Position numbers and translations under genes: made by a program. A stretch of DNA of 64,000 nucleotides from an uncultured Prevotellaceae bacterium. GTDB lineage: Bacteria; Bacteroidota; Bacteroidia; Bacteroidales; Muribaculaceae. The notes beneath the pieces are model-generated. The model saw only the letters and a program-made list of their open reading frames with translations, searched no databases and was not told the origin of the DNA. Shown here piece after piece: positions 1 to 64,000 of the stretch. The stretch is from NCBI GenBank assembly GCA_900318345.1, contig ONKD01000013.1:47420-111419 (forward strand), written 5' to 3'. Within the stretch, counting starts at the first letter, position 1, and every line of letters begins with the position of its first letter.

Positions 1-174
1 GAGAATATCCCGATGGTGGTGCTCATGACAGGCATTTGCCTGCTGCTGTTCAACTTCACCAGCCTGCAGGAATATCTGGCCGAGCGCCGCGTGCGCCGTG
101 CCCTCACCCAACCTGTCGAGACCGTTCCGGTCCCTCAAGACGACACGATCTCTAAGTCCGAAGAACTTTCGTAA
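1..174 (+). CDS. C-terminal end of an unidentified membrane protein (partial)
   Basis: The open frame enters from the left edge and stops with TAA at 172-174, giving 57 visible residues. The first part (about residues 3-20) is a hydrophobic stretch compatible with a last membrane helix. It is followed by a basic segment (LAERRVRRAL) and a polar tail ending in KSEELS, which would place the C-terminus in the cytoplasm by the positive-inside rule. The next gene starts 14 bases downstream on the same strand, so the two may be co-transcribed. The family cannot be named from this fragment; the bases before the window would settle it. Confidence 0.55.
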   Translation, partial: ENIPMVVLMTGICLLLFNFTSLQEYLAERRVRRALTQPVETVPVPQDDTISKSEELS

Positions 175-188
175 TAACCCACCATTTG

Positions 189-1253
189 ATGAACCTGAAG
201 CGGCTATACCGGCGATTCGTTGATTGGCAGCACAATCCGCGTCAATACGAGGAATTAGGCAGTGAAATGCACTGCTGCTGCAACTGTGGCCAAGAGTATG
301 CTGGTGCCTTCTGTCCGCGTTGTGGACAAAAGTCAAGGGCTGGGCGCATCACGTGGAAAACCGTTAGAGACGGACTGATGGACCTGTTCGGCTTGGGTAG
401 CCGCTCGTTGCCCTATTCGGTGTGGCAGCTGCTGTGGAGGCCGGGCTATTTTATCAGCGATTACATTAACGGAAAGTGGCAGGTGAGTTTCCCTCCCGTG
501 AAGATGCTGGTGATTGTAACATTGCTTGTCTATTTCATCGGCCGGTTTTTGTTTCCGGATTATTGGGGAGATGACGTAAACGATCTGCCGGAAGCAATCA
601 CATCAACGGGTGTGTCGTATTATGTGGATAGTGCTATCAGCTGGCTGGCAACCCATGCCGAGTGGGGCGTCCTGTTCCTTTTCTCGTTTTTGATATTGCC
701 CACCTGGTTTATCTTCAGGCATGCTCCACGCAATCCTCGCCATACTTTGCCCCAGGGCTTCTTCGTCCAGGTGTTCACGAGCATACAGTTCTTCATCTGG
801 AATTTTGTCTTATCACTTGCCCTGCTTTGGATCGGTATGAATGGCCAGCAGGCATGGGCGATTTCGGCATGCTTTCTGCCTCTAATGGTGGTTTTGGATT
901 ACAAGCAACTGTTCGGTTATAGCAGGCGGGGAACTCTTTGGCGTGTGGCCGCTGTTGTGGCCACTATTGTTTTGTCGTTTCTCATGTTGGTTATGATTGT
1001 TGTTGCTATCCAGAAGCCTGACGGTTTTATCATCGAACGTCATTACCGTCCGATTTTTGTTTTAATGGAGTTTGCCGCTGTACTTGGCACATTGCTGTCG
1101 TTGACCGATGCCATTAACCGCAGGAGCTGGAAGGAACGAGGTGTGTGGCGGTCGATGTTGCTGCCCTTGCTGTTTTTCATGGCGATGATGATTTGTTTGA
1201 TAGTTCTTGAGGTTCAGAGACCCGGTGCGTTTATTGAGGCTCTGTTGAAATGA
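189..1253 (+). CDS. DUF3667-type zinc-ribbon membrane protein
   Basis: A 354-residue protein with an N-terminal four-cysteine zinc ribbon (CNCGQEY..FCPRCGQK, about residues 31-48), then a conserved-looking soluble segment (about 55-100) and several hydrophobic segments, roughly at 107-125, 158-176, 198-235, 250-275, 290-305 and 325-345. The CxxCG...CPxCGQ ribbon followed by a multi-pass membrane part is the pattern of the DUF3667 family, which is common in Bacteroidetes and has no assigned function. I chose the ATG at 189; an in-frame TTG lies immediately before it. It follows the preceding membrane protein by 14 bases. The family call is fairly sure; the role is unknown. Confidence 0.8.
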   Translation: MNLKRLYRRFVDWQHNPRQYEELGSEMHCCCNCGQEYAGAFCPRCGQKSRAGRITWKTVRDGLMDLFGLGSRSLPYSVWQLLWRPGYFISDYINGKWQVSFPPVKMLVIVTLLVYFIGRFLFPDYWGDDVNDLPEAITSTGVSYYVDSAISWLATHAEWGVLFLFSFLILPTWFIFRHAPRNPRHTLPQGFFVQVFTSIQFFIWNFVLSLALLWIGMNGQQAWAISACFLPLMVVLDYKQLFGYSRRGTLWRVAAVVATIVLSFLMLVMIVVAIQKPDGFIIERHYRPIFVLMEFAAVLGTLLSLTDAINRRSWKERGVWRSMLLPLLFFMAMMICLIVLEVQRPGAFIEALLK

Positions 1254-1380
1254 CGTCATGAGTTATATTGTTGGACACTTTGTTTGGACGTTGAACCATC
1301 GGTGAAATAACAAAATGACTGTGTCATCATTCCCTAGTGATTCATAAAACCGACCTAAAAGGTGAAGAATATAACAAGTA

Positions 1381-1410
1381 GCGCGCCCTCCTCGATTGGG
1401 AAGGGCGCGC
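1381..1410 (-). terminator. GC-rich hairpin after the rpmE2 remnant
   Basis: A perfect 9-bp inverted repeat (gcgcgccct / agggcgcgc) with a 12-base loop lies about 60 bases beyond the stop codon of the rpmE2 remnant on the minus strand. The position fits a transcript end. There is no clear U-run on either side, so it may be a 3'-end stabiliser rather than a classical intrinsic terminator. Confidence 0.5.
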
Positions 1411-1468
1411 CGCTGTGTCTTGTAGTAACTGCCGCGAGCGCTCACGACAGTGATGCTGTCTTGTCTTC

Positions 1469-1676
1469 TTATTTCTTCTTGCGGTTGCCGTAGCGCTGCA
1501 TGAACTTGTCCACGCGACCTGCGGTGTCGACGAGGCTTAACCAGGGGATAGGTGGTACCGTCGATTTCGATGGTCTCCTTGGTGTTCACAGTGCTGCGAG
1601 TGATGAAAACCTCCTCGTTAGACATGTCCTTGAAAGCAACCTCGCGATAGTTGCTGGGATGGATATCCTTCTTCAT
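1469..1676 (-). pseudogene. rpmE2: Disrupted type B ribosomal protein L31 (rpmE2)
   Basis: The minus-strand frame from ATG at 1676 begins [20 protein letters not shown], the classic start of the type B (zinc-free) L31 protein of the large ribosomal subunit. It matches the family through [12 protein letters not shown]. It then loses the segment that normally reads roughly KLEIS..HPFYTGK and shifts frame. The proper ending ([20 protein letters not shown]) reappears in another frame and stops at 1469-1471. The remnant is 208 bp against 255 bp for an 84-residue protein, so about 47 bp are missing, which is not a multiple of three. In the original frame translation runs on to about 137 residues of junk. 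Either the gene is dead and another L31 gene serves the cell, or the sequence carries a deletion error. Confidence 0.85.
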
Positions 1677-1753
1677 TTTTTCGATATATCTTTAAAATGT
1701 TAAACAATACAATTTTGTGGCGGTGGTAAACGCCCAATTTTTGTAATGGCGCG

Positions 1754-1761
1754 CAAAGGTA
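1754..1761 (-). promoter_or_regulatory. -7 box upstream of rpmE2
   Basis: The minus strand reads TACCTTTG, a full match to the Bacteroidetes -7 element TAnnTTTG, 78 bases before the rpmE2 start. No clear TTTG -33 element sits 19-20 bases upstream (the region reads TTCC), so only the -7 half is convincing. Confidence 0.45.
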
Positions 1762-1827
1762 CAACGTTTTTTTGAACTGGAAAAACTTTTTCTGCCTTTT
1801 TTCAAAAAAATCAGCTCAAAATCAATT

Positions 1828-1863
1828 AACAAGGGCGCTCGTGGATTGACGGGCGCCCTCGTT
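1828..1863 (-). terminator. Hairpin terminator of the LRR protein gene
   Basis: An inverted repeat (aacaagggcgctcg ... cgggcgccctcgtt) with an 8-base loop begins 24 bases past the stop codon of the minus-strand LRR gene. On the minus-strand RNA it is followed by a T-rich run (TTAATTGATTTTGAG...). This is what a rho-independent terminator should look like. Confidence 0.65.
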
Positions 1864-1887
1864 ATTTAATGTGGCCAACGCCAGCCG

Positions 1888-4800
1888 CTACTTGACGATT
1901 TTGATGGTTTGGGTCGAGCCGTCGCTCATCTGGCGAACAACGATGTTCACGCCGTCGATGAGCTCGCTGTGCTCAACACCCCCTATGTCATAATAGCGCT
2001 CGCTCACCACAGTGACCTCGGTCAAGCCGTCCTCGGTGATTTCCTTGACATCAGTTGGGTCTTGTGGAGCCATCCACACCATGTAGAACGTGGATGTCTC
2101 GCCCTGGCTGCGTGTGGATGCGTTCCTGCCATCATAGTACTTGTACTCGATGTACTGGTGATTGGGGAAATCGGTGTTGTCATACATGTCGAGGAATGCG
2201 ACTTTGCCATAGATCTTGCTGGGATCGGGCTCGGTGTCCGAGCCGCAAACCACATCTTCCCTTCGGGGCGCCGAGGTGCGTGTGCCTTGGTGGGGACCAC
2301 TGGCATTAACAGTGAAGGATTGGACCATGTCGGGATCAAAACCGTCGGCGTCGAAGACGCGCACGCGGTTGTTGTCACTGATGCCCGCAATCGAGTCATA
2401 ACCGGCCTTGTACCCCAGGAATGAGTCATAATACTGGTCAATCTCATCACCCGCGTCAGGATCGAGCTGCAGGTAATAGAGATGGTAGGTGTCTAAATCA
2501 GTCCCATCAGGCTGGCGTTGGGTCCACCTCGAGTATTCTGACTCAAAGTATCCGCGCCCGTTGTGCGTGCAGTCATAGGTTGTGATGTTGTCACATCCGT
2601 TCAGGTCAATGGCGTTGATGTGGTTGTGGGCATAGGTCAGTACCTTCAAGTTGCTGTTCCCGTCAAGTCCTTTCATGCAATACAAGTCATTGTTGTCGGC
2701 CTTCACGGTTTGCAGGTTCTTGCTCGAGAAATTCAGGTCGGCGATACTGTTCTTGCCGGGCTCGTTGATGGCCGTGGGGACAGCACCCGGGAACTCATAG
2801 CCATACTTGGTGTAGCTTGGCCAAATCGATTGCTGGGTGTCATGGTTGATACTGTCCATGTTGCAGCAGTTAAAGTCGATGAGCATCGGGTTGTGGCTCA
2901 CATCCAGGTTGCGCACCATGCAGTTGTGCAGGTCAAACCGCCTCAGCCGCTCGTTGGCCGTCACATCCAGCTGGGCCAATTCGGGATTTTGCCAAATCCA
3001 CAGCGTGTCGAGGGTGATGGCCTGGTTGGTGAAGGCCTTCAGGTTCGAGTTAGATACCCATGAGCAGATGAGTTTGTCGTTGGGAATCAGGTTCATACCA
3101 CTGGTGCCCAGTGCGTCACCCAGTGCCTTGTCGTTATAGGCGTGCAGATACTTCAGGTTGTCGTTTTTGCTCAGGTTGAGTTCAATGAGCGAGTAATCGT
3201 CATTGACCCAAACGAGGTTCAGCGAGTCAGCGTCAGCACCATAACCTAGCGCTAAGTCCACCGAGTCCTTGGGGTAGGCCAGGTCGTCAAATCCGGTAAT
3301 CTTTGTCAGCTTGGGATCAAAGTGGCAGTACACATCGGTCAGGGCATTACTGTTGTTGACCAGCAGCGTCGTCAGTTTGGGCCGGTGGTGGGCCCTGATG
3401 CTCCGCAGTCCGCTATATGGCGTCGTGATATTGCCGCTGTATTGGCCGTTGTCTCGTGCTCCGTTCATCGTGATGAGCTGGACCGAGTCTATGGTAACAG
3501 GAGGATTCACATTATAATATGTCCATTTAAATACCTGAGTAAGTGTGTCGGGGATGGCAACGGTTCTGTTGGTCTCGGGATCATAGCCTCGCTGCTTGAA
3601 AGCGCACTCACGGGCATCAATGTAGGTGATGTTATCAACCTTCTGCACATTGAGGTGATGGATCGGGTTGCCGCGGATGATGAGCGTGTCGATGCTTGGG
3701 TTCTCAACACCGATGGAGTCATAATCAGAATAAGAGATGTTGACATAGTGGAGATTAGGACACCGGCCATTGTTCAGGAAGTTCATGGAGCCCTGCATCG
3801 TAGTGATGTCGGCACCGCGCATGCCGATGACCGACAGCCTCTCGAGCGACTTGAGTGCCTCCTTGTGATGCTTGCCGTTACGGGTGCCGATACCCATGGA
3901 GCGCATGCCGTTGTAGTCGGCATAGAAATACTTCAGGTTGTGCAAGTCCTGAATCCAGATGAAGCGGGCGTTGGAGACGTGGCAATGGGTCAAGGCCGTT
4001 TGCTCGATGCCCGTGTAACTGATGTCGAGGTACTCCAGCTTGTCGTTGTCCATCAGGTCAAGGATATACAAGCCAGTGGTGTCGTTATAGTCCATGGTGT
4101 AGTACTCCTGGTCATAGGCCTCTTGCCTGTAGGGGTACCTGCGCTGGGTGTTGGCCAACCACAAGTATTTCTTGTAGTCAGGATAATTGCGGTTAGTGAC
4201 AGTAGTGCTGCCGCCCGAGTCGCGATAGCCCTTACCCTTGTCCTGTGACGTGGTGTAGCGGGCAATGGTACGGTTGTGGCTCACGTCAAGGTAGCGCAAC
4301 TCGGTGTTCTTGTGCAAATAGACCGAGTCTTTCAACTGGCAGTGGCTCAAGTCCAGATACTCTAGCCTAGGCAACTGTTCCAGCGAGGCACTGTCAGGAC
4401 ATGCTGCCATGGTCGGCCAGTAAGCCGAGTAATAGTTCGCTGGATTGGGCAGGGTGTCAGATAGGCTGTATTCATAAGTGACCCTCCTGCTGACCTCATA
4501 GATGTCACCAGGCACGGTCGTCAGGTTCCTGAATGTATAGAACTTGTTGTACTGTCCCTTGATGGTGTCGATGGGTACATTCTCGAGAGAGAAGTTGTTG
4601 CCGATGCGCTGGAAATAGTTGCATTGGGTGCTGTCACCACTGATGTCCATGTAGGTTAAGGCGGTGTTTCCCAGCAGATACAGACCGCTGCCATCACTCA
4701 TGACGGCGTCAGAGGTCATCTTGGTAATGCCAGGATTGTTGTGCATCTCCAGGCGTGTCATGTTGGGATTATCACCCAGCATCAGGGCGGTCAAGGTGCT

Positions 4801-6987
4801 GGGCAAACTGGGAGCGCTGAAACTCGTGAAACCGTTATTGCCTAGGTCAATGCCCGAGAGATTGCCGCAGTCGGTGGGGCCCATAGTCAACGGACCACCG
4901 AGGAATCCGCTGTTACTCTGCAGATACAGGAACGCCAGGTTGGGGATACTGTTAAAGTCCTGGGTGGCGCCGGCAACCGATGAATAGTTGTTGCCGTTCA
5001 GGTACAGGCTACGCAGTGCCGTGCAATCTTCGCTGCCCACCAGGCTGAAGTCAGTTCGTGGCAGGTTGTCGTTGTTCAGTTTCAGGTAGGTGAGTTCGCT
5101 ATCGCCGCTGATGTCCAGCGTCTCCAGCAACGGACTGCCGTTTACCCAAAATTGGGTCATATCAATGGTGCCACTTGTGACATTATTTGATACGTCAACT
5201 GTTTTCAGGTTGGGGAAACCGTCAAGACCCTCGGTCCTCGTGCCAAGCCTTGAGTTGCTGCACAACAAGGTTTCCAAGTTGGGGTTATTGCTCGGCGTGA
5301 GGTAGTCAAGCAAGCCGCCCGTGCGGAAGAAGATATCACAGTTGCTGATGTCCAAATATTTGAGGCCGCTCAGGTACTGGATGCTACTGCTGTAGCCAAA
5401 ACTGCTGTTACCCCTCAGGATGAGCGTATCCAAGTTGGTGTGTGAAGAGGTCAGTCCTAAACTACTGGTTTGGGCTTGACCCGTGTTGCCCAGGTTCAGA
5501 TAAGTCAAATCCGTCAAATTGCTAAGCGCGGTCACGTCCAACGGGCTGCTGATGCTCTCAAGGTCGAGGTGAGTTAACGCCGTGTTACCAAGCAGGTACA
5601 GTCCCACATTGCCTCCAAGGCCATTGGTGGTACCTAGGCTAGTAAGGCCAGGCGCATTGTGGATCTCCACGCTCTCCAGTGTCGTGCTGTTCCCTAGGAG
5701 CAATGTCGTTAACGTGGAAGGGAGGGCATCGGCCTTAAAACTCTTGAAGTTGTTTCGCCCGAGGTCCAATCCATGCAAACCGCCACACTCGCTAGCGCTC
5801 AACGTGTAGTCCAGTCCATCAAAGCCGCTATTGCTCTCCAAGTACAGGTTTACCAGTGAGTTAATGCCACTGAGGTCGCTCATCGCATCGCCCACCGAAC
5901 CATACCGGTTGCCGTTGAGTGAAGCGGTCGTCAGCGATGTGTAGTTGGTCGACCCGGTTTCAAGTGTGAATCCGCTGCTGGGGGGCAACTGGTCTTCAAT
6001 CAGGTTCAGGTAGGTGAGACCCGTGCACCCCGTGATGTCCACTTTCTCAAGCATGGGACACTGGTTAACCCAGAATTGGGTCGCATTGGGATTATTAGAT
6101 ATGTCCACAACTTTCAGCTTCGGGAAATTGCTCAAGCCTTCGGTGTTGCCGCCGAGTTTGGAGTTTCCCACAAGCAGCGTCTCCAGGTTCGGATTATTGG
6201 TCGGGGTCAGGTAATGCAATAAATAGTAGGTAGAGGATCCCTCGCGGAAATAGATATCACAATTGCTGATATCCAGATACTTGAGTGCGCTCAGGTACTG
6301 GAAACAACTGCTGTAGCCAAAACTGCTGTTTCCTTTGAGAATCAGCGTTTCCAGCTTGTTGTGACTTGCTGTGAAGGCGAGACTGGTCGATGTCTGAGCG
6401 GTATTGCTCAAGTCACAGTATTCCAGCCCCGTTTGAACAGCAATGCCATCTGACCAGCCGTGCATCGCAGGATTGTTGGCAAGGCTCAGCCATGTTAGAG
6501 AGGTGACATGGTAGCCATTATAAATAGCTACAAAATAACCGATGTTGCAATTGGACAAATCCAAGTGCTTTAAGGGCATGTTATTGGTCAGCGTGATCCA
6601 GTGGTTAGATGCCGTTCCACTTCCTAATGTGGAGTTAAAACCTCGCAAATCATCATTGTAGCTCAAATCGAGCCACTCCAGGTGAGGGTTGTTGGTGAAG
6701 TTTGCAAACTGGATGTCGTTATGGGCAGCAACAAACTTCGTTAGAGCTCTGAGCAATTCAACACCCACGATACTCTGGATGTTTTTGCCCGACACGTCAA
6801 GCGTGGTGAGCGTGCTCTCGTCAAACGTGTCTCCCACGCTGACGCCAGTAGCGGCGGCCACGGCGTTCCTGAAACTCTCGTCAGGGAAATTGGTGGTGCT
6901 GAGTGTAACATTGGCCACTGCATGGCTTGTGCCCAGGAGCGCAAGCAGCATGGCCAAACAAACTCGTGTTAGTAATAGTTTTTTCAT
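1888..6987 (-). CDS. Giant secreted leucine-rich-repeat surface protein
   Basis: A 1699-residue protein with a clear signal peptide (MKKLLLTRVCLAMLLALL, cleavage probably after HAVA near residue 25). From about residue 60 to 1480 it is built of irregular leucine-rich repeats with units such as LKYLDISNCDI, LETLLVGNSKLGG and LTYLNLGNTG. Residues about 201-485 and 507-793 are two copies of the same roughly 306-residue block. The C-terminus (about 1660-1699) carries a YYDIGG...GVNIVVRQMSDGS...KIVK motif, like the sorting tail found on many secreted Bacteroidales proteins and on the protein at 53106-55037. Established: such LRR domains bind proteins or ligands. Inferred: exported and cell-surface bound, an adhesin or ligand-binding protein. 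It stands alone, with its own terminator. Confidence 0.85.
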   Translation of the reverse strand: MKKLLLTRVCLAMLLALLGTSHAVANVTLSTTNFPDESFRNAVAAATGVSVGDTFDESTLTTLDVSGKNIQSIVGVELLRALTKFVAAHNDIQFANFTNNPHLEWLDLSYNDDLRGFNSTLGSGTASNHWITLTNNMPLKHLDLSNCNIGYFVAIYNGYHVTSLTWLSLANNPAMHGWSDGIAVQTGLEYCDLSNTAQTSTSLAFTASHNKLETLILKGNSSFGYSSCFQYLSALKYLDISNCDIYFREGSSTYYLLHYLTPTNNPNLETLLVGNSKLGGNTEGLSNFPKLKVVDISNNPNATQFWVNQCPMLEKVDITGCTGLTYLNLIEDQLPPSSGFTLETGSTNYTSLTTASLNGNRYGSVGDAMSDLSGINSLVNLYLESNSGFDGLDYTLSASECGGLHGLDLGRNNFKSFKADALPSTLTTLLLGNSTTLESVEIHNAPGLTSLGTTNGLGGNVGLYLLGNTALTHLDLESISSPLDVTALSNLTDLTYLNLGNTGQAQTSSLGLTSSHTNLDTLILRGNSSFGYSSSIQYLSGLKYLDISNCDIFFRTGGLLDYLTPSNNPNLETLLCSNSRLGTRTEGLDGFPNLKTVDVSNNVTSGTIDMTQFWVNGSPLLETLDISGDSELTYLKLNNDNLPRTDFSLVGSEDCTALRSLYLNGNNYSSVAGATQDFNSIPNLAFLYLQSNSGFLGGPLTMGPTDCGNLSGIDLGNNGFTSFSAPSLPSTLTALMLGDNPNMTRLEMHNNPGITKMTSDAVMSDGSGLYLLGNTALTYMDISGDSTQCNYFQRIGNNFSLENVPIDTIKGQYNKFYTFRNLTTVPGDIYEVSRRVTYEYSLSDTLPNPANYYSAYWPTMAACPDSASLEQLPRLEYLDLSHCQLKDSVYLHKNTELRYLDVSHNRTIARYTTSQDKGKGYRDSGGSTTVTNRNYPDYKKYLWLANTQRRYPYRQEAYDQEYYTMDYNDTTGLYILDLMDNDKLEYLDISYTGIEQTALTHCHVSNARFIWIQDLHNLKYFYADYNGMRSMGIGTRNGKHHKEALKSLERLSVIGMRGADITTMQGSMNFLNNGRCPNLHYVNISYSDYDSIGVENPSIDTLIIRGNPIHHLNVQKVDNITYIDARECAFKQRGYDPETNRTVAIPDTLTQVFKWTYYNVNPPVTIDSVQLITMNGARDNGQYSGNITTPYSGLRSIRAHHRPKLTTLLVNNSNALTDVYCHFDPKLTKITGFDDLAYPKDSVDLALGYGADADSLNLVWVNDDYSLIELNLSKNDNLKYLHAYNDKALGDALGTSGMNLIPNDKLICSWVSNSNLKAFTNQAITLDTLWIWQNPELAQLDVTANERLRRFDLHNCMVRNLDVSHNPMLIDFNCCNMDSINHDTQQSIWPSYTKYGYEFPGAVPTAINEPGKNSIADLNFSSKNLQTVKADNNDLYCMKGLDGNSNLKVLTYAHNHINAIDLNGCDNITTYDCTHNGRGYFESEYSRWTQRQPDGTDLDTYHLYYLQLDPDAGDEIDQYYDSFLGYKAGYDSIAGISDNNRVRVFDADGFDPDMVQSFTVNASGPHQGTRTSAPRREDVVCGSDTEPDPSKIYGKVAFLDMYDNTDFPNHQYIEYKYYDGRNASTRSQGETSTFYMVWMAPQDPTDVKEITEDGLTEVTVVSERYYDIGGVEHSELIDGVNIVVRQMSDGSTQTIKIVK

Positions 6988-7417
6988 AATAATAAGAATT
7001 ATTTAAATTAGAATCAAAATTCAATTTGGTTAAAGTGCACTTTCTGAAAGAAAACAATGTGAGAAATGCTCAACTTGAATGGTTGGCTCTCTCATTAATT
7101 TCAACTTGCAAAAATAAAAACACATTAATAAAATCGATAAAAAATAGTGTTAAAAATCACAATTTCGACCAAAATTTAATTAAATCCTTACAATCCATCT
7201 TCGAAATGGTGACTGCTTTTTGTGAAGACGGCGCATTCTCACTGGTGGAAAATAGTAATTGTTCCCATGCTTCGACTCGTGGTCTCAACTTCTAAATATA
7301 TGATAAAGATTTGCTTCGTCTGTATGTTTATGACATGGTGCGGGCGCCTTGAGACGCGGTGTCCTTGGTGGTGATGCCTCTGCTGGGAGAGATTTTCTCA
7401 GAATTTTGACCGTGTTT
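6988..7417. other. AT-rich intergenic region, no gene seen
   Basis: Between the divergent LRR gene and the polysaccharide operon there is about 430 bp of AT-rich DNA before the operon promoter. Short open frames occur on both strands (7026-7295 plus, 7285-7587 minus) but their translations show no domain, signal peptide or family resemblance. I saw no perfect TAnnTTTG element for the LRR gene within its first 150 upstream bases. Confidence 0.5.
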
Positions 7418-7449
7418 TTTGCGTACCTCAGAGAAAAAACGTAATTTTG
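7418..7449 (+). promoter_or_regulatory. Promoter of the polysaccharide locus
   Basis: TTTG at 7418-7421, 20 bases, then TAATTTTG at 7442-7449 matches the Bacteroidetes primary-sigma promoter (TTTG-N19/20-TAnnTTTG). It is the best candidate start of the long plus-strand operon whose first gene begins at 7648. That leaves a leader of about 190 nt. Confidence 0.6.
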
Positions 7450-7455
7450 CAATTT

Positions 7456-7647
7456 CATAATAGAAGGCTTTACGTGCGCGTGAAATGGCGCATCAGCCGT
7501 TATATGATTTTGGACATATACAGGTAACTCGCTGATAATGACTACTGTGATAGTGTCTACAGCTTTACCCGCTCTCCACTTGTTCACTGGTTCCCCAAGG
7601 ATTGGTGACCCTTGTTATATCCTGTGATGTAAACACCCTGAACGCGA
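7456..7647 (+). other. Long 5' leader of the polysaccharide operon
   Basis: About 190 nt separate the predicted transcription start from the first start codon. The stretch can fold into local hairpins, for example atcagc near 7491 with gctgat near 7531. No known riboswitch pattern and no UpxY/NusG-like regulator gene is seen in front of the locus. A regulatory leader is possible but not shown. Confidence 0.3.
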
Positions 7648-8640
7648 ATGATTTCAGTCATCGTTACCGTCTATAACATCGAGAAATTTCTTGGTCCTTG
7701 CATCAAGAGCATCTTGGGCTCAACCTATCAGGACCTCGAGGTGATTTTGGTCGATGACGGGTCAAGGGATAGTTCGGGTGAGATCTGTGACCAGTTTGCC
7801 CAGGCCGATGGGCGAGTCAAGGTCATTCACAAGGTTAACGCCGGGGTTTCACAGGCTAGAAACACTGGACTGGAAGCGGCTACTGGCGATTATATCACTT
7901 TTGTTGATGGCGATGACGTGATCCATCCTAATACGCTCGCCGTGCTCATGGATGCTCTTGCTGGTGGTGACTATGATGTGTCAATGGTTTACGGCATTCA
8001 AGTCCCCGATGGCGGACAGGACAAATTCATTGCCAACAAAGAGCTGGGCCTGTCAGCTAGCCGCAAAGTGGTCTCACAAAGTGAGATGATTAGAGGACTG
8101 TTTGGCACCAGCGTGGACGAGTTCCAGTATATCGTCGTATGGAACAAGCTGTACAAGAGCCATCTGGCTCAAGACTTGCGCTTCAAGGACACGGGGAGCG
8201 AGGACCTGGAGTGGTCATTGCAGATGAGCCTCAGGATGAACAAGGCGGTGTGTGTCGAGGAGGAGATGTACTACTGGATACAACACCAGTCCTCAATGAC
8301 TCATCAGGAGATTAACCACACCCAGGTTGATCGAATGAACTCCTATGTCTTGTGTCTCAACGATATCCCTCAAGACAAAACCGATTACCGGGCTTGGTGT
8401 CTGGTGAAGATGTACAAAGTGCTCCTTCACACGAGGTATAATGCCCGTAACACCCGGTTTGACGATCAGGTGAAATCCATCAGCAAGTCCATCTACAAGA
8501 ACACCATCGGTGAGTATATGGCTAGCGTTAAGGCTGGCACCATGAAGTATGGCTTGCTGTGCTTCTATCACTTGCCCTGGGTATATAACAGGTTCATGGA
8601 CAGGCAGGTGGCCCGGTTGAAAAAGAGCCGAAACGCTTAA
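7648..8640 (+). CDS. Family 2 glycosyltransferase
   Basis: A 330-residue protein of the GT-A fold, family GT2: the N-terminal nucleotide-sugar binding region begins ISVIVTVYN, has VDDGS at residues 35-39 and the metal-binding VDGDD at 86-90. The second half (about 200-330) is variable and probably binds the acceptor. Such enzymes add one sugar from a nucleotide sugar to the growing undecaprenyl-linked repeat unit on the cytoplasmic side of the membrane. It is the first gene of the polysaccharide operon, followed by a GT4 gene. The ATG at 7648 starts directly at the usual domain beginning. The donor and linkage cannot be read from sequence. Confidence 0.88.
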   Translation: MISVIVTVYNIEKFLGPCIKSILGSTYQDLEVILVDDGSRDSSGEICDQFAQADGRVKVIHKVNAGVSQARNTGLEAATGDYITFVDGDDVIHPNTLAVLMDALAGGDYDVSMVYGIQVPDGGQDKFIANKELGLSASRKVVSQSEMIRGLFGTSVDEFQYIVVWNKLYKSHLAQDLRFKDTGSEDLEWSLQMSLRMNKAVCVEEEMYYWIQHQSSMTHQEINHTQVDRMNSYVLCLNDIPQDKTDYRAWCLVKMYKVLLHTRYNARNTRFDDQVKSISKSIYKNTIGEYMASVKAGTMKYGLLCFYHLPWVYNRFMDRQVARLKKSRNA

Positions 8641-8705
8641 GGCTGCATGCCGACTGATTATTGGCAAGCAGTCACAACGACAAGGATCTTAATTCTTGTG
8701 GCAAG

Positions 8706-9824
8706 ATGAAGAAAAAGAAAATTTTAATTTTCCATTATAACCTGCAAGGTGGGGGCGCTGAACGTGTGTTGGTGAACCTGCTCAAGTACTTGAACCTCAA
8801 CAAGTATGACGTCACTTTAAAGACTATTTTCGGGACTGGCCCCTATGTCAAGGACGTTCCCGATGGCGTGAAATATAGTTGCGTGTTCAAGCGTGAGTTC
8901 AAGGGCTTTAACACGATGATGAAGGCCTTGCCGGGACGCTTTTGGCACTGGTTGTTTGTTAGGGGGCATTATGATATAGAAATTGCCTATCTGGAGAACT
9001 CTCCAACGCGCATCGTTGCGGCATGCCCTCACAAGGACACAAAAAAAGTGGGTTGGGTGCATATCGAGTTTGACGAGCGTTCGACGCCTTGCGCCGGTTT
9101 CCGCGACGAAGTCGAGATGGTGACGGCCTACAATAAACTCGATAGAGTGGTGTTCGTGGCTCAGCGCACAAGGGAGAACTTCGTGAACTTGTTCCCCGAA
9201 ATCAAGGTCCCTGTTCAGGTTATCCACAACGTCAATGATTTTGACAAAATCAAGAGAATGTCCCAAGAGGACATTTCCATTGATTTGTCCGAGAAGGCAT
9301 TAAACTTGTGTGCTGTGAACAGGCTGTTTGCCCACAAGGGCTTCCATCGATTGATCAAGGCGTTTAAGCGTTTAGAGAACACAGGCTTGATCGATGATGT
9401 GAGGCTGCATATTCTGGGTGACGGACCTGAACGTAACAACCTGGAGCAACTTGTTGCCGACAATGGCCTGTCTGACCATGTCAAGTTGCTGGGATTTGAC
9501 CCTAATCCTTACAAGTATGTCTCCAAGATGGACTTGTTCCTTTGCTCATCCTATCGCGAGGGTTATAGCACCGCGACAACCGAGGCCATTGCCCTTGGTG
9601 TTCCTGTGTTTACGACCGACTGCTCGGGAATGGAGGAAATCCTCGAGGATGGCAAATTTGGCATGATCGTGCCCAACGATGATGAGGCTATTTACCAGGG
9701 CCTCAAGGACCTGCTGTCACATCGGGAAAGAATTGCCCAGTATAGGACAGCAATCCAGGCGGCACCACCGCTTACAACCCAGTCACTGGTAGATAAATAT
9801 GAAGAATTCTTTGACTCACTTTAA
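8706..9824 (+). CDS. Family 4 glycosyltransferase
   Basis: A 372-residue GT-B fold enzyme. It has the N-terminal glycine-rich loop (LQGGGAERVLVNLL, about residues 13-26) typical of GT4 enzymes, a linker, then the Rossmann-like second half with AVNRLFAHKGFHRL and the E-x7-E signature (REGYSTATTEAIALGVP). It is a retaining enzyme likely to use a nucleotide-sugar donor for repeat-unit assembly in the cytoplasm. The open frame reaches back to a TTG at 8661, but homologous start context (MKKKKILIFHYN) supports the ATG at 8706. It lies between the GT2 gene and rfbF in the operon. Donor and linkage are unknown. Confidence 0.88.
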   Translation: MKKKKILIFHYNLQGGGAERVLVNLLKYLNLNKYDVTLKTIFGTGPYVKDVPDGVKYSCVFKREFKGFNTMMKALPGRFWHWLFVRGHYDIEIAYLENSPTRIVAACPHKDTKKVGWVHIEFDERSTPCAGFRDEVEMVTAYNKLDRVVFVAQRTRENFVNLFPEIKVPVQVIHNVNDFDKIKRMSQEDISIDLSEKALNLCAVNRLFAHKGFHRLIKAFKRLENTGLIDDVRLHILGDGPERNNLEQLVADNGLSDHVKLLGFDPNPYKYVSKMDLFLCSSYREGYSTATTEAIALGVPVFTTDCSGMEEILEDGKFGMIVPNDDEAIYQGLKDLLSHRERIAQYRTAIQAAPPLTTQSLVDKYEEFFDSL

Positions 9825-9843
9825 ACCCTAAAACCTAAAGAGC

Positions 9844-10620
9844 ATGAAAGTCGTGATCCTTGCGGGCGGTTTCGGTACCCGCATTTCCGAGGAGTCTCAA
9901 TTCCGTCCGAAACCTATGGTGGAAATTGGTGGTATGCCCATCTTGTGGCACATCATGAAAGTGTATTCCCATTATGGTTTCAATGATTTCATTATATGCG
10001 CCGGCTATCGGCAGCACGTGATCAAGGAGTGGTTTGCCGACTACTTCCTGCACACCTCTGACGTGACCTTTGACTTCACTCGGGGCAATGAGCTGATTGT
10101 TCATCGCAAGCATGTAGAACCATGGCGGGTTACGATTATCGACACTGGACTGAATACACAGACTGGCGGTCGCGTGAAGCGCATCAAGGATTACGTGGGT
10201 AACGAGACCTTCATGTTGACCTATGGCGACGCCGTTGGTGACATCAATGTCAAGGAGTTGCTCGAGTACCACAAGGCTCACAAGAAATTAGGCACTGTAT
10301 CGGTGTACAATTTCAGCCAAAATAAGGGTGTACTTGAGCTCTCGGGAAATGGCGATGTGGAGGCCTTCCGTGAAAAGAGCGACCAGGACGATGATATGAT
10401 CAACATCGGTTTCATGGTGTTTGAGCCTGCGCTGTTTGATTACATCTCGGGTGATGACATCATCTTTGAGAAAGAGCCGATGAACGGATTGGTTCGTGAC
10501 CATCAGCTGATGGGATATGTCCACAAGGGCTTCTGGCAGTGTATGGACACCCTGCGAGAGAAAGAGAAGCTCGAGCGCTTGTGGGCTTCAGGCCAGGCAC
10601 CCTGGAAACTTTGGGATTGA
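9844..10620 (+). CDS. rfbF: Glucose-1-phosphate cytidylyltransferase
   Basis: A 258-residue enzyme, the usual RfbF length, that joins CTP and alpha-D-glucose 1-phosphate to give CDP-glucose and pyrophosphate. The sequence shows the nucleotidyltransferase signature LAGGFGTR (residues 6-13), RPKPMVEIGG at 21-30, and the RfbF-type features HYGFNDFIICAGYR and TYGDAVGDIN. It is followed 15 bases later by CDP-glucose 4,6-dehydratase, an SDR and an RmlC-like epimerase, so it opens a four-gene CDP-6-deoxyhexose pathway. Very likely correct. Confidence 0.96.
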   Translation: MKVVILAGGFGTRISEESQFRPKPMVEIGGMPILWHIMKVYSHYGFNDFIICAGYRQHVIKEWFADYFLHTSDVTFDFTRGNELIVHRKHVEPWRVTIIDTGLNTQTGGRVKRIKDYVGNETFMLTYGDAVGDINVKELLEYHKAHKKLGTVSVYNFSQNKGVLELSGNGDVEAFREKSDQDDDMINIGFMVFEPALFDYISGDDIIFEKEPMNGLVRDHQLMGYVHKGFWQCMDTLREKEKLERLWASGQAPWKLWD

Positions 10621-10635
10621 TCAGGTAAAAATATC

Positions 10636-11697
10636 ATGGAGTTTGATCTGAACTTTTATCGCGGCAAGAGAGTGCTTGTAACCGGTCACACTGGTTTCAA
10701 GGGCTCATGGCTGTGTCTACTACTTCACAGGCTCGGAGCCGATGTCACGGGCTACTCACTGGCACCAACAACCAATCCCGCTCTATTTGAGATTGCCGGA
10801 ATTGATAAAGTCTGCCATTCGGTGATTGGCGATATCCGTGACTTTGACCACTTGAAGCAGACCTTTGAAGAGGCTTGCCCTGAGATTGTCCTTCATTTGG
10901 CGGCTCAACCCATAGTCCGTGACAGCTATAAGGAGCCTCGTTACACCTATGAGACCAATGTCATGGGAACGGTCAATGTGCTGGAGTGCTTGAGGCAGAG
11001 CGCGTCGGTGCGGTCATTCCTTAATGTGACCACCGACAAGGTGTATCTCAATCGTGAGTGGCCATGGGGCTATCGCGAGGACGAAATGCTCGATGGCTTT
11101 GACCCTTATTCCAACTCTAAATCGTGCTCCGAATTGGTGACTCACAGCTACAAGAGCAGTTTTTTTGCTGATGGTGAAATAGCAATTTCGACCGCTCGCG
11201 CCGGCAATGTGATTGGCGGTGGCGATTTTGCCAATGACCGCATCGTGCCCGATTGCGTGCGTGCGGCAATTGCCCATCAGGAGATTATCGTGCGTAATCC
11301 TCATTCAACGAGACCCTATCAGCATGTGCTTGAACCGCTGTTTGCCTATCTGATGATTTGCGCCAAGCAGTTCGAGGATGGTAAGTATGCCGGTTGGTAT
11401 AACGTCGGGCCTGATGATCAGGATTGTTTCAAGACCGGAGCATTGGTCGATACCTTTGTCAAGCATTGGGGTGAAGGTCTGTCATGGACCACGCCTGCGA
11501 CCAGTGAGGGACCTCATGAGGCTAATTTCCTGAAACTTGACTGCTCAAAGATAAAGTCCATATTTGGGTGGTCACCACGCTGGAATTTGGACACGGCTAT
11601 CGATAAAGTCGTTGAATGGAGCAAATGCTGGCAAGCTGGTGGCGATGTGAATGCTTGTATGGACAAGCAGATTGAAGATTATCTAAATACCCTTTAA
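10636..11697 (+). CDS. rfbG: CDP-glucose 4,6-dehydratase
   Basis: A 353-residue extended short-chain dehydrogenase. The NAD-binding loop is GHTGFKGS (residues 17-24), TTDK lies at 132-135 and the catalytic YSNSK at 158-162. This combination is typical of RfbG, which converts CDP-glucose to CDP-4-keto-6-deoxyglucose with a bound NAD as internal redox cofactor. It follows rfbF by 15 bases and precedes an SDR by 3 bases, so the genes are translationally close. The CDP-4-keto-6-deoxy sugar is the branch point for 3,6-dideoxy sugars, but the dehydrase needed for those (ddhC/rfbH) is not in the window. Confidence 0.95.
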   Translation: MEFDLNFYRGKRVLVTGHTGFKGSWLCLLLHRLGADVTGYSLAPTTNPALFEIAGIDKVCHSVIGDIRDFDHLKQTFEEACPEIVLHLAAQPIVRDSYKEPRYTYETNVMGTVNVLECLRQSASVRSFLNVTTDKVYLNREWPWGYREDEMLDGFDPYSNSKSCSELVTHSYKSSFFADGEIAISTARAGNVIGGGDFANDRIVPDCVRAAIAHQEIIVRNPHSTRPYQHVLEPLFAYLMICAKQFEDGKYAGWYNVGPDDQDCFKTGALVDTFVKHWGEGLSWTTPATSEGPHEANFLKLDCSKIKSIFGWSPRWNLDTAIDKVVEWSKCWQAGGDVNACMDKQIEDYLNTL

Positions 11698-11700
11698 TCG

Positions 11701-12612
11701 ATGAAAAGAGCTATTATTACTGGTGCCGATGGCTTTGTTGGGAGTAACACTGTCAAGTGTTTCCTAGATCACGGCATTGAGGTACTCGCAATAGATATCG
11801 TTGACAATCCGCGCCGATTGCAACCTCAGGATGGGTTGAAATATAAATGCCTGGACATCAGTGACGTGTCGTTGTTGAGTCAAGTGGCAGGCGTTGGAGA
11901 ATATGATACTTTTGTGCATTTCGCGTGGGCTGGTTCGGCTGGCCCCCAAAGGACTGATTACAACCTGCAGATGCAAAATGCACTCACCACTGTAGAGTGC
12001 ATGAAGGCGGCCAAGCAACTTGGTTGCGAGCGATTTGTGTGTGCGGGTAGTATCATGGAGCGTGAGGTTGAGGCGGCTATACATACTCAGGGCAGCCGCC
12101 CTGGAATGGGTTACATCTATGGCATGGGTAAACACATTGCCCATTGCATGTGTAAAGCGGTAGCTGCTAACATTGGCATTGATTTGCTATGGCCCATGAT
12201 CACTAATGCCTATGGGGTGGGGGAACTTTCCCCCAGGTTTGTGAATACAACCCTGCGCAAAATCATCAATGGTGAGCCGTTGCAGTTCACTGCAGGTACC
12301 CAGAATTATGATTTTGTGTATGTGACCGACGTAGCGAGAGCCTTTTATGCGGTAGCTCAAGATGGAGTGCCGTTCAAGGAATACATCATTGGTAGTGGTA
12401 ATGCGCGCCCTCTCAGGGAGTTTATTCTTGAGATGCAGCAAGCTTTGGCACCCGATGCTGTTCCGTTGTTTGGCGATGTGCCGTTCACGGGCACTAACCT
12501 GCCGCTGTCGGCTTTTGACACTTCTGAGTTAGAACAGGATTGTTCATTTAAACCACAGGTGCCTTTTGCCGAGGGTACGAGAATGACAATGGAGTGGCTC
12601 AAAACCATCTAA
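11701..12612 (+). CDS. NAD-dependent epimerase/dehydratase-family reductase of the CDP-sugar route
   Basis: A 303-residue extended SDR with GADGFVG at residues 8-14 and a catalytic YGMGK at 140-144 with a preceding serine near 117. The C-terminal part (about 180-300) resembles sugar-nucleotide binding domains of 4-ketoreductases and epimerases. It begins 3 bases after rfbG and is followed by an RmlC-like epimerase. By analogy with RmlD in the dTDP-rhamnose pathway and with CDP-abequose/paratose synthases, it most likely reduces the 4-keto group of a CDP-6-deoxyhexulose with NAD(P)H. The substrate assignment rests on context only. It could instead be a C4 epimerase. Confidence 0.75.
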   Translation: MKRAIITGADGFVGSNTVKCFLDHGIEVLAIDIVDNPRRLQPQDGLKYKCLDISDVSLLSQVAGVGEYDTFVHFAWAGSAGPQRTDYNLQMQNALTTVECMKAAKQLGCERFVCAGSIMEREVEAAIHTQGSRPGMGYIYGMGKHIAHCMCKAVAANIGIDLLWPMITNAYGVGELSPRFVNTTLRKIINGEPLQFTAGTQNYDFVYVTDVARAFYAVAQDGVPFKEYIIGSGNARPLREFILEMQQALAPDAVPLFGDVPFTGTNLPLSAFDTSELEQDCSFKPQVPFAEGTRMTMEWLKTI

Positions 12613-12625
12613 AGGTGACAAGAGA

Positions 12626-13189
12626 ATGATACAGAAGTTTGAATTCCAGGAACTGGACCTGAAGGGCGCTTACTTGATTAAGCCTTTCCATGCTACTGAT
12701 GAGCGTGGCGGGTTCATCAAGGATTACAATATCGACACTTTTAAGTCCAACGGCATTGATTACGACTTAAAGGAAGTGTTTTACACGGTGTCAAAACGCG
12801 GCGTGATCCGCGCCTTGCATTTCCAATTGGTGAAACAACAGGCTAAACTTGTTCGCTGTGTGAGCGGCCACGTGTATGACGTGATAGCCGACCTGCGTCC
12901 TGATTCACCCACGTTCGGACAGTGGAGAGGCTTCCATCTGACGGGCGAGAATACGCTGTCATTGCTTGTGCCCGAGTTTTTCGGTCATGGGTATCTCGTA
13001 ATTGATGATTCGATAGTCAGTTACAAGTGTGGCGAGGTATTCTATGGTGAGGGCGACTCAGGTATCATGTACAACGACCCTGACCTGAATATCGAGTGGC
13101 CATTTGAAGCCATTGGAGGAGAAGAGAACCTCATTATCAGCGACAAGGACAGGAACCTGATGTCCTTTCAGGACTATAAAGCATTATAA
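12626..13189 (+). CDS. RmlC-like sugar-nucleotide 3,5-epimerase (cupin)
   Basis: A 187-residue protein, close to the usual RmlC length (about 180-190). It has the family hallmarks: DERGGFIKDYN near residues 25-35, the catalytic-histidine strand VIRALHFQ with H65, then the cupin strands and FFGHGYLVIDD. RmlC enzymes invert C3 and C5 of dTDP-4-keto-6-deoxyglucose. Here the gene directly follows rfbF, rfbG and an SDR with no dTDP-glucose genes nearby, so the substrate is probably CDP-4-keto-6-deoxyglucose and one or both centres may be inverted. The enzyme fold is sure; the exact epimerisation is inference. Confidence 0.85.
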   Translation: MIQKFEFQELDLKGAYLIKPFHATDERGGFIKDYNIDTFKSNGIDYDLKEVFYTVSKRGVIRALHFQLVKQQAKLVRCVSGHVYDVIADLRPDSPTFGQWRGFHLTGENTLSLLVPEFFGHGYLVIDDSIVSYKCGEVFYGEGDSGIMYNDPDLNIEWPFEAIGGEENLIISDKDRNLMSFQDYKAL

Positions 13190-13201
13190 TCGACCTGTGC
13201 G

Positions 13202-14224
13202 GTGAGAATTAGCATTGTAACAACCATATATAAGGCCGAGAAAGACCTTCCGCGCTTGCTGGATTCCATGATGGCATTGAGGAATCCTGACCTGGAGTTC
13301 TACCTGATCGACAATGGCTCTCCTGATCGTTGCGGCGAGATCTGTGCCGAATACGCGAGGAAAGACAGCCGTTTTTTTGTTCTTACGCTCAAGGAGAACA
13401 TAGGTTATATCCGTGCCCGCATGTTAGGACTCAAAGAGTGCCATGGTGATTATGTGGGCTTTTGTGACTCTGATGATTATCTGGAACCTAATGGATATGA
13501 CCATGCCGCTCAGGTGATTTCAGAGCAGAATTGTGACCTGTACATAACAGCACACATGGTTCACATGGGTGGTGGCGAATTGTTGATGAAGCCTCCCTAT
13601 AAGACCGGGCTGTATCAAGATGAATCCATTAATCAAACCATTCTTCCTCAAGCATTTGGCTTCTTGAAGAATAGGGACAGGCTGCATGGGTACATGTGGA
13701 AACAAGTGGTCAGGAAGGATCTTGTCCTTAATGCCGGTATTTCTCTTATTGAGAATTTGAAACCGTGGGAGGATCAAGTTTTTAACATCGATGTGATAAA
13801 ACGCTGCCAACGTGTTTATATCGATGATCATGTGATTTATCATTACTTCGCCAATACTGGATCGGTAACGGCCAGTATGATTAAAAACTTTGATGCTCAC
13901 GACTTTTGGCAGAAGACGAGGTCGCTTTATCAAGAAAAGATTAGAAGAGCATCCAAACCGATAGAGCGTCGTGCTACGGCTAATTCAGCTTTGTTTAATA
14001 TAGACTTGCTGGTAGTTAGCTTGTGCAGAAAGCATATCACTGCATCACATGAGGTTAAAAATACTTTATCCGCATTGTTCAACGGTGATGAAGTGTGGCA
14101 TCAGATATGTTCTGAATCCAACAATGAGGATTTGAGCAAACGCTTGCTGATTGTCAAGTATTGTTTGAAAGCAAAATTGTATCGTCCCCTGTTCTACATC
14201 GTTAAGCATAAATTGAGGGGATAA
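13202..14224 (+). CDS. Family 2 glycosyltransferase (GTG start)
   Basis: A 340-residue GT2 enzyme: ISIVTTIYKAE at the N-terminus, IDNGS at residues 36-40 in place of the more common VDDGS, and the metal-binding CDSDD at 88-92. The start is a GTG at 13202, which places the domain start correctly; no ATG is available nearby in frame. It lies 12 bases after the RmlC-like epimerase, and base composition becomes AT-richer toward its 3' end. It probably transfers one sugar, plausibly the CDP-linked one made by the upstream genes, but that is only a guess from position. Confidence 0.85.
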   Translation: MRISIVTTIYKAEKDLPRLLDSMMALRNPDLEFYLIDNGSPDRCGEICAEYARKDSRFFVLTLKENIGYIRARMLGLKECHGDYVGFCDSDDYLEPNGYDHAAQVISEQNCDLYITAHMVHMGGGELLMKPPYKTGLYQDESINQTILPQAFGFLKNRDRLHGYMWKQVVRKDLVLNAGISLIENLKPWEDQVFNIDVIKRCQRVYIDDHVIYHYFANTGSVTASMIKNFDAHDFWQKTRSLYQEKIRRASKPIERRATANSALFNIDLLVVSLCRKHITASHEVKNTLSALFNGDEVWHQICSESNNEDLSKRLLIVKYCLKAKLYRPLFYIVKHKLRG

Positions 14225-14238
14225 TACTACGATAGCAG

Positions 14239-15765
14239 ATGCAGCCCAGTCGTCAATTCGCAGTAAATACAGTTGCTACCGCATTGAATCTCGTGATTCA
14301 ATTTGGTATTAATTTCTTCCTCACTTCTTATCTGGTGAGGACTGTGGGTTCGACGACATTTGGTTTCTGGGGATTGGCTAACAGCATTGTGAACTATGCA
14401 TTAATCGTAACAACTGCACTGAATTCGATGGCAGCGCGGTATATCGGCATCGATTACCATCGGGGTAACATGTCAAAGGCGAGCGGCTATTTCTCTTCAG
14501 TCTTTGTGGCCGATTTACTGTTCGCTTTAATCATCTTATTGCCCAGTTGCATTGCTATCCATTATATTGACAGGCTGATATCAGTACCAGCCGATATCGT
14601 AACTGAGGTAAAGACATTGTTTTATATTGTTTTCTTCAACATGTGCTGCAATGTCATCTTTGCTGTCTTTGGTTGCGTTTTTATCATCAAGAATCGACTG
14701 GATTTGTCATCGGTGATAACCATCATCTCCAATATCATCAAGGCAACAATATTAATCTTATTATACTGGCTGCTTCGCCCATCGATTGTTTATCTTGGCA
14801 CCGCGACATTGTGCGCGACTATTCTTATTGCGATATCGGGTATCATTTATACTAGGAGACTGACGCCAGAGGTCAAACTAAACTATCATTACTCTTCGTT
14901 TAAATCAGTTAAGACAATCGTGGCCTCTGGAGTTTGGAATTCATTGAATCAGCTGAGTATAGTTCTATTGCAGGGGCTGGATCTGTTAATTGCAAACCTG
15001 TTTGTGAGTGCAGCAGCAATGGGCTTGATTTCTGTTGCAGTGATGATTCCGGGAGTGATCTCCACGTGCATCTTCACTCTTGCCAATGTGTTTACGCCTC
15101 GGTTCCTTGAGCTTTATTCGTTGGATAAGTTTGATGATTTATTCCATGAGTTGAAGAATAGCATCAAGTTTTTGACAATTATATCCTGTATCCCCATTGG
15201 TTTTTTGGTCGCTTTTGGATTGCCTTTCTATCAATTATGGACACCTACAACTGATGTGAAGACAGTTTACTACTTGTCGATATTGGTACTGCTGCCCTTG
15301 TTTTCAGGTGGCGCGATTAGCTCTACCAATTATCTTTACACGGTTGCCGATAAAGTGAAGTGGCAAGCTATGGCCTTGATTTTGACAGGCATTATGAATG
15401 TGACAATAGTCTTCATATTGTTGAAAACCACAAATCTTGGTATATATGCGATTGTGGGTGTTAGCGCTGTCATGGGGTTCATTCGTAATATCTTCTTTAA
15501 TGCTCCCCTTGGTGCTTATTGCGTTCATCGTAAATATACGGCACTATGGCCTGAGATGTTCAAGTCCTATATATGCTTAATGATCTGCATTGGCATTGGG
15601 ATGGTTGTAAACCATTTCTTTGATTTAGGAACGTGGCCAAGGCTGATTTTGATAGGAGGTGCTACTGCAATAGTGTCAACCTATTTTATTTCATTGTTGC
15701 TCTTGTCGGCATCTCAACGCAAGCAAATGTTTGCTGGAGCGAAGGCAATTTTGAATAGAAGATAA
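14239..15765 (+). CDS. Wzx-type polysaccharide flippase (MOP superfamily)
   Basis: A 508-residue integral membrane protein with about 12-14 hydrophobic helices spread evenly over its length, the expected size for O-antigen or capsule flippases of the MOP/MATE superfamily. The N-terminus (QFAVNTVATALNLVIQFGINFFLTSYLV) is typical of the Bacteroidetes members. It would move the finished undecaprenyl-pyrophosphate repeat unit from the cytoplasmic to the periplasmic face of the inner membrane. With the EpsG-like polymerase at 16934 it defines a Wzx/Wzy-dependent assembly route. The ATG at 14239 lies 14 bases after the preceding GT gene. No second flippase is seen in the locus. Confidence 0.88.
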   Translation: MQPSRQFAVNTVATALNLVIQFGINFFLTSYLVRTVGSTTFGFWGLANSIVNYALIVTTALNSMAARYIGIDYHRGNMSKASGYFSSVFVADLLFALIILLPSCIAIHYIDRLISVPADIVTEVKTLFYIVFFNMCCNVIFAVFGCVFIIKNRLDLSSVITIISNIIKATILILLYWLLRPSIVYLGTATLCATILIAISGIIYTRRLTPEVKLNYHYSSFKSVKTIVASGVWNSLNQLSIVLLQGLDLLIANLFVSAAAMGLISVAVMIPGVISTCIFTLANVFTPRFLELYSLDKFDDLFHELKNSIKFLTIISCIPIGFLVAFGLPFYQLWTPTTDVKTVYYLSILVLLPLFSGGAISSTNYLYTVADKVKWQAMALILTGIMNVTIVFILLKTTNLGIYAIVGVSAVMGFIRNIFFNAPLGAYCVHRKYTALWPEMFKSYICLMICIGIGMVVNHFFDLGTWPRLILIGGATAIVSTYFISLLLLSASQRKQMFAGAKAILNRR

Positions 15766-15833
15766 ATTCTCAATTATTTCTAGTGTCGTCCTTTTTGGAG
15801 TGGTTGACTAGAGCCATAATGTGATATTAGTTG

Positions 15834-16853
15834 ATGAAACAGAACAAAAGTCGTGTGCTCTGGATTGATGTTGCAAGAGGCATCGGATTGTTGTCCGTGT
15901 TTATTGCGCATCTGAGAATCCCTTTCGCTTCTGCTTGGATGCACACGTTTGCAATGCCTCTGTTTTTCTTCTTGAGCGGTCTGCTTTATCCCGGTTGTGA
16001 GAAGTATTCATTCAAGGTGTTTGCTTGGCTGAGGTTTAAAAGACTGGTAATCCCTTATTTCTCTCTTGGTGGGGGTATTGCTTTGTTCTACTGTTTTGTG
16101 TATGCGTGGTATAATGAGCCGGCATCGACTTATCTTGATATGCTCCGTTCTTTCTTAATTCAAGAGCATTATTGGACTGTTTGGTTTTTAGCGGCACTTT
16201 ATCTGGTGCAATTGATTTATTATGCCATTGACTGGTGCTTTAACCGATGGCGCGGTGCGGTGACGATTGCTTCACTGGCTTTGTGCCTATTTGGCTTTTT
16301 GAGATATCGTTTAGGATATGGTTCGCTTCCGTGGAATCTTGACGTAGCATTTGTGGCACAATTCTTCTTCCATTTAGGGCATCGATTCATGCACATGGAA
16401 AAAGTTCGAGACTGGTTTGTGGAACCCATGTCTAATATTAAGTTGGCGACCATTTTGCTGGTCTGCCTACTCGCTAATACTATAGCAGCCAAAGCATGCA
16501 TTATGCTTTCGGGATGTTCACTGGATATGTCAATGGGCCTTTATGGCAATGAGTTAATGACAATGATTGCCGCTGTTGCAGGTATCTTGTTTATAGTGAC
16601 AATGGCTTCGGTTATTCACTCTCGTTTTATCACCTACATTGGTCAAAACACTATGATACTCTTTGCGTGGCATTCACGCATTGTAATTGTCGCATGTGGT
16701 TTGATTTTTGCCCATTTTGGCTTGTTTCAGTCGCCAGGTATCGGGACGTCATTACTCCGTGCTGCAGTTTCATTTATAACAATACTAGTTATTCTTATTC
16801 CGATCAATGAATTAATTAAGCGGTTACCATGCCATAAAATCTTTGGGGTTTAA
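15834..16853 (+). CDS. Acyltransferase family 3 membrane protein
   Basis: A 339-residue multi-pass protein beginning RVLWIDVARGIGLLSVFIAHLR, the N-terminal signature of acyltransferase 3 (OafA/NodX-type) proteins, with the candidate catalytic histidine in FIAHLR. About ten hydrophobic segments follow. These enzymes transfer acetyl or other short acyl groups onto sugars across or within the inner membrane. The ATG at 15834 is preferred over an adjacent TTG at 15831. It lies between the flippase and the polymerase, so it probably O-acetylates the repeat unit. It is one of three such genes in the locus (also 18185 and 44622). Confidence 0.85.
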   Translation: MKQNKSRVLWIDVARGIGLLSVFIAHLRIPFASAWMHTFAMPLFFFLSGLLYPGCEKYSFKVFAWLRFKRLVIPYFSLGGGIALFYCFVYAWYNEPASTYLDMLRSFLIQEHYWTVWFLAALYLVQLIYYAIDWCFNRWRGAVTIASLALCLFGFLRYRLGYGSLPWNLDVAFVAQFFFHLGHRFMHMEKVRDWFVEPMSNIKLATILLVCLLANTIAAKACIMLSGCSLDMSMGLYGNELMTMIAAVAGILFIVTMASVIHSRFITYIGQNTMILFAWHSRIVIVACGLIFAHFGLFQSPGIGTSLLRAAVSFITILVILIPINELIKRLPCHKIFGV

Positions 16854-16933
16854 CTTGTAGACCACCTCAATTAAAAGGCATAATTTGACCAAGATAATTT
16901 AATATTTAATTCGGGAGTTAATATATTACGAAC

Positions 16934-18118
16934 ATGGGACCTATTACCTTTGTCGCACCATATTATTATAATACAGTTTGGTACATCTTCTGGCTGATTG
17001 TCATTTGGATGAATGTCATTTATTATATTGGCTCAGGAGAACAAAAGATTCTGCGTTCAGATGGACATGACCCTTCACAAGGTGTGGCTGTTATTATGAC
17101 TTTCATAGTCATTTATTTCTTGGGCTTGCGACCTCTGTATAGAGACTTTGTTGATATGAATAATTATGCTGATATGTATAAAGTTTTCGCTCCTCGTTAT
17201 GTCTACGGATATCCGAGTTTTTCAAAAGAGTGGCTTTGGCATGATATAATGGTGTTTTTTCAGCATAACGGATTCACTGTCTACGAATTCTTTTTGTTCA
17301 TTGAGTTCGTTTATGTAATGGGGATGCTGTTAAGCGTGTCCATACTTACCAAAAATAATTTGTGGGTAGGCATGATGTTCATGTTCACTTCGTTCAGTTT
17401 TATATCATATGGTGAGAATGGAATTCGAAATGGAATGGGCTGTAGTGTGGTGATGTTGGCTATAGCCTTTTTGACTCAAGAGGGCAAACCTAAGAAGTTC
17501 TTGTCTATTTTTTTGATGTTTTTAGCAATGGGAATTCATCGTAGTGTGGCTCTACCCATTGTGGCGTCATTGGCTTCTATTTTTGCGATAAAAGACACAA
17601 AAACAGCCATGCGTTTTTGGGTAGCATCATTAGCTATATCAATTGTAGCGGGTCCTTTAGCCGAGCGTTTTTTTGCGGCATTAGGTTTTGATGATCGCAT
17701 GTCAACATATACGTCATTCAGTGAAGATGCAAAGGATGCAATGTTTAATCGAACTGGCTTCCGATTGGATTTCTTTTTATATAGTGCATTCCCATTAATT
17801 ATGGTGTGGTATGTGACTATTTATCGAAAATTCAGAGATAAAACCTACCATGTGATTGCGGTCACTTACATCTTGTGTAATGCATTTTGGCTGATGGTAA
17901 TTCGAGCTGCTTATTCAAACCGATTTGCTTATTTGGCATGGTTTATCTATCCCCTTGTGATTATTTATCCGTTACTACGTATGAATTTATGGAAAGATCA
18001 GGATCGCAAGACTGCACTTATCTTGTTCGCTTATTCTGGCTTTATGTTCTTCATGTTCTTTGTCTACTATTTTGGATCTACCGGTTTCAGAGGATTTGAT
18101 CAGTTCTGGTGGAGATAA
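16934..18118 (+). CDS. EpsG/Wzy-like polysaccharide polymerase
   Basis: A 394-residue membrane protein with roughly ten hydrophobic segments and a polar loop after the second one containing GLRPLYRDFVDMNNYADMY. That loop resembles the R-x-G/D-x-x-Y region of EpsG-family proteins, the Wzy-type polymerases that join lipid-linked repeat units in the periplasm. Length and position next to the flippase agree. No other candidate polymerase is present in the locus, which strengthens the call. The start at 16934 is an ATG with no competing upstream start. The linkage made cannot be predicted. Confidence 0.8.
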   Translation: MGPITFVAPYYYNTVWYIFWLIVIWMNVIYYIGSGEQKILRSDGHDPSQGVAVIMTFIVIYFLGLRPLYRDFVDMNNYADMYKVFAPRYVYGYPSFSKEWLWHDIMVFFQHNGFTVYEFFLFIEFVYVMGMLLSVSILTKNNLWVGMMFMFTSFSFISYGENGIRNGMGCSVVMLAIAFLTQEGKPKKFLSIFLMFLAMGIHRSVALPIVASLASIFAIKDTKTAMRFWVASLAISIVAGPLAERFFAALGFDDRMSTYTSFSEDAKDAMFNRTGFRLDFFLYSAFPLIMVWYVTIYRKFRDKTYHVIAVTYILCNAFWLMVIRAAYSNRFAYLAWFIYPLVIIYPLLRMNLWKDQDRKTALILFAYSGFMFFMFFVYYFGSTGFRGFDQFWWR

Positions 18119-18184
18119 TGGTACACAAAAGAAATTGGCAATAAAAGAGTAAGCAATATTTATAGCCCTAAAAATTTATTAGCC

Positions 18185-19183
18185 ATGGCAAAAGAACGAA
18201 TATTTGGCTATGATGCCTTAAAGGCAATAAGTGCCTTCTTGGTTGTTCTTTATCATGTGTTTTTGATAGATTTTGGATATAAGGAGGGTGAGTTTTTTTA
18301 TCCCACAATCCCCTTAGTCCTGTGGCTGTTTATTGCATGTAGTGTGCCATTGTTTTTCATGGTGAACGGAGCATTAACGGTACACCGCACTTATAGCTTC
18401 AAAACATATATGATCAAAACAGCTCGTCTGTTGTTTATTGGTGTCTTTTGGGGACTGGTTTTGAGGCTGTTTTTTGTGGTGCGGTATCATGATTTTTCAT
18501 ATTTCTCTTCAGTTAGTATAACACGCTACTGGTTTTTCTTCACATTGGCGTTGTTATATTTCCTTCAATTCTTTTTGAATAAAGCACCCAGTTGGTGCAG
18601 AACGCTGATTATAATCGCACTTCTGATATTCCCATTTTTGAACAATTTTGTATGGGATGTGATTATTTTTGTAAATCCATCTGTCTCCATGCCTTCATGG
18701 GGACATAGTGGATTCTATACCATTTATAGTTTAGTATATCTCTATGCTGGAGACTATTTTGCGCACCGCAGGTATGGAAAGTGGTGCAGCATTATCTGTT
18801 TAGTGATGGGACTTGCGCTCCTGGTTTTTGAAGCGGTAGCAGTAACCAATCATACACACAAGCAGTTTGATGTGGGTAGTTATTGTCTGCCAACTATAGG
18901 GGCGCTCTTGTTATCAGTAGCAATGTTCTTGATAGTAAAGGAATGGAGGCCAAAATCAAATACGATAAGAAAATGGTTCACCTTCTTTGGTAACAACTCT
19001 ATGGGAATTTACATCATTCACATTTTGCTATTAGTGGTGGTGCGAGGCATGTTCCCTGAACTGAAAACGATGACGTTTCATCCCATTATTGTGTTACTGA
19101 TCGCCCTGACTTATACATTTGTTTCAGCTTTTATTTCTGAATTGATAAGAAAATCTCCTCTCGCATTCTTAATGAAAATTTGA
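18185..19183 (+). CDS. Acyltransferase family 3 membrane protein
   Basis: A 332-residue membrane protein with the acyltransferase 3 N-terminal signature (GYDALKAISAFLVVLYHVF, candidate catalytic histidine in LYHVF) and about ten hydrophobic segments. It differs clearly from the copy at 15834 and so is not a recent duplicate. The likely role is O-acetylation (or other acylation) of one sugar of the repeat unit at the inner membrane. It sits between the polymerase and a GT2 gene and is strongly AT-rich, like its neighbours. Confidence 0.85.
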   Translation: MAKERIFGYDALKAISAFLVVLYHVFLIDFGYKEGEFFYPTIPLVLWLFIACSVPLFFMVNGALTVHRTYSFKTYMIKTARLLFIGVFWGLVLRLFFVVRYHDFSYFSSVSITRYWFFFTLALLYFLQFFLNKAPSWCRTLIIIALLIFPFLNNFVWDVIIFVNPSVSMPSWGHSGFYTIYSLVYLYAGDYFAHRRYGKWCSIICLVMGLALLVFEAVAVTNHTHKQFDVGSYCLPTIGALLLSVAMFLIVKEWRPKSNTIRKWFTFFGNNSMGIYIIHILLLVVVRGMFPELKTMTFHPIIVLLIALTYTFVSAFISELIRKSPLAFLMKI

Positions 19184-19248
19184 TATTAGCGTAAGGAACT
19201 CTTATCGAATTAATTGCACTAATCAGTTCTATATCTATCTTATCCTCT

Positions 19249-20295
19249 ATGAATGGAAACTCCTTAGTATCAGTAGTGATTCCAGTCTACAATGTCGAGA
19301 ACTATCTTAGGCAATGTATGGATAGTGTAGTGAAACAAACCTATCCCAACCTTGAGATTGTTTGTGTCAACGATGGGTCGCCCGATCGGTCAATTGACAT
19401 TTTAAGGGAATACGAGCAAAAGGATAAGCGGATTAAGATTGTCGAAATCGAGAATCAAGGTCTGTCTGGGGCCAGGAATGTGGGAACCTCACATTGCACA
19501 GGAGATTACCTGCTATATTTGGATAGTGATGATTGGATTGATTTAGAGACAGTCGAAGTCGCGTTAAGAACTGCAATTGAGAATGATGTGGATATTGTCT
19601 TATGGAATTATGCAAAGGAGTATTTGCAATCATCTCAGCCAGTCAAGGTTTTTGATAATGAAACTGTGTTTATAAATGATGATTTTAAGAGGTTATACCA
19701 GCGACTGGTTGGCCTAACTGGAGACCAACTTAGGCATCCTGAGCAATGTGACTCAATTTCCACGGCGTGGGGTAAACTTTACAGAATGTCCATCATCAAG
19801 GAGCACAATATCCAATATATCGATACCAAGATTATTGGTACTGAAGATCTATTGTTTAACGCTGAGGTTTTCAAATATTGTAACTCGGCTGTGGCGCTTC
19901 CCAATACATTCAACCATTATAGGAAATCAAACGCGTCTTCCTTAACAAGGAACTTTAAGCCTGAGTTTTTTAAGCAATCATGTGAACTCCAGCGGCGCTT
20001 GAGAGCCGTTTGTGATGAGGTTGACTATTTGCATCAATCTCTTTCTAACAGGACTGCTCTCAGCTTGATTGGCTTAGGCTTGAGGGTGGTGACATCTAAG
20101 ATCTCTTTTCTACAACAGTTGAAGAGACTTAAAGAAATCATCACTACACCATCCTATAATGCGGCATTTAAGAGCCTTGATACCCAGTATATGCCTATTC
20201 ATTGGAAAGTGTTTTTCTTTTGTGCTAAGAATAGGCTGATACTAAGCGTTTGGGGACTTTTGAAGATAATGATTAGAATAATCAGGCATCACTGA
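19249..20295 (+). CDS. Family 2 glycosyltransferase
   Basis: A 348-residue GT2 enzyme: VSVVIPVYNVENYL at the N-terminus, VNDGSPDRS at residues 40-48, and the metal-binding LDSDD at 91-95. The C-terminal third is variable, with a basic, hydrophobic tail that may touch the membrane. It is expected to add one sugar to the undecaprenyl-linked unit. It follows the second acyltransferase by 65 bases and precedes a DUF1919 gene. Donor and acceptor are unknown. Confidence 0.88.
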   Translation: MNGNSLVSVVIPVYNVENYLRQCMDSVVKQTYPNLEIVCVNDGSPDRSIDILREYEQKDKRIKIVEIENQGLSGARNVGTSHCTGDYLLYLDSDDWIDLETVEVALRTAIENDVDIVLWNYAKEYLQSSQPVKVFDNETVFINDDFKRLYQRLVGLTGDQLRHPEQCDSISTAWGKLYRMSIIKEHNIQYIDTKIIGTEDLLFNAEVFKYCNSAVALPNTFNHYRKSNASSLTRNFKPEFFKQSCELQRRLRAVCDEVDYLHQSLSNRTALSLIGLGLRVVTSKISFLQQLKRLKEIITTPSYNAAFKSLDTQYMPIHWKVFFFCAKNRLILSVWGLLKIMIRIIRHH

Positions 20296-20353
20296 TTTTT
20301 CCAGATAAGTTTGATACTTATTATTGATAATACTATTCTAACTATTAAGGAAA

Positions 20354-21022
20354 ATGATGTTCAATTTATCACGGATTAAACATTACGAACAGGTTTTCTA
20401 TAATAAGTATTACCCCCCAACGGTAATCAACCGTGTTAAATCCCGAAAACTCAACAAGAATAAGGATTTCTCCCTGTTGTGCGCCAATTGCATGGGTGGC
20501 ATCATCTGCCATCAGTTGGACACTCCTTTCCTTTCGCCGACGGTAAATCTTATGATTCTACAGCCTGACTTTTACCATCTGGTCTTGAATCTTAACGAGT
20601 ACCTTGACTCCGAATTTGTGGAGATCCCTCCTCAAGAATGTCCGCGTGGAGATCTTGATGGGGTAGTGGTTAACTTCACCCATTATAACACTTTCAATGA
20701 GGGAGTAAGTGCCTGGAAACGTCGCTGCAAAAGGATTAATTTTGACAACTTATGGATTATCGCGACCGATAGGGACGGCGTAACTGAGGAAGACATCGCT
20801 TCATTGCAACATGTGCCGTGTAAGGGTTTATTGGTTTTCACAGCCAAGAAATATGATTATCCTTATTGTTTCCAGTTGAAACAATTTGAGAGTCAGGGGC
20901 AGATTGGTGATATACTTCAACAAACGATATACGGTAAGCGATACTTTGAACTTTATTTCGATTATGTGAAATGGCTGAATTCTGATGATAAGGTCGTTGA
21001 GCATTTCAGACTCAGAGATTGA
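20354..21022 (+). CDS. DUF1919 exopolysaccharide-associated protein
   Basis: A 222-residue protein matching the pattern of DUF1919 proteins: an early FSLLCANCMGGIICHQLDTPFLSPTVN-like region (about residues 36-62), then VNLMILQPDFY, and a distal WIIATDRDG segment. DUF1919 members occur in capsule and exopolysaccharide clusters. Their biochemical function is not established, though a glycosyl- or phospho-transferase role has been suspected. It is flanked by a GT2 gene and two paralogous GT4 genes. The ATG at 20354 is followed immediately by a second ATG at 20357, either of which could be used. Confidence 0.75.
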   Translation: MMFNLSRIKHYEQVFYNKYYPPTVINRVKSRKLNKNKDFSLLCANCMGGIICHQLDTPFLSPTVNLMILQPDFYHLVLNLNEYLDSEFVEIPPQECPRGDLDGVVVNFTHYNTFNEGVSAWKRRCKRINFDNLWIIATDRDGVTEEDIASLQHVPCKGLLVFTAKKYDYPYCFQLKQFESQGQIGDILQQTIYGKRYFELYFDYVKWLNSDDKVVEHFRLRD

Positions 21023-21104
21023 GTTAGAGCTATTTAATATCATATATCTTTCGGAAAACAATAGCTGCTTTTATTGGATTTGAATGAAGTAAACATAATA
21101 TAAT

Positions 21105-22250
21105 ATGAAGATAGCATATTGTGTAAATAGTATCCGTTATTTGGGTGGCATACAGCGGGTCACCGTAGTCAAGGCAAATGCGTTGGCCGAGATCCCTGGT
21201 AATGAGGTTTTTATTTTAGCTACTGACAACAAGGCTGGACCTGTTATACACGAATTGTCTCCGAAAGTGCATCTCATCGACTTGGATATCAATTATTTCT
21301 ATAAGAATGAGGAGCGTTCGAAGTTGACTAATCTCATAGTCGGTCTAACTAAGGGGATACCTCACAAGAGGGCACTCAAGCGCACATTGAAACAAATCAA
21401 TCCGGATATAGTTATTTCAGTGGGTATGTCTGAGAAATACATGCTTACTTCAATGAAAGATTGCACATGGAAGATTATTCGTGAATTCCATTGTGAAAAA
21501 AATTATCGATTAAAATATGCTAATTCTTTATTGAACAAAGTTATAGGCCGTTTCTCTGATTTTTATGAGTTTAATTTTGTTGACAAGAAGTTTGACAGAA
21601 TTGTCGTCTTAACTGAGGAGGATAAAGAAAGCAATTGGCAGGGATGGAAAAACGTCTCGGTGATGCCAAATCCTGTCGCTTTTAAATGTGATGAGCCTTC
21701 AACTTTAAATGAGAAGGTAGTCATCTCAATGGGACGCTTGCATCATGTCAAGAATTTCACTTCGTTAATTGATGCTTTCCGAATTGTTGCCAAAAAGCAT
21801 CCAGATTGGTCATTGAAGATATATGGTGATGGAAGCCTTAGAGGAGCATTACAGAACCAAATTAATGAAAGTGGCCTGCAAAATAATGTGTTCTTGATGG
21901 GCTTTTCTAATGATATGGAGCATGCATTGAGGCAATCATCCATTTTTGCCTTTTCGTCTTTGGTTGAAGGCTTTGCGCTGGTTATTGTCGAGGCGATGGA
22001 GTGTGGCCTTCCTGTCGTTTCCTATCAGTGCCCGTGTGGTCCCAAGGACATTATTACAGATGGCAAGGATGGATTCCTCGTGCCGGTAAACAATGAGCAA
22101 ATGCTGGCCGACAAGATATGTGACCTCATCGAGGATGAGAACCTTCGTCGCCAAATGGCTGCTGCCGCAAGAGAAAAAGCCTTGAGATATAGGGACTCAA
22201 GTATTGCCGAGCAATGGATGAAGTTATTCGAAGAGATAGTCAATAAGTAA
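21105..22250 (+). CDS. Family 4 glycosyltransferase (tandem copy 1)
   Basis: A 381-residue GT-B enzyme. The N-terminal half starts MKIAYCVNSIRYLGGIQRV with the glycine loop. The C-terminal half has VVISMGRLHHVKNFTSLI, YGDGSLRGAL and the E-x7-E signature EGFALVIVEAMECGLPVV. It is a clear paralogue of the next gene: most of the two proteins align without gaps and long stretches are identical, such as NPDIVISVGMSEKYMLTSM. Both probably transfer related sugars in neighbouring steps. The gene follows DUF1919 by 82 bases. Confidence 0.9.
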   Translation: MKIAYCVNSIRYLGGIQRVTVVKANALAEIPGNEVFILATDNKAGPVIHELSPKVHLIDLDINYFYKNEERSKLTNLIVGLTKGIPHKRALKRTLKQINPDIVISVGMSEKYMLTSMKDCTWKIIREFHCEKNYRLKYANSLLNKVIGRFSDFYEFNFVDKKFDRIVVLTEEDKESNWQGWKNVSVMPNPVAFKCDEPSTLNEKVVISMGRLHHVKNFTSLIDAFRIVAKKHPDWSLKIYGDGSLRGALQNQINESGLQNNVFLMGFSNDMEHALRQSSIFAFSSLVEGFALVIVEAMECGLPVVSYQCPCGPKDIITDGKDGFLVPVNNEQMLADKICDLIEDENLRRQMAAAAREKALRYRDSSIAEQWMKLFEEIVNK

Positions 22251-22286
22251 TTAGATCTGTTTCCCATATCAACCGTAAGCATTCAG

Positions 22287-23459
22287 ATGAAGATAGTATA
22301 TTGTGTGAATAGCATTCGATATATTGGCGGCATCCAACGAGTGACCGTCGTCAAGGCGAATGCTCTAGCCGATATACCGGGCAATGAGGTCTATATTGTG
22401 GCGACTGATAACAAAGCAGGTCCTGAGACCCATAAGTTGTCCCCAAAAGTACGTCTCGTGGACTTGGACATCAATTACTATGATGGAGACCAGGAACGAT
22501 CTTTTCTTGCAGGAAATATTGTTTATTATGCCAAGAATGCCAAGCATAAAAAGGCGCTTAGGCGCGTTTTGAGTCAAATCAATCCTGATATAGTGATTTC
22601 AGTGGGCATGTCCGAGAAATATATGCTCACTTCAATGAGAAATCGCACATGGAAGATCATCCGCGAATTTCATTGTGAGAAGAATTACCGCTCTAAATAT
22701 GCTACTTCTCGATTAGGCAAAATTCAGGGTCTAGTCTCTGATTTCTATGAGTTTAATTTCATTGACAAGAAGTTTGACAAGATAGTCGTTCTGACTCATG
22801 AAGACAAAGAGACCAATTGGCAGGGGTGGGATAATGTTGCGGTAATGCCAAACCCAGTTGCTTTCAAGTGTGATGAGCCATCATCTTTAAATGAGAAGGT
22901 GGTCATATCCATGGGTCGCTTGCATCATGTCAAGAATTTCTCTTCCCTCATTAGAGCGTTCGGTCAGGTCGCTAAAAAGCACCCTGATTGGATCTTGAGG
23001 ATATATGGTGATGGCGAACTTAAACAAGCTCTGCATGACCAAATCAACCAAGCTGGTCTCCAAGACAATGTTTTCCTGATGGGATTCTCTAACGATATGG
23101 CTTTAGCTTTGAGGCAGTCTTCCATCTTTGCTTTCTCATCCCTGGTTGAAGGGTTTGCGCTGGTTATCGTCGAAGCGATGGAGTGTGGTCTTCCTGTTGT
23201 TTCCTATCAATGCCCCTGTGGCCCCAAGGATATCATTAGCGATGGCAAAGACGGTTTCCTCGTTCCAGTGAATGATGAGTACTTGTTGGCAGAACGTATT
23301 TGCTCGCTTATCGAGGATGAGAACCTTCGCCGCCAAATAAGTGTTGCCGCACGAATAAAGGCAAAAAATTTTCAAACTGGACAAATCGCAAAACGATGGA
23401 TGGAGTTGTTTGAAGAAACGATAAAAAGCCACTTTTTAAAGATAACTGATAAAATATGA
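22287..23459 (+). CDS. Family 4 glycosyltransferase (tandem copy 2)
   Basis: A 390-residue GT-B enzyme, paralogous to the preceding gene. It has the same opening (MKIVYCVNSIRYIGGIQRV), the same central ISVGMSEKYMLTSM, and EGFALVIVEAMECGLPVV as E-x7-E signature. Differences are concentrated around residues 70-95 and at the C-terminus, where this copy ends in KSHFLKITDKI. The stop codon overlaps the next start by 4 bases (ATGA), so the following GT2 is probably translationally coupled. The tandem duplication followed by divergence suggests two related transfer steps. Confidence 0.9.
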   Translation: MKIVYCVNSIRYIGGIQRVTVVKANALADIPGNEVYIVATDNKAGPETHKLSPKVRLVDLDINYYDGDQERSFLAGNIVYYAKNAKHKKALRRVLSQINPDIVISVGMSEKYMLTSMRNRTWKIIREFHCEKNYRSKYATSRLGKIQGLVSDFYEFNFIDKKFDKIVVLTHEDKETNWQGWDNVAVMPNPVAFKCDEPSSLNEKVVISMGRLHHVKNFSSLIRAFGQVAKKHPDWILRIYGDGELKQALHDQINQAGLQDNVFLMGFSNDMALALRQSSIFAFSSLVEGFALVIVEAMECGLPVVSYQCPCGPKDIISDGKDGFLVPVNDEYLLAERICSLIEDENLRRQISVAARIKAKNFQTGQIAKRWMELFEETIKSHFLKITDKI

Positions 23460-24448
23460 AAAAGGAAATCCTCATAAGCTTTATAGTCCCAATGTATAAT
23501 GCTGAGAAATATATAGGTAAGTGCCTAGATTCTATTGTTGCTCAGAATCTAGATGCCGAGAGTTATGAGATAGTAGTTGTCGATGACGGAAGTACTGATA
23601 ACGGAAAAGAAATAGTAGAGAAATTTGGAAAAGCTTGTTATGTGAGACAAGAGAATTCTGGTGTTTCTACAGCCCGAAATAAAGGTATTGAACTTGCAAG
23701 TGGTAGATATTTGTGTTTCGTTGATTCTGATGATGAAATGGTTCCAAACTCAATTAAACCAATTATCGATAATGCAATTAAGTATGACTTAGATGCTTTG
23801 ACATTTGAATACATTATGTGTGATGAAAATAAAATAACGAATGACCATCCGAAAATAACTGATGAGATTGAAGATATATTAACAGGTGTTGAGTATCTGG
23901 AAAAATATAATTTTCCTCAATCGGTTTGGTGGTTCATTGTAAAGAGACAATCTGTTAAAGATTTAAGGTTCGTAGAAGGCAGATATGTTGAGGACGCGAT
24001 GTTTACTATTGAGATGCTTATGCATGTGGAGCGAGTCGCTCACATCAAGAATCAATGTTACTATTATTTTATTCGTCCTCATAGTATTATAACCAATAAG
24101 GATAGATCACACTTAAATAGAATGATAGAAGATTACTATTATGCTTATCATTATATACAAAATCTGATTGCAATAAATGCAGAGTCTCTCCCAACAGGTG
24201 CTATCTCTCGTTGTAATCACAGGAGCGAATCCTTTATTTATTTTTTACTCATCAGATTGCTCGGCTATCCTGATATTAGTTCAGTAAAATCTTGGATATG
24301 TAAATTGAAGGGAGAGGGTTTGTATCCAATGAGACAACCGTATGAAGGATTGAAATATTTATTCACATCATTTGTGGTAAACCATTATTGTCTATTGCTT
24401 ATTTGTAATAGATTACTTAGGCTTAATCAATTATTGAAAAGAAAATGA
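23456..24448 (+). CDS. Family 2 glycosyltransferase
   Basis: A 330-residue GT2 enzyme: ISFIVPMYNAEKYI, VVDDGSTDNG at about residues 41-50, FVDSDD at 88-93, and a C-terminal region rich in aromatic residues. The gene overlaps the preceding GT4 by 4 bases. It is much AT-richer than the genes before it and marks the left edge of the AT-rich part of the locus (23456 to about 31670). It adds one sugar in the cytoplasmic assembly of the repeat unit; specificity is unknown. Confidence 0.88.
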   Translation: MKKEILISFIVPMYNAEKYIGKCLDSIVAQNLDAESYEIVVVDDGSTDNGKEIVEKFGKACYVRQENSGVSTARNKGIELASGRYLCFVDSDDEMVPNSIKPIIDNAIKYDLDALTFEYIMCDENKITNDHPKITDEIEDILTGVEYLEKYNFPQSVWWFIVKRQSVKDLRFVEGRYVEDAMFTIEMLMHVERVAHIKNQCYYYFIRPHSIITNKDRSHLNRMIEDYYYAYHYIQNLIAINAESLPTGAISRCNHRSESFIYFLLIRLLGYPDISSVKSWICKLKGEGLYPMRQPYEGLKYLFTSFVVNHYCLLLICNRLLRLNQLLKRK

Positions 24449-24489
24449 ACTATTGAGGCATTCTTTATTGCAAGTTGTATTGTTGTGAT

Positions 24490-25278
24490 ATGGCAAGAAT
24501 TACTGTATTAATGGGTATTTTTAACTGCGCTTCAACGCTTCTTGAAGCATTGGATTCACTCTATGCCCAAACATATCAGGACTTTAAAATAATATTGTGT
24601 GAGGATGGTTCTAGTGATGATACTTATTCAGTCGCTGAACAATACGCCAAATTGCACGATAATATCATCCTGTTGCGCAATGAGCACAACATGGGATTGA
24701 ATTATACCCTTAACCGTTGTCTTGATCAAGCCGACACTGAATATATCGCTCGCATGGACGGCGATGACATCTCATTACCTCACCGTTTTGAGACAGAAAT
24801 CAATTTTCTAGACTCCCATCCCGAGTATGCCGTTGTGAGTGGGCCAATGATATACTTTGATGCCGATGGCGACTTCCGTACTGGAACTGGCAAAGGTGAG
24901 GTCAAGAAGGAAGACTTCATCATGGGCTCACCAGTCTGTCACGCCCCCTGCATGGCCCGCACCGAAGCCTTCAAAGCCGTGGGCGGCTACTCAGTTGGAG
25001 ATAGGTTTTTAAGAGCTGAGGATTATCATTTGTGGTTCAAACTATTTGCGGCCGGCTATAAGCTTTATATGCTTAATGATGTGGTATATAAAATGCGTGA
25101 TGATAGAAATGCTCTTAGCCGTAGAACTTTTAAATGCCGTAAGAACATAGCACACGTAATGAATATAGGGTTTAAAATGATTGGCTTACCTTGGTACACC
25201 CAGATCTTTGCCTTGAAACCTATATTGATGTACTTTGTGCCTGCTTTTATATATAAATGGTTTCATAATCGGGGTTAA
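24490..25278 (+). CDS. Family 2 glycosyltransferase, short
   Basis: A 262-residue GT2 enzyme beginning ARITVLMGIFNCASTLLEAL, with CEDGSSDDT at about residues 37-45 and the metal-binding RMDGDD at 88-93. It lacks an extended C-terminal region, which is normal for this short subtype. I prefer the ATG at 24490; a TTG at 24475 is also in frame. Base composition is mosaic: about 24660-24995 is GC-rich while both ends are AT-rich, suggesting gene conversion or a recombination patch. Role: one sugar transfer in repeat-unit assembly. Confidence 0.87.
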   Translation: MARITVLMGIFNCASTLLEALDSLYAQTYQDFKIILCEDGSSDDTYSVAEQYAKLHDNIILLRNEHNMGLNYTLNRCLDQADTEYIARMDGDDISLPHRFETEINFLDSHPEYAVVSGPMIYFDADGDFRTGTGKGEVKKEDFIMGSPVCHAPCMARTEAFKAVGGYSVGDRFLRAEDYHLWFKLFAAGYKLYMLNDVVYKMRDDRNALSRRTFKCRKNIAHVMNIGFKMIGLPWYTQIFALKPILMYFVPAFIYKWFHNRG

Positions 25279-25384
25279 CTTAAATCAAACAAACATGTTT
25301 ACTGATATTTGGCGTATTATATGTTAGGTGATATTTCAAATATCTCTTTACTGATAATGTCATACAGTTAGTAAGAATTAGTTT

Positions 25385-26521
25385 ATGAAAAAAAAAATTT
25401 GTTTCGTAACATCAGTACCTCAAACTGCAGTTTCATTTTTAACGAATCACATTAGGGGACTATTAAATGAGTATGATGTTTATCTAGCAACAAATATCAA
25501 TTCTATTGGCGATATCTCACAAATCCAGGTGATGGGTTTATTCCATTTTGACGTCCAGCGTGACATTCATTTTGTGAAGGATATCAAATCTGTAGAGCAG
25601 TTATATAGTTACTTTATGAGAATGAAGTTCGATGCAGTACATTCTGTTACTCCTAAGGCTGGTTTAATAACTGCAATTGCTGCTAAGCTGGCTGGCATTA
25701 AACATCGTACTCATATTTTTACAGGGCAAGTGTGGGCTACTCGTCATGGCATCATGAGGTCGTTATTGAAAACCATTGATAAAGTTATAGCTCATTTAGA
25801 CAATCACATTTTAGTTGATGGAGAGTCACAACGCCAGTTTCTTATAAAAAATGGTGTTGTGAGCAATGAGAAGTCTCGAGTATTAGGAGCGGGCTCAATC
25901 AGTGGTGTTAATACTGAGGCTTATAACCCTTCTCCTGAAACCAGAGAACAGATGCGCAATGAACTTAGTCTTAGTCCTGACAAGGTAGTGTTTGCTTTTT
26001 CTGGTCGTGCTAATAGAGATAAAGGAATTTATGAGTTATATGAGGCGTTCAATAATATCGCGCCTAATCATCCTGAAGCCTTTTTGCTCTTATTCGGTTG
26101 GGATGAAGGTAATTGTATCCAAGAAATATCCAAATATCCCAATATCGTTGATGGCGTGAATTTTCATTTTTATGGTTTCACTCCAACTCCTGGCATCCAA
26201 CTTCAAGCGAGCGACGTGTTCTTGATGCCTTCTTATAGGGAAGGTTTTGGCTCTAGTGTAATCGAGGCGTCTTGTTTAGGTCTTCCTGTCATTTGTAGCG
26301 ATGCTTATGGCATTATGGATGCTATGGAGGAAGGTGTCACAGGACTGCGTTGTAAGGTTGCTGATACCCGGTCTCTCCAAGCGGCAATGGAAACATTGCT
26401 TAATAACAAAGAATTGCGTGAACAGTTAGGTGCCAATGGTCGCAAAATGGTTTTCGAAAAATTCAAGGGAGATGTGATTACAGCTGAATGGGTGAAGTTT
26501 TATAAAAACATACTTCAATGA
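25385..26521 (+). CDS. Family 4 glycosyltransferase
   Basis: A 378-residue GT-B enzyme. The N-terminus (KKKICFVTSVPQTAVSFLTNHIRGL) and the segment DAVHSVTPKAGLITAIAAKLAGI are typical of the WbpL-neighbouring GT4 enzymes such as CapM/WcaL types. The second half has FAFSGRANRDKGIYEL and the E-x7-E signature REGFGSSVIEASCLGLPVI. Enzymes of this subtype often add the second sugar, directly after the phosphoglycosyl transferase, and the gene lies just upstream of an SDR and two such transferases. That step assignment is inference. The ATG at 25385 follows an intergenic gap of 106 bases. Confidence 0.88.
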   Translation: MKKKICFVTSVPQTAVSFLTNHIRGLLNEYDVYLATNINSIGDISQIQVMGLFHFDVQRDIHFVKDIKSVEQLYSYFMRMKFDAVHSVTPKAGLITAIAAKLAGIKHRTHIFTGQVWATRHGIMRSLLKTIDKVIAHLDNHILVDGESQRQFLIKNGVVSNEKSRVLGAGSISGVNTEAYNPSPETREQMRNELSLSPDKVVFAFSGRANRDKGIYELYEAFNNIAPNHPEAFLLLFGWDEGNCIQEISKYPNIVDGVNFHFYGFTPTPGIQLQASDVFLMPSYREGFGSSVIEASCLGLPVICSDAYGIMDAMEEGVTGLRCKVADTRSLQAAMETLLNNKELREQLGANGRKMVFEKFKGDVITAEWVKFYKNILQ

Positions 26522-26600
26522 TGGGGTATTATTATAATAAAACACGTTCTCTGAAGGCTTTTTCTTGCTTACCCTTATAGCGCAATAGATTCTTTTTGAT

Positions 26601-27578
26601 ATGGAGATTTTAGTAACTGGTGGAACCGGTAAAATAGGAAGAAGACTCATACCTGTTCTTATTGAAAATGGACACAGGATTAGTGTTCTCGTTAGGAATA
26701 AGGAGAAGGCATGCGACCTTCTTCCTGCTGAATGCAGGGTTATTACTGGAGATATAACAAATTCCAGTTCAATACAAGGCTGTTGTGATGGAATCGATAT
26801 AGTTTATCATTTAGTTAGCATCTCTGGCAACGAGAGACCTTCAGAGAGGGAGTTTGCACGATATCGAAAAGTGAATGTCGAGGGCCTTAGAAATGTTATT
26901 AATGAGGCAAAAGGAAAGGTAAAACGCTTTATTTATGTCAGCTCTATTGCCGCAATGGGGATAGTTAAAGAGATGCCAATTTCTCCTGAAAGTGTATGTA
27001 GGCCCTATAATCCATATCAGGTTTCAAAATATGAGGCAGAACAATTGATTTTACAGGAAGTAAAGGACAATCAATTCCCAGCCATTATTCTAAGACCATC
27101 CCAAGTGTATGGTGTTGGAGGAGAGTACTCCTATCAAAATATCATGAAAATGGTAAAAATGGGATTTCTTCCTAAAATGCGCGAGGCTCTTGTTAGCCAT
27201 TGTTACATTGATGATTTGATTTCAACGCTTTCTTGTGTGGTGGATAAAGGAAAATGTGGAAGTATATATATTTGTACGACTGAAAAATCTATTGGGTTTT
27301 ATGAGAGTGTACGACTCATTTCCACATTAATGGACCGAAAAGTTATCTTAGTGCCAGTATCTCGTTGGATTATATATTCGATGGCTTTCTTTATTGAAAA
27401 AATATGTGCCTTACTGGGACGAAAACCTTTCGTTACAAGAAGTAACATCATTGCAATGACGACAGATAGGATTTATGATCTTTCAAAAAACAAGGAAGAT
27501 TTAGGTTTTACAAGCAGCGTTACAATGGAGGAGGGTATCCGGAGGTGTGTGTTAAGTAATTTGGATAAGGGGATTTGA
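26601..27578 (+). CDS. NAD-dependent epimerase/dehydratase, WbpV/WbpK-like
   Basis: A 325-residue extended SDR: GGTGKIG at residues 7-13, catalytic YQVSK at 139-143 with serines at 114-115, and a hydrophobic C-terminal segment near 265-285. Reductases of this kind placed next to a phosphoglycosyl transferase (WbpV, WbpK, WreQ) reduce UDP-4-keto-6-deoxy-GlcNAc to UDP-QuiNAc or UDP-FucNAc, giving the first sugar of the repeat unit. That activity is inferred from position. The 4,6-dehydratase that would make the substrate is not in this window and would have to be encoded elsewhere. Confidence 0.78.
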   Translation: MEILVTGGTGKIGRRLIPVLIENGHRISVLVRNKEKACDLLPAECRVITGDITNSSSIQGCCDGIDIVYHLVSISGNERPSEREFARYRKVNVEGLRNVINEAKGKVKRFIYVSSIAAMGIVKEMPISPESVCRPYNPYQVSKYEAEQLILQEVKDNQFPAIILRPSQVYGVGGEYSYQNIMKMVKMGFLPKMREALVSHCYIDDLISTLSCVVDKGKCGSIYICTTEKSIGFYESVRLISTLMDRKVILVPVSRWIIYSMAFFIEKICALLGRKPFVTRSNIIAMTTDRIYDLSKNKEDLGFTSSVTMEEGIRRCVLSNLDKGI

Positions 27579-27633
27579 TGATCATACTATCATAATATCG
27601 TATTCATCAAATAGTAGCTTCAGTAAAAGCTTA

Positions 27634-28257
27634 ATGATATTTATGTATAAGCATTGCCTTAAGCGTGTGTTAGGTTTCTCGATATCATTGTTGGCATTGA
27701 TTTGCCTTTCACCAGTTTTGTTGGTGGTGACAATCTGGCTTCATTTTGCTAACAAGGGTGCCGGCGCATTCTTCCTCCAAGAACGTCCAGGAAAGGACGC
27801 AAAGATATTCAAAATTATCAAATTTAAGACGATGACCGACGAACGAGATGTTGACGGTAATTTATTGCCTGATGCGCAGCGTTTGACTAAAATAGGACGT
27901 TTTGTTAGGTCGGCTAGCATTGACGAATTGCCTCAATTGTTTAATGTCCTGAAAGGTGAGATGGCTTTGATAGGACCACGCCCTCTGTTGGTGGAATATT
28001 TACCTCTGTACTCGGCCGAGCAGGCTCGTCGTCATGAAGTGCGCCCAGGCATCACTGGTTGGGCCCAATGTAATGGTCGTAATGCTTTGTCTTGGGGGGA
28101 GAAGTTCAAGTTAGATGTATGGTATGTCGATCATTGTTCCTTTATAACAGATCTTAAAGTCATACTCTACACCATTAAAAAGGTGGTTTCAAGAGATGGC
28201 ATCTCTCAAACAGGTCAAGCGACGATGGAGGCATTTAAAGGTAATCAGATTGTATAA
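27634..28257 (+). CDS. Phosphoglycosyl transferase, PglC/WcfS-like (tandem copy 1)
   Basis: A 207-residue monotopic phosphoglycosyl transferase: an N-terminal re-entrant hydrophobic segment (about residues 10-36), then the catalytic Asp-Glu pair in KFKTMTDERD (D69, E70), DELPQLFNVLKGEM, GPRPLL and RPGITGWAQ. It transfers a phospho-sugar from a UDP-sugar to undecaprenyl phosphate and so starts repeat-unit synthesis. The short form (about 200 residues) is the PglC type rather than the long WcaJ type. A second in-frame ATG at 27643 matches the start of the neighbouring copy and may be the true one. It follows the SDR and precedes a paralogue by 11 bases. Confidence 0.92.
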   Translation: MIFMYKHCLKRVLGFSISLLALICLSPVLLVVTIWLHFANKGAGAFFLQERPGKDAKIFKIIKFKTMTDERDVDGNLLPDAQRLTKIGRFVRSASIDELPQLFNVLKGEMALIGPRPLLVEYLPLYSAEQARRHEVRPGITGWAQCNGRNALSWGEKFKLDVWYVDHCSFITDLKVILYTIKKVVSRDGISQTGQATMEAFKGNQIV

Positions 28258-28268
28258 TTGGTCTATTG

Positions 28269-28889
28269 ATGTACAAGCATTTTTTCAAAAGAGTTATCGA
28301 CTTTGCTGTCGCATTAGTAGGGCTGATATGCCTTTCTCCTTTATTGCTGATAGTGACAATCTGGCTGCATATTGCCAATAAAGGTGCTGGAGCGTTCTTT
28401 TATCAGGAGCGCCCAGGAAAAGATGCCAAGATATTTAAAGTCGTCAAATTTAAGACGATGACTGATGAGCGAGATGACAAGGGTGAGCTGTTGCCCGATG
28501 GAGAACGGCTGACTAAGGTGGGACGGTTTGTGAGGTCCACATCGTTAGACGAATTGCCGCAGCTGTTCAACGTCCTGAAAGGCGACATGTCATTAATCGG
28601 GCCAAGACCGTTATTGATACAATATCTTCCACTGTATTCGGTCGAACAGGCCCGTCGACATGAAGTGCGCCCGGGTATTTCTGGGTGGGCTCAGGTCCAC
28701 GGACGTAATCATTGTAAACTCAGCAAAAAGTTTGAATTGGATGTCTGGTATGTTGACAACTGCTCACTGTTAACTGATCTTAAGATTATTTATCTGACTA
28801 TTATTAATGTCATCAGAGGAAAAGATATTGGGGAAGGAGCTGAAGATATGGAACTAATAGATGATCTTCATTTTGCTGAAAGGATTTAG
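28269..28889 (+). CDS. Phosphoglycosyl transferase, PglC/WcfS-like (tandem copy 2)
   Basis: A 206-residue paralogue of the preceding gene. The Asp-Glu pair is kept (KFKTMTDERD, D66 and E67), as are DELPQLFNVLKGDM and GPRPLL. The stretch that reads GRNALSWGEKF in copy 1 is changed to GRNHCKLSKKF, in a region normally well conserved. The C-terminus (GEGAEDMELIDDLHFAERI) is also different. This may mean a different sugar substrate or loss of function of one copy. The start is ATG 28269; a TTG at 28266 precedes it. Confidence 0.9.
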   Translation: MYKHFFKRVIDFAVALVGLICLSPLLLIVTIWLHIANKGAGAFFYQERPGKDAKIFKVVKFKTMTDERDDKGELLPDGERLTKVGRFVRSTSLDELPQLFNVLKGDMSLIGPRPLLIQYLPLYSVEQARRHEVRPGISGWAQVHGRNHCKLSKKFELDVWYVDNCSLLTDLKIIYLTIINVIRGKDIGEGAEDMELIDDLHFAERI

Positions 28890-28943
28890 GGGAACAGAAA
28901 ACCAAGTAAAGCAAAGAACCGAAATATTATTAATATAAACGAT

Positions 28944-29492
28944 ATGGATATTTTTTTTGGCAAGATTAGATTAAGAGCTCTAGAGCCCGAAGATATGGAG
29001 GCATTGCGAGCTACTGTAAATGATCCAGAAATTGAGAGAATGGTTGGAGGGTGGAGTTTTCCTGTATCAAAACAACAACAGATGGATTGGTACAATAGAA
29101 CCATTAGTGATCCAAATAATCATAGGTTTGCTATTGATTTTGAAGGATCATTTATGGGTATTTCAACATTAACTGATATTGATTGGAAAAATAGAAGCGC
29201 GTTTCATGGCATTAAATTGACTAATGATGCACCCAAAGGACAAGGATTTGGTTTTGATGCCGTTGCAGCTGTTATGAAATATGCTTTTGAGGAGCTCCAA
29301 CTCTATAGATTATATAGTCGTATTCTTGAATATAACATCCCTTCCCAAAAGTTGTATGCAAAATGCGGATGGATTAAAGAAGGTGCATATCGTCAAAGTG
29401 TATTTAAAGATAATGCGTATCATGACGAAAGTCTAATTGCGATTCTTAGACCAGAATATTTTAAATGGAAAGAATCAAATGGCATCAAGTGA
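28944..29492 (+). CDS. GNAT acetyltransferase, RimJ/RimL-like
   Basis: A 182-residue GNAT-fold enzyme: IRLRALEPEDMEALRATVNDPEIER at the N-terminus, the acetyl-CoA binding region around GQGFGFDAVAAVMKYAF (about residues 97-113) and the C-terminal YAKCGWIKEGAYRQSVF typical of RimJ/RimL-like N-acetyltransferases. In polysaccharide loci such enzymes often acetylate amino sugars. The neighbouring DegT-like PLP enzyme starts 6 bases downstream, so acetylation of an amino group made by that enzyme is a reasonable inference. Substrate unproven. Confidence 0.82.
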   Translation: MDIFFGKIRLRALEPEDMEALRATVNDPEIERMVGGWSFPVSKQQQMDWYNRTISDPNNHRFAIDFEGSFMGISTLTDIDWKNRSAFHGIKLTNDAPKGQGFGFDAVAAVMKYAFEELQLYRLYSRILEYNIPSQKLYAKCGWIKEGAYRQSVFKDNAYHDESLIAILRPEYFKWKESNGIK

Positions 29493-29498
29493 GGTTTG

Positions 29499-30518
29499 AT
29501 GAAAGAGTTCGGATCTGATTTCCATTATATACAATTAAATGAGGCGTCTTTAGGGCTAATCAGTCATTATTATCCTGATGCCATTTATTATGCCAGTGGA
29601 CGTCAAGCCCTGATAGATCTATACTATCAAATGGGTTGGAAGCGAATGTGGATGCCTGATTATTTTTGTTATAAGGTAATGTCCTCGTTAAAGAGTGCTG
29701 GAGTAAATGTGGCTTTTTATTTTGACTACCCTTTAAATGATGATAATGAGACAGTACACTTAATACCATTTGAAAAGGGTGATGTATTGTTTCGTATGAA
29801 TTACTTCGGCATGAGGGCTCGAAGAACGAATTATGCAATTCCCATTCCTGTGATTGAGGATCATTCACATGATTTGATAGGAGATTGGGCTATGAATAGT
29901 GATGCTGATTGGTGTATTGCATCATTGAGAAAGACGCTACCATTGGCAGAAGGTGGCATCTTGTGGTCGCCCAAAGGTCTCAAGACTATTTCTCCCCCCA
30001 TTGACAATGATTCAAATCAAAATGTAGCTAAGCTCCGATGGGATGCAATGAGAGAAAAGACATTATACTTGGATAACAAGATTAATGATAAAAATGGATA
30101 TCGAAGTGTGATGGTTTCTACTGAAGATCAGTTCGATACGATGAAAATATCGGCAATGGATGAGGAGACGGAGACATATCTAAAATCATTTGACGTACAG
30201 ATTTGGTATCAAAGAAAAAAAGAGAATCATGCGCTTTTAAAAGGCTTAACTATACGTAATTGTATAATACTCGAACCTGAATGTGAAAACTGTAATCCGT
30301 TCTCTTTAACATTACTTTTTGAAAAAGAGAAAGATAGAAATCGATACAGAGAGAACTTAATCAATCATTGTGTATATCCTGCAATAATTTGGAACATCCC
30401 TTATGAAAAACAATCAAAAATTTTAGATTTTTCTCAAAGGATGTTGTCCATTCATTGTGATGCGAGGTATAGTATCGATAATATAATAAAATTACAAAAT
30501 ATTTTGGAAAGCATTTAA
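29499..30518 (+). CDS. DegT/AHBA-like PLP-dependent enzyme, divergent
   Basis: A 339-residue protein recognisable as a fold-type I PLP enzyme related to DegT/DnrJ/EryC1 aminotransferases. It has YYASGRQALIDLYYQMGW (about residues 30-47), VIEDHSHDL with the PLP-pyridine aspartate candidate D121, and SLRKTLPLAEGG with the Schiff-base lysine candidate K145. It is shorter and more divergent than standard sugar aminotransferases (about 370-390 residues). The start is ATG 29499 after a TTG at 29496. With a GNAT before it and a FemAB-like gene after it, it may handle an amino sugar or amino-acid decoration; the substrate cannot be told. Confidence 0.72.
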   Translation: MKEFGSDFHYIQLNEASLGLISHYYPDAIYYASGRQALIDLYYQMGWKRMWMPDYFCYKVMSSLKSAGVNVAFYFDYPLNDDNETVHLIPFEKGDVLFRMNYFGMRARRTNYAIPIPVIEDHSHDLIGDWAMNSDADWCIASLRKTLPLAEGGILWSPKGLKTISPPIDNDSNQNVAKLRWDAMREKTLYLDNKINDKNGYRSVMVSTEDQFDTMKISAMDEETETYLKSFDVQIWYQRKKENHALLKGLTIRNCIILEPECENCNPFSLTLLFEKEKDRNRYRENLINHCVYPAIIWNIPYEKQSKILDFSQRMLSIHCDARYSIDNIIKLQNILESI

Positions 30519-30528
30519 ATTTTGAATT

Positions 30529-32313
30529 ATGTTTAAGATCATACCATTCGAGCAGAAATCTTTATGGGATGAGACAGTCAACTCATTCAAGAACTATGAT
30601 ATTTATTATTTCCATGGTTATGTAGATGCGTTCAGAATCCACGGTGATGGAGAGCCAATCCTCATATATTATGAGTCAAATTATTTGCGAGGAATATACG
30701 TTTCTATGAAACGAGATTTGTCCTTGTTGCCTTTTACAAATGGGATGATTAAACCTGGAGAATGGTTTGATTTGACATCGCCTTATGGCTATGGGGGGTG
30801 GTTGTTTGAAGGTGAACTGACTGATGAAGAGTTATTCTCATTCAATAAAGAATATCGCTCCTATATGCTTGTTCACCATTATGTGTGCAATTTTGTTCGT
30901 TATAACCCGGAATTGCATAATGCTGAAATTATGAGGCCTTTGGGGTGTGTTGCTGATTTGGGTAAAACTGTTAGTATTGATCTCAGCACCAAGGATGCTA
31001 TATGGAATAATATCATTAGTCAGGGTCGGAACAAGATAAGGAAGGCCATTAAAAATGGTATTACTATCAAACATAGTAAACCGAATCGAGAATTGATGAA
31101 AATTTTCAAGGAAATTTATGACATGACAATGAAACGTGATCATGCTATTGAGTATTATTTCTTTGAAGATACATTCTATCAATCACTGTTGGATAATTTG
31201 ATTAATTATACAGAATTATTCTATGCATTAAAAGATGATAAAGTGGTAGCTGTTTCGATTATGTTATATACCAATGGTCGGATGCATTATCATTTATCTG
31301 GAACGTTGAGTGAATATCGCAATCTAGCTTCCACTAATTTATTGCTATATGAGGCTGCTCTTTGGGGAAATAGCATGGGTTTAAAATCGTTCCACCTAGG
31401 AGGAGGTTTGGGATCCGGAAATGATAATCTGTATAAATTTAAATCTTCCTTTAATAAACAAGGTGATAATCAATTTTCGATAGGGAAAGAGATTTTTAAT
31501 AATGAAATGTATGATCAGTTGGTGAGCTGGCGGGAAGATCAGGATGCGCAATTCGATAAATCATCTTCATTTTTTCCTGTTTATCGTCAGAGCTCTGAAA
31601 ACCAAAATGAACAAATAATAACTATCCATAATTCGAATATTAAGAGCGTAGATAAGGATATTCCTAAGAAAATTGCTGTCTATGGCGCTGGCGGACTGGG
31701 GCGTGAAGTGGCTGGTGGCATCCAGCGCATCAACAGTGCCAACAAAGAGAACTGGGAATTTATTGGTTTCTATGATGATAACTTGGAGGTTGGCGCCCAG
31801 GTATCCCATTATGGTAAGGTGTTGGGCGGCATGAATGACCTGAACGCTGTCGACGAGCCGCTTGCTCTGGCCATTGCCGTTGGCTCACCTCAAATCCGCA
31901 AGCAGATTCGTGAGCGCATCACTAACCCCAACATCTATTTCCCGAATCTTATCGCACCCTCTTTCAAGGTCTTGGATCCTCAAACCTTCAAGATGGGGCA
32001 GGGTAATATCATTCAAGATAGCTGCAGCGCCACCTGTGATGTTACTGTTGGTGATTTCAATGTCTTCAACGGAGCCAACGTCTTGGGGCATGATGTCGTT
32101 ATCGGCGATTTCAATGTGCTCATGCCAAGCGTTCATCTTTCTGGTGCCGTCGAGGTGGGCAACTGTAATCTCCTGGGTGTCGACAGTGTGGTATTGCAAA
32201 TGGTCAAGATCGGTAATAACGTCACTCTAGGTGCGGGCAGCGTGCTCATGGTTAAGCCCAAGGATGGTAACACCTATATCGGCGTGCCTGCCAAAAGGTT
32301 TGATTTTAAATAA
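30529..32313 (+). CDS. Fusion of a FemAB-like acyltransferase and a PglD-like acetyltransferase
   Basis: A 594-residue two-domain protein. Residues 1 to about 350 look like a FemAB-type GNAT domain (SQGRNKIRKAIKNG near 164-177, MHYHLSGTLSEYRNLASTNLL near 252-272, GLGSGNDNLYKFKSSF near 293-308), a fold that transfers amino acids or other acyl groups. From about residue 381 (IAVYGAGGLGREVAGG) to the end it is a complete PglD/NeuD-like protein: a Rossmann-like N-terminal part and a left-handed beta-helix of hexapeptide repeats ending YIGVPAKRFDFK. The second domain is a paralogue of the separate gene at 39133. DNA before about 31670 is AT-rich and after it GC-rich, so the fusion point coincides with a composition break. 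Confidence 0.85.
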   Translation: MFKIIPFEQKSLWDETVNSFKNYDIYYFHGYVDAFRIHGDGEPILIYYESNYLRGIYVSMKRDLSLLPFTNGMIKPGEWFDLTSPYGYGGWLFEGELTDEELFSFNKEYRSYMLVHHYVCNFVRYNPELHNAEIMRPLGCVADLGKTVSIDLSTKDAIWNNIISQGRNKIRKAIKNGITIKHSKPNRELMKIFKEIYDMTMKRDHAIEYYFFEDTFYQSLLDNLINYTELFYALKDDKVVAVSIMLYTNGRMHYHLSGTLSEYRNLASTNLLLYEAALWGNSMGLKSFHLGGGLGSGNDNLYKFKSSFNKQGDNQFSIGKEIFNNEMYDQLVSWREDQDAQFDKSSSFFPVYRQSSENQNEQIITIHNSNIKSVDKDIPKKIAVYGAGGLGREVAGGIQRINSANKENWEFIGFYDDNLEVGAQVSHYGKVLGGMNDLNAVDEPLALAIAVGSPQIRKQIRERITNPNIYFPNLIAPSFKVLDPQTFKMGQGNIIQDSCSATCDVTVGDFNVFNGANVLGHDVVIGDFNVLMPSVHLSGAVEVGNCNLLGVDSVVLQMVKIGNNVTLGAGSVLMVKPKDGNTYIGVPAKRFDFK

Positions 32314-32333
32314 AGAAGTAAATCCTAAAAAAT

Positions 32334-33092
32334 ATGGAAACCAACTATAATCCCTTTTCACTCGCTGGCAAGACGGTGCTCATCACCGGTGCTTCATCAG
32401 GCATAGGCCAAGCAACGGCTATCGCTTGCTCACGCATGGGCGCTCGTGTTGTCGTGACCGCACGCAACCAGGAGCGTTTGCAGCAAACCTTCAGCCAACT
32501 CAACCCCGCTGTCGAGGGCCACATGCAGCAGCTTGCCGACCTGACTTCACAAGACGAGTTAGAAAACCTGCTCACGATGCTGCCACCGCTTGACGGTGCG
32601 GTATTGTCTGCCGGCAATTCGACGACCCTGCCCTTGCAGTTTGGCTCTCGCGAGAAGTTTGACGAGATGTTCAATGTCAACTTCTTTGCTCCGGTTGAAT
32701 TGTTACGCCTCTTATACAAGAAAAAACGCCTCAACAAGGGAGCCTCTGTCGTTTTGCTTGCTTCAATCGGCGGCACCCATAGCTTCATGCCGGGCAATGG
32801 TGTGTATGGGGCATCCAAGGCGGCTCTCAACTCAATCATGAAATATGCCGCTCGTGAGTACGCTTCACGCCGGGTAAGGGTCAACAGCATCTGCCCGGGT
32901 ATGGTTGACACTCCTCTCATCCATCGGGGAACAATCACCGAGGAGCAACTGGCCGAGGACGCGAAGAAGTATCCCCTGGGACGCTATGGTGTGCCCGATG
33001 ATATCGCTAACGGGGCTCTTTTCCTCCTCAGTGACGCTTCAAGCTGGCTCACGGGTCACGATTTGGTGATCGATGGCGGTTTTTCCATATGA
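32334..33092 (+). CDS. Short-chain dehydrogenase, FabG-like
   Basis: A 252-residue classical SDR: cofactor loop TGASSGIG (residues 18-25), NNAG-like LSAGN at about 91-95, and the catalytic set S144, Y158, K162. The C-terminal LSDASSWLTGHDLVIDGGF is the usual FabG-like ending. FabG enzymes reduce 3-ketoacyl-ACP to 3-hydroxyacyl-ACP with NADPH. In this setting, directly before two ACPs, an acyl ligase and a FabH-like ketosynthase, reduction of a beta-ketoacyl-ACP is the most likely role. A sugar-nucleotide ketoreductase cannot be excluded. It begins 20 bases after the FemAB-PglD fusion gene. Confidence 0.82.
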   Translation: METNYNPFSLAGKTVLITGASSGIGQATAIACSRMGARVVVTARNQERLQQTFSQLNPAVEGHMQQLADLTSQDELENLLTMLPPLDGAVLSAGNSTTLPLQFGSREKFDEMFNVNFFAPVELLRLLYKKKRLNKGASVVLLASIGGTHSFMPGNGVYGASKAALNSIMKYAAREYASRRVRVNSICPGMVDTPLIHRGTITEEQLAEDAKKYPLGRYGVPDDIANGALFLLSDASSWLTGHDLVIDGGFSI

Positions 33093-33107
33093 TTTTTTGG
33101 CACATCT

Positions 33108-33138
33108 TTTGCAGTTTTAAAAAATAGGTGTACTTTTG
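33108..33138 (+). promoter_or_regulatory. Internal promoter before the first ACP gene
   Basis: TTTG at 33108-33111, exactly 19 bases, then TACTTTTG at 33131-33138: a perfect Bacteroidetes TTTG-N19-TAnnTTTG promoter, 58 bases before the ACP start codon. It would let the acyl-ACP module be transcribed separately from the rest of the locus. Confidence 0.75.
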
Positions 33139-33196
33139 TGGCTGTTTTTTACTAAAGTGACTATTCTGCTTATTTGAGAAGAACGCAATACAAGCT

Positions 33197-33427
33197 ATGA
33201 ATATAAATGAATTTATAGAAAATTTTGCTGATCAGTTTGATGAGACTGATGTGGCATCTTTTACCCCTGAGACCAAATTCAAGCAACTTGACGAATGGTC
33301 ATCATTGACCGCTCTCTCTATCATCGCAATGGTTGACGATGAATATGATGTCATTATTAAGGGTAATGATATCTTGAATTCTGAGACAATTCAGGATTTA
33401 TACAATATTATTGAAAAGAAGCAATAA
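33197..33427 (+). CDS. Acyl carrier protein (copy 1, SSL-type)
   Basis: A 76-residue acidic four-helix ACP. The phosphopantetheine site reads DEWSSL with S36 as the expected attachment serine. The aspartate of the usual DSL motif is replaced by serine. It is a close relative of the ACP at 39938 (shared NxxxFIENFADxFDETD opening and EEYDV segment). It probably carries the acyl chain built or loaded by the neighbouring ketosynthase, reductase and ligase. A good promoter lies just upstream and a second, different ACP follows 20 bases downstream. Confidence 0.88.
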   Translation: MNINEFIENFADQFDETDVASFTPETKFKQLDEWSSLTALSIIAMVDDEYDVIIKGNDILNSETIQDLYNIIEKKQ

Positions 33428-33447
33428 TTTGTTGCTCTTTCTTTTGA

Positions 33448-33678
33448 ATGGAACAGCGGGTTAAAGCAATCATCGCCAGGGTCTTGAATGTCGAGATCGG
33501 CGCTATCACCGACGACCTCTCATCAGGAGATATTCCTCAATGGGATTCTGTCGGCAACCTAGCAATAATAAGTACCATTGAGCAGGAATTGGACATTGAG
33601 TTCCCGCTCGAAGATTTATTCGATCTGACCTCAGTACGCTCACTCGTCGACGAGGTCAATCAGCTGATGAATGTTTGA
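33448..33678 (+). CDS. Acyl carrier protein (copy 2, DSV-type)
   Basis: A 76-residue ACP with the phosphopantetheine site QWDSVGNL (S34), helix II LAIISTIEQELDIEFPLEDL, and the usual acidic character. It is not closely similar to its neighbour at 33197. Its end overlaps the start of the acyl-AMP ligase by 8 bases, which suggests translational coupling and that this ACP is the ligase's partner: the ligase would activate a free acid as acyl-AMP and load it on S34. That pairing is inference from gene order. Confidence 0.88.
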   Translation: MEQRVKAIIARVLNVEIGAITDDLSSGDIPQWDSVGNLAIISTIEQELDIEFPLEDLFDLTSVRSLVDEVNQLMNV

Positions 33679-35137
33679 TGCTCCCCACAGCCAAGTGCTT
33701 CGCTTGATCGCGGCACATGCTGTAAACACCCCCGATAAGGTCGCCCTTGTCTCGGGATCACGTCGTGTCACCTACGCCCAATTGGCAGCCAATGTCGAGG
33801 GCGCGGCAGCCTATCTACATGCCCATGGAATACAGCCCGGCGACCACATCCTGTTGTCGGCTCAAAAGGAACTGGAGTTTGTCTATCTCTATTTGGGCGC
33901 CCATCTATTGGGTGTTGTCAACGTTGTAGTCGATGCTGCGGCTCCACGAGAGCGCCTGGATTACATCGTGGGGATTGTCAAGCCCGTAGCCCTGTTCGGT
34001 ACAGCCGTTGATGCCACCGGCTATAATTTTACGCCTTTCAACGAGGTTACTTTCGACAACACTGCTCTAGATAGCAAGGTTTTGCCATCCCTCAAACACA
34101 CCGACGTTGCCGACGTGATGTTCACCACAGGAACCACCGGCGTGCCTAAGGGAGTGTACCTTTCCCATGCTAATATCGCCGGCTCTGCCAGCAATACCAA
34201 TGGTTTCATTGGCACTTGTGCCCACGATATCGAGGCTTTGGCCTTGCCGTTGAGCCATTCTTTCGGTCTAGGCCGTTTGCGCTGTGTGCTCACCGTTGGG
34301 GCAACGCTGGTTCTTGTCGGTAACTTTGCCAACCTCAAGGTCTTCTTCAATGTCATTGCCCAGGAACACGTGACTGGATTTGGCATGGTTCCCGCCGTGT
34401 GGCAATACATCAAGCGACTGAGTGGCAAGCGGATAGGGCAGTTTGCCGACCAATTACGGTATATCGAGATTGGCAGTGCGGCTTTGCCTGTCGAGGATAA
34501 GCGCTTGCTCATGGAACTGTTCCCTCACACCCGCATTTGCATGCACTATGGACTCACCGAGGCCTCTAGAGCCATGTTTTGCGAGTTCCATGAGAGCGCC
34601 GATAACCTTGAATCCATCGGGCATCCGGCCTCCAATCTGGTCGAGGTGTGCATCCTTGATGACCAGGGCGAGCCTGTCGCCGATGGCATCGACGGGGAGA
34701 TCTGCGTGAGGGGCAACATGGTCGTTTCATCCTACTTTTTGGATACCGATAACGATGGCAGTTTCTTTGGCGATTGGTTCAGGACAGGCGACTGGGGCCA
34801 TCGCGGTACAGACGGCTGTTACTACTTGACTGGCCGCAAAAAGGAATTAATCAATGTGGGCGGAGAGAAAGTCAGCCCTGTCACCATCGAGAGAGCCATT
34901 ACCTCGCTCGGAGTGGCCGATTGCGCTTGCATTGCCATCCCTGACCCTAACGGCGTGCTTGGTGAGGTGCCCAAGGCATTCTTGCTCAAGGGTGGTGTCG
35001 AGATCGACATCGATGAGCTCAAGCAAAAACTCTCGCAGTTGCTTCCGCCTCACGAGATCCCCGTTCAATGGGAATGGGTGGATGAATTGCCTCGCACATC
35101 ATCAGGCAAGATCCAGCGACTCAAATTGAAAAAATAA
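33671..35137 (+). CDS. Acyl-AMP ligase (ANL superfamily)
   Basis: A 488-residue adenylate-forming enzyme. The phosphate-binding loop is FTTGTTGVPK (residues 151-160). Further motifs are MHYGLTEASRAMF (A5-like region), WFRTGDWG (A7), LTGRKKELINVGGEKVSP (A8) and the C-terminal catalytic lysine in SSGKIQ (K480). It activates a carboxylic acid with ATP and transfers it to CoA or an ACP. The 8-base overlap with the ACP at 33448 points to ACP loading. It is a single adenylation module without condensation domains, so not an NRPS. The acid substrate is unknown. Confidence 0.9.
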   Translation: MFDAPHSQVLRLIAAHAVNTPDKVALVSGSRRVTYAQLAANVEGAAAYLHAHGIQPGDHILLSAQKELEFVYLYLGAHLLGVVNVVVDAAAPRERLDYIVGIVKPVALFGTAVDATGYNFTPFNEVTFDNTALDSKVLPSLKHTDVADVMFTTGTTGVPKGVYLSHANIAGSASNTNGFIGTCAHDIEALALPLSHSFGLGRLRCVLTVGATLVLVGNFANLKVFFNVIAQEHVTGFGMVPAVWQYIKRLSGKRIGQFADQLRYIEIGSAALPVEDKRLLMELFPHTRICMHYGLTEASRAMFCEFHESADNLESIGHPASNLVEVCILDDQGEPVADGIDGEICVRGNMVVSSYFLDTDNDGSFFGDWFRTGDWGHRGTDGCYYLTGRKKELINVGGEKVSPVTIERAITSLGVADCACIAIPDPNGVLGEVPKAFLLKGGVEIDIDELKQKLSQLLPPHEIPVQWEWVDELPRTSSGKIQRLKLKK

Positions 35138-35148
35138 CACATGATAAT

Positions 35149-36210
35149 ATGTCACAATTAACGATTAACAATGTTCGCATTGCGGGTATGAGCGCATGCG
35201 TCCCTGCTACAGTCGAGGAAAACCTCAGTCTGCCCATCTACAAGGAGCAGAGCGATGCCCTCAAAGTCATTGCATCAACCGGCATTGAGCGCCATCACAA
35301 GGTGGATGCGGGAACGACCGCCTCTGATCTCTCTGTTAAGGCGGTCGAGGCCCTTCTTGAGAATATGGGCTGGCAGCCACAGGATATTGACTGTTTTGCC
35401 TATGTGTGCACGTCAAGGGATTATATCGCTCCACAAACGGCTTGCGTGCTTCAGGACCGCCTCAAGTTGCGCAGCGACTGCTGTGTGTTTGACCTTCCCT
35501 TCGGTTGCTCAGGCTGGGTTTACGGCATGAGCATCGTTGGCTCGCTCATGTCCCATGGCACATTCAAGCGTGCTATCCTGGTCGCAGCCGAGACCAACAC
35601 CCAAAACCGCAACCCGCTAGACACGACCGTGCGCCCGCTCTTCGGCGACGCAGCTACTGCAACGGCCCTGGAGTATGACGAGCAGCGCGCTCGCCCAATG
35701 AATTTCATGTACGGTGTCGATGGCAGCGGTTTCCAGGCTGTGTGGGCACCTTATGGTGGAATGCGCAATCCTGTCACGCCCGAGGCTTTGCAGGAAAAGG
35801 AAGTCGCACCTGGCGTTTTCCGCCGCGATGTGGACATGGTTGTCAACGGCATGGACGTCTTCGGCTTTGCCATCAAGCGTCCGCCGCAATCTCTCAAGGA
35901 GCTCATAGCCACATTCAACATCGATGTGGAAACCGTTGACTTGCTGTTGCTGCACCAGGCTAACAAGTTCATCGATGAGAAAATACGCAAATCAGTGAAG
36001 ATACCGCCCGAGAAAACCCCCTATTGCTTGGAGGAATACGGCAATGTCACCAGTGCCTCAATCCCGTTGACCATGGTTTCGCGTTGCCGTGAGACCCTAG
36101 CCGGGGAGGATCGTCATTGTCTGGCATGTGGCTTTGGAGTTGGTTTGGCATGGGCCAGCATGGAGTTTTATGCTGGTGATGTGAAAATCAGTGAGGTAAT
36201 CACTTACTAA
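35149..36210 (+). CDS. FabH-like 3-oxoacyl-ACP synthase III (copy 1)
   Basis: A 353-residue ketosynthase III with the full catalytic triad: C120 in LPFGCSGW, H269 in LLHQANKF and N299 in EEYGNVTS. FabH-type enzymes condense a small acyl-CoA or acyl-ACP with malonyl-ACP, or make C-O/C-N bonds in specialised pathways. The position after a ligase and two ACPs and the divergence from housekeeping FabH (about 330 residues) suggest a dedicated role in making the decoration's acyl group. It is paralogous to the gene at 40284. Confidence 0.9.
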   Translation: MSQLTINNVRIAGMSACVPATVEENLSLPIYKEQSDALKVIASTGIERHHKVDAGTTASDLSVKAVEALLENMGWQPQDIDCFAYVCTSRDYIAPQTACVLQDRLKLRSDCCVFDLPFGCSGWVYGMSIVGSLMSHGTFKRAILVAAETNTQNRNPLDTTVRPLFGDAATATALEYDEQRARPMNFMYGVDGSGFQAVWAPYGGMRNPVTPEALQEKEVAPGVFRRDVDMVVNGMDVFGFAIKRPPQSLKELIATFNIDVETVDLLLLHQANKFIDEKIRKSVKIPPEKTPYCLEEYGNVTSASIPLTMVSRCRETLAGEDRHCLACGFGVGLAWASMEFYAGDVKISEVITY

Positions 36211-36230
36211 CCCTAATTTGAGGTAAAACT

Positions 36231-37331
36231 ATGGCTCAATTCATCAATACAAACAAGGAATATTACTGGGGCGACTGGTACTTCAAGGAGCATGTGATGG
36301 CCGATAACTTCAATTACAAGGCCCACAAAAAGGAACTTTCACCCTACTATGAGCAGCATGGCTTCAAGGTCTCGATGATGTTTGCCGACTTCTTCTCGCA
36401 AATCAACGGCATTCACAGCGATCGCTACCTGTCGATGGACGTTTACTATTTCTTCGTCGTTCCGGCGCTCAACCGCTATGACTTCATCAATGCTTATCTC
36501 GATAAGAACATCTATACCGAGTTGTTCCCCAATGTGAAGCAGCCCGCGACCATCGTCAAGAACATCCATGGCCATTTCTATCGTGACGGCAACGAGATCA
36601 CCTTCGACGAGGCTGTGGATATCGTCAGCCATGCTGACATGGAATTGATGATTAAGCCCACAGTCGAGACCTGTAACGGTGATGGGGTAGAGCAATTGGA
36701 CGATCGCGACCCCAGCCACCTGAAGGCTCTGTTTGACCATTATAATCTCAATTTCATCGTTCAGGAGAAAGCCAAACAGCATCCCGAGATCCAGCGTGTC
36801 AATCCCACATCATTGAACTCGATGCGCCTCTATACTTATCGCAAACTGGACGGCACCTACGCCTTCCTCTATCCTTATGCGATGCTGCGATTTGGCGGCA
36901 AGGGCGCCATCAAGGACAACACATCTAAGGGTGGCGGAACTTGTCTGATTGACGAGAATGGACTCGTCGATGATAAGGTGTACCGCTTCAAGAGCCTTGA
37001 GGTGTCCTCGCTCAAGCGTGAGACCGGAGTTGAGAATCTTGTCATTCCTTACTACCAAAAGGTGATTGACACACTGCTCAATGCCCACAAGCGCTTACCT
37101 TACTTCGATTATGTGGGGTGGGATGTCACTGTCGCCCCCGATGGCGAGCCCCTGCTCATCGAGTTTAACCTCGTGCCGGGCATTGAGGGTCCGCAGATTA
37201 TGGCCGGCCCCATGTTTGGTCCATACCTCGATGAGGTAGTTGACCGCGCTCGTCAGGTTGTGTGCGAGAAGGCTCAAGCCAACAAAAAGACCTTTGGCAA
37301 GGGTTCAGCGTTCTATCTGCACATGCAGTGA
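36231..37331 (+). CDS. Sugar-transfer-associated ATP-grasp protein
   Basis: A 366-residue ATP-grasp enzyme of the type found in polysaccharide clusters. It has LMIKPTVETCNGDGVEQL (about residues 143-160), NFIVQEKAKQHPEIQRVNPTSLNSMRLYTYR (around 183-213, given here only as key elements VQEK, NPTSLNSMR) and the metal/ATP-site DVTVAPDGEPLLIEFNLVPG near 298-318. ATP-grasp enzymes form amide or related bonds through an acyl-phosphate. In this locus it could couple an acid to an amino sugar or amino acid, but the bond it makes is unknown. It lies 20 bases after the first ketosynthase gene and 22 before the hydrolase gene. Confidence 0.82.
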   Translation: MAQFINTNKEYYWGDWYFKEHVMADNFNYKAHKKELSPYYEQHGFKVSMMFADFFSQINGIHSDRYLSMDVYYFFVVPALNRYDFINAYLDKNIYTELFPNVKQPATIVKNIHGHFYRDGNEITFDEAVDIVSHADMELMIKPTVETCNGDGVEQLDDRDPSHLKALFDHYNLNFIVQEKAKQHPEIQRVNPTSLNSMRLYTYRKLDGTYAFLYPYAMLRFGGKGAIKDNTSKGGGTCLIDENGLVDDKVYRFKSLEVSSLKRETGVENLVIPYYQKVIDTLLNAHKRLPYFDYVGWDVTVAPDGEPLLIEFNLVPGIEGPQIMAGPMFGPYLDEVVDRARQVVCEKAQANKKTFGKGSAFYLHMQ

Positions 37332-37353
37332 TCCCAACAGATTAAAAACTCAA

Positions 37354-37935
37354 ATGATGACCATACACCAGATCGTGAACTCGATTTTTAACTCCTGTAG
37401 TTATGTACTCACACAGGACAAGCGGTCATGGCTGGTGGATTGTGGCGATGTGGATCAAATCCTGCCCCTCATTGACGGCAAGTTGCAAGGTGTATTGCTC
37501 ACCCATGCTCATTTTGACCACATCTATGGCTTGAACAACCTGGAATCTCTTTTCCCTGGTGTACCCGTTTACACCGTCATGGCGGGTTTGAACGGATTGA
37601 TGAGTGATAAACTCAATTTTTCAAGGTATTATGGTGAGCCCTTCATCTTTGATTCGCCCGATAATGTCAAACTGGTGAATGATGGAGACAGCATAAGCTT
37701 GTTTGATGGCGTTGAGATTAAAGCCGTTGCTACTCCGGGACACAGTCCGGGATGTGTGACATGGTTGACCAGCAATGCCATCTTTACGGGCGATAGCTAT
37801 ATCCCTGGCGTGAAGACGGTCGCCAACCTCCCTCATTCCGATAAGGATTTGGCCTTGAAAAACGAAGCGTTGATACGGCAGATGGTCGAGAACCGGTCAA
37901 TCTATCCCGGTCACGCAGCTAGTAATGAAATTTAA
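37354..37935 (+). CDS. Metallo-beta-lactamase-fold hydrolase
   Basis: A 193-residue MBL-fold protein with the zinc motif THAHFDH (residues about 52-58), a later histidine in ATPGHSPGC, the bridging aspartate in IFTGDSYIPG and a final histidine in YPGHA. The fold is that of glyoxalase II-like thioesterases. In an acyl-ACP cluster a thioester hydrolase or editing function is plausible. The open frame extends upstream to 37240 inside the ATP-grasp gene, but the ATG at 37354 starts the domain properly. The gene is 15 bases before the aminotransferase gene. Confidence 0.85.
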   Translation: MMTIHQIVNSIFNSCSYVLTQDKRSWLVDCGDVDQILPLIDGKLQGVLLTHAHFDHIYGLNNLESLFPGVPVYTVMAGLNGLMSDKLNFSRYYGEPFIFDSPDNVKLVNDGDSISLFDGVEIKAVATPGHSPGCVTWLTSNAIFTGDSYIPGVKTVANLPHSDKDLALKNEALIRQMVENRSIYPGHAASNEI

Positions 37936-37950
37936 TTATACAATAATAAT

Positions 37951-39093
37951 ATGGCTAATAACAAGATTCTTCTATGCCTCGCCCACATGAGTGGACAGGA
38001 AATGAAGTACATTCAAGAAGCTTTTGACACTAACTGGGTTGTGCCTTTGGGCCCCAATGTCAATGCATTCGAACAGGATCTCGAGAAATTGTGCGGTGAG
38101 GGAAAACATGTAGTAGCACTGAGTGCCGGTACAGCTGCCATCCATCTGGCGCTGGTTAATCTGGGCGTTGGACCTGGCGATGAGGTGATTTGCCAGTCAA
38201 TGACATTCTCGGCAAGTGCTAACCCTATTGTGTATCAAGGGGCTACACCGGTTTTCGTGGACAGCGAGCCAGGCACTTGGAACATGGACCCCAACTTGCT
38301 CGAGGTGGCTATCAAAGACCGCATTGCTAAAACGGGCCGCAAACCCAAGGCTTTGATTCCTGTCTATCTATATGGTATGCCCGCTATGATTGACGAGATC
38401 ATGGAGATTGCCCATCGTTACGAGATTCCCGTTATCGAGGACTCAGCCGAGGCGTTCGGCTCTCGCTATCGGGGCCGTTTGTGTGGCACCTTCGGTGATT
38501 TTGGCATCATGAGCTTCAATGGCAACAAGATGATTACCACCAGCGGTGGCGGCGCTTTGATTTGCTCCGATGAGGCAACCAAGAAGAAAACCATGTTTTA
38601 TGCCACTCAGTCACGAGAACCCATGCCCTATTATCTCCACAAGGAGATAGGTTATAACTATCGCATGAGCAACATTTGTGCAGGCATTGGCCGAGGCCAG
38701 ATGTTTGTGCTGGATGAGCACCTGGCCCATCACAAGCACCTGTGTGAACGATATGTTGAACTCTTCGCCGATGTTGACGGCATCACGGTTCACACCAATT
38801 TGGACGAGCGTTCCGACAGCAACTACTGGCTCAACACCATCCTGATTGAACCCGACAAGACTGGTACTGACTACGAGACCGTTCGTCAGCATCTCGATGC
38901 TTGCGATATCGAGTCCCGCCCGTTGTGGAAACCCATGCACACCCAGCCTGTGTTCTCAGGTGCTCCGGCCTATGTCAATGGCGTGAGCGAGCAACTGTTT
39001 GCCAAGGGCTTGTGCTTGCCTAGCGGACCTTGGGTCAGCGATGAGGATGTAGAGCGCGTGGCACGTGAGATTATCGCTTGCTGCAAGAAATGA
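37951..39093 (+). CDS. DegT/DnrJ/EryC1 sugar aminotransferase, PglE-like
   Basis: A 380-residue PLP-dependent aminotransferase with GTAAIHLAL at residues 60-68, VIEDSAEAFGSRYRG with the pyridine-binding D164, and the Schiff-base lysine K193 in FNGNKMITTSGGG. The sequence style matches PglE/WcfR-type enzymes that aminate UDP-4-keto-6-deoxy-HexNAc to the 4-amino sugar using glutamate. It is followed 39 bases later by a PglD-like acyltransferase gene, the same order of reactions as in bacillosamine synthesis. The 4-amino product would be the acceptor for the acyl group made by this module. Confidence 0.92.
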   Translation: MANNKILLCLAHMSGQEMKYIQEAFDTNWVVPLGPNVNAFEQDLEKLCGEGKHVVALSAGTAAIHLALVNLGVGPGDEVICQSMTFSASANPIVYQGATPVFVDSEPGTWNMDPNLLEVAIKDRIAKTGRKPKALIPVYLYGMPAMIDEIMEIAHRYEIPVIEDSAEAFGSRYRGRLCGTFGDFGIMSFNGNKMITTSGGGALICSDEATKKKTMFYATQSREPMPYYLHKEIGYNYRMSNICAGIGRGQMFVLDEHLAHHKHLCERYVELFADVDGITVHTNLDERSDSNYWLNTILIEPDKTGTDYETVRQHLDACDIESRPLWKPMHTQPVFSGAPAYVNGVSEQLFAKGLCLPSGPWVSDEDVERVAREIIACCKK

Positions 39094-39132
39094 TGACATT
39101 ATAACTAACAGCATTACATTATATTACACAGC

Positions 39133-39774
39133 ATGAATATAGCAATCTATGGCGCCGGTGGCTTTGGCAAAGAAGTGGCTTGCCTCATCGAGAGGATAAA
39201 CCGCGAGAATGGTGACTGGCATTTGATAGGATTCTTTGATGACACTAAACCCGCCGGAACCCCTGTATCGCGCTATGGCAAGGTCCTGGGTGACATGAAC
39301 ACCCTTCTGGCAGTCAATGAACCCCTGGCTGTCGCTTTCGCCATCAATGAGAATAAAGCGGTGCGCCGCATCCGTGAAGCAATCACCAACGAGAACATTA
39401 CTTTCCCCAACTTGATTGACCCCTCTTTGTTCTATGTGGACCCCTTGACGGTGACTATAGGCGAGGGCAATATTATTCAGAATCATTGCATGATTTCTTG
39501 TGATGTCAAGATAGGTAACTTCAACCTAATTAATGACCATGTCGTTATCGGCCACGACAACGTCATCGGTGATTACAACGGCCTCATGCCTGGCGCCCAT
39601 CTTTCAGGTGGTATTACGATTGGCGACAGCAATTTGCTGGGCGTTGCCAGTGTGGTACTCCAGGGCATGAACATCGGTGATGGCGTCACCCTTGGCGCTA
39701 ACAGTGTCCTCATGACACAGCCCAAGGATAATAGCACCTATCTGGGTGTGCCGGCACGCAGGTTTGATTTTTAA
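39133..39774 (+). CDS. PglD/NeuD-like sugar N-acyltransferase
   Basis: A 213-residue protein with an N-terminal sugar-nucleotide binding part (MNIAIYGAGGFGKEVACL) and a C-terminal left-handed beta-helix of hexapeptide repeats (HVVIGHDNVIGDYN, the catalytic histidine probably in GHDN). PglD acetylates the 4-amino group of UDP-4-amino-4,6-dideoxy-GlcNAc with acetyl-CoA. Relatives in other clusters use acyl-ACP or other acyl donors. The neighbouring aminotransferase supplies the amino sugar. The C-terminal domain of the protein at 30529 is a paralogue with the same ending (YLGVPARRFDF here). Confidence 0.88.
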   Translation: MNIAIYGAGGFGKEVACLIERINRENGDWHLIGFFDDTKPAGTPVSRYGKVLGDMNTLLAVNEPLAVAFAINENKAVRRIREAITNENITFPNLIDPSLFYVDPLTVTIGEGNIIQNHCMISCDVKIGNFNLINDHVVIGHDNVIGDYNGLMPGAHLSGGITIGDSNLLGVASVVLQGMNIGDGVTLGANSVLMTQPKDNSTYLGVPARRFDF

Positions 39775-39801
39775 TCCCTCCGTAACATCTCTTGAAGCGA
39801 T

Positions 39802-39820
39802 ATTTCCACCTACTGGAAAT
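39802..39820 (+). terminator. Small hairpin after the PglD-like gene
   Basis: A 7-bp inverted repeat (atttcca / tggaaat) with a 5-base loop lies 28 bases after the stop codon, followed by gttaaagatgtgg rather than a U-run. It may weaken read-through before the promoter at 39859-39892. The evidence is modest. Confidence 0.3.
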
Positions 39821-39858
39821 GTTAAAGATGTGGAGAAAAATTAAAGATATTTCAAATC

Positions 39859-39892
39859 TTGGTGCAACATTAAGAAATTTTATGTATTTTTG
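39859..39892 (+). promoter_or_regulatory. Possible internal promoter before the third ACP gene
   Basis: TATTTTTG at 39885-39892 is a full match to the Bacteroidetes -7 element, 46 bases before the ACP start codon. The nearest -33 candidate is TTG at 39859-39861, 23 bases upstream, longer than the usual 19-20. The neighbouring ACP at 33197 has the same arrangement with a perfect promoter. Confidence 0.5.
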
Positions 39893-39937
39893 CACCCCGT
39901 AAAAATATTTGAGGTATTTTTGCGTTATAGTTTTGTG

Positions 39938-40171
39938 ATGAATTTAGAACAATTCATAGAGAATTTCGCAGATCTGTTTGATGAAACAGATCCTGACACT
40001 ATAAATGCCACAACTCAATTCAAGGATCTTGAGGAATGGTCATCACTGCTCGCATTGTCTGTTATTGCCATGATTGACGAGGAATATGATGTTGAGTTTA
40101 GAGGTGATGACATTCGTGGGAGCAATACCGTTGAAGACCTGTACAACATTGTTAAATCAAGAGTAGAGTAG
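39938..40171 (+). CDS. Acyl carrier protein (copy 3, SSL-type)
   Basis: A 77-residue ACP with the phosphopantetheine site EEWSSL (S36), again with serine instead of aspartate before the attachment serine. It is the paralogue of the ACP at 33197, with matching NFADxFDETD and EEYDV segments. The frame is open upstream to 39890, but ATG 39938 gives the normal ACP start (MNLEQFIENF). It precedes a FabH-like gene by 112 bases, mirroring the ACP-ketosynthase pairing of the first half of the module. Confidence 0.87.
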   Translation: MNLEQFIENFADLFDETDPDTINATTQFKDLEEWSSLLALSVIAMIDEEYDVEFRGDDIRGSNTVEDLYNIVKSRVE

Positions 40172-40283
40172 GGCATGATGGATAAGTGACAGATTTTTCC
40201 TTAGCAATGGCTAGCGGAAAGTTTGTTCTGTATAGTTAAGTCAAGAGCTCTTCTTAACCCGTTAATCTTATCGCCTGTTTCTT

Positions 40284-41333
40284 ATGGCTAAAGTTTCTTT
40301 TCATGGAGTCGGCATTAAGGCTTTAAGCGCTTGTGTGCCTGGTGATGTCGTGTATAATAGGGACTTAGGCTATCTCATCCCTCAGGAAGAGATTGATAAA
40401 GTCATTGATAATATCGGAATCGAGCAAAGGCGCATTGCCTCCAGTGATGTGACCGCCAGTGATTTGTGCTTCAAGGCTGCTCAAAAACTCATGGACGATA
40501 ACAACATCGACCCCGCGAGTATTGATGTGCTCTTGTTCATGAGCCAAACCCAGGATTACCGCATTCCTGCTACATCGTGCATTTTGCAACATCGTTTGGG
40601 ACTGCCAAAAACCACGCTCTGTTTCGACATCTCACTAGGCTGTTCTGGCTATCTGTTTGCATTGAGCACGGCGTTTGCCTATGCCTCGATCGAGGGAATC
40701 AATCGTGTGCTCCTTCTCGATGGTGAGACGTTCTCCAAGATTGTTAACCGCCGCGACAAGGTGGACTGGCCACTTTATGGCGATGCGGGTACCGCGACGC
40801 TAGTCGAGAAGGGCGATTTTGGCGACTCTACCTTTATCCTCAACACCGATGGCAGCGGTGAGGATGCGATTAAGATTCATGCAGGCATGCGTCATCCCAT
40901 CACGCCTAAGTCATGTGTCGAGCGGGAACAGGAGGATGGCAACATCCGCAACGACCTTGAGGTATTCATGGATGGCATGGACGTGTTTAATTTCGCCATC
41001 AGCAAGGTGCCTCGTTGCGTCAAGGAATTGCTCAGCGTGACTGGCAAGACTGTTGATGATGTGGATTACCTTGTTTTCCATCAGGCTAACCGATTCATGA
41101 TGGACTTCTTTGTGAAAAAACTCAAGATGAATCATGATAAGGTTCCTTATTGTATCCACAAGTACGGGAATACGAGCAGCTCGTCCATACCCCTGACGAT
41201 TGCCAGCGAATTGCCTGGCAAGCTCGATGGCGATCACACTGTGGTGATGAGTGGATTTGGTGCTGGCTTGAGTTGGGGTGCGGTCATGATGCAGATGCAC
41301 GACTGTAAAGTTCTACCCGTTGTTGATTATTAA
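40284..41333 (+). CDS. FabH-like 3-oxoacyl-ACP synthase III (copy 2)
   Basis: A 349-residue ketosynthase III with an intact triad: C120 in SLGCSGYL, H266 in VFHQANRF and N296 in HKYGNTSS. It is paralogous to the enzyme at 35149 but well diverged. Two ketosynthase III enzymes in one locus would allow two separate condensations, or one condensation and one special transfer such as the C-O/C-C bond formation seen with glyceryl-ACP in tetronate pathways. Its last base overlaps the first base of the VOC gene (TAATG), so they are probably translated together. Confidence 0.9.
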   Translation: MAKVSFHGVGIKALSACVPGDVVYNRDLGYLIPQEEIDKVIDNIGIEQRRIASSDVTASDLCFKAAQKLMDDNNIDPASIDVLLFMSQTQDYRIPATSCILQHRLGLPKTTLCFDISLGCSGYLFALSTAFAYASIEGINRVLLLDGETFSKIVNRRDKVDWPLYGDAGTATLVEKGDFGDSTFILNTDGSGEDAIKIHAGMRHPITPKSCVEREQEDGNIRNDLEVFMDGMDVFNFAISKVPRCVKELLSVTGKTVDDVDYLVFHQANRFMMDFFVKKLKMNHDKVPYCIHKYGNTSSSSIPLTIASELPGKLDGDHTVVMSGFGAGLSWGAVMMQMHDCKVLPVVDY

Positions 41334-41740
41334 TGAACGATTTACTCACATTCCATCACATTGGCATCGCTTGTCGCGACATCGCCAAGTCTTCGGCTTT
41401 TTATCAGTCGATGGGATACAACGTGTTACCGGTAGTTCCCGACCCGTTGCAGCATGTCAAGGTCTGTTTTATGGAAAAGGAGGGCGCTCCGCGTGTCGAG
41501 CTGCTCGAGCCACTGGATGATAAGAGCCCGGTGCTTAGGATACTCGATGCCGTGGGCGTGTCACCCTATCACACGTGCTATGAGGTCAAGAATCTGCAGG
41601 AGGCAATCGCTGAATTACGCCAGCAGCGTTTCATGCTTGTCAATGGTCCTGTTCCCGCTTGTGCATTGGAAAACAGGGAAATAGCTTTCATGTTCAATAA
41701 GAATTACGGGCTCATCGAGCTCGTCGAGGCCTTCAGTTGA
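41333..41740 (+). CDS. VOC-family (glyoxalase-like) protein
   Basis: A 135-residue vicinal-oxygen-chelate protein. It has two beta-alpha-beta-beta-beta units and likely metal ligands in FHHIGIA (residue 7-8 histidine), YHTCYEV (histidine near 81) and GLIELVE (glutamate near 129). It resembles methylmalonyl-CoA epimerases and small glyoxalases. VOC proteins of this kind accompany FkbH-like genes in some clusters, but their reaction there is not established. It overlaps the upstream ketosynthase by one base and the downstream GT2 by one base (TGATG). Confidence 0.82.
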   Translation: MNDLLTFHHIGIACRDIAKSSAFYQSMGYNVLPVVPDPLQHVKVCFMEKEGAPRVELLEPLDDKSPVLRILDAVGVSPYHTCYEVKNLQEAIAELRQQRFMLVNGPVPACALENREIAFMFNKNYGLIELVEAFS

Positions 41741-42750
41741 TGTCAACCATCCTGTTGTCTTACATTGTGCCGGTTTACAACACTGCGCCCTATCTAGGCA
41801 AGTGCCTGCAATCCCTGGTCAATCAGGGCTTGCAGCACGATGAGTATGAGATCATTGCCGTTGATGACGGCTCCAGTGACAATAGCCGTGAGGTGATCGA
41901 GAACTTTGCTAAGGATTATCCTCAAGTTCGCTTAATTACCCAAGCCAATGCTGGCGTTAGCGCGGCACGCAACAAGGCTTTGGATTTGGCTCAAGGCCGC
42001 TTTGTCCAGTTTGTTGACAGTGATGACTATCTTGAGCCTAATGTCATGGGGCCGCTTGTGCATCGTGCCGTTGGCGAGAATCTCGATGTGCTCATGTTTA
42101 ACTTCAAGTGGGTGGATGCTAGCGGCAATCTCATCAAGGTATCAAAGCCCAGGGAAGATATGCGCACAACACCGGCCATGGGTGGCGTGGAATTCTTGGA
42201 AAAATTCACGCTGATGCAGTATGTGTGCTGGTACCTGGTGAGTCTAGAGCACCTTAACCGCTTGAACCTGAGGTTTGATACCTCGCTCATCGCCTGTGAG
42301 GACGGTGCCCTGGCCGCTCAGTTCCTGCTGCATGCCCGTCGGGTGGCTTTCAGTGAGGTGGCTCCTTATTGTTACGTCAGCCGCAGTGATAGCGCCATGA
42401 ATAACACTAATCGAGATCACTTGCGTCGTCGCATTTTCAGTCAGATTGATGCTGCCGCCTTAATTGACCGCTCCATCAAGGAATTTGAGGCACAAACAGG
42501 CGGTAATTCCCCGGCAAGTGTTGCGGGATTGAGGAATCTGTACCTCTTTTTCAGCATGACGAAATCCCTGACCTGCGGCTGTGTGGACGAGACTGTCGCC
42601 CACATGCGCGAGTTGGGGTTATATCCCTTCCCCTGTATCGGGTATGAAATTAATTACGACGGCAAGAAGTGGAAAATCCTTCACGGCTTGATGATGCACC
42701 CTAAGGTTTGGGCTTTGTTGGGCCGCGTTTATGGAATGGTAAGAAACTGA
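41740..42750 (+). CDS. Family 2 glycosyltransferase
   Basis: A 336-residue GT2 enzyme: ILLSYIVPVYNTAPYL, AVDDGSSDNS at about residues 40-49, and the metal-binding FVDSDD at 91-96. It is related in style to the GT2 at 23456 but in GC-rich DNA. It lies within the acyl module, overlapping the VOC gene by one base and followed 2 bases later by the FkbH-like gene, so it may transfer the acylated amino sugar or the next residue. The true start is ATG 41740; a TTG at 41737 precedes it. Confidence 0.88.
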   Translation: MSTILLSYIVPVYNTAPYLGKCLQSLVNQGLQHDEYEIIAVDDGSSDNSREVIENFAKDYPQVRLITQANAGVSAARNKALDLAQGRFVQFVDSDDYLEPNVMGPLVHRAVGENLDVLMFNFKWVDASGNLIKVSKPREDMRTTPAMGGVEFLEKFTLMQYVCWYLVSLEHLNRLNLRFDTSLIACEDGALAAQFLLHARRVAFSEVAPYCYVSRSDSAMNNTNRDHLRRRIFSQIDAAALIDRSIKEFEAQTGGNSPASVAGLRNLYLFFSMTKSLTCGCVDETVAHMRELGLYPFPCIGYEINYDGKKWKILHGLMMHPKVWALLGRVYGMVRN

Positions 42751-42752
42751 CT

Positions 42753-44345
42753 ATGATTACTTTTGTCTATCGCAATCAAACGGTTGAGCCCCTGTTCGGT
42801 GATCAGGGCATTGTTTATTCGGGCTATGATGACATCAGCCAGGTCCCTCAGGACGTGGACAGTTATATCTGGTGTTATCAGGTGCCGGTCAATGCCGACA
42901 GCGCACAGCTGGCACAGGAAATCGCATCCTATCGCGACAAGCTTGATCTGGTACTATCCAAGGCCGATAATAATAAACCGTTTATCATATTCTCCCTGGT
43001 TAATCTGTACCCGCTAAAGCTCACTGGCGATGATGTCGCTGTCGATCATGCGGTGATGGATTTCAACCGCCACGCGTCTCTCTTGGCCGAGCAGCATCCT
43101 CACGTCAAGTGGGTGGATTTCTCTGAATTCACTTCACGTTATGATGCCTGGTCGCTGGTCAACTGGAAATACTACCTCATGTCACAATCCCTGATCAATC
43201 CCAAACTGGCACACGATTTCCAGGATTGGTGGCAGCAGGTGGAGAGAGGACTGGCCTTGAAACGCAAGAAATGCCTCGTGCTCGACCTCGATAACACCTT
43301 GTGGGGTGGGGTCCTCGGTGAGGATGGCGTTGACGGCATCAAGCTGGGCGGCGACTATCCCGGTAAGGCTTTTTCTTACTGGCAGCGGGCCTTGGTCCAA
43401 CTGGCCCACAACGGTGTGATTTTGGCCGTTTGCAGCAAGAACAACGAGACCGATGTGCAGGAGGCTTGGGATTGCAATCCGTTCATGGAACTCAAGCGAG
43501 AGCACTTCAGCGCCTGGCGCATCAACTGGACTGATAAGGTGACCAATATCCGTGACATCGCCGAGGAACTCAACATCGGCTTGGACAGTATTGTTTTCAT
43601 CGACGACAGCCCGTCAGAGCGTGAACTGGTCAAGCAGATGTTGCCACAGGTGACTGTACCCGATTTCCCCGAGAAACCCTACCAGCTCATGCCGTTCTTC
43701 AAGCAGCTGGTTGAGCGCTATTTCCGCATCTATGCCGTTACGCCTGAGGACCGCAACAAGACCCAGCAGTACCAGGCCAATGCCATGCGCAAGGCCCAGC
43801 AGGCGCGATTTGCCGACATGGATAGTTACCTGCGCAGCCTGGCGATGGAGATTGATATCATTCCCGCCGACGATTTTAACTTGCCGCGCATCGCTCAGAT
43901 GACGCAGAAGACCAACCAGTTTAACCTCACCACACGGCGTTACACCGAGGCCGAGGTCCGCCAGCGCTTGAATGATGGTTGGCGCGTTTATTGCATGAGT
44001 GTCAGGGATCGTTTTGGCGATAGTGGCGTTACTGGTGCCATCTTCCTGGAGCCAATCGACTGGGACACCGTGGGCATTGACTCGTTACTGCTCAGTTGCC
44101 GCGTTCTGGGCAAGGGCATCGAGGAGGCTTTCATGGGCTCGATTCTCAACCTGCTCCATGAGGAGGGCGTTCAAAAGGTCGTTGCCGACTATATCCCCAC
44201 TGCCAAGAATGGCCAGACGGCCGACTTCTACGACCGCATGGGCATGGAGTGCATCAGCATTGCCGATGACAGCTCTAAGCATTATGCGATGTCGTTAGAC
44301 AAAGTGTTTGAATTGAAGGATTATTATAATATAAAGGTGCTATGA
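42753..44345 (+). CDS. FkbH-like acyl-ACP loading enzyme (HAD + GNAT-like)
   Basis: A 530-residue FkbH-like protein. An N-terminal region (about 1-165) precedes a HAD phosphatase domain with DLDNTLWGG (residues 178-186), CSKNNETDV and FIDDSPSEREL, and a C-terminal GNAT-like domain with RFGDSGVTGAIF and LLSCRVLGKGIEEAF. Characterised FkbH enzymes take 1,3-bisphosphoglycerate, remove phosphate and place glyceryl on an ACP; some relatives load lactyl-type groups. The next gene, an ACP, overlaps by 4 bases (ATGA) and is the obvious partner. The frame is open from 42708, but ATG 42753 fits, being 2 bases after the upstream stop. Confidence 0.92.
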   Translation: MITFVYRNQTVEPLFGDQGIVYSGYDDISQVPQDVDSYIWCYQVPVNADSAQLAQEIASYRDKLDLVLSKADNNKPFIIFSLVNLYPLKLTGDDVAVDHAVMDFNRHASLLAEQHPHVKWVDFSEFTSRYDAWSLVNWKYYLMSQSLINPKLAHDFQDWWQQVERGLALKRKKCLVLDLDNTLWGGVLGEDGVDGIKLGGDYPGKAFSYWQRALVQLAHNGVILAVCSKNNETDVQEAWDCNPFMELKREHFSAWRINWTDKVTNIRDIAEELNIGLDSIVFIDDSPSERELVKQMLPQVTVPDFPEKPYQLMPFFKQLVERYFRIYAVTPEDRNKTQQYQANAMRKAQQARFADMDSYLRSLAMEIDIIPADDFNLPRIAQMTQKTNQFNLTTRRYTEAEVRQRLNDGWRVYCMSVRDRFGDSGVTGAIFLEPIDWDTVGIDSLLLSCRVLGKGIEEAFMGSILNLLHEEGVQKVVADYIPTAKNGQTADFYDRMGMECISIADDSSKHYAMSLDKVFELKDYYNIKVL

Positions 44346-44569
44346 ACTTAGAAAACCAAGTGTTGGAAATCATGCGGGAGGTATTCGGCATTGCCGATAT
44401 CACCCCCGAGGTGTCACAGAAAAACTGTGAGCGATGGGACTCTTTGCGTCACCTCACGATGGCTTCTGAACTCGAAGACGCGTTCGACATCGAGCTCGAG
44501 CCCGAGGAGATTGCCGAGATGACCGACTTCGCCCGTGTCATCAACATGATCAATTCCAAATTGAAATAA
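44342..44569 (+). CDS. Acyl carrier protein (copy 4, partner of the FkbH-like enzyme)
   Basis: A 75-residue ACP with the phosphopantetheine site RWDSLRHL (S34) and an acidic helix II-III (ELEDAFDIELEPEEIAEM). Unlike the copies at 33197 and 39938 it has the normal DSL motif. The 4-base overlap with the FkbH-like gene strongly suggests that it receives the glyceryl- or related three-carbon unit. In the best-studied systems the FkbH-ACP pair is encoded side by side in the same way. Confidence 0.9.
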   Translation: MNLENQVLEIMREVFGIADITPEVSQKNCERWDSLRHLTMASELEDAFDIELEPEEIAEMTDFARVINMINSKLK

Positions 44570-44621
44570 CGGCTGTTTTTTGTCCCTCTTGCAGGGCTCA
44601 GATGATGCCGTATTGCCAACG

Positions 44622-45638
44622 ATGGCTCGGGAACGCATTGCCTATATCGACTTCATGAAGTGTCTGTGCATCATGCTCATCGTGATGTACCACATCGACC
44701 ATGATTTCTTTAACTATCTGCTCCCTAACCTGAACGATGCTTTGCAGGCTTTTCGCCTGCCTATGTACTATTTCATCTCTGGCATCTTTTTTAAGCTCTA
44801 CGAGGGATTTACCGATTTCACGCGGCGCAAGGTGAATAACATCCTTGTGCCGTTTGTTTTTTTCATCGTGTTCGCCTATTTCGTCAGGTGCTTCGAGGCT
44901 GTGTTCCGCATGGTTGTCGGGGCCGAGGGGATTGATCTGTCCCCCATTCGCCTGATTGAACCGTTCTACCTGCGCTATTGGGTGATAACCACTCCCTTGT
45001 GGTTCCTGCCCAGCCTGTTCTGGGTGAACATCATTTTCTATGCTTTGCAGCGATGGATTAAGCCGTTATGGGGCTTGTTGGCGGCGACGTTTGCCCTCTC
45101 GCTTGTCGGCTATTATCTGGGAATGAACAAGATTGAGTTGCCCTTCATGCTGGATTCCTCATTGGTGGCCATGCCTTACTTCGTTTTGGGCTGGGGCATG
45201 AAGCGCTTGGGCGCATTGACGCCTTCTCGCTGGGACAAGTATGGCGTTATCGCTCTGCTGGCAGTCGCTGTACCCATTTATCTGTTGAGTGACTTCATCA
45301 ACTTGCATTTCCAGGTGTTCCCGGCTTACTGGAAGCTCTATCTTTTGCCCTTCGTGGCGATTCTCACTCTCTTCTGGGCTTGTAAGTCGTTGCCGCGCAT
45401 TCCCGTCTTTTGCCACTTCGGGCGTTACTCGCTCATCATCTTGGGCACCCACCCGTTATTCTTCCATCCCATCCGTTTCTTTTTCGTGCATTATGGCATG
45501 GAGCCTGGCGTGGAGCTCACTATGATCGTCTTTGTCTTGACCATGTTGTGTGAGTGGCCATTGATATGGTTCCTCAAGACCTATGCACCTCGATTCACCG
45601 CCCAGGAACCCTTCTTCAAGCCTGGATGGAAAATTTGA
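44622..45638 (+). CDS. Acyltransferase family 3 membrane protein
   Basis: A 338-residue multi-pass protein with the acyltransferase 3 signature RIAYIDFMKCLCIMLIVMYHID (candidate catalytic histidine in MYHID) and about ten hydrophobic segments. It is the third such protein in the locus and the only one inside the acyl-ACP module. It may therefore transfer the special acyl group to the sugar rather than plain acetate; this is inference. The ATG at 44622 is preferred over a TTG at 44580. It precedes the phosphatase-like gene by 13 bases. Confidence 0.84.
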   Translation: MARERIAYIDFMKCLCIMLIVMYHIDHDFFNYLLPNLNDALQAFRLPMYYFISGIFFKLYEGFTDFTRRKVNNILVPFVFFIVFAYFVRCFEAVFRMVVGAEGIDLSPIRLIEPFYLRYWVITTPLWFLPSLFWVNIIFYALQRWIKPLWGLLAATFALSLVGYYLGMNKIELPFMLDSSLVAMPYFVLGWGMKRLGALTPSRWDKYGVIALLAVAVPIYLLSDFINLHFQVFPAYWKLYLLPFVAILTLFWACKSLPRIPVFCHFGRYSLIILGTHPLFFHPIRFFFVHYGMEPGVELTMIVFVLTMLCEWPLIWFLKTYAPRFTAQEPFFKPGWKI

Positions 45639-45651
45639 TAATCATCATTTA

Positions 45652-46707
45652 ATGAAATATATTGCTAGGCTTCTAGCCATCATCACCGCGTTTGCCTTAC
45701 TCTTTGCTGCCTATGGTGGCCGTGTCGACCCCACCATCTGGCTGTTACCCTCATTGGCTACCCTGGCTTTGCCTGTTGTGGCCATTGTCGCGATAGCGGT
45801 CATGGTTCTGTTGGCGTTGTTTAGGCAATGGCGCGCTGTGGTTGTCATCTTTGGCGCCTTGCTGCTCTCGTGGCCCACCTTGCGCCTCATTTCTCCCTTC
45901 AACATCACCACCCCCAAGGCTAATCCAGATGCTCAACAGCTCAAGGTCATTACCATGAATGTGACCGAGTTCAATTGGGTTGGCAACGAGCAGCCCAGCA
46001 AGAACATGCGCTACATTCTTGACCAGGATGCCGATATCGTGGTGATTCAGGAAGGGTTGGTGTATTTCAAGTATGAGCAACTGCCAACGGTGACTCCCAT
46101 GCTCGACGAGCTCTACAAGAAATATCCTTACCGCAAGGAGGCTTTCTTTGACGTGGGCATTTTGTCCAAGTACCCTTTCACCGAGGTGCAGACTCCCATC
46201 TTGTCCACCGATGCCCTGAATTACTTCATCAAGGCATGGGACGTTGATGTCCCTGGCGATGACATTAGGGTCATCAGTATGCACTTGAGTTCACTGCGCT
46301 TTAATCAGAACGACAGCAAGATTTTTGACTCCATCAATGTGCCGTCAGGCCGCAAGCGCCGCATCAAGTCGGTGGCCAAGAAATTGGGCGACGGTTTCCG
46401 CAAGCACGTTCCCCAAGTCGAGGCGATGCGCAGGCTGGTTGACGAGACCGTGGGCGACGTGCTCGTCATGGGCGACATGAACGACACTCCGGGCTCCTTT
46501 GCCTATCGCACCCTGTGTGGCGAGGACTTGAAGGATGCTTGGGCCGATACAGGATTAGGACCCATATACACCTTCCGTGCCAACCATTTGTATGTGAAAA
46601 TCGACCACATCCTCTATCGTGGCAACCTCAAGCCGTTGATGTGCCGGCGCGACAAGGAGGGCGAGAGCGACCACTATCCCATGGTGGCCGTCTTTGAGCG
46701 AGAATAG
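45652..46707 (+). CDS. Membrane-anchored endonuclease/exonuclease/phosphatase-family protein
   Basis: A 351-residue protein with two or three N-terminal hydrophobic helices (about residues 4-22, 27-50 and 57-75) and then an EEP-superfamily domain. Visible motifs are ITMNVTEFNW, IVVIQEG with the metal-binding glutamate, ISMHLSSL, VMGDMNDTPGS, KIDHILYR and ESDHYPM at the end. EEP proteins with this layout cleave phosphodiesters or phosphate esters outside the membrane. It is the last gene of the plus-strand locus, 13 bases after the acyltransferase, but such proteins are also common as stand-alone genes. A role in the polysaccharide is unproven. Confidence 0.82.
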   Translation: MKYIARLLAIITAFALLFAAYGGRVDPTIWLLPSLATLALPVVAIVAIAVMVLLALFRQWRAVVVIFGALLLSWPTLRLISPFNITTPKANPDAQQLKVITMNVTEFNWVGNEQPSKNMRYILDQDADIVVIQEGLVYFKYEQLPTVTPMLDELYKKYPYRKEAFFDVGILSKYPFTEVQTPILSTDALNYFIKAWDVDVPGDDIRVISMHLSSLRFNQNDSKIFDSINVPSGRKRRIKSVAKKLGDGFRKHVPQVEAMRRLVDETVGDVLVMGDMNDTPGSFAYRTLCGEDLKDAWADTGLGPIYTFRANHLYVKIDHILYRGNLKPLMCRRDKEGESDHYPMVAVFERE

Positions 46708-46763
46708 ATGGACCTGATACACTAAAAGTCTTTCTCTCTCGTTTATATAAAAAAACCGATATA

Positions 46764-48197
46764 ATGACTCATTCAAGATTATACCTGCTGATCGTTGCCA
46801 CTTTGCTGGCAATTTCTTCGCTGCTCTCATCGTGCATCGAGGATGGCTTCACCACCTCTCCTAACGACGTGCTGGCGTTCAACATGGACACGGTGGCATT
46901 TGACACGGTCATCACCTTGCAAGGAACGGCAACCAAGCAGATGATCGTTTACAACCGTAGCCCCAAGCAGATTAACATCTCCTCTATCAAGGTGGCAGGC
47001 CTCGCCAGCAAGGGACATTTCCACCTCAATGTTGACGGCATTCGTGGCGATGAGTTCCAGAATGTCGAGATACGCGGCAACGACTCGATTTATATCTTCA
47101 TCGAGGCCCGTTTGGACGAGATGGAACAGGATGAGCCTACCTTCATCGAGGATCGCCTGGAATTTGTGACCAACGGCAAGAGCCAGGAAGTGACCTTGAC
47201 GGCATGGGGACAGGATGTGGTGCGCGTCTTTGGCGATACCATTTCCCGCAACACGCATTTCAACGCCAATAAGCCCTATCTGATCTATGACACCCTGTTT
47301 GTGGCTGAAAATACCACCCTCACCATCGATGCCGGTGCAACGCTCCTCTTCCATGACAAGGCTGCACTGCGCTGCGCGGGCCGTATGTTGGCCAACGGTA
47401 CGGCCGAAGGGCCCATCACCTTCCGTGGCGATCGCCTGGACCGCGTTGTGGGTGAAATCAGCTTTGACATCATGTCAGGACAGTGGGGTGGGGTTATCTT
47501 CACGCCGCCCACCATGGGCAATGTCTTGAAACATGTCATCATGAAGGGCAGTAGCATCGGCATGCACTGCATGGCCTACGGTGATACCACCCGGTGTGCG
47601 CTTAAACTCATCAACTGTGTCCTCACCAATTCGGCATCAATGTGTTTGGCCGCAGCCACATGCTATGTCCAAGCGATAGGTACCGAGTTCAGCGATGCCG
47701 CCGAGGAGGTGGTTTACTTAGCTGGCGGTAAGATGATGATGAGCCAATGCACCTTTGCCAACTATTATTTGTTCAAGGCACCTTCATTCCCCATTGTCAA
47801 TGTTTATGACGTGGAGTATGAGGATGGCACCATCGGCAAAATAAAGGCCTATTTCGACAATTGCATCATGTATGGCTTGGCCCGTGAGATCAACGAGGGT
47901 GACTTGGAGGGGTTTGACGTTTACCTCCGCTATTGCATGTTAAAGAGCGATGGCAAGGACGACAACCATTTCATTAACTGTGTATGGAATGCCGACGCTG
48001 AACAGGGGCCTTTCCTCACTGTTCGCGATGACTATTTGTTCGATTACCGCTTGCGCAACGAGAGCGATGCCATCGGTAAGGGTAATCCCGCTTTATGTCC
48101 TCCCGAGGCGCGCTATGACCGCTACGGCAACGACCGTCTGGCCAGTGGCGCTGTCGATTTGGGTGCCTATGTTTGGATCCCGCAAGCCGAGGAATAG
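46764..48197 (+). CDS. Lipoprotein with right-handed beta-helix
   Basis: A 477-residue protein with a lipoprotein signal peptide (lipobox LLSSC, cysteine at residue 23), a beta-sandwich-like N-terminal part (about 40-160) and then imperfect repeats of the parallel beta-helix type. It ends in RLASGAVDLGAYVW, a motif common at the end of beta-helix proteins with the choice-of-anchor Q layout. It is expected to be an outer-membrane or surface lipoprotein; beta-helix proteins often bind or cleave polysaccharides, but no catalytic site is evident. It is followed by a palindromic terminator and then a glycoside hydrolase gene. Confidence 0.8.
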   Translation: MTHSRLYLLIVATLLAISSLLSSCIEDGFTTSPNDVLAFNMDTVAFDTVITLQGTATKQMIVYNRSPKQINISSIKVAGLASKGHFHLNVDGIRGDEFQNVEIRGNDSIYIFIEARLDEMEQDEPTFIEDRLEFVTNGKSQEVTLTAWGQDVVRVFGDTISRNTHFNANKPYLIYDTLFVAENTTLTIDAGATLLFHDKAALRCAGRMLANGTAEGPITFRGDRLDRVVGEISFDIMSGQWGGVIFTPPTMGNVLKHVIMKGSSIGMHCMAYGDTTRCALKLINCVLTNSASMCLAAATCYVQAIGTEFSDAAEEVVYLAGGKMMMSQCTFANYYLFKAPSFPIVNVYDVEYEDGTIGKIKAYFDNCIMYGLAREINEGDLEGFDVYLRYCMLKSDGKDDNHFINCVWNADAEQGPFLTVRDDYLFDYRLRNESDAIGKGNPALCPPEARYDRYGNDRLASGAVDLGAYVWIPQAEE

Positions 48198-48224
48198 AAT
48201 TTTAAACCATGTGAATTGATGAGC

Positions 48225-48253
48225 AGAGACGCAAAATTTTGCGTCTCTTTTTA
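48225..48253 (+). terminator. Palindromic terminator after the beta-helix lipoprotein gene
   Basis: A perfect 24-bp palindrome (half-site AGAGACGCAAAA) at 48225-48248, 27 bases after the stop codon, followed by TTTTT. It has the shape of a rho-independent terminator. Its core is the same 22-bp sequence found inside the next gene at 49660-49681. Confidence 0.75.
48226..48247. repeat. 22-bp palindromic repeat, copy 1
   Basis: Perfect self-complementary 22-mer (half-site GAGACGCAAAA followed by its reverse complement), identical to 49660-49681. This copy sits between genes and doubles as a terminator stem. Confidence 0.9.
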
Positions 48254-48293
48254 CTCAATCCAGGATAATGATTAACCCATAAATTAAGTATAT

Positions 48294-49826
48294 ATGAAAC
48301 GATTGCTATTCTTGTTATTGCTGCTTGCGTCACTGGTGAGTTGTGCTACGGCTCAGGACAATACAGCTCCCTCACGCTTGCCCAAGCATGAGTTCCGTGG
48401 TGCGTGGATGCACATCATCGGGCAGGAACAGTATGCCCGCATGACGCCCGACGAGACCCGCCAATATCTCATCAATCAGCTTGACCTGCTGCAACGTGCC
48501 AATTGCAATGCTGTCATTTGGCAGATCCGCCCGCAGGCCGATGCTGCTTACAAGAGCGACTTGGAGCCGTGGACCCGTTGGCTCACAGGAGAACCCGGCA
48601 AGGCCCCCAATCCCGTGTGGGACCCCTTGCAGTTCATGATTGAACAGACCCACAGCCGTGGCATGGAGCTGCATGCATGGATCAACCCTTACCGCGTGAC
48701 CAGCAGTGAGGAGGATAAGCCCGCTCCGGGACACATTTACTATGAGCATCCCGAGTGGTTCCTCAAGTATGCCGATGGCAAACTCTATTTTGACCCCGGC
48801 CTGCCCGAGTGCCGCGATTTCATCGATACCGTGGTCAGGGACATCCTCGTGCGTTATGACATTGACGCACTCCACATGGACGATTATTTCTATCCCTATC
48901 CCGTCACTGGCGTCGATTTCCCCGACACGACATCCTATAACCTGTATGGCATCGGCTGGGACAAGAACGACTGGCGGCGCCACAATGTCGATTTGCTCAT
49001 CGAGCAACTACATGGCACTATCCAGGAGGTGAAACCCTGGGTGCGCTTCGGCATAAGCCCCTTTGGCATCTGGCGCAACAAGGCCAGCGACCCCGATGGC
49101 AGCGATACCAATGGCCTGCAGTGCTATGACGCCCTCTATGCCGACTGCCCAAAATGGACAGCCGAGGGGTGGGTGGACTATATGGTACCCCAACTCTATT
49201 GGGAACTGGAGCACAAAGCGGCCAGCGACCTCGTGCTCATGCACTGGTGGAACGACCATGCCAATGGACGCCACATGTACTATGGCCAGGCGGTGCGCAA
49301 CGTCATGACCCATCAGGACATCGCCGACGATGGCGGCAATCCTTCCAATCCCACCCAGCTCGACCACAAGCTGCGCTTGCAACGCGCCTTGCCCGACGTG
49401 CACGGCGTGACATGGTGGCCGGGCTACACCATTACCGAGAATTTTAAGGGCGTGCTCGACTCGTTGGAGACCAACCAGATGAGCCATCCTGCCCTCATCC
49501 CCGCCTACACCTGGCTGGACGACACCGCTCCACATGCCGTCAGCGATGTCAAGGTCAAGAAGGTAAATGGCAAGAAATGCCTGGTGTGGAATATCCGCAA
49601 GACCGACGACCCCATGCAGCAGGCGGTGCGCTTTGTCATCTACCGCTTCCCCAAAAGTAGAGACGCAAAATTTTGCGTCTCCGGTCTAGACAATGCCGAC
49701 AACATCCTTGCCATCACTGGCGAGACTTCTTTTGTCTTGCCCGACGGTGATAAAGGCAAATGGCAATATGCCGTGACCGCGCTCGACCGCTGCTGGAACG
49801 AGAGCACCCCAACTTGGAAGAAATAG
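48294..49826 (+). CDS. GHL10-type glycoside hydrolase lipoprotein (DUF187/YngK-like)
   Basis: A 510-residue protein with a lipoprotein signal (lipobox LVSC, cysteine 17). It has a TIM-barrel-like catalytic part beginning KHEFRGAWMHIIGQEQYA, then IWQIRPQADAAYKS, GMELHAWINPYRV and ALHMDDYFYPYP. This is the pattern of the family-10-like glycosyl hydrolases (PF02638), found widely in Bacteroidetes and thought to act on glycans, possibly peptidoglycan- or host-derived. The C-terminal part (about 420-510) is a fibronectin III-like domain. Residues 455-463 (SRDAKFCVS) are encoded by the in-frame palindromic repeat at 49660-49681, apparently inserted in a loop of that domain. Confidence 0.87.
   Translation: MKRLLFLLLLLASLVSCATAQDNTAPSRLPKHEFRGAWMHIIGQEQYARMTPDETRQYLINQLDLLQRANCNAVIWQIRPQADAAYKSDLEPWTRWLTGEPGKAPNPVWDPLQFMIEQTHSRGMELHAWINPYRVTSSEEDKPAPGHIYYEHPEWFLKYADGKLYFDPGLPECRDFIDTVVRDILVRYDIDALHMDDYFYPYPVTGVDFPDTTSYNLYGIGWDKNDWRRHNVDLLIEQLHGTIQEVKPWVRFGISPFGIWRNKASDPDGSDTNGLQCYDALYADCPKWTAEGWVDYMVPQLYWELEHKAASDLVLMHWWNDHANGRHMYYGQAVRNVMTHQDIADDGGNPSNPTQLDHKLRLQRALPDVHGVTWWPGYTITENFKGVLDSLETNQMSHPALIPAYTWLDDTAPHAVSDVKVKKVNGKKCLVWNIRKTDDPMQQAVRFVIYRFPKSRDAKFCVSGLDNADNILAITGETSFVLPDGDKGKWQYAVTALDRCWNESTPTWKK
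49660..49681. repeat. 22-bp palindromic repeat, copy 2, inside a gene
   Basis: Identical to the repeat at 48226-48247 and lying in frame inside the glycoside hydrolase gene, where it encodes most of SRDAKFCVS. Because it is self-complementary it reads the same on both strands. It keeps the reading frame only because the inserted length is compatible. Confidence 0.9.
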
Positions 49827-49972
49827 ACTCCCAATTCCTCTTTCCTGATATAGCGACGGCAGCCATCCCTCCATGGGGCGGCTGTCGTTTTATTTCCCAC
49901 ATGACAATGTAGAAACTCACAATCTTGCGGCTCGTTGATAACGTGAACTCGATGAATTTGTCGTTAATCAAA

Positions 49973-50007
49973 CAAGAGGGCGAACCGCATGTTGGTTCAC
50001 CCTCTTG
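49973..50007 (-). terminator. Hairpin terminator of the secreted dockerin-tailed protein gene
   Basis: A 14-bp inverted repeat (caagagggcgaacc / ggttcaccctcttg) lies 34-68 bases past the stop codon of the minus-strand gene. On the minus-strand RNA all 14 positions pair, one as a G-U wobble, while on the plus strand that position is a mismatch. This supports use for the minus-strand gene. Confidence 0.7.
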
Positions 50008-50040
50008 AGGTCTATAGGTTAGTATCTTTCCTTAATTGGA

Positions 50041-51978
50041 TCAGTTGGGCCAAACGCCGCTCAGCAGGAAATCGATGAGGGCAGTCACGTCGGCGATGGT
50101 AACTTCATCCTGGAGGTTGCAGTTTGCGTTCTCGAGGCTGATACCAGTGGGATCACCACTCAACAGGTAGTCAACATATTTCTCCCAAGCAACAAGAGCG
50201 AACTCCAATGTGCCACCATTCTTGACAATAACACCATAGGCATTCCAATCGCCGCTAGTTGCGGGCTGATTCACGGCCCAGGGGTAAGAGGCTATCGTAA
50301 TGTTCGTGTTGTCGTCGCGCAGAGGTAAAGTGCGAATTGGGAAGAATCCCTTGTTCACCTTCTCGACCCAAACATAAGCGTTGAGCATGCTCTCGTCGGG
50401 GAAGGAGGTAATCTTCTGGGCTGCAGCCAGCTCGGCATTGGTTTCATCGCTGGTGCTCAGGTCTGCAGCACCGGTGTACCAAGCCCAACCGTCGTTGCTG
50501 GTCTTGGTGGCATTCCAGCCCTGGTTCAGCACCTGACCGTTTGCAAAGGTGCCTTCTACGCCGGAAATCATACCGTAGCCGCTCTCGTCGCGCAAGAACA
50601 GGTAGCCATTCTTGAAGGCGGTAACAACAGCGTCGCCGTCGAAGGTGAAGTTCTCGTCATCTTCCAAAGCGTTGGCTTGGCTAAGGGTAGTGATGCCCTC
50701 GTCCTCCTGGGGAACATACTCTACATAGAGGACAGCGGGCTGCTGGCTGGTAGTATAGCAAGCAAAACGGGGGCTACTTGGATTATACTGAAGCTTGCGA
50801 GCGTTATCAGATTTGTTGGTCAGCACGACACCGTCTTCGGTTTCATTAGCAATCCATTGTGCACCAGTGGCGCCAGTGGCGCCGTCGCCGGTGATAGCGT
50901 CGAGCGAATTACCTGAATTCCAGAGAATATAGCTTCCTGAGCCATTGATCTCAAAGGTCCAAGTGGCATTGCCGAGGACGTCCATATTACCCTCGCCTAA
51001 GGTCAGCTCTACGGCCTGAGTGCCACCGATGTATGCAACATCTTCAACGATGGGGATCTCGATATGGCTACCATAGTGGGTCGAGCCACCAGTGATCTCA
51101 CCCATGGCGAGTTTCCTTTCCTCATTGACGATGATGTACTTCTTGCCTACTTCCAGCTCATCAACGCTGTTTACCTTCACATAAGGCTTGGTTAAGACAA
51201 CAGGCTCAACCTTGGTGTAGGTAGCACTAACTACTGCACTCTCAACATCGCCCTTGACAGCCTTGGCATGAACCGTGGTGGTCTCGGTGATAGTGAGGGC
51301 CTCAGTGTATTCAGTAAATTCGCCATCATTGAGGGCGTACATGAGGTCGGCACCTTCCTCATTGTTGGTGATGCTTACGCTGAGGCTGTTTTCAAACTCT
51401 TGAGACTCAGGCAGCGTGGGTGCTGCAACAGTCACGGGAGGAGTAACAGTAGCATCCGCAACGTACAGGACAGCAGGCTTCTGGCTGCTGGTGTAGCAAG
51501 CGAAGCGAGGTGATCCTGAATTGTACTGAAGCTTGCGGGTGTTGTCGGCCTTGTTGGTCAGCACGACACCGTCGTCGGTCAGGGTAGCGATCCACATCGC
51601 GTTGTTGGGGGCCGAGGAGTTGACCGTGTTCAAAGAATTGCCTGAAGCCCAGCACATGTAATGGCTACCTTCACCAATGTTAAAGGTCCATGTGGGGTTG
51701 CCTAAGGCGTCCATGCTGCCCTCTCCAGAGGTGAGCTCAACTACATCAGTACCCTCGATGTCGATAATACCATTCCCGATGGTAACGGCGACAGCGGTAC
51801 CATAGGGGGTACTGGTGCTCGAGATCTCACCCATGGCGCAACTGTTTTCCTCATTGACGAGGATGTACTTCATTCCTGCTTCCAGTTGGTCAATGCTGGT
51901 CACCTTCACATAGGTGTTAGCAGCCCATGCTGACATGGTCAGCAAGGAAATTGCAAATAGTGAAATAATTCTCTTCAT
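50041..51978 (-). CDS. Secreted multidomain protein with duplicated domain and dockerin-like tail
   Basis: A 645-residue protein with a signal peptide (MKRIISLFAISLLTMSAWA). Residues about 22-175 and 262-415 are two copies of a domain (YVKVTSIDQLEAGMKYILV and YVKVNSVDELEVGKKYIIV; both end in a KLQYN...RFACYT..Q.PAVLYV pattern). Between them lies a chitobiase C-terminal-like domain (about 182-255, SLSVSITNNEEGADLMYAL). About 420-600 looks like an OB-fold-type region. The last 38 residues (LQDEVTIADVTALIDFLLSG) resemble a degenerate dockerin type I repeat. I chose ATG 51978, which starts the signal peptide; an upstream ATG at 52005 is in frame. Probably surface-exposed, function unknown. Confidence 0.78.
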   Translation of the reverse strand: MKRIISLFAISLLTMSAWAANTYVKVTSIDQLEAGMKYILVNEENSCAMGEISSTSTPYGTAVAVTIGNGIIDIEGTDVVELTSGEGSMDALGNPTWTFNIGEGSHYMCWASGNSLNTVNSSAPNNAMWIATLTDDGVVLTNKADNTRKLQYNSGSPRFACYTSSQKPAVLYVADATVTPPVTVAAPTLPESQEFENSLSVSITNNEEGADLMYALNDGEFTEYTEALTITETTTVHAKAVKGDVESAVVSATYTKVEPVVLTKPYVKVNSVDELEVGKKYIIVNEERKLAMGEITGGSTHYGSHIEIPIVEDVAYIGGTQAVELTLGEGNMDVLGNATWTFEINGSGSYILWNSGNSLDAITGDGATGATGAQWIANETEDGVVLTNKSDNARKLQYNPSSPRFACYTTSQQPAVLYVEYVPQEDEGITTLSQANALEDDENFTFDGDAVVTAFKNGYLFLRDESGYGMISGVEGTFANGQVLNQGWNATKTSNDGWAWYTGAADLSTSDETNAELAAAQKITSFPDESMLNAYVWVEKVNKGFFPIRTLPLRDDNTNITIASYPWAVNQPATSGDWNAYGVIVKNGGTLEFALVAWEKYVDYLLSGDPTGISLENANCNLQDEVTIADVTALIDFLLSGVWPN

Positions 51979-52055
51979 AAAATTTAAGCTTGTCGAGTTA
52001 AACATATTTATTAATAAACACAGATTCTATTTCTATAGGGCTTGCTTAGTTCCTG

Positions 52056-52087
52056 CAAATGTAATGACAATTAATGAGATATGCAAA
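52056..52087 (-). promoter_or_regulatory. Promoter of the dockerin-tailed secreted protein gene
   Basis: On the minus strand TTTG (52087-52084), 20 bases, then TACATTTG (52063-52056) form a complete Bacteroidetes promoter. The -7 box lies 78 bases before the start codon at 51978. Confidence 0.7.
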
Positions 52088-52171
52088 TAATTCTAGAGGA
52101 CGCCTGTCACAAGAGATCTAACTCCTAACTAACCTCTAACCTCTAACCTTTAACCAACATTGCTCATTGGT

Positions 52172-52750
52172 CTAGAACAAATGAGCAATGTTCTCGGTCA
52201 TCATCTTCACGCTCATCGCCAACAGGATGATGCCGAAAAACTTGCGCGAGAACATCATGCCGCCATCGCCCAGCAACTTCTGGATTTTACCGGTGCTCTT
52301 AATCACCAGGAACACCCATGCCATGTTAATGGCAAGACCGATAAAGATATTCACGTCATCATACATCGCCTTCAACGAGATCAACGTCGTCAACACGCCG
52401 GCACCCGCAATGAGCGGGAACACCATCGGCACCATCGTCGCCCCCTTGTTGGGCGTGTTGTTCTTGAAAATCTCCACATCAAGAATCATCTCCAGCGCCA
52501 TCAGGAACATCAGGAAACCGCCAGCCGTGGCAAACGAGTGGATGTCGCAGTTGAAGATGCGCAGCAGCCAGTGGCCGCCATAGTAGAAGCCCACCATCAG
52601 TAGGGTAGAGTAGATGGTGGCTTTGGCCGCATCAACGTGCCGCCCTTTCTCGCGCAACTGCAGGATGATGGGTATCGAGCCAACAATATCGATAATACTC
52701 AGCAATACCAGCGTTGCACTCAGAATCTGCGTGAAATTCAATGTTCCCAT
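52172..52750 (-). CDS. MarC-family integral membrane protein
   Basis: A 192-residue protein with six hydrophobic segments, matching the MarC/SnatA family. It has ILSATLVLLSIIDIVGSIPIIL at the N-terminus, a central GGFLMFLMALEMI and MVFPLIAGAGVLTTLISLK, and a last helix near the C-terminus. Despite the name, MarC is not firmly linked to multiple antibiotic resistance, and some members export small amino acids. I chose ATG 52750; an in-frame GTG lies upstream at 52804, but the family starts with the first helix. The gene stands alone between two secreted-protein genes. Confidence 0.9.
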   Translation of the reverse strand: MGTLNFTQILSATLVLLSIIDIVGSIPIILQLREKGRHVDAAKATIYSTLLMVGFYYGGHWLLRIFNCDIHSFATAGGFLMFLMALEMILDVEIFKNNTPNKGATMVPMVFPLIAGAGVLTTLISLKAMYDDVNIFIGLAINMAWVFLVIKSTGKIQKLLGDGGMMFSRKFFGIILLAMSVKMMTENIAHLF

Positions 52751-52774
52751 AATCGAAGGTTTGATTTGATAGTG

Positions 52775-52782
52775 CAAAGGTA
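52775..52782 (-). promoter_or_regulatory. -7 box upstream of the MarC-family gene
   Basis: The minus strand reads TACCTTTG, a full TAnnTTTG match, 24 bases before the chosen start codon. The expected -33 position reads GTG, not TTTG, so the -33 half is weak. The short distance supports the ATG at 52750 over the GTG at 52804. Confidence 0.5.
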
Positions 52783-52967
52783 CGAAATAGTTTTCAGTTG
52801 ACACTTATCGCTTTTCGCTTTTCAGTCATTTCCCTATCTCAAAAGCGATGAATTAGCCGCTTTTTGCCCTACTGGAAACGGCACTTCAAGACACATGCGG
52901 CAGGGTTGTTCCTCAGGCATCCCCACCGCTTTTTATTGAAACATACAACTAAAAACAGTAATGCCGT

Positions 52968-52998
52968 TTTGTCGTTTGCCACTTTTTTTCTAACTTTG
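52968..52998 (+). promoter_or_regulatory. Promoter of the secreted protein gene at 53106
   Basis: TTTG at 52968-52971, exactly 19 bases, then TAACTTTG at 52991-52998, a perfect Bacteroidetes promoter in the 355-bp gap between divergent genes, 107 bases before the start codon. The rest of the gap shows no gene. Confidence 0.75.
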
Positions 52999-53105
52999 CC
53001 GTGAAATAGTCAATCTTGAATTGACAAAGCAAGATGATAAGGAAAACAGTGTTATATATACACTTTTATTTGGATGTTGTTTAATTTTAAAAAATTTATC
53101 TAATT

Positions 53106-55037
53106 ATGAAGGGATTATTATTCATTGCCGCAGCTATGATTGTAACGACTGCGAGCGCACAAATGAAGCCAGCTTATCAAAACAAGGTAGCTGACGCAAA
53201 AGAGAAACTGACTCAACTTCAACAGCATGCTCCTGCCCATCAGTTAGATCTGTCAAAGGTCACCACGATGCAAAAAATGCAAATGGGTAAGGTGTCAAAC
53301 TCTAATTATGTTTCAAAGGCTCCCCAGAAGGAAGGTCGATTGAGACCTTGGTATCGTCGTCCTGCCGGTATGTTTTGCTCACCGCTCATCGCGGAGCATG
53401 GCAAGGGTTTTTATTCTTATGGTAACATTGTCTTCTTGTTGAAGAAGCCTTTTGCCGAGTATACTTGGGTGGGTTTTATTGATGGTGCCGATGAAAATAC
53501 CCACTGTGCTTGGGACGTTTGGTACTGGGGTGATGTATTTTATGGCGTTGATGACCAAATGTCAATCAAGTTAGGCGATATAACTGAAGCTCCCATTTTT
53601 TATGCTGTCGATGGTGACCTGGATGATCCCGCTGCCGACTGGTATGATTATCAGATGAAGAGCTACAATGATGATGGCACACCCTGTCCTGTGCGGATCT
53701 TGAGTATCGTTAAATCAGAGGACTATGAAGAAGGTATTGACTTCTTGTGCACTAGCAAGACGATGCTCAACGGTGGCCGCTATGGCAACGTTGATGGTAT
53801 GTTCTCAAGATATTATGGTGCTGAGCCTTGGGGTGACAACCAGTATGGCTGGTGGTTCGGTAAGAACGGCTCAAAGGTTGACGGTATGGCCATGGCTTTT
53901 GAGAAACCCGAGCATCCCTACCTGTTGACGAAAGTTTATCTGCAGGCTTATACCGACATGGTGGTTACTGCTCCTGTCGAGATGAAATGTAAGATCTACA
54001 AACTGGACGAGATACCTGCTTACATCAATGATAACTTGACCTCGGCTATTCTGCCTGCTGAGCCGGGCACACTGGTTTGCACTGGTAAGGCGATTATCAC
54101 TCCCACCACTGGTGAGGACAAGAATGGTCTTATCGAGTTTACCCTCTATGGCCATGACGAGTATGATCCCGAACTGGTTTATGAGTACAATCCCACCATT
54201 GATTATCCCATCCTGGTTTGCGTTGAGGGCTATAACGACGAGGGCATGGAGAACCTGGTTGACTTCTCAGCCTTTTGCAGCACCGACAACCAGGTTGATG
54301 AGGGCTATGGTGAGCTGGCTTACTTGAAGGAAGGTATCTTTGAGGTTTCTCTCGATCAGAATGGTGACACCATCTTTGATGAGAATGGTGACCCTGTAAG
54401 GTACTTCACTGGCGAATACCGCTGGCGTGGTTTGAACAACCGCTTCATGGCCCGTGACGATGAGGAGTGGCCCGAGAAGAGAGCTACCATGAAGACCGGT
54501 TTGACCCTGTTCATCGGTATCGAGAATCCCTTCATCATCTTCAACTATGACGTTGAGGACGGTTATTACACCTTCCCTATTGAGGGCGGTGAATTTGAGA
54601 AAACGTTTGAGTTTAGCGACACAACCATCGTTTGTGACGCAATTGAGTTCTTCTCATACAATGCATCTGAGGATTGGGAGATTACCTGGAACGGTTCAGA
54701 TGAGCTCCCCGATTGGCTGGAAGTTGAACTTGAGGATGAGGTTGACGAGAGTGGCGAGTTCAGTGGTCTTGTCCTTGGCCATGTGACTTGTGCTCCGCTG
54801 CCCTATGATGATGGTGTGTTTGGTCGTTCGGCCGTTATCCGCTTCAGTATTCCCGGTGCTTATGTTGACTACAAGTTCACTCAGTATATATGTGGCCTCG
54901 AGGAGGAACTCATCAACACCGATGCTGTTCCCGTTGGTTACTATGATGTAACTGGCCGTCAGCTCAGTGGCATGCAGCAGGGTCTTAATATCGTTAGGAT
55001 GAGCGATGGTACCGCTCGCAAGGTTTACATCAAGTGA
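53106..55037 (+). CDS. Secreted protein with BACON-like domain and sorting tail
   Basis: A 643-residue protein with a signal peptide (MKGLLFIAAAMIVTTASA). The bulk (about 80-480) is rich in aromatic and acidic residues and has no family I can name. Residues about 495-595 look like a BACON-type beta-sandwich (WEITWNGSDELPDWLEVEL). The C-terminus (about 608-643) is GYYDVTGRQL...GLNIVRMSDGTARKVYIK, the sorting-tail pattern of many secreted Bacteroidales proteins and of the LRR protein at 1888-6987. It is expressed from its own promoter and ended by the terminator at 55101. Expected at the cell surface; its ligand or substrate is unknown. Confidence 0.8.
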   Translation: MKGLLFIAAAMIVTTASAQMKPAYQNKVADAKEKLTQLQQHAPAHQLDLSKVTTMQKMQMGKVSNSNYVSKAPQKEGRLRPWYRRPAGMFCSPLIAEHGKGFYSYGNIVFLLKKPFAEYTWVGFIDGADENTHCAWDVWYWGDVFYGVDDQMSIKLGDITEAPIFYAVDGDLDDPAADWYDYQMKSYNDDGTPCPVRILSIVKSEDYEEGIDFLCTSKTMLNGGRYGNVDGMFSRYYGAEPWGDNQYGWWFGKNGSKVDGMAMAFEKPEHPYLLTKVYLQAYTDMVVTAPVEMKCKIYKLDEIPAYINDNLTSAILPAEPGTLVCTGKAIITPTTGEDKNGLIEFTLYGHDEYDPELVYEYNPTIDYPILVCVEGYNDEGMENLVDFSAFCSTDNQVDEGYGELAYLKEGIFEVSLDQNGDTIFDENGDPVRYFTGEYRWRGLNNRFMARDDEEWPEKRATMKTGLTLFIGIENPFIIFNYDVEDGYYTFPIEGGEFEKTFEFSDTTIVCDAIEFFSYNASEDWEITWNGSDELPDWLEVELEDEVDESGEFSGLVLGHVTCAPLPYDDGVFGRSAVIRFSIPGAYVDYKFTQYICGLEEELINTDAVPVGYYDVTGRQLSGMQQGLNIVRMSDGTARKVYIK

Positions 55038-55100
55038 TATGGATGCGGCGTTTGTCTAGTGCTAAACCTAATCAAGATTGATGGGGACTTTCTAAAAATA

Positions 55101-55130
55101 CCCAATCGGTTTTGCCGATTGGGTGTTTTT
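55101..55130 (+). terminator. Rho-independent terminator after the secreted protein gene
   Basis: A perfect 9-bp stem (cccaatcgg / ccgattggg) with a 5-base loop (ttttg) followed by TGTTTTT. The loop supplies the -33 element of the valS promoter, so terminator and promoter overlap. Confidence 0.85.
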
Positions 55131-55141
55131 CACTACCTTTG
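55111..55141 (+). promoter_or_regulatory. valS promoter nested in the preceding terminator
   Basis: TTTG at 55111-55114 (in the hairpin loop), exactly 19 bases, then TACCTTTG at 55134-55141: a perfect Bacteroidetes promoter, 49 bases before the valS start codon. Confidence 0.75.
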
Positions 55142-55190
55142 CCAATTGAATATGATTTGAAAAGTACTAAACATTATTATAACCAAAAAA

Positions 55191-57905
55191 ATGAGCGAAA
55201 AAGAGAACACTTTGGCAACGAAATACGACCCTAAAGAGGTCGAGGACAAGTGGTATAAGTACTGGGAATCGCACGAGCTGTTCAAGAGCGTGCCCGATGA
55301 GCGTGAACCCTATTGCATCGTCATTCCGCCGCCCAATGTGACGGGTGTGCTCCACATGGGCCACATGCTCAACAACACTATCCAGGACATCCTCATCCGC
55401 CGTGCGCGCATGGAGGGCAAGAATGCCTTGTGGGTGCCTGGAACCGACCACGCGTCGATCGCTACCGAGGCCAAGGTGGTGAAGCGACTTGCCGAGCAGG
55501 GCATTCGCAAACGTGACCTTACCCGTGACGAGTTCCTCAAGCACGCTTGGGACTGGACCCACGAGCACGGCGGCATCATCCTGCAGCAGCTGCGCAAACT
55601 GGGTGCCTCATGTGACTGGAGCCGCACAGCCTTCACCATGGACGAGACCCGCAGCAAGAGCGTCTTGAAGGTCTTTGTTGACCTCTATGACAAGGGTTAT
55701 ATCTACCGCGGATTGCGCATGGTGAACTGGGATCCCAAGGCTCAGACGGCCTTGAGCAACGAGGAGGTGATCTACCACGAGGAGAAGGGCCACCTGTTTT
55801 ACCTCAAGTATTACGTTGACGAATTGCAGACCCTCGAGAACGAGGAGCAACTGATTGTCGAGGGCAACATCATCCACAAGGATGACAAGGGCTACTATGC
55901 TGTCGTGGCCACCACGCGCCCCGAGACCATCATGGGTGATACTGCCATGTGTATCAATCCCAAGGATCCCAAGAACCAGTGGCTCAAGGGCCGCAAGGTC
56001 ATCGTGCCTCTGGTGAATCGCGTGATCAATGTGATTGAGGACCGCTATGTTGAGATCGAGTTCGGTACCGGCTGCTTGAAGGTTACTCCGGCTCACGACC
56101 CCAACGACTACGTCCTGGGTAAGAACCATAACCTGGAGACCATCGACATTTTCAACGCCGATGCAACCATCAGCGAGCAGTCGCCGCTCTATGTCGGCAT
56201 GGACCGTATGGACTGCCGCAAGCAGATCGTTGAGGACCTCAAGGCAGCTGGCCTGCTGGAGAAGATTGAGGACTACGAGAATAAGGTGGGCTACAGCGAG
56301 CGCAACAGCGACACCGCCGTCGAGCCGCGCCTGTGCATGCAGTGGTTCTTGAAGATGAGGCACTTTGCCGATATCGCGCTGCCCTGTGTGTTGAACGATG
56401 AACTCAAGTTCTATCCACCCAAGTATAAGAATACTTACAAGGCATGGCTCGAGGACATTCAGGACTGGTGCATTTCACGCCAGCTGTGGTGGGGCCATCG
56501 CATCCCGGCCTACTTCCTGCCCACCGATGAGGAGGACAAGGAGGTCTATGTAGTGGCTTTGAATGAGGAAGAGGCCCTGGAGAAGGCCCGCAAGATTCCT
56601 GGCTACGAGAATATCGAGGCCAGCCAGTTGCGTCACGACGAGGACGCTCTTGACACGTGGTTCAGCTCGTGGTTGTGGCCCATCTCGCTGTTTGACGGCA
56701 TCAACAACCCAGGTAACGAGGAGATTAAGTACTACTATCCAACCAATGACCTGGTGACCGCTCCAGATATCATCTTCTTCTGGGTGGCACGCATGATCAT
56801 GTCGGGTTACGAGTACATGGGTGATATGCCTTTCCGCAACGTCTATTTCACGGGCGTCGTGCGTGACAAGTTGGGCCGCAAGATGTCCAAGTCGCTCGGC
56901 AACTCGCCCGATCCGTTGATGCTGATCGACAAATTTGGCGCTGATGGCGTGCGCATGGGTCTGATGCTTGCTGCTCCTGCTGGCAACGACATCCTTTATG
57001 ATGACGCGCTGTGTGAGCAGGGCCGCAACTTCAACAACAAGATCTGGAACGCCTTCCGCCTTGTCAAGGGTTGGGAGGTGGCCGATGTCGAGCAGCCCGA
57101 GGCTAGCCGTCAGGCTGTCCTGTGGTTCCGCAACACGCTTAACGATGCGCTGGCAACCGTCAAGGACCATTTCTCGAAGTTCCGCCTGAGCGATGCCATG
57201 ATGGTGCTCTACCGTTTGTTCTGGGAGGAGTTCTCGGCATGGTATCTTGAGTCAGTGAAGCCCGCCTTTGGCCAGCCCATGGATCGTGCCACAATGCAGG
57301 CAACGCTCGACTTCTTCGACACGCTGCTGCGTCTGCTGCATCCGTTCATGCCGTTCATCACCGAGGAACTGTGGCAGCACCTGGCCGAGCGTAAGGATGG
57401 AGAGACCATCATGTATGCCCGTATTCCTGAGGCTGAGCAGGCCGATGCCGCAATTCTCAAGGCCATGGCCGATGTCAAGGAGATTGTCGGTGGTGTCCGC
57501 AACGTGCGTAAGCAGAAGAACCTGCCCAACAAGGAGCAACTCACGCTGCAGGCTGTCGGTGGCTTGAATAACCCCCTGGAGGCCATTATCATCAAGCTCG
57601 CCGGTCTGGAGAAGGTCGAGGCTGTGACCGAGAAGGATCCCACCGCTGCTGCCTTCATGGTCGGTACCGCCGAGTTTGCTGTACCTGTTGCAGGCAGCAT
57701 CGATGTCGAGGAGGAAATCAAGAAGCTTGAGGCCGACCTGGAATACACCCGTGGCTTCCTGGCCAGTGTCGATAAGAAACTGAGCAACGAACGCTTCGTC
57801 GCCAATGCTCCTGAGGCCGTTGTTGCCAATGAGCGTAAGAAAAAGGCTGATGCCGAGAGCAAAATCGCCACAATGGAGCAAGCACTCCAGGCCTTGAAGA
57901 AATAA
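55191..57905 (+). CDS. valS: Valyl-tRNA synthetase
   Basis: A 904-residue class I aminoacyl-tRNA synthetase that attaches valine to tRNA-Val and edits mischarged threonine. It has the HIGH-type motif HMGH (residues 54-57) within [13 protein letters not shown], the connective-peptide editing region ([16 protein letters not shown]), the KMSKS motif at 564-568 followed by SLGNSPDP, an anticodon-binding domain and a C-terminal coiled coil (about 840-904) typical of bacterial ValS. Length agrees with the family (about 870-950). A single-gene unit with its own promoter; the GC-rich codon use is that of a well-expressed housekeeping gene. Confidence 0.98.
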
Positions 57906-58153
57906 GTTCCCCGTGCCAAAACTATATCAAAACTATGACTTGGTAAAATGACCGTGCTATCGCACGGGAAAACTTGTGCAAATCGAAGGCCATGAAGTTT
58001 ACTTCAATGGCTGAGATGCAGCCAAGTTTCGGGAAATTCATACAAATTATTTAAAAAATTAGATAAAAAATTTGTTTAATTTCCCGCCCGCAGGGCGGTT
58101 AAAATTCCAGCAGATAACTTTTGATACACTTTCGGCCATTTAAAGAGAAGAAC

Positions 58154-58612
58154 ATGGAGAATTCAATTTTGAAACCTGGCTTGCCCGTTGCATTGTGCAG
58201 CGACCATGCTGGTTATCCTGTCAAGGAAGCCGTCAAGCGTTGGCTTGAAGGGCAGGGCATAGCCTGCAAGGACTTCGGCACCTACAACGAGGACAGTTGC
58301 GATTATCCCGACTTTGCCCATCCTTGCGCTCTGGCAGTCGAGCAGGGCGAGTGCTATCCCGGCATCGCCGTCTGTGGCAGCGGTGAGGGCATCAACATCA
58401 CCCTCAACAAGCACCAGGGCATCCGTTCAGCCTTGTGCTGGCGTCTTGCGGTAGCCCGTTTGGCTCGTCAGCACAACGATGCTAACGTCATTGCTATGCC
58501 AGGCCGCTTTGTTACCGACGAGGAGGCCATAGCCATGGTTGAGGCCTTCTTGACGACTCCCTACGAGGGTGGCCGTCACCAGCGCCGCATCGACAAGATT
58601 CCAGTGAAATAA
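58154..58612 (+). CDS. rpiB: Ribose-5-phosphate isomerase B
   Basis: A 152-residue RpiB/LacA-family enzyme interconverting ribose 5-phosphate and ribulose 5-phosphate in the pentose phosphate pathway. Visible motifs are CSDHAGYPVKEAV, DFGTYNEDSCDYPDFA, the catalytic cysteine in VCGSGEGINI and the phosphate-binding RSALCWRLAVARLARQHNDANV. The frame is open from a TTG at 58121, but ATG 58154 gives the normal start. The 248-bp gap after valS holds two small GC-rich hairpins (57952-57967 and 58084-58098) without U-runs. Confidence 0.95.
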   Translation: MENSILKPGLPVALCSDHAGYPVKEAVKRWLEGQGIACKDFGTYNEDSCDYPDFAHPCALAVEQGECYPGIAVCGSGEGINITLNKHQGIRSALCWRLAVARLARQHNDANVIAMPGRFVTDEEAIAMVEAFLTTPYEGGRHQRRIDKIPVK

Positions 58613-58633
58613 CCTACTGGAATTTATAGCAAC

Positions 58634-58672
58634 AATTAAGGCTGTCACAATCAACTTGTGACAGCCTTAATT
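58634..58672. terminator. Bidirectional terminator between rpiB and the endonuclease gene
   Basis: A perfect 17-bp stem (aattaaggctgtcacaa / ttgtgacagccttaatt) with a 5-base loop lies between two convergent genes, 21 bases past the rpiB stop and 16 bases past the end of the minus-strand gene. T-rich ends occur on both sides, so it can stop transcription both ways. Confidence 0.85.
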
Positions 58673-58688
58673 ATGTCTTATTTGGTTG

Positions 58689-60488
58689 TTAATCAGCCAG
58701 TATCAAGTCTAACAAGGTGTTGATGTCGGCGATGTTGATCTCATTGTCGCTAGCGATATCGGCATAGTTCATGGTTTCGTCATCAACAGTACCACCCAGA
58801 ATGATATTGACGATGACATTGATATCACTAATATTGACTTCGCCGTCATTGTTCACATCGCCAAGAAGGTGTTGTGGGCGACCAAAGATGGTGATGTCGT
58901 CGATATTGACGCGCATGCCGCTGGTCTGCACGATGCGGAAGCGGGCACTACCCATGGTGGGAATATCCAAGATGATTTGCTGCAAGGCGCCTCTCGTGAC
59001 GGTGAAATCGCCAAGTTCGCTCCACGTTGTGCCATGATCGGTGCTGTAATCAACGCGCAGGTTGGCATCTTGGTCATTGTTGAAGCATGCTGCCCAGAAA
59101 CTGATGGCGCTCGTGCCGCCTTCAACGTCCTCGGCCATGGTGATGGAACTGCTGTTGCTCTTGCCCAGGCGGCATGACTGCTGGCCATGGCTGTTGTTAT
59201 CACTCCAGATGCCGGCATCGACAAAGTCCCAAGTCCAGGCATGTCCCTCAATGGTGTCATCCCAGTAACCGCCAGTTGTGCAACCTTCCCAATCCTCCAT
59301 GATGCTGTCGCCCAGCACGACAGGAGGCGGCACTTCGCCTGGATCGGTCGCAGTGGCCATGAGGACAAATGTGGTGCTTACCTCGCTGCTGCTGATGCTG
59401 ATGGTGTCGTTAAAGGTGCCCAAGTCATCGGCGGTAAAGGTCACTGTGAGCATTGTTCCGCTGTTGGCCTCGCTGGCCGAGAATGAGTTTGCACTCACAT
59501 AGAAATACTCGTTATCGCTCATCGACGTGGTCAATCGTTTCGTCAAGCCCTCGCCCTTAATAAGGACCTGATACGTCAGCTCGGTGCCAACGGTAGTTGT
59601 GCCCATGTCAAATATCGAGCCGTCCTCGGGCGACGTGATAGTTGGCCGTATTTCCTGGCCTGAGCCATTCCACTGCTGGCCTTGCAAACTGCCCCAAATG
59701 TGTTCGGCGAGTTCGGGATGGTCAATAAACGGGTTGCGGTTGCCCTGAATGCCATAAACGGCATCGTTGCGCTTGATCTCCTTCTCGCTGACGGGATCCA
59801 GGCGGGTCCACTCCATGAGCATGTTGATGCTCCAAGTCGAGAACGCCTTGTATCTGTTGTCGCTATAGTTTAGCTGGGGGCTACCAGGCCACGAGGGTAG
59901 TTCATTCTTGTAACAGGTGACCATGTAAAAGTAGGTGCGTGCAAAGTCGCCCTTGTACTCGTCATCGGGTTCAAAGACGGTTCCGCTATAGCCAGGATAG
60001 GTACTCTTGCCTAATTTTCCTTTTCCATGATACTGTCCATTGACCAAGCGAGTGCCATTGGCACACACGCCAAACGGGTAGTTGCTGCGCTGATTGTTCA
60101 CCTTGATGTCGGTGGGGTAGAGGTGGAACAGGTCGGTGTACATGGGATAGTCATCGTCAAACCAACTCTTGGGAAAGCTGTGTTCACGGTTAAAGCCACC
60201 GCCCACAGTTGATGACGAGCCGCCGTGCTGGTCAGGACGATATCGGCAGTTGCTGTACATGTCGATAATATAGCCCAATGAGTCGGTGTCGGTGATCTTA
60301 AAAGCGTCCCATAAGGCATTATAGGACAGTTGTGTGTGACTGCGAATGATGCTTCTCAGCGCGTTCATCAGTGCCTCGTCGCTTTTACCTAGGGCGTTAT
60401 TGTAGTAGTTCCTAGGCTCACTGGCAAGAACTTGGAAGGCTGTGCAGAGCGCAACCAGCATCAATAGGAATGTACTTACCTTTTTCAT
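58689..60488 (-). CDS. Secreted endonuclease I-family nuclease with dockerin
   Basis: A 599-residue protein with a signal peptide (MKKVSTFLLMLVALCTAFQVLA). It then has an endonuclease I (EndA/NucM) domain, about residues 25-270, carrying the beta-beta-alpha-metal motif FNREHSFPKSW (H103 as general base) and TDLFHLYPTD with H122. Residues about 285-385 look like an Ig/fibronectin-type part and 390-540 like a jelly-roll (choice-of-anchor) domain. The last 57 residues form a dockerin type I with two calcium-loop repeats (GDVNNDGEVNISD and ASDNEINIAD). Likely an exported DNase for scavenging or host DNA degradation. It lies 24 bases downstream of rlmN on the same strand, so co-transcription is possible. 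Confidence 0.9.
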   Translation of the reverse strand: MKKVSTFLLMLVALCTAFQVLASEPRNYYNNALGKSDEALMNALRSIIRSHTQLSYNALWDAFKITDTDSLGYIIDMYSNCRYRPDQHGGSSSTVGGGFNREHSFPKSWFDDDYPMYTDLFHLYPTDIKVNNQRSNYPFGVCANGTRLVNGQYHGKGKLGKSTYPGYSGTVFEPDDEYKGDFARTYFYMVTCYKNELPSWPGSPQLNYSDNRYKAFSTWSINMLMEWTRLDPVSEKEIKRNDAVYGIQGNRNPFIDHPELAEHIWGSLQGQQWNGSGQEIRPTITSPEDGSIFDMGTTTVGTELTYQVLIKGEGLTKRLTTSMSDNEYFYVSANSFSASEANSGTMLTVTFTADDLGTFNDTISISSSEVSTTFVLMATATDPGEVPPPVVLGDSIMEDWEGCTTGGYWDDTIEGHAWTWDFVDAGIWSDNNSHGQQSCRLGKSNSSSITMAEDVEGGTSAISFWAACFNNDQDANLRVDYSTDHGTTWSELGDFTVTRGALQQIILDIPTMGSARFRIVQTSGMRVNIDDITIFGRPQHLLGDVNNDGEVNISDINVIVNIILGGTVDDETMNYADIASDNEINIADINTLLDLILAD

Positions 60489-60512
60489 GACTAAAGGGGT
60501 CGTTTTATCGGG

Positions 60513-61652
60513 TTACTTTCTGGTTTTGCGTTCGCGTGGCTTCTTCGCAGCTGGTTTTTTGTCTTTTTGTGGTGCCTTATTGTCTTTGGCTGTTGGGGCT
60601 TTGCGCTCAGCGGCCTGCTGTTTGCGCACCTGGCCAGCAAGCTGACCGCATGCTGCAGCGATGTCCTCACCACGGCTGCGGCGAATGGTGCAGGTCACGC
60701 CCTTGCTGTTGAGGTAGTCACGGAAGTAGGCCATCCTCTCGTCGCTGCTCGTGCGCAGTTTCTCAATGCCGGGAATGGGATGGAAGCGGATAAGGTTCAC
60801 GCGTACGTGCTCATTGGGCAGCAGTTCGCGCAGTTTCTCGGCATGCTGGATGTCGTCGTTGAACCATTGCCAGCAGATGTATTCCACCGACAGGCGACGC
60901 TGGTGGGCAAAGTCGTAGTTGCCCAGCACATCCATGACGCGGTCAATGGGCGAGATGCGCTCAATAGGCATCATCGACGAACGCTCCTCTTGGTCGGCAT
61001 TGTGTACACTCACTGCGATGTGCACACTGGTCTGTTCACACAAGATTTTCAGCTCAGGCAGTTTGCCCACGGTGGAAACCGTGATGCGTTTGGGGCTCCA
61101 TGCCAGTCCCCACGGCTCGGTGAGGATGGCGATGACCCGCATCACCTCGTCAAGGTTGTCGAGCGGTTCACCCATGCCCATGAACACGACATTGGTCAGT
61201 TTGTCGCTGTCGGGGACGCTCAGCACCTGGTTGATGATCTGGTTTGCCGTCAGGTTGCCGTGGAAACCCTGCTTGCCTGTCATGCAGAAGTAGCAGTTCA
61301 TCCTGCAACCTTTCTGTGACGAGATGCACAGTGTGGCGCGGTCTTCTTCGGGAATATATACCGACTCGACTGCGCGCTTGTCACCCACGTCAAACAGGTA
61401 TTTCACCGTGCCGTCCTCGCTGGTTGCAGCTTGGCTGGGTGGGTACAGGCCCACGCAGTAGCGGCTCTCCAGCAACTCTCGGTTGGCCTTCGAGATGTTG
61501 AGCATCTGCTCAAAATCGTTTACTCGTTTCTGGTAAATCCACTGTGCCAGCTGTTTAGCCACAAATCGTGGCATGCCCAGTGCACTCACTGCATCCTGCA
61601 TCTCCTCAAGGGTCATGCCGGCCATCGGCTGCAATATCTTGTCGTTGCTCAT
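60513..61652 (-). CDS. rlmN: Dual-specificity RNA methyltransferase RlmN, with lysine-rich tail
   Basis: A 379-residue radical-SAM enzyme that methylates C2 of A2503 in 23S rRNA (and A37 in some tRNAs). It has the radical-SAM cluster motif CRMNCYFC (C116, C120, C123), GMGEPLDN, and the resolving-cysteine region VTCTIRRSRGEDIAAACGQL. Family members usually end soon after that region. Here a tail of about 35 residues rich in lysine, proline and alanine (KAPTAKDNKAPQKDKKPAAK) follows, a feature of low-complexity RNA-binding extensions. It precedes the endonuclease gene by 24 bases. Confidence 0.96.
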   Translation of the reverse strand: MSNDKILQPMAGMTLEEMQDAVSALGMPRFVAKQLAQWIYQKRVNDFEQMLNISKANRELLESRYCVGLYPPSQAATSEDGTVKYLFDVGDKRAVESVYIPEEDRATLCISSQKGCRMNCYFCMTGKQGFHGNLTANQIINQVLSVPDSDKLTNVVFMGMGEPLDNLDEVMRVIAILTEPWGLAWSPKRITVSTVGKLPELKILCEQTSVHIAVSVHNADQEERSSMMPIERISPIDRVMDVLGNYDFAHQRRLSVEYICWQWFNDDIQHAEKLRELLPNEHVRVNLIRFHPIPGIEKLRTSSDERMAYFRDYLNSKGVTCTIRRSRGEDIAAACGQLAGQVRKQQAAERKAPTAKDNKAPQKDKKPAAKKPRERKTRK

Positions 61653-61685
61653 GTCTCTATATGATTTAAATGTTTATTCAATTTG

Positions 61686-61693
61686 CAAAGTTA
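61686..61693 (-). promoter_or_regulatory. -7 box upstream of rlmN
   Basis: The minus strand reads TAACTTTG, a full TAnnTTTG match, 34 bases before the rlmN start codon. The region 19-20 bases further upstream has no clear TTTG, so the -33 half is weak. Confidence 0.45.
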
Positions 61694-61792
61694 GTGAAAA
61701 TAGTTGATAGTGAATCGTTTTTTTTATTCAATCCCAACAATAATGGTCATGAGCCTCAAATCCGATGAACAGCTTTGATAGACAAAACCGGG

Positions 61793-62617
61793 TCACGGAT
61801 TCACCTCAATGCCGAGCATCTGTTTGAGATGTGTCTCAAGGATATGGAATCCCGGGTCGACCATGCCGCCATGCCCGTGGCCGTCAATCTCGTACAGATA
61901 GGTCTGCTGGTGCCCTGCAAGCTTCATCATGCGGGCCAGATACTGGTTCTCGTCATAACGGCCATAGAGTTCCAGCTCCCTGTCACCGCATATCAACACC
62001 AATGGCGGGCAATCGCCGCGCACCCAATACAGCGGTGCATACTCGTCGATGGTGGCCTGCAAGGGCGGAATGCCCTGCATCTTGCGCACATTGTAATGGG
62101 TGATGGCCTGTCCACTGAAGGGGACATACATCATGACGCTGTCAGCATCAATGCCATAGGCTGCTAGCCAATGCTTATCCAAGCACAGCATCATCGAGAT
62201 GTAGCCGCCTGCTGAGTGGCCTGACACGACAATTTTGCGCGGGTCACCGCCGTATTCAGTGATGTGCCTGAATACCCAAGCCACCGCCTCGGCAGCATCA
62301 TCGAGCGTTTCCCTGACGGTTACTTGTGGCAATAGTCTATAGTTTACTCCGACGACCACGATGTCCTTTTCCCTGAGTTGTGCCGGAATCTCCTTGTTGC
62401 CAGCTTCCAGGCCGCCACCATGGAACCACACTACAACAGGGCGTTCAGTCACGCCCTTGGGATGATACACATCAAGTTTCAGCCGCTCCAGCGAGTAGGC
62501 ATCGGTCTTATGAGTGTAGGGTATGTCATTATCCTGCTTGTAGCCTTGCGCATTCACGGTGATGCACAGTAAAGCCAGGATAAGTGATACTGAAATTTTG
62601 GTTATTGAATTCATCAT
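61793..62617 (-). CDS. Secreted alpha/beta hydrolase (esterase/lipase family)
   Basis: A 274-residue protein with a signal peptide (MMNSITKISVSLILALLCITVNA). It shows the oxyanion-hole motif WFHGGGLE (residues 64-71), the nucleophile motif GHSAGG with S135, an acidic residue near the later ICGDRELELYG, and a histidine in DGHGHGGMV. This resembles the BD-FAE/hormone-sensitive-lipase group found in Bacteroidetes, which often deacetylates or de-esterifies plant or host glycans. Alone on the minus strand, with a terminator upstream belonging to the next gene. Substrate unknown. Confidence 0.85.
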   Translation of the reverse strand: MMNSITKISVSLILALLCITVNAQGYKQDNDIPYTHKTDAYSLERLKLDVYHPKGVTERPVVVWFHGGGLEAGNKEIPAQLREKDIVVVGVNYRLLPQVTVRETLDDAAEAVAWVFRHITEYGGDPRKIVVSGHSAGGYISMMLCLDKHWLAAYGIDADSVMMYVPFSGQAITHYNVRKMQGIPPLQATIDEYAPLYWVRGDCPPLVLICGDRELELYGRYDENQYLARMMKLAGHQQTYLYEIDGHGHGGMVDPGFHILETHLKQMLGIEVNP

Positions 62618-62686
62618 GCTTGAAGTGTCTGGTTTATTTGCAGTTAGCCCTTCAGTGTCAACTGCTATATCATTGCCTGTATTCTA

Positions 62687-62723
62687 AACGAGGGTGTGCC
62701 AAATCACTTGACGCACCCTCGTT
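62687..62723 (-). terminator. Hairpin terminator after the dehydrogenase gene
   Basis: A 12-bp inverted repeat (aacgagggtgtg / cgcaccctcgtt) with one imperfect pair and a 13-base loop starts 28 bases past the stop codon of the minus-strand dehydrogenase gene. The minus-strand RNA continues with TTTAGAAT. Consistent with a terminator. Confidence 0.65.
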
Positions 62724-62751
62724 GTTGATATGGTTAACTCTTAACTCTTAA

Positions 62752-64000
62752 CTATTTCATGTAGGTGTAACGGTAGTCGGTAGGCGACACGAGTGTCTCC
62801 TTGATCACACGCGGAATGATCCAGCGGATGAGGTTGAACTCACCACCAGCCTTGTCGTTGGTTCCGCTGGCACGGGCACCACCGAAGGGCTGCATACCCA
62901 CAACGGCGCCTGTCGGCTTGTCGTTGATGTAGAAGTTACCGGCGGCATAGCAGAGCTTGTCGGTCAATTTCTCCACCTCGAGGCGGTCGCGGCCCCAAAC
63001 GGCACCGGTCAGACCGTAGGGCGAGGTCTCGTCACACAGGGTGGCCGTCTCGTCAACCTTGTCGTCGTCATAGGGGTAAACCGTCAGCACCGGGCCGAAG
63101 ATTTCTTCTTCCATCGACTTGAAGCGCGGGTTGGTGGTCTCGATCACGGTGGGCTCAACAAACCAGCCTTTCTTCTTGTCGCACTTGCCACCGATGACGA
63201 TCTTGGCATCATCAGCCTCCTTGGCATAGTCGATATAGCTCTTGCACTTGTCGAACGAAGCCTCGTCGATCACAGCGTTGATGAAGTTGCCGGGATCCTT
63301 CACGTCGCCCATCTTCACCTCCTCGCACATGGCCTTGATGTCCTTCAGCACGTCGGGCCACAGGCTCTTGGGGATGTACATGCGCGAAGCAGCCGAGCAC
63401 TTCTGGCCCTGGAACTCAAATGCACCACAGAATGCAGCGGTGGCAACGGCCTTCTTGTCGGCACTGGGATGAACAAAGATGAAGTCCTTGCCACCGGTCT
63501 CACCCACGAGACGGGGATAGGAGATGTACTTGTCCACATTCATGCTGGCCTGTTTCCACAGCGACTTGAAGGTAGCGGTGCTGCCAGTGAAGTGGATGCC
63601 GCTGAAGTACTTGCTCTCGGTAGCAACCTCGCCGATGAGGGCGCCGCTGCCGGGCAGGAAGTTGATCACGCCGTCGGGCAGACCGGCTTCCTTGTAGAGC
63701 TGCATCAGGTAGTAGTTGCTCAGCAGGGCGGTGGTGGAGGGCTTCCACAGGGCCACGTTACCCATGAGCACGGGAGTCATGCACAGGTTGCTGGCAATTG
63801 ATGTGAAGTTAAACGGGGTAACAGCCAGGATAAAGCCCTCGAGGGGACGATACTCGGTGTGGTTCAGTTGGCCCACGCCGTCCTTGGGCTGCATGCCGTA
63901 GATCTTGCTGGCATAGTGCACGTTGTAGCGGAAGAAGTCGATGGTCTCGCAAGCCGAGTCGATTTCGGCCTGGTAGAAGTTCTTGCTCTGGCCCAGCATC
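62752..64000 (-). CDS. pruA: L-glutamate gamma-semialdehyde dehydrogenase (partial, N-terminus outside)
   Basis: The last 415 or so residues of a long aldehyde dehydrogenase of the delta-1-pyrroline-5-carboxylate dehydrogenase type, reading off the right edge of the window. Motifs are TPFNFTSIASNL, PVLMGNVALWKPS, GSGALIGEVATESKYFSGIHFTGS, VGETGGKD, and the catalytic cysteine in EFQGQKCSAASRMY. It oxidises glutamate gamma-semialdehyde to glutamate with NAD+, the second step of proline catabolism; it may also use related semialdehydes. The start and any proline dehydrogenase domain or neighbour lie outside the window. Confidence 0.93.
   Translation of the reverse strand, partial: MLGQSKNFYQAEIDSACETIDFFRYNVHYASKIYGMQPKDGVGQLNHTEYRPLEGFILAVTPFNFTSIASNLCMTPVLMGNVALWKPSTTALLSNYYLMQLYKEAGLPDGVINFLPGSGALIGEVATESKYFSGIHFTGSTATFKSLWKQASMNVDKYISYPRLVGETGGKDFIFVHPSADKKAVATAAFCGAFEFQGQKCSAASRMYIPKSLWPDVLKDIKAMCEEVKMGDVKDPGNFINAVIDEASFDKCKSYIDYAKEADDAKIVIGGKCDKKKGWFVEPTVIETTNPRFKSMEEEIFGPVLTVYPYDDDKVDETATLCDETSPYGLTGAVWGRDRLEVEKLTDKLCYAAGNFYINDKPTGAVVGMQPFGGARASGTNDKAGGEFNLIRWIIPRVIKETLVSPTDYRYTYMK

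Follow-up and report, generated by a model that had tools for sequence, protein, structure and literature searches.

In Flavobacterium psychrophilum, a 3,5-dihydroxyhexanoyl group on Qui2NAc4N has been established by NMR, as an earlier note on the present DNA had stated for the genus, and the authors predicted roles in its formation for two ketosynthases (KSs), an ACP, a ketoreductase, and a PglD homologue (PMC6519341). The viosamine island of Pseudomonas syringae (vioA, vioS, vioR, vioB, and acp) is described together with an N-(3-hydroxy-1-oxobutyl) 4-amino sugar (PMC3927599). A different type of chemistry is known from the "glycerate-utilisation" genes of tetronate pathways, for example mad7, mad8, and mad16, in which an FkbH-like protein, a stand-alone ACP, and a FabH-like protein act on glyceryl-ACP (PMC7489565). 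In Campylobacter jejuni, pseudaminic acid bearing a 2,3-di-O-methylglyceroyl group shows that bacterial glycans can carry a glyceroyl amide (PMC3068675), and the flagellar glycosylation locus is reported to contain an FkbH-domain gene, cj1302, and an "epimerase" gene, cj1301 (PMC7099621). We infer that the two C. jejuni genes and the glyceroyl amide belong together.

The window analysed here, the whole stretch of 64,000 nucleotides, contains a Bacteroidales surface-sugar gene cluster that, judged from its sequence, appears to possess its own small fatty-acid-like assembly line (Table 1). The named proteins are real open reading frames with family matches in profile searches, in which 20 window proteins were scanned for Pfam families, and the inventory first read from the letters (an SDR, four ACPs, an AMP ligase, two KSIII enzymes, an ATP-grasp enzyme, an MBL, PglE- and PglD-like proteins, a VOC enzyme, and FkbH) held up. 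The cluster resembles the described wfpC-G and pglE/F genes of F. psychrophilum in its two KSs, ACP, ketoreductase, PglD homologue, and PglE-type aminotransferase within a Bacteroidota polysaccharide locus, and also in a short PglC-like priming transferase (PMC6519341). Compared by description rather than by sequence, FkbH, a starter ACP, a ligase, a VOC enzyme, and an ATP-grasp enzyme are all missing from the wfp account (PMC6519341), and its acyl group is 3,5-dihydroxyhexanoyl, whereas for the window a glyceryl starter is predicted. The KSIII, ACP, ketoreductase, PglD/VioB-type N-acyltransferase, and aminotransferase of the wfp/vio type stand together in the window in one sugar locus; P. syringae vio has all five in common with it but differs, by its description, in having one KS, one ACP, no FkbH, a dTDP sugar, and a flagellin glycan (PMC3927599).

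Like the tetronate operons, the window combines FkbH with a stand-alone ACP and a FabH-like protein. In the published tetronate systems, this triad has a PKS chain partner and a tetronate ring product, whereas here a ketoreductase and sugar N-acyltransferases lie beside it, and none of the 20 window proteins scanned matched a PKS family. The two dehydrogenases and the O-methyltransferase of methoxymalonyl-ACP operons likewise had no family match among these 20 proteins. The window and the C. jejuni glycan locus have in common an FkbH-domain gene, an "epimerase" gene, and, by prediction for the window, a glyceroyl-type amide on an amino sugar, although the C. jejuni group is reported as 2,3-di-O-methylglyceroyl with no chain extension. 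That locus presumably also contains fabH2 and ACP genes.

Table 1. Features of the acyl-ACP cluster and its surroundings in the window, with the evidence for each assignment.
Feature	Position	Strand	Evidence
Short PglC-type priming glycosyl-phosphotransferase, copy 1	27634..28257	+	C-terminal part of TIGR03025
Short PglC-type priming glycosyl-phosphotransferase, copy 2	28266..28889	+	C-terminal part of TIGR03025
FemAB/GNAT-like domain fused to PglD-type N-acyltransferase domain (PglD from 31669)	30529..32313	+	PF02388, PF13480, PF17836
SDR, FabG-like ketoreductase	32334..33092	+	PF13561 181 bits
ACP1, extension-type ACP	33197..33427	+	PF00550; ACP tree
ACP2, ligase-starter ACP	33448..33678	+	PF00550; ACP tree
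Acyl-AMP ligase, AMP-binding + C-terminal domain	33671..35137	+	PF00501 231 bits, PF13193
KS1, KSIII of KS1 branch	35149..36210	+	PF08541/PF08545; C-H-N; trees
ATP-grasp ligase (ATPgrasp_ST)	36231..37331	+	PF14397 99.5 bits
Metallo-beta-lactamase-fold hydrolase (MBL)	37354..37935	+	Lactamase_B PF00753 57 bits
PglE/LegC-like NDP-4-keto-sugar aminotransferase	37951..39093	+	DegT PF01041 317 bits
PglD-type N-acyltransferase	39133..39774	+	PglD_N + hexapeptides; TIGR03570 163 bits, above cut-off
ACP3, extension-type ACP of KS2 line	39938..40171	+	PF00550; ACP tree
KS2, FkbH-coupled KSIII	40284..41333	+	PF08541; C120-H266-N296; clade tests
VOC enzyme, methylmalonyl-CoA-epimerase type	41333..41740	+	Glyoxalase_4 PF13669 79 bits
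Family 2 glycosyltransferase (GT2)	41740..42750	+	PF00535
FkbH-like HAD-IIIC glyceryl loader (predicted)	42753..44345	+	TIGR01686 283 bits (cut-off 147)
ACP4, FkbH-starter ACP	44342..44569	+	PF00550
Acyltransferase-3 membrane protein	44580..45638	+	PF01757 102 bits

The span of 31669-44569 first given for the unit starts with the first base of the PglD domain (residue 381) inside the longer fused protein. Its end needs correction, for the unit runs on to the acyltransferase-3 gene, which comes after ACP4 in 9/9 kin loci (L105-L113). Calling the pathway complete was an overstatement: FabD (C81), FabH (C33), and an ordinary ACP (C77), as well as a long PseB/PglF-type dehydratase (C65), sit elsewhere in the same genome, and the pathway is not self-sufficient. 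The ACP2 and ligase genes overlap by 8 bases and those of FkbH and ACP4 by 4, and the two priming transferases are 71% identical to each other.

The fused protein scores 150.6 bits against TIGR03570, under the cut-off of 160.8, and its FemAB/GNAT-like N-terminal partner varies among kin; the PglE-like aminotransferase reaches 361.6 bits against TIGR04181, under the cut-off of 420. PF00550 scores of the four ACPs in the window are 23.1, 37.4, 25.8, and 23.8 bits (cut-off 20.8), and the C-terminal ACP_syn_III_C domain (PF08541) gives 74 and 93 bits in the two KSs. The best PDB kin of the acyl-AMP ligase are NRPS adenylation domains and acyl-CoA ligases, glyoxalases and methylmalonyl-CoA epimerases are among those of the VOC enzyme, and those of the separate PglD are VioB, a pilin glycosylation protein, PerB, and UDP-N-acetylbacillosamine N-acetyltransferase. 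The catalytic residues are intact in the KSs (C-H-N in both, as first noticed, and in 125/125 KSs examined), the SDR (Y and K in 51/51 alignment rows, S in 50/51), the ACPs (Ser), and PglD (His). The VOC alignment has H-E-H-E in 27/27 rows and that of the MBL HxHxDH in 17/17. FkbH combines its TIGR01686 match with the DxDxT motif, whose aspartates and threonine occur in 69/69 rows, the window's included, with a few records repeated.

A search for the same gene set and order, which had been proposed as a check, found the cassette, its genes in the same order, in nine named MAGs, with a gap in four. By BLAST labels, the full order occurs in 5/9 kin loci (L105, L107, L108, L109, and L111); L106 breaks off at a contig end, ACP1 was not called in L110, MBL is absent from L112, and VOC was not called in L113. 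Such conservation of gene order across L105-L113 excludes chance. Minimal kin have the order (PglD)-ACP-SDR-KS2-(VOC)-FkbH-ACP, and those with an adjacent PglD (L118, L121, L122, L126, and L100, which is also L136, from Odoribacter lunatus) have with it only the extension ACP, SDR, KS2, (VOC), FkbH, and ACP4. In one case with FabD (L149), a FabD-type transacylase lies immediately upstream of the extension ACP, indicating malonyl as the extender. The VOC enzyme is missing from L149 and from one of two KS2 subclades and is therefore not required. Many kin cassettes have glycosyltransferases, priming transferases, or PglD/PglE next to them, and in one kin locus, L034, the cassette itself includes an FkbM-type methyltransferase.

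Among 125 KSs, 36 have FkbH beside them (within four genes, with no other KS in between), 79 do not, and 10 close to contig ends were set aside. The 36, KS2 included, form one clade (SH-aLRT 99) with all 79 FkbH-less KSs outside, in a sample enriched for KS2-like sequences by one search query and with 10 of the 36 coming from the window and its nine-genome cassette, whose KS2s are 79-89% identical to the window's. FkbH presence requires one change on this tree against a shuffled mean of 31, and a stricter mixture-model tree of 48 hand-picked KS rows gave support of 100/97 and one change in 100% of 200 bootstrap trees. This coupling of KS2 with FkbH at clade level is new. KS1 groups, weakly (83/68), with the KS1s of the FkbH loci L114-L117 and of L040, a locus without FkbH; either a second round on one chain or a second line would fit this placement equally. 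Neither window KS falls in the branch from which two-KS loci, among them L035, L038, and L146 of Flavobacterium reichenbachii, draw one of their KSs; we call this branch FabH-like, provisionally because housekeeping FabH is a long branch. An acetyl-primed starter is a reading of the wfp and vio precedents rather than a strict defining feature, and a tree cannot show primer use; still, since both KSs lie outside this branch, an acetyl-primed dihydroxyhexanoyl chain is not favoured. The dedicated acyl-ACP line ending on a 4-amino sugar, as the earlier note envisaged, is supported; an ordinary acetate-derived chain, whether 3-hydroxybutyryl or 3,5-dihydroxyhexanoyl, is not.

In a tree of 96 ACPs, type (extension, FkbH-starter, or ligase-starter) goes with position: three label changes are needed, whereas shuffling gives a mean of 38. 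ACP1 and ACP3 are 59% identical, other window pairs 25-30%. The FkbH-starter type directly follows FkbH in 35/37 FkbHs examined, bearing out the supposed pairing of FkbH with one particular ACP. Loci of the cassette have up to four ACPs, and the 27 FkbH loci outside it one or two.

We consider it slightly better than an even chance (about 0.52) that this is an acyl-ACP supply line set aside for the N-acylation of a 4-amino-4,6-dideoxy sugar in a surface polysaccharide, with a glycerate-primed line as its distinctive part. The sequences themselves show the genes and their order, catalytic residues in place, the KS2-FkbH clade, and three ACP types tied to position; all substrates and products and the layout in two lines are predictions. 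FkbH would load glyceryl, from 1,3-bisphosphoglycerate as in tetronate pathways, onto ACP4, and the VOC enzyme, a proposed alpha-epimerase, may act on the alpha carbon of the resulting thioester. KS2, the proposed glyceryl-ACP/malonyl-ACP condensing enzyme, would receive glyceryl from ACP4 on its cysteine and condense it with malonyl on ACP3 to 4,5-dihydroxy-3-oxopentanoyl-ACP, which the SDR would reduce to 3,4,5-trihydroxypentanoyl-ACP (a 2-deoxypentonoyl group). PglD would then transfer this type of group to the 4-amino group installed by the PglE-like aminotransferase; the acceptor is probably UDP-Qui2NAc4N because of the long dehydratase elsewhere in the genome. In a putative second line, the AMP ligase would charge ACP2 with an acid, KS1, presumably of elongation or ligase type, would join this acid to malonyl carried by ACP1, and the product would go to the second PglD domain. 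The ATP-grasp enzyme and the MBL may tailor or edit, the latter possibly acyl thioesters. That a glyceryl starter from glycolysis is extended by a dedicated KSIII clade to 3,4,5-trihydroxypentanoyl groups, and that a group of Bacteroidales keeps two acyl lines in parallel within a single polysaccharide locus, with separate starter ACPs, extension ACPs, KSs, and PglDs, is a tentative proposal to which we give well under even odds. The glyceryl-type unit suggested earlier is more likely a chain starter than a separate addition. The general acyl-ACP scheme is already known; the glyceryl starter looks new, and we know of no 2-deoxypentonoyl-type sugar amide.

The proposal would connect the acylation of surface glycans in Bacteroidales with glyceryl loading by FkbH, a reaction studied in antibiotic pathways. 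It predicts a specific, testable acyl group, and KS2 clade, FkbH, and ACP4 together make a genomic rule for finding glycans that may bear it. F. psychrophilum strains differing in R-group genes are reported to differ in LPS antigenicity (PMC6519341), so variety in acyl genes likely matters for recognition by antibodies and phages.

The duplicated components might instead serve one chain, glyceryl-ACP4 being extended by KS2 and then KS1 with ketoreductions to a 3,5,6,7-tetrahydroxyheptanoyl-type group, with the ligase line as side supply or salvage. Four FkbH loci (L114, L117, L125, and L133) do pair one KS1-type KS and one KS2 with just one extension ACP and one PglD, the window's KS1 clade is weakly sister to KS1s including those of L114 and L117, and the authors of the precedent credited two KSs for 3,5-dihydroxyhexanoyl (PMC6519341). 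We nevertheless regard this as rather unlikely, because one chain needs no duplicates, yet extension ACPs, starter ACPs, and PglD domains all come in pairs in the window, and every one of them groups with its kin in a clade of its own. Glyceryl could also be transferred directly from ACP4, for instance by the neighbouring acyltransferase-3, leaving KS2 as an acetyl-primed KSIII for a 3-hydroxybutyryl-type group. Most FkbHs of the order have no adjoining KS: in an FkbH search, only L072 and L073 (records of L100 and L034, FkbH 50-52% identical) among 28 loci besides the window's had a KS within 1.5 kb, a flank that would overlook even the window's own KS2; 20 of the 26 others have an ACP, and four of these 26 (L101-L104), which were viewed over 15-20 kb, showed no KS either. 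A glyceroyl amide is, moreover, on record from C. jejuni (PMC3068675). Against direct transfer, FkbH accompanies all 36 untruncated KSs of the KS2 clade, none of which falls in the FabH-like branch, and outside the cassette few FkbH-KS2 loci carry the acyltransferase-3 label (L115, L116, and L126), which makes it improbable in our judgement. Least credible, at the margin of what we would entertain, is a secondary-metabolite route in which FkbH supplies a small molecule with a methoxymalonyl- or tetronate-type unit and the sugar genes are incidental: the tetronate triad of FkbH, ACP, and FabH-like protein (PMC7489565) and the methyltransferase inside L034 would agree with it, but acyl-CoA dehydrogenase, 3-hydroxyacyl-CoA dehydrogenase, methyltransferase, and modular-synthase families had no match in the 20 proteins scanned, and the kin cassettes often keep to sugar genes.

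Less favourable to the preferred reading of a glycerate-primed supply for sugar N-acylation is the PglD tree, in which the cassette's two clades are weakly sister (86/68), with no one-per-line assignment. The separate PglD has Asn149-Gly150 where many relatives have x-His. In favour of that reading, Asn at one PglD position occurs in 40/51 PglDs near KS or ACP genes against 3/34 others, the control PglDs being viewed with only 1.5 kb per side. This Asn is, however, absent in L146, L147, and L148 despite their KS, ACP, and PglD, and is therefore a lineage marker rather than a sign of acyl-ACP use as such. The ATP-grasp enzyme, whose predicted model (mean pLDDT 55.6) is too poor for use, is kept in 9/9 kin loci and has relatives (E <= 1e-30) in 6/393 genomes of the order, its own genome counted.

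The cassette in the window holds all the open reading frames and families that had been listed for it in the earlier note. Position 31669, given there as the start, proves to be where a PglD (sugar N-acyltransferase) domain begins inside a fusion protein (table). The four carrier proteins ACP1-ACP4 each score above the Pfam cut-off with the attachment serine visible, Cys-His-Asn is intact in both type III ketosynthases (KS1 and KS2), and the FkbH-like protein retains the aspartates and threonine of DxDxT. The VOC protein is similar to glyoxalases and to methylmalonyl-CoA epimerases, and it belongs to the 27 of 27 aligned VOC rows with H-E-H-E at four positions, which we take to be metal ligands. 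For the ATP-grasp protein, no PDB relative was found by sequence at E <= 1, the predicted model was poor, and nothing matched in a PADLOC scan. The pathway had been described as complete; it is dedicated but not self-sufficient, because FabH, FabD, one ACP and, on contig C65, a long PseB/PglF-type dehydratase are encoded outside the cassette in the same genome (3.17 Mb, 82 contigs). That genome also contains a possible small NRPS, a 2421-aa open frame in which two carrier-protein domains were matched together with a dehydratase-like region. Upstream of the cassette lie genes that, read from sequence, resemble CDP-glucose synthesis, 4,6-dehydration and then an epimerase/reductase, as well as a 340-aa protein that reads as PLP-aminotransferase-like and, at the thresholds applied, had no match in Pfam, NCBIfam or PADLOC.

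The ketosynthases encoded near FkbH were found to form one lineage. We compared 125 ketosynthases from kin loci (L031-L070, L100-L101, L105-L154, L165 and L169) and the window, leaving out those shorter than 300 aa and dropping L128 and L136, which are the records of L034 and L100, from the KS, ACP and PglD sets alike. FkbH lay no more than four genes away, with no other KS between, for 36 of them; 79 were without it, and another 10, close to contig ends, were not counted. All 36 group together as a single clade (SH-aLRT 99), and the label changes once on the tree against a shuffled mean of 31 (0 of 500 shuffles as low). The KS2 query had enriched the sample for members of this clade, and the window with its nine-genome cassette (L105-L113) supplies 10 of the 36. 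A mixture-model tree of 48 hand-picked rows gave 100/97 for the clade and one change in 200/200 bootstrap trees. A narrower label, two genes either side, gave five changes because FkbH in the cassette is three genes away from KS2. Searching with FkbH retrieved 28 loci besides that of the window, and a KS lay within 1.5 kb only in L072 and L073 (the records of L100 and L034). An ACP but no KS was seen in 20 of the remaining 26, within a 1.5-kb flank that would miss the KS2 of the window too, and no KS appeared either in four of those 26 (L101-L104) viewed over 15-20 kb. FkbH with an ACP thus seems to be the common form and FkbH with an ACP and KS2 a special one. A separate ACP-KSIII-SDR-GT2 set, in a context that did not resemble the polysaccharide loci, is widespread in Bacteroidales (L042-L062, e.g. 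L044, L050 and L053).

The carrier proteins could also be sorted by their position. In a tree built without L147, L148 and L150-L154, 96 ACPs separated into three types (extension, FkbH-starter and ligase-starter), the labels changing 3 times as against 38 on average when shuffled, the inner forks being weak owing to the few alignment columns. The FkbH-starter ACP directly follows FkbH in 35 of 37 cases, the exceptions being L138 and a second, distant FkbH of L139; the lone extension label within this type is that of L138, where KS2 sits between FkbH and the ACP. ACP1 and ACP3 share 59% identity and are both extension-type ACPs; in a quick tree ACP3 clusters (87) with those of other FkbH loci, and ACP1 has no clear place. 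These groupings suggest that the window has two lines, ACP2, the AMP ligase, KS1 and ACP1 on the one hand and ACP4, FkbH, KS2 and ACP3 on the other, with one SDR and two PglDs. The same genes may instead build a single chain in two rounds, as would be allowed by the weak affinity (83/68) of KS1 for its counterparts in two-KS FkbH loci and in L040; the ACP types point rather to the two lines. The PglD tree omitted a few divergent rows and the bulk of the control PglDs (L171-L200 apart from L178); it did not separate by starter type and was rejected as a means of giving each line its own PglD.

Kin without the ligase line usually have the order ACP-SDR-KS2-(VOC)-FkbH-ACP4, preceded by PglD in L118, L121, L122, L126 and L100/L136. 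Odoribacter lunatus (L136) and Bacteroides fluxus (L134) are cultured bacteria that carry a minimal cassette. The order in L149 is PglD-FabD-ACP-SDR-KS2-FkbH-ACP4, with a malonyl transacylase thus beside the extension ACP; FabD-like frames were also read from the sequences of L039 and L052. Such minimal sets would load a glyceryl group, carry out one malonyl condensation and one ketoreduction, and transfer the acyl group to a sugar amine, which by arithmetic would give 3,4,5-trihydroxypentanoyl. Some minimal kin (L135, L137, L138 and L140) have no SDR near the cassette and would either stop at a keto acid or rely on a reductase encoded elsewhere. PglD-less kin have, near ACP4, a hexapeptide transferase (L131, L139) or an AAC(3)-like N-acyltransferase (L132). 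The cassette of L034 includes an FkbM-type methyltransferase between a KS1-type gene and the SDR, making a methylated acyl-group variant possible there.

The PglD of the window has VioB, a pilin glycosylation protein, PerB and UDP-N-acetylbacillosamine N-acetyltransferase as PDB relatives, and carries Asn149-Gly150. Asn stands just before the canonical-His position (His134 of C. jejuni PglD) in 40 of 51 PglDs near KS or ACP genes versus 3 of 34 that showed no such gene in the stretch viewed, and the His is kept in 5 of 51 versus 20 of 34, although Fisher values overstate these differences because rows are related and most controls were viewed over 1.5 kb per side. The Asn count excluded PglD-like frames below 150 aa, as well as short loci (L072-L099 and L155-L164). 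Reading this Asn as a sign of acyl-ACP use in general was rejected, since L146-L148 do not have it; being missing from the Flavobacterium reichenbachii (L146), Photobacterium and Butyrivibrio loci, it counts as a lineage mark. The aminotransferase of the window is 57-58% identical to those of L033 and L063, each of which adjoins a long PseB/PglF-type dehydratase, and this suggests UDP-Qui2NAc4N as the acceptor. The acceptor may vary among kin, as the L100 aminotransferase scores best with DesI, under the cut-off of that model.

The general idea of the earlier note, a dedicated acyl group on an amino sugar, has precedents and is therefore not new: the same kind of acyl line ends on a 4-amino sugar in F. 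psychrophilum, with the group from NMR and the genes by prediction (PMC6519341), and in P. syringae (PMC3927599). The FkbH-ACP-FabH triad is described for tetronate pathways (PMC7489565). Glyceryl loading for glycans is plausible by analogy with C. jejuni, for which separate reports give a di-O-methylglyceroyl amide (PMC3068675) and an FkbH-domain gene with an "epimerase" gene in the flagellar glycan locus (PMC7099621). Searches of the open-licence literature found no case in which a glyceryl-primed line supplies a sugar N-acyltransferase and none of FkbH together with O-antigen; two papers there mention both FkbH and capsular polysaccharide, and for "trihydroxypentan-" with polysaccharide no title on bacterial glycans was among the matches listed. 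What appears new, within that literature, is the proposed combination of a glyceryl-primed line with a sugar N-acyltransferase.

Among 393 genomes of the order, that of the window included, relatives of KS1 (E <= 1e-40) occur in 87, of FkbH (E <= 1e-30) in 28, of the ATP-grasp protein (E <= 1e-30) in 6 and close relatives of the ligase (E <= 1e-70) in 4. The same gene set and order, for which the earlier note had proposed a search, was found in nine loci (L105-L113) of the 50 that an alignment of three KS2 sequences retrieved from named genomes: PglD fusion, SDR, ACP1, ACP2, ligase, KS1, ATP-grasp, MBL, PglE, PglD, ACP3, KS2, VOC, GT2, FkbH, ACP4 and acyltransferase-3. It is complete as labelled in five; L106 is cut, L110 is without an ACP1 call, L112 without MBL and L113 without a VOC call. 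The records are labelled Muribaculaceae, Prevotellaceae or Bacteroidales; one title names goat omasum, and RUG names denote rumen. Downstream genes also look common to these kin, with similar lengths and starts, so the cassette seems to have long belonged to the locus in these bacteria. The first PglD domain has different N-terminal fusion partners among close kin (table); this looks like a recombination border, with the variable half of the locus on one side and the conserved half on the other.

Coordinates of features in the window, in its genome (G000) and in kin loci (L-numbers)
Locus	Coordinates	Feature	Remarks
Window	9844-12612	Upstream nucleotide-sugar genes	
Window	27634-28257	Priming transferase	
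Window	28266-28889	Priming transferase	
Window	29496-30518	340-aa protein	
Window	30529-32313	PglD fusion protein	594 residues; C-terminal half PglD, N-terminal half FemAB/GNAT-like; partner FemAB-like
L113	142-1974	PglD fusion	Partner FemAB-like, by reading
L105	775-2055	PglD fusion	Partner a second PglD
L107	2-2005	PglD fusion	Partner ATP-grasp + HAD
L109	361-2064	PglD fusion	Partner PylC-like ATP-grasp
L034	1703-2806	FkbM-type methyltransferase	
L031	1312-7279	Ligase locus	
L040	11740-17437	Ligase locus	
L165	11532-16908	Ligase locus	
G000:C37	~14136-17876	2421-aa open frame	

The two priming transferases of the window are in tandem and 71% identical. In the kin genomes searched (L105 and L107-L113, L106 being left out), 7 of 8 have one such short PglC-like gene (69-71% identity), and two side by side occur only in that of L113; a pairing of two transferases with two R-groups was thus rejected as a general rule. 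The only other close ligase relatives in the 393 genomes (L031, L040 and L165) lie together with an ACP resembling ACP2 and with a LuxE-LuxC fusion, assigned by Pfam in L031 and by length and reading in L040 and L165. Aeromonas flagellar glycosylation islands are reported to contain an ACP, a 3-oxoacyl-ACP reductase, an AMP-dependent synthetase, luxE and luxC (PMC7874193). The L031 locus also has a transketolase split into two genes.
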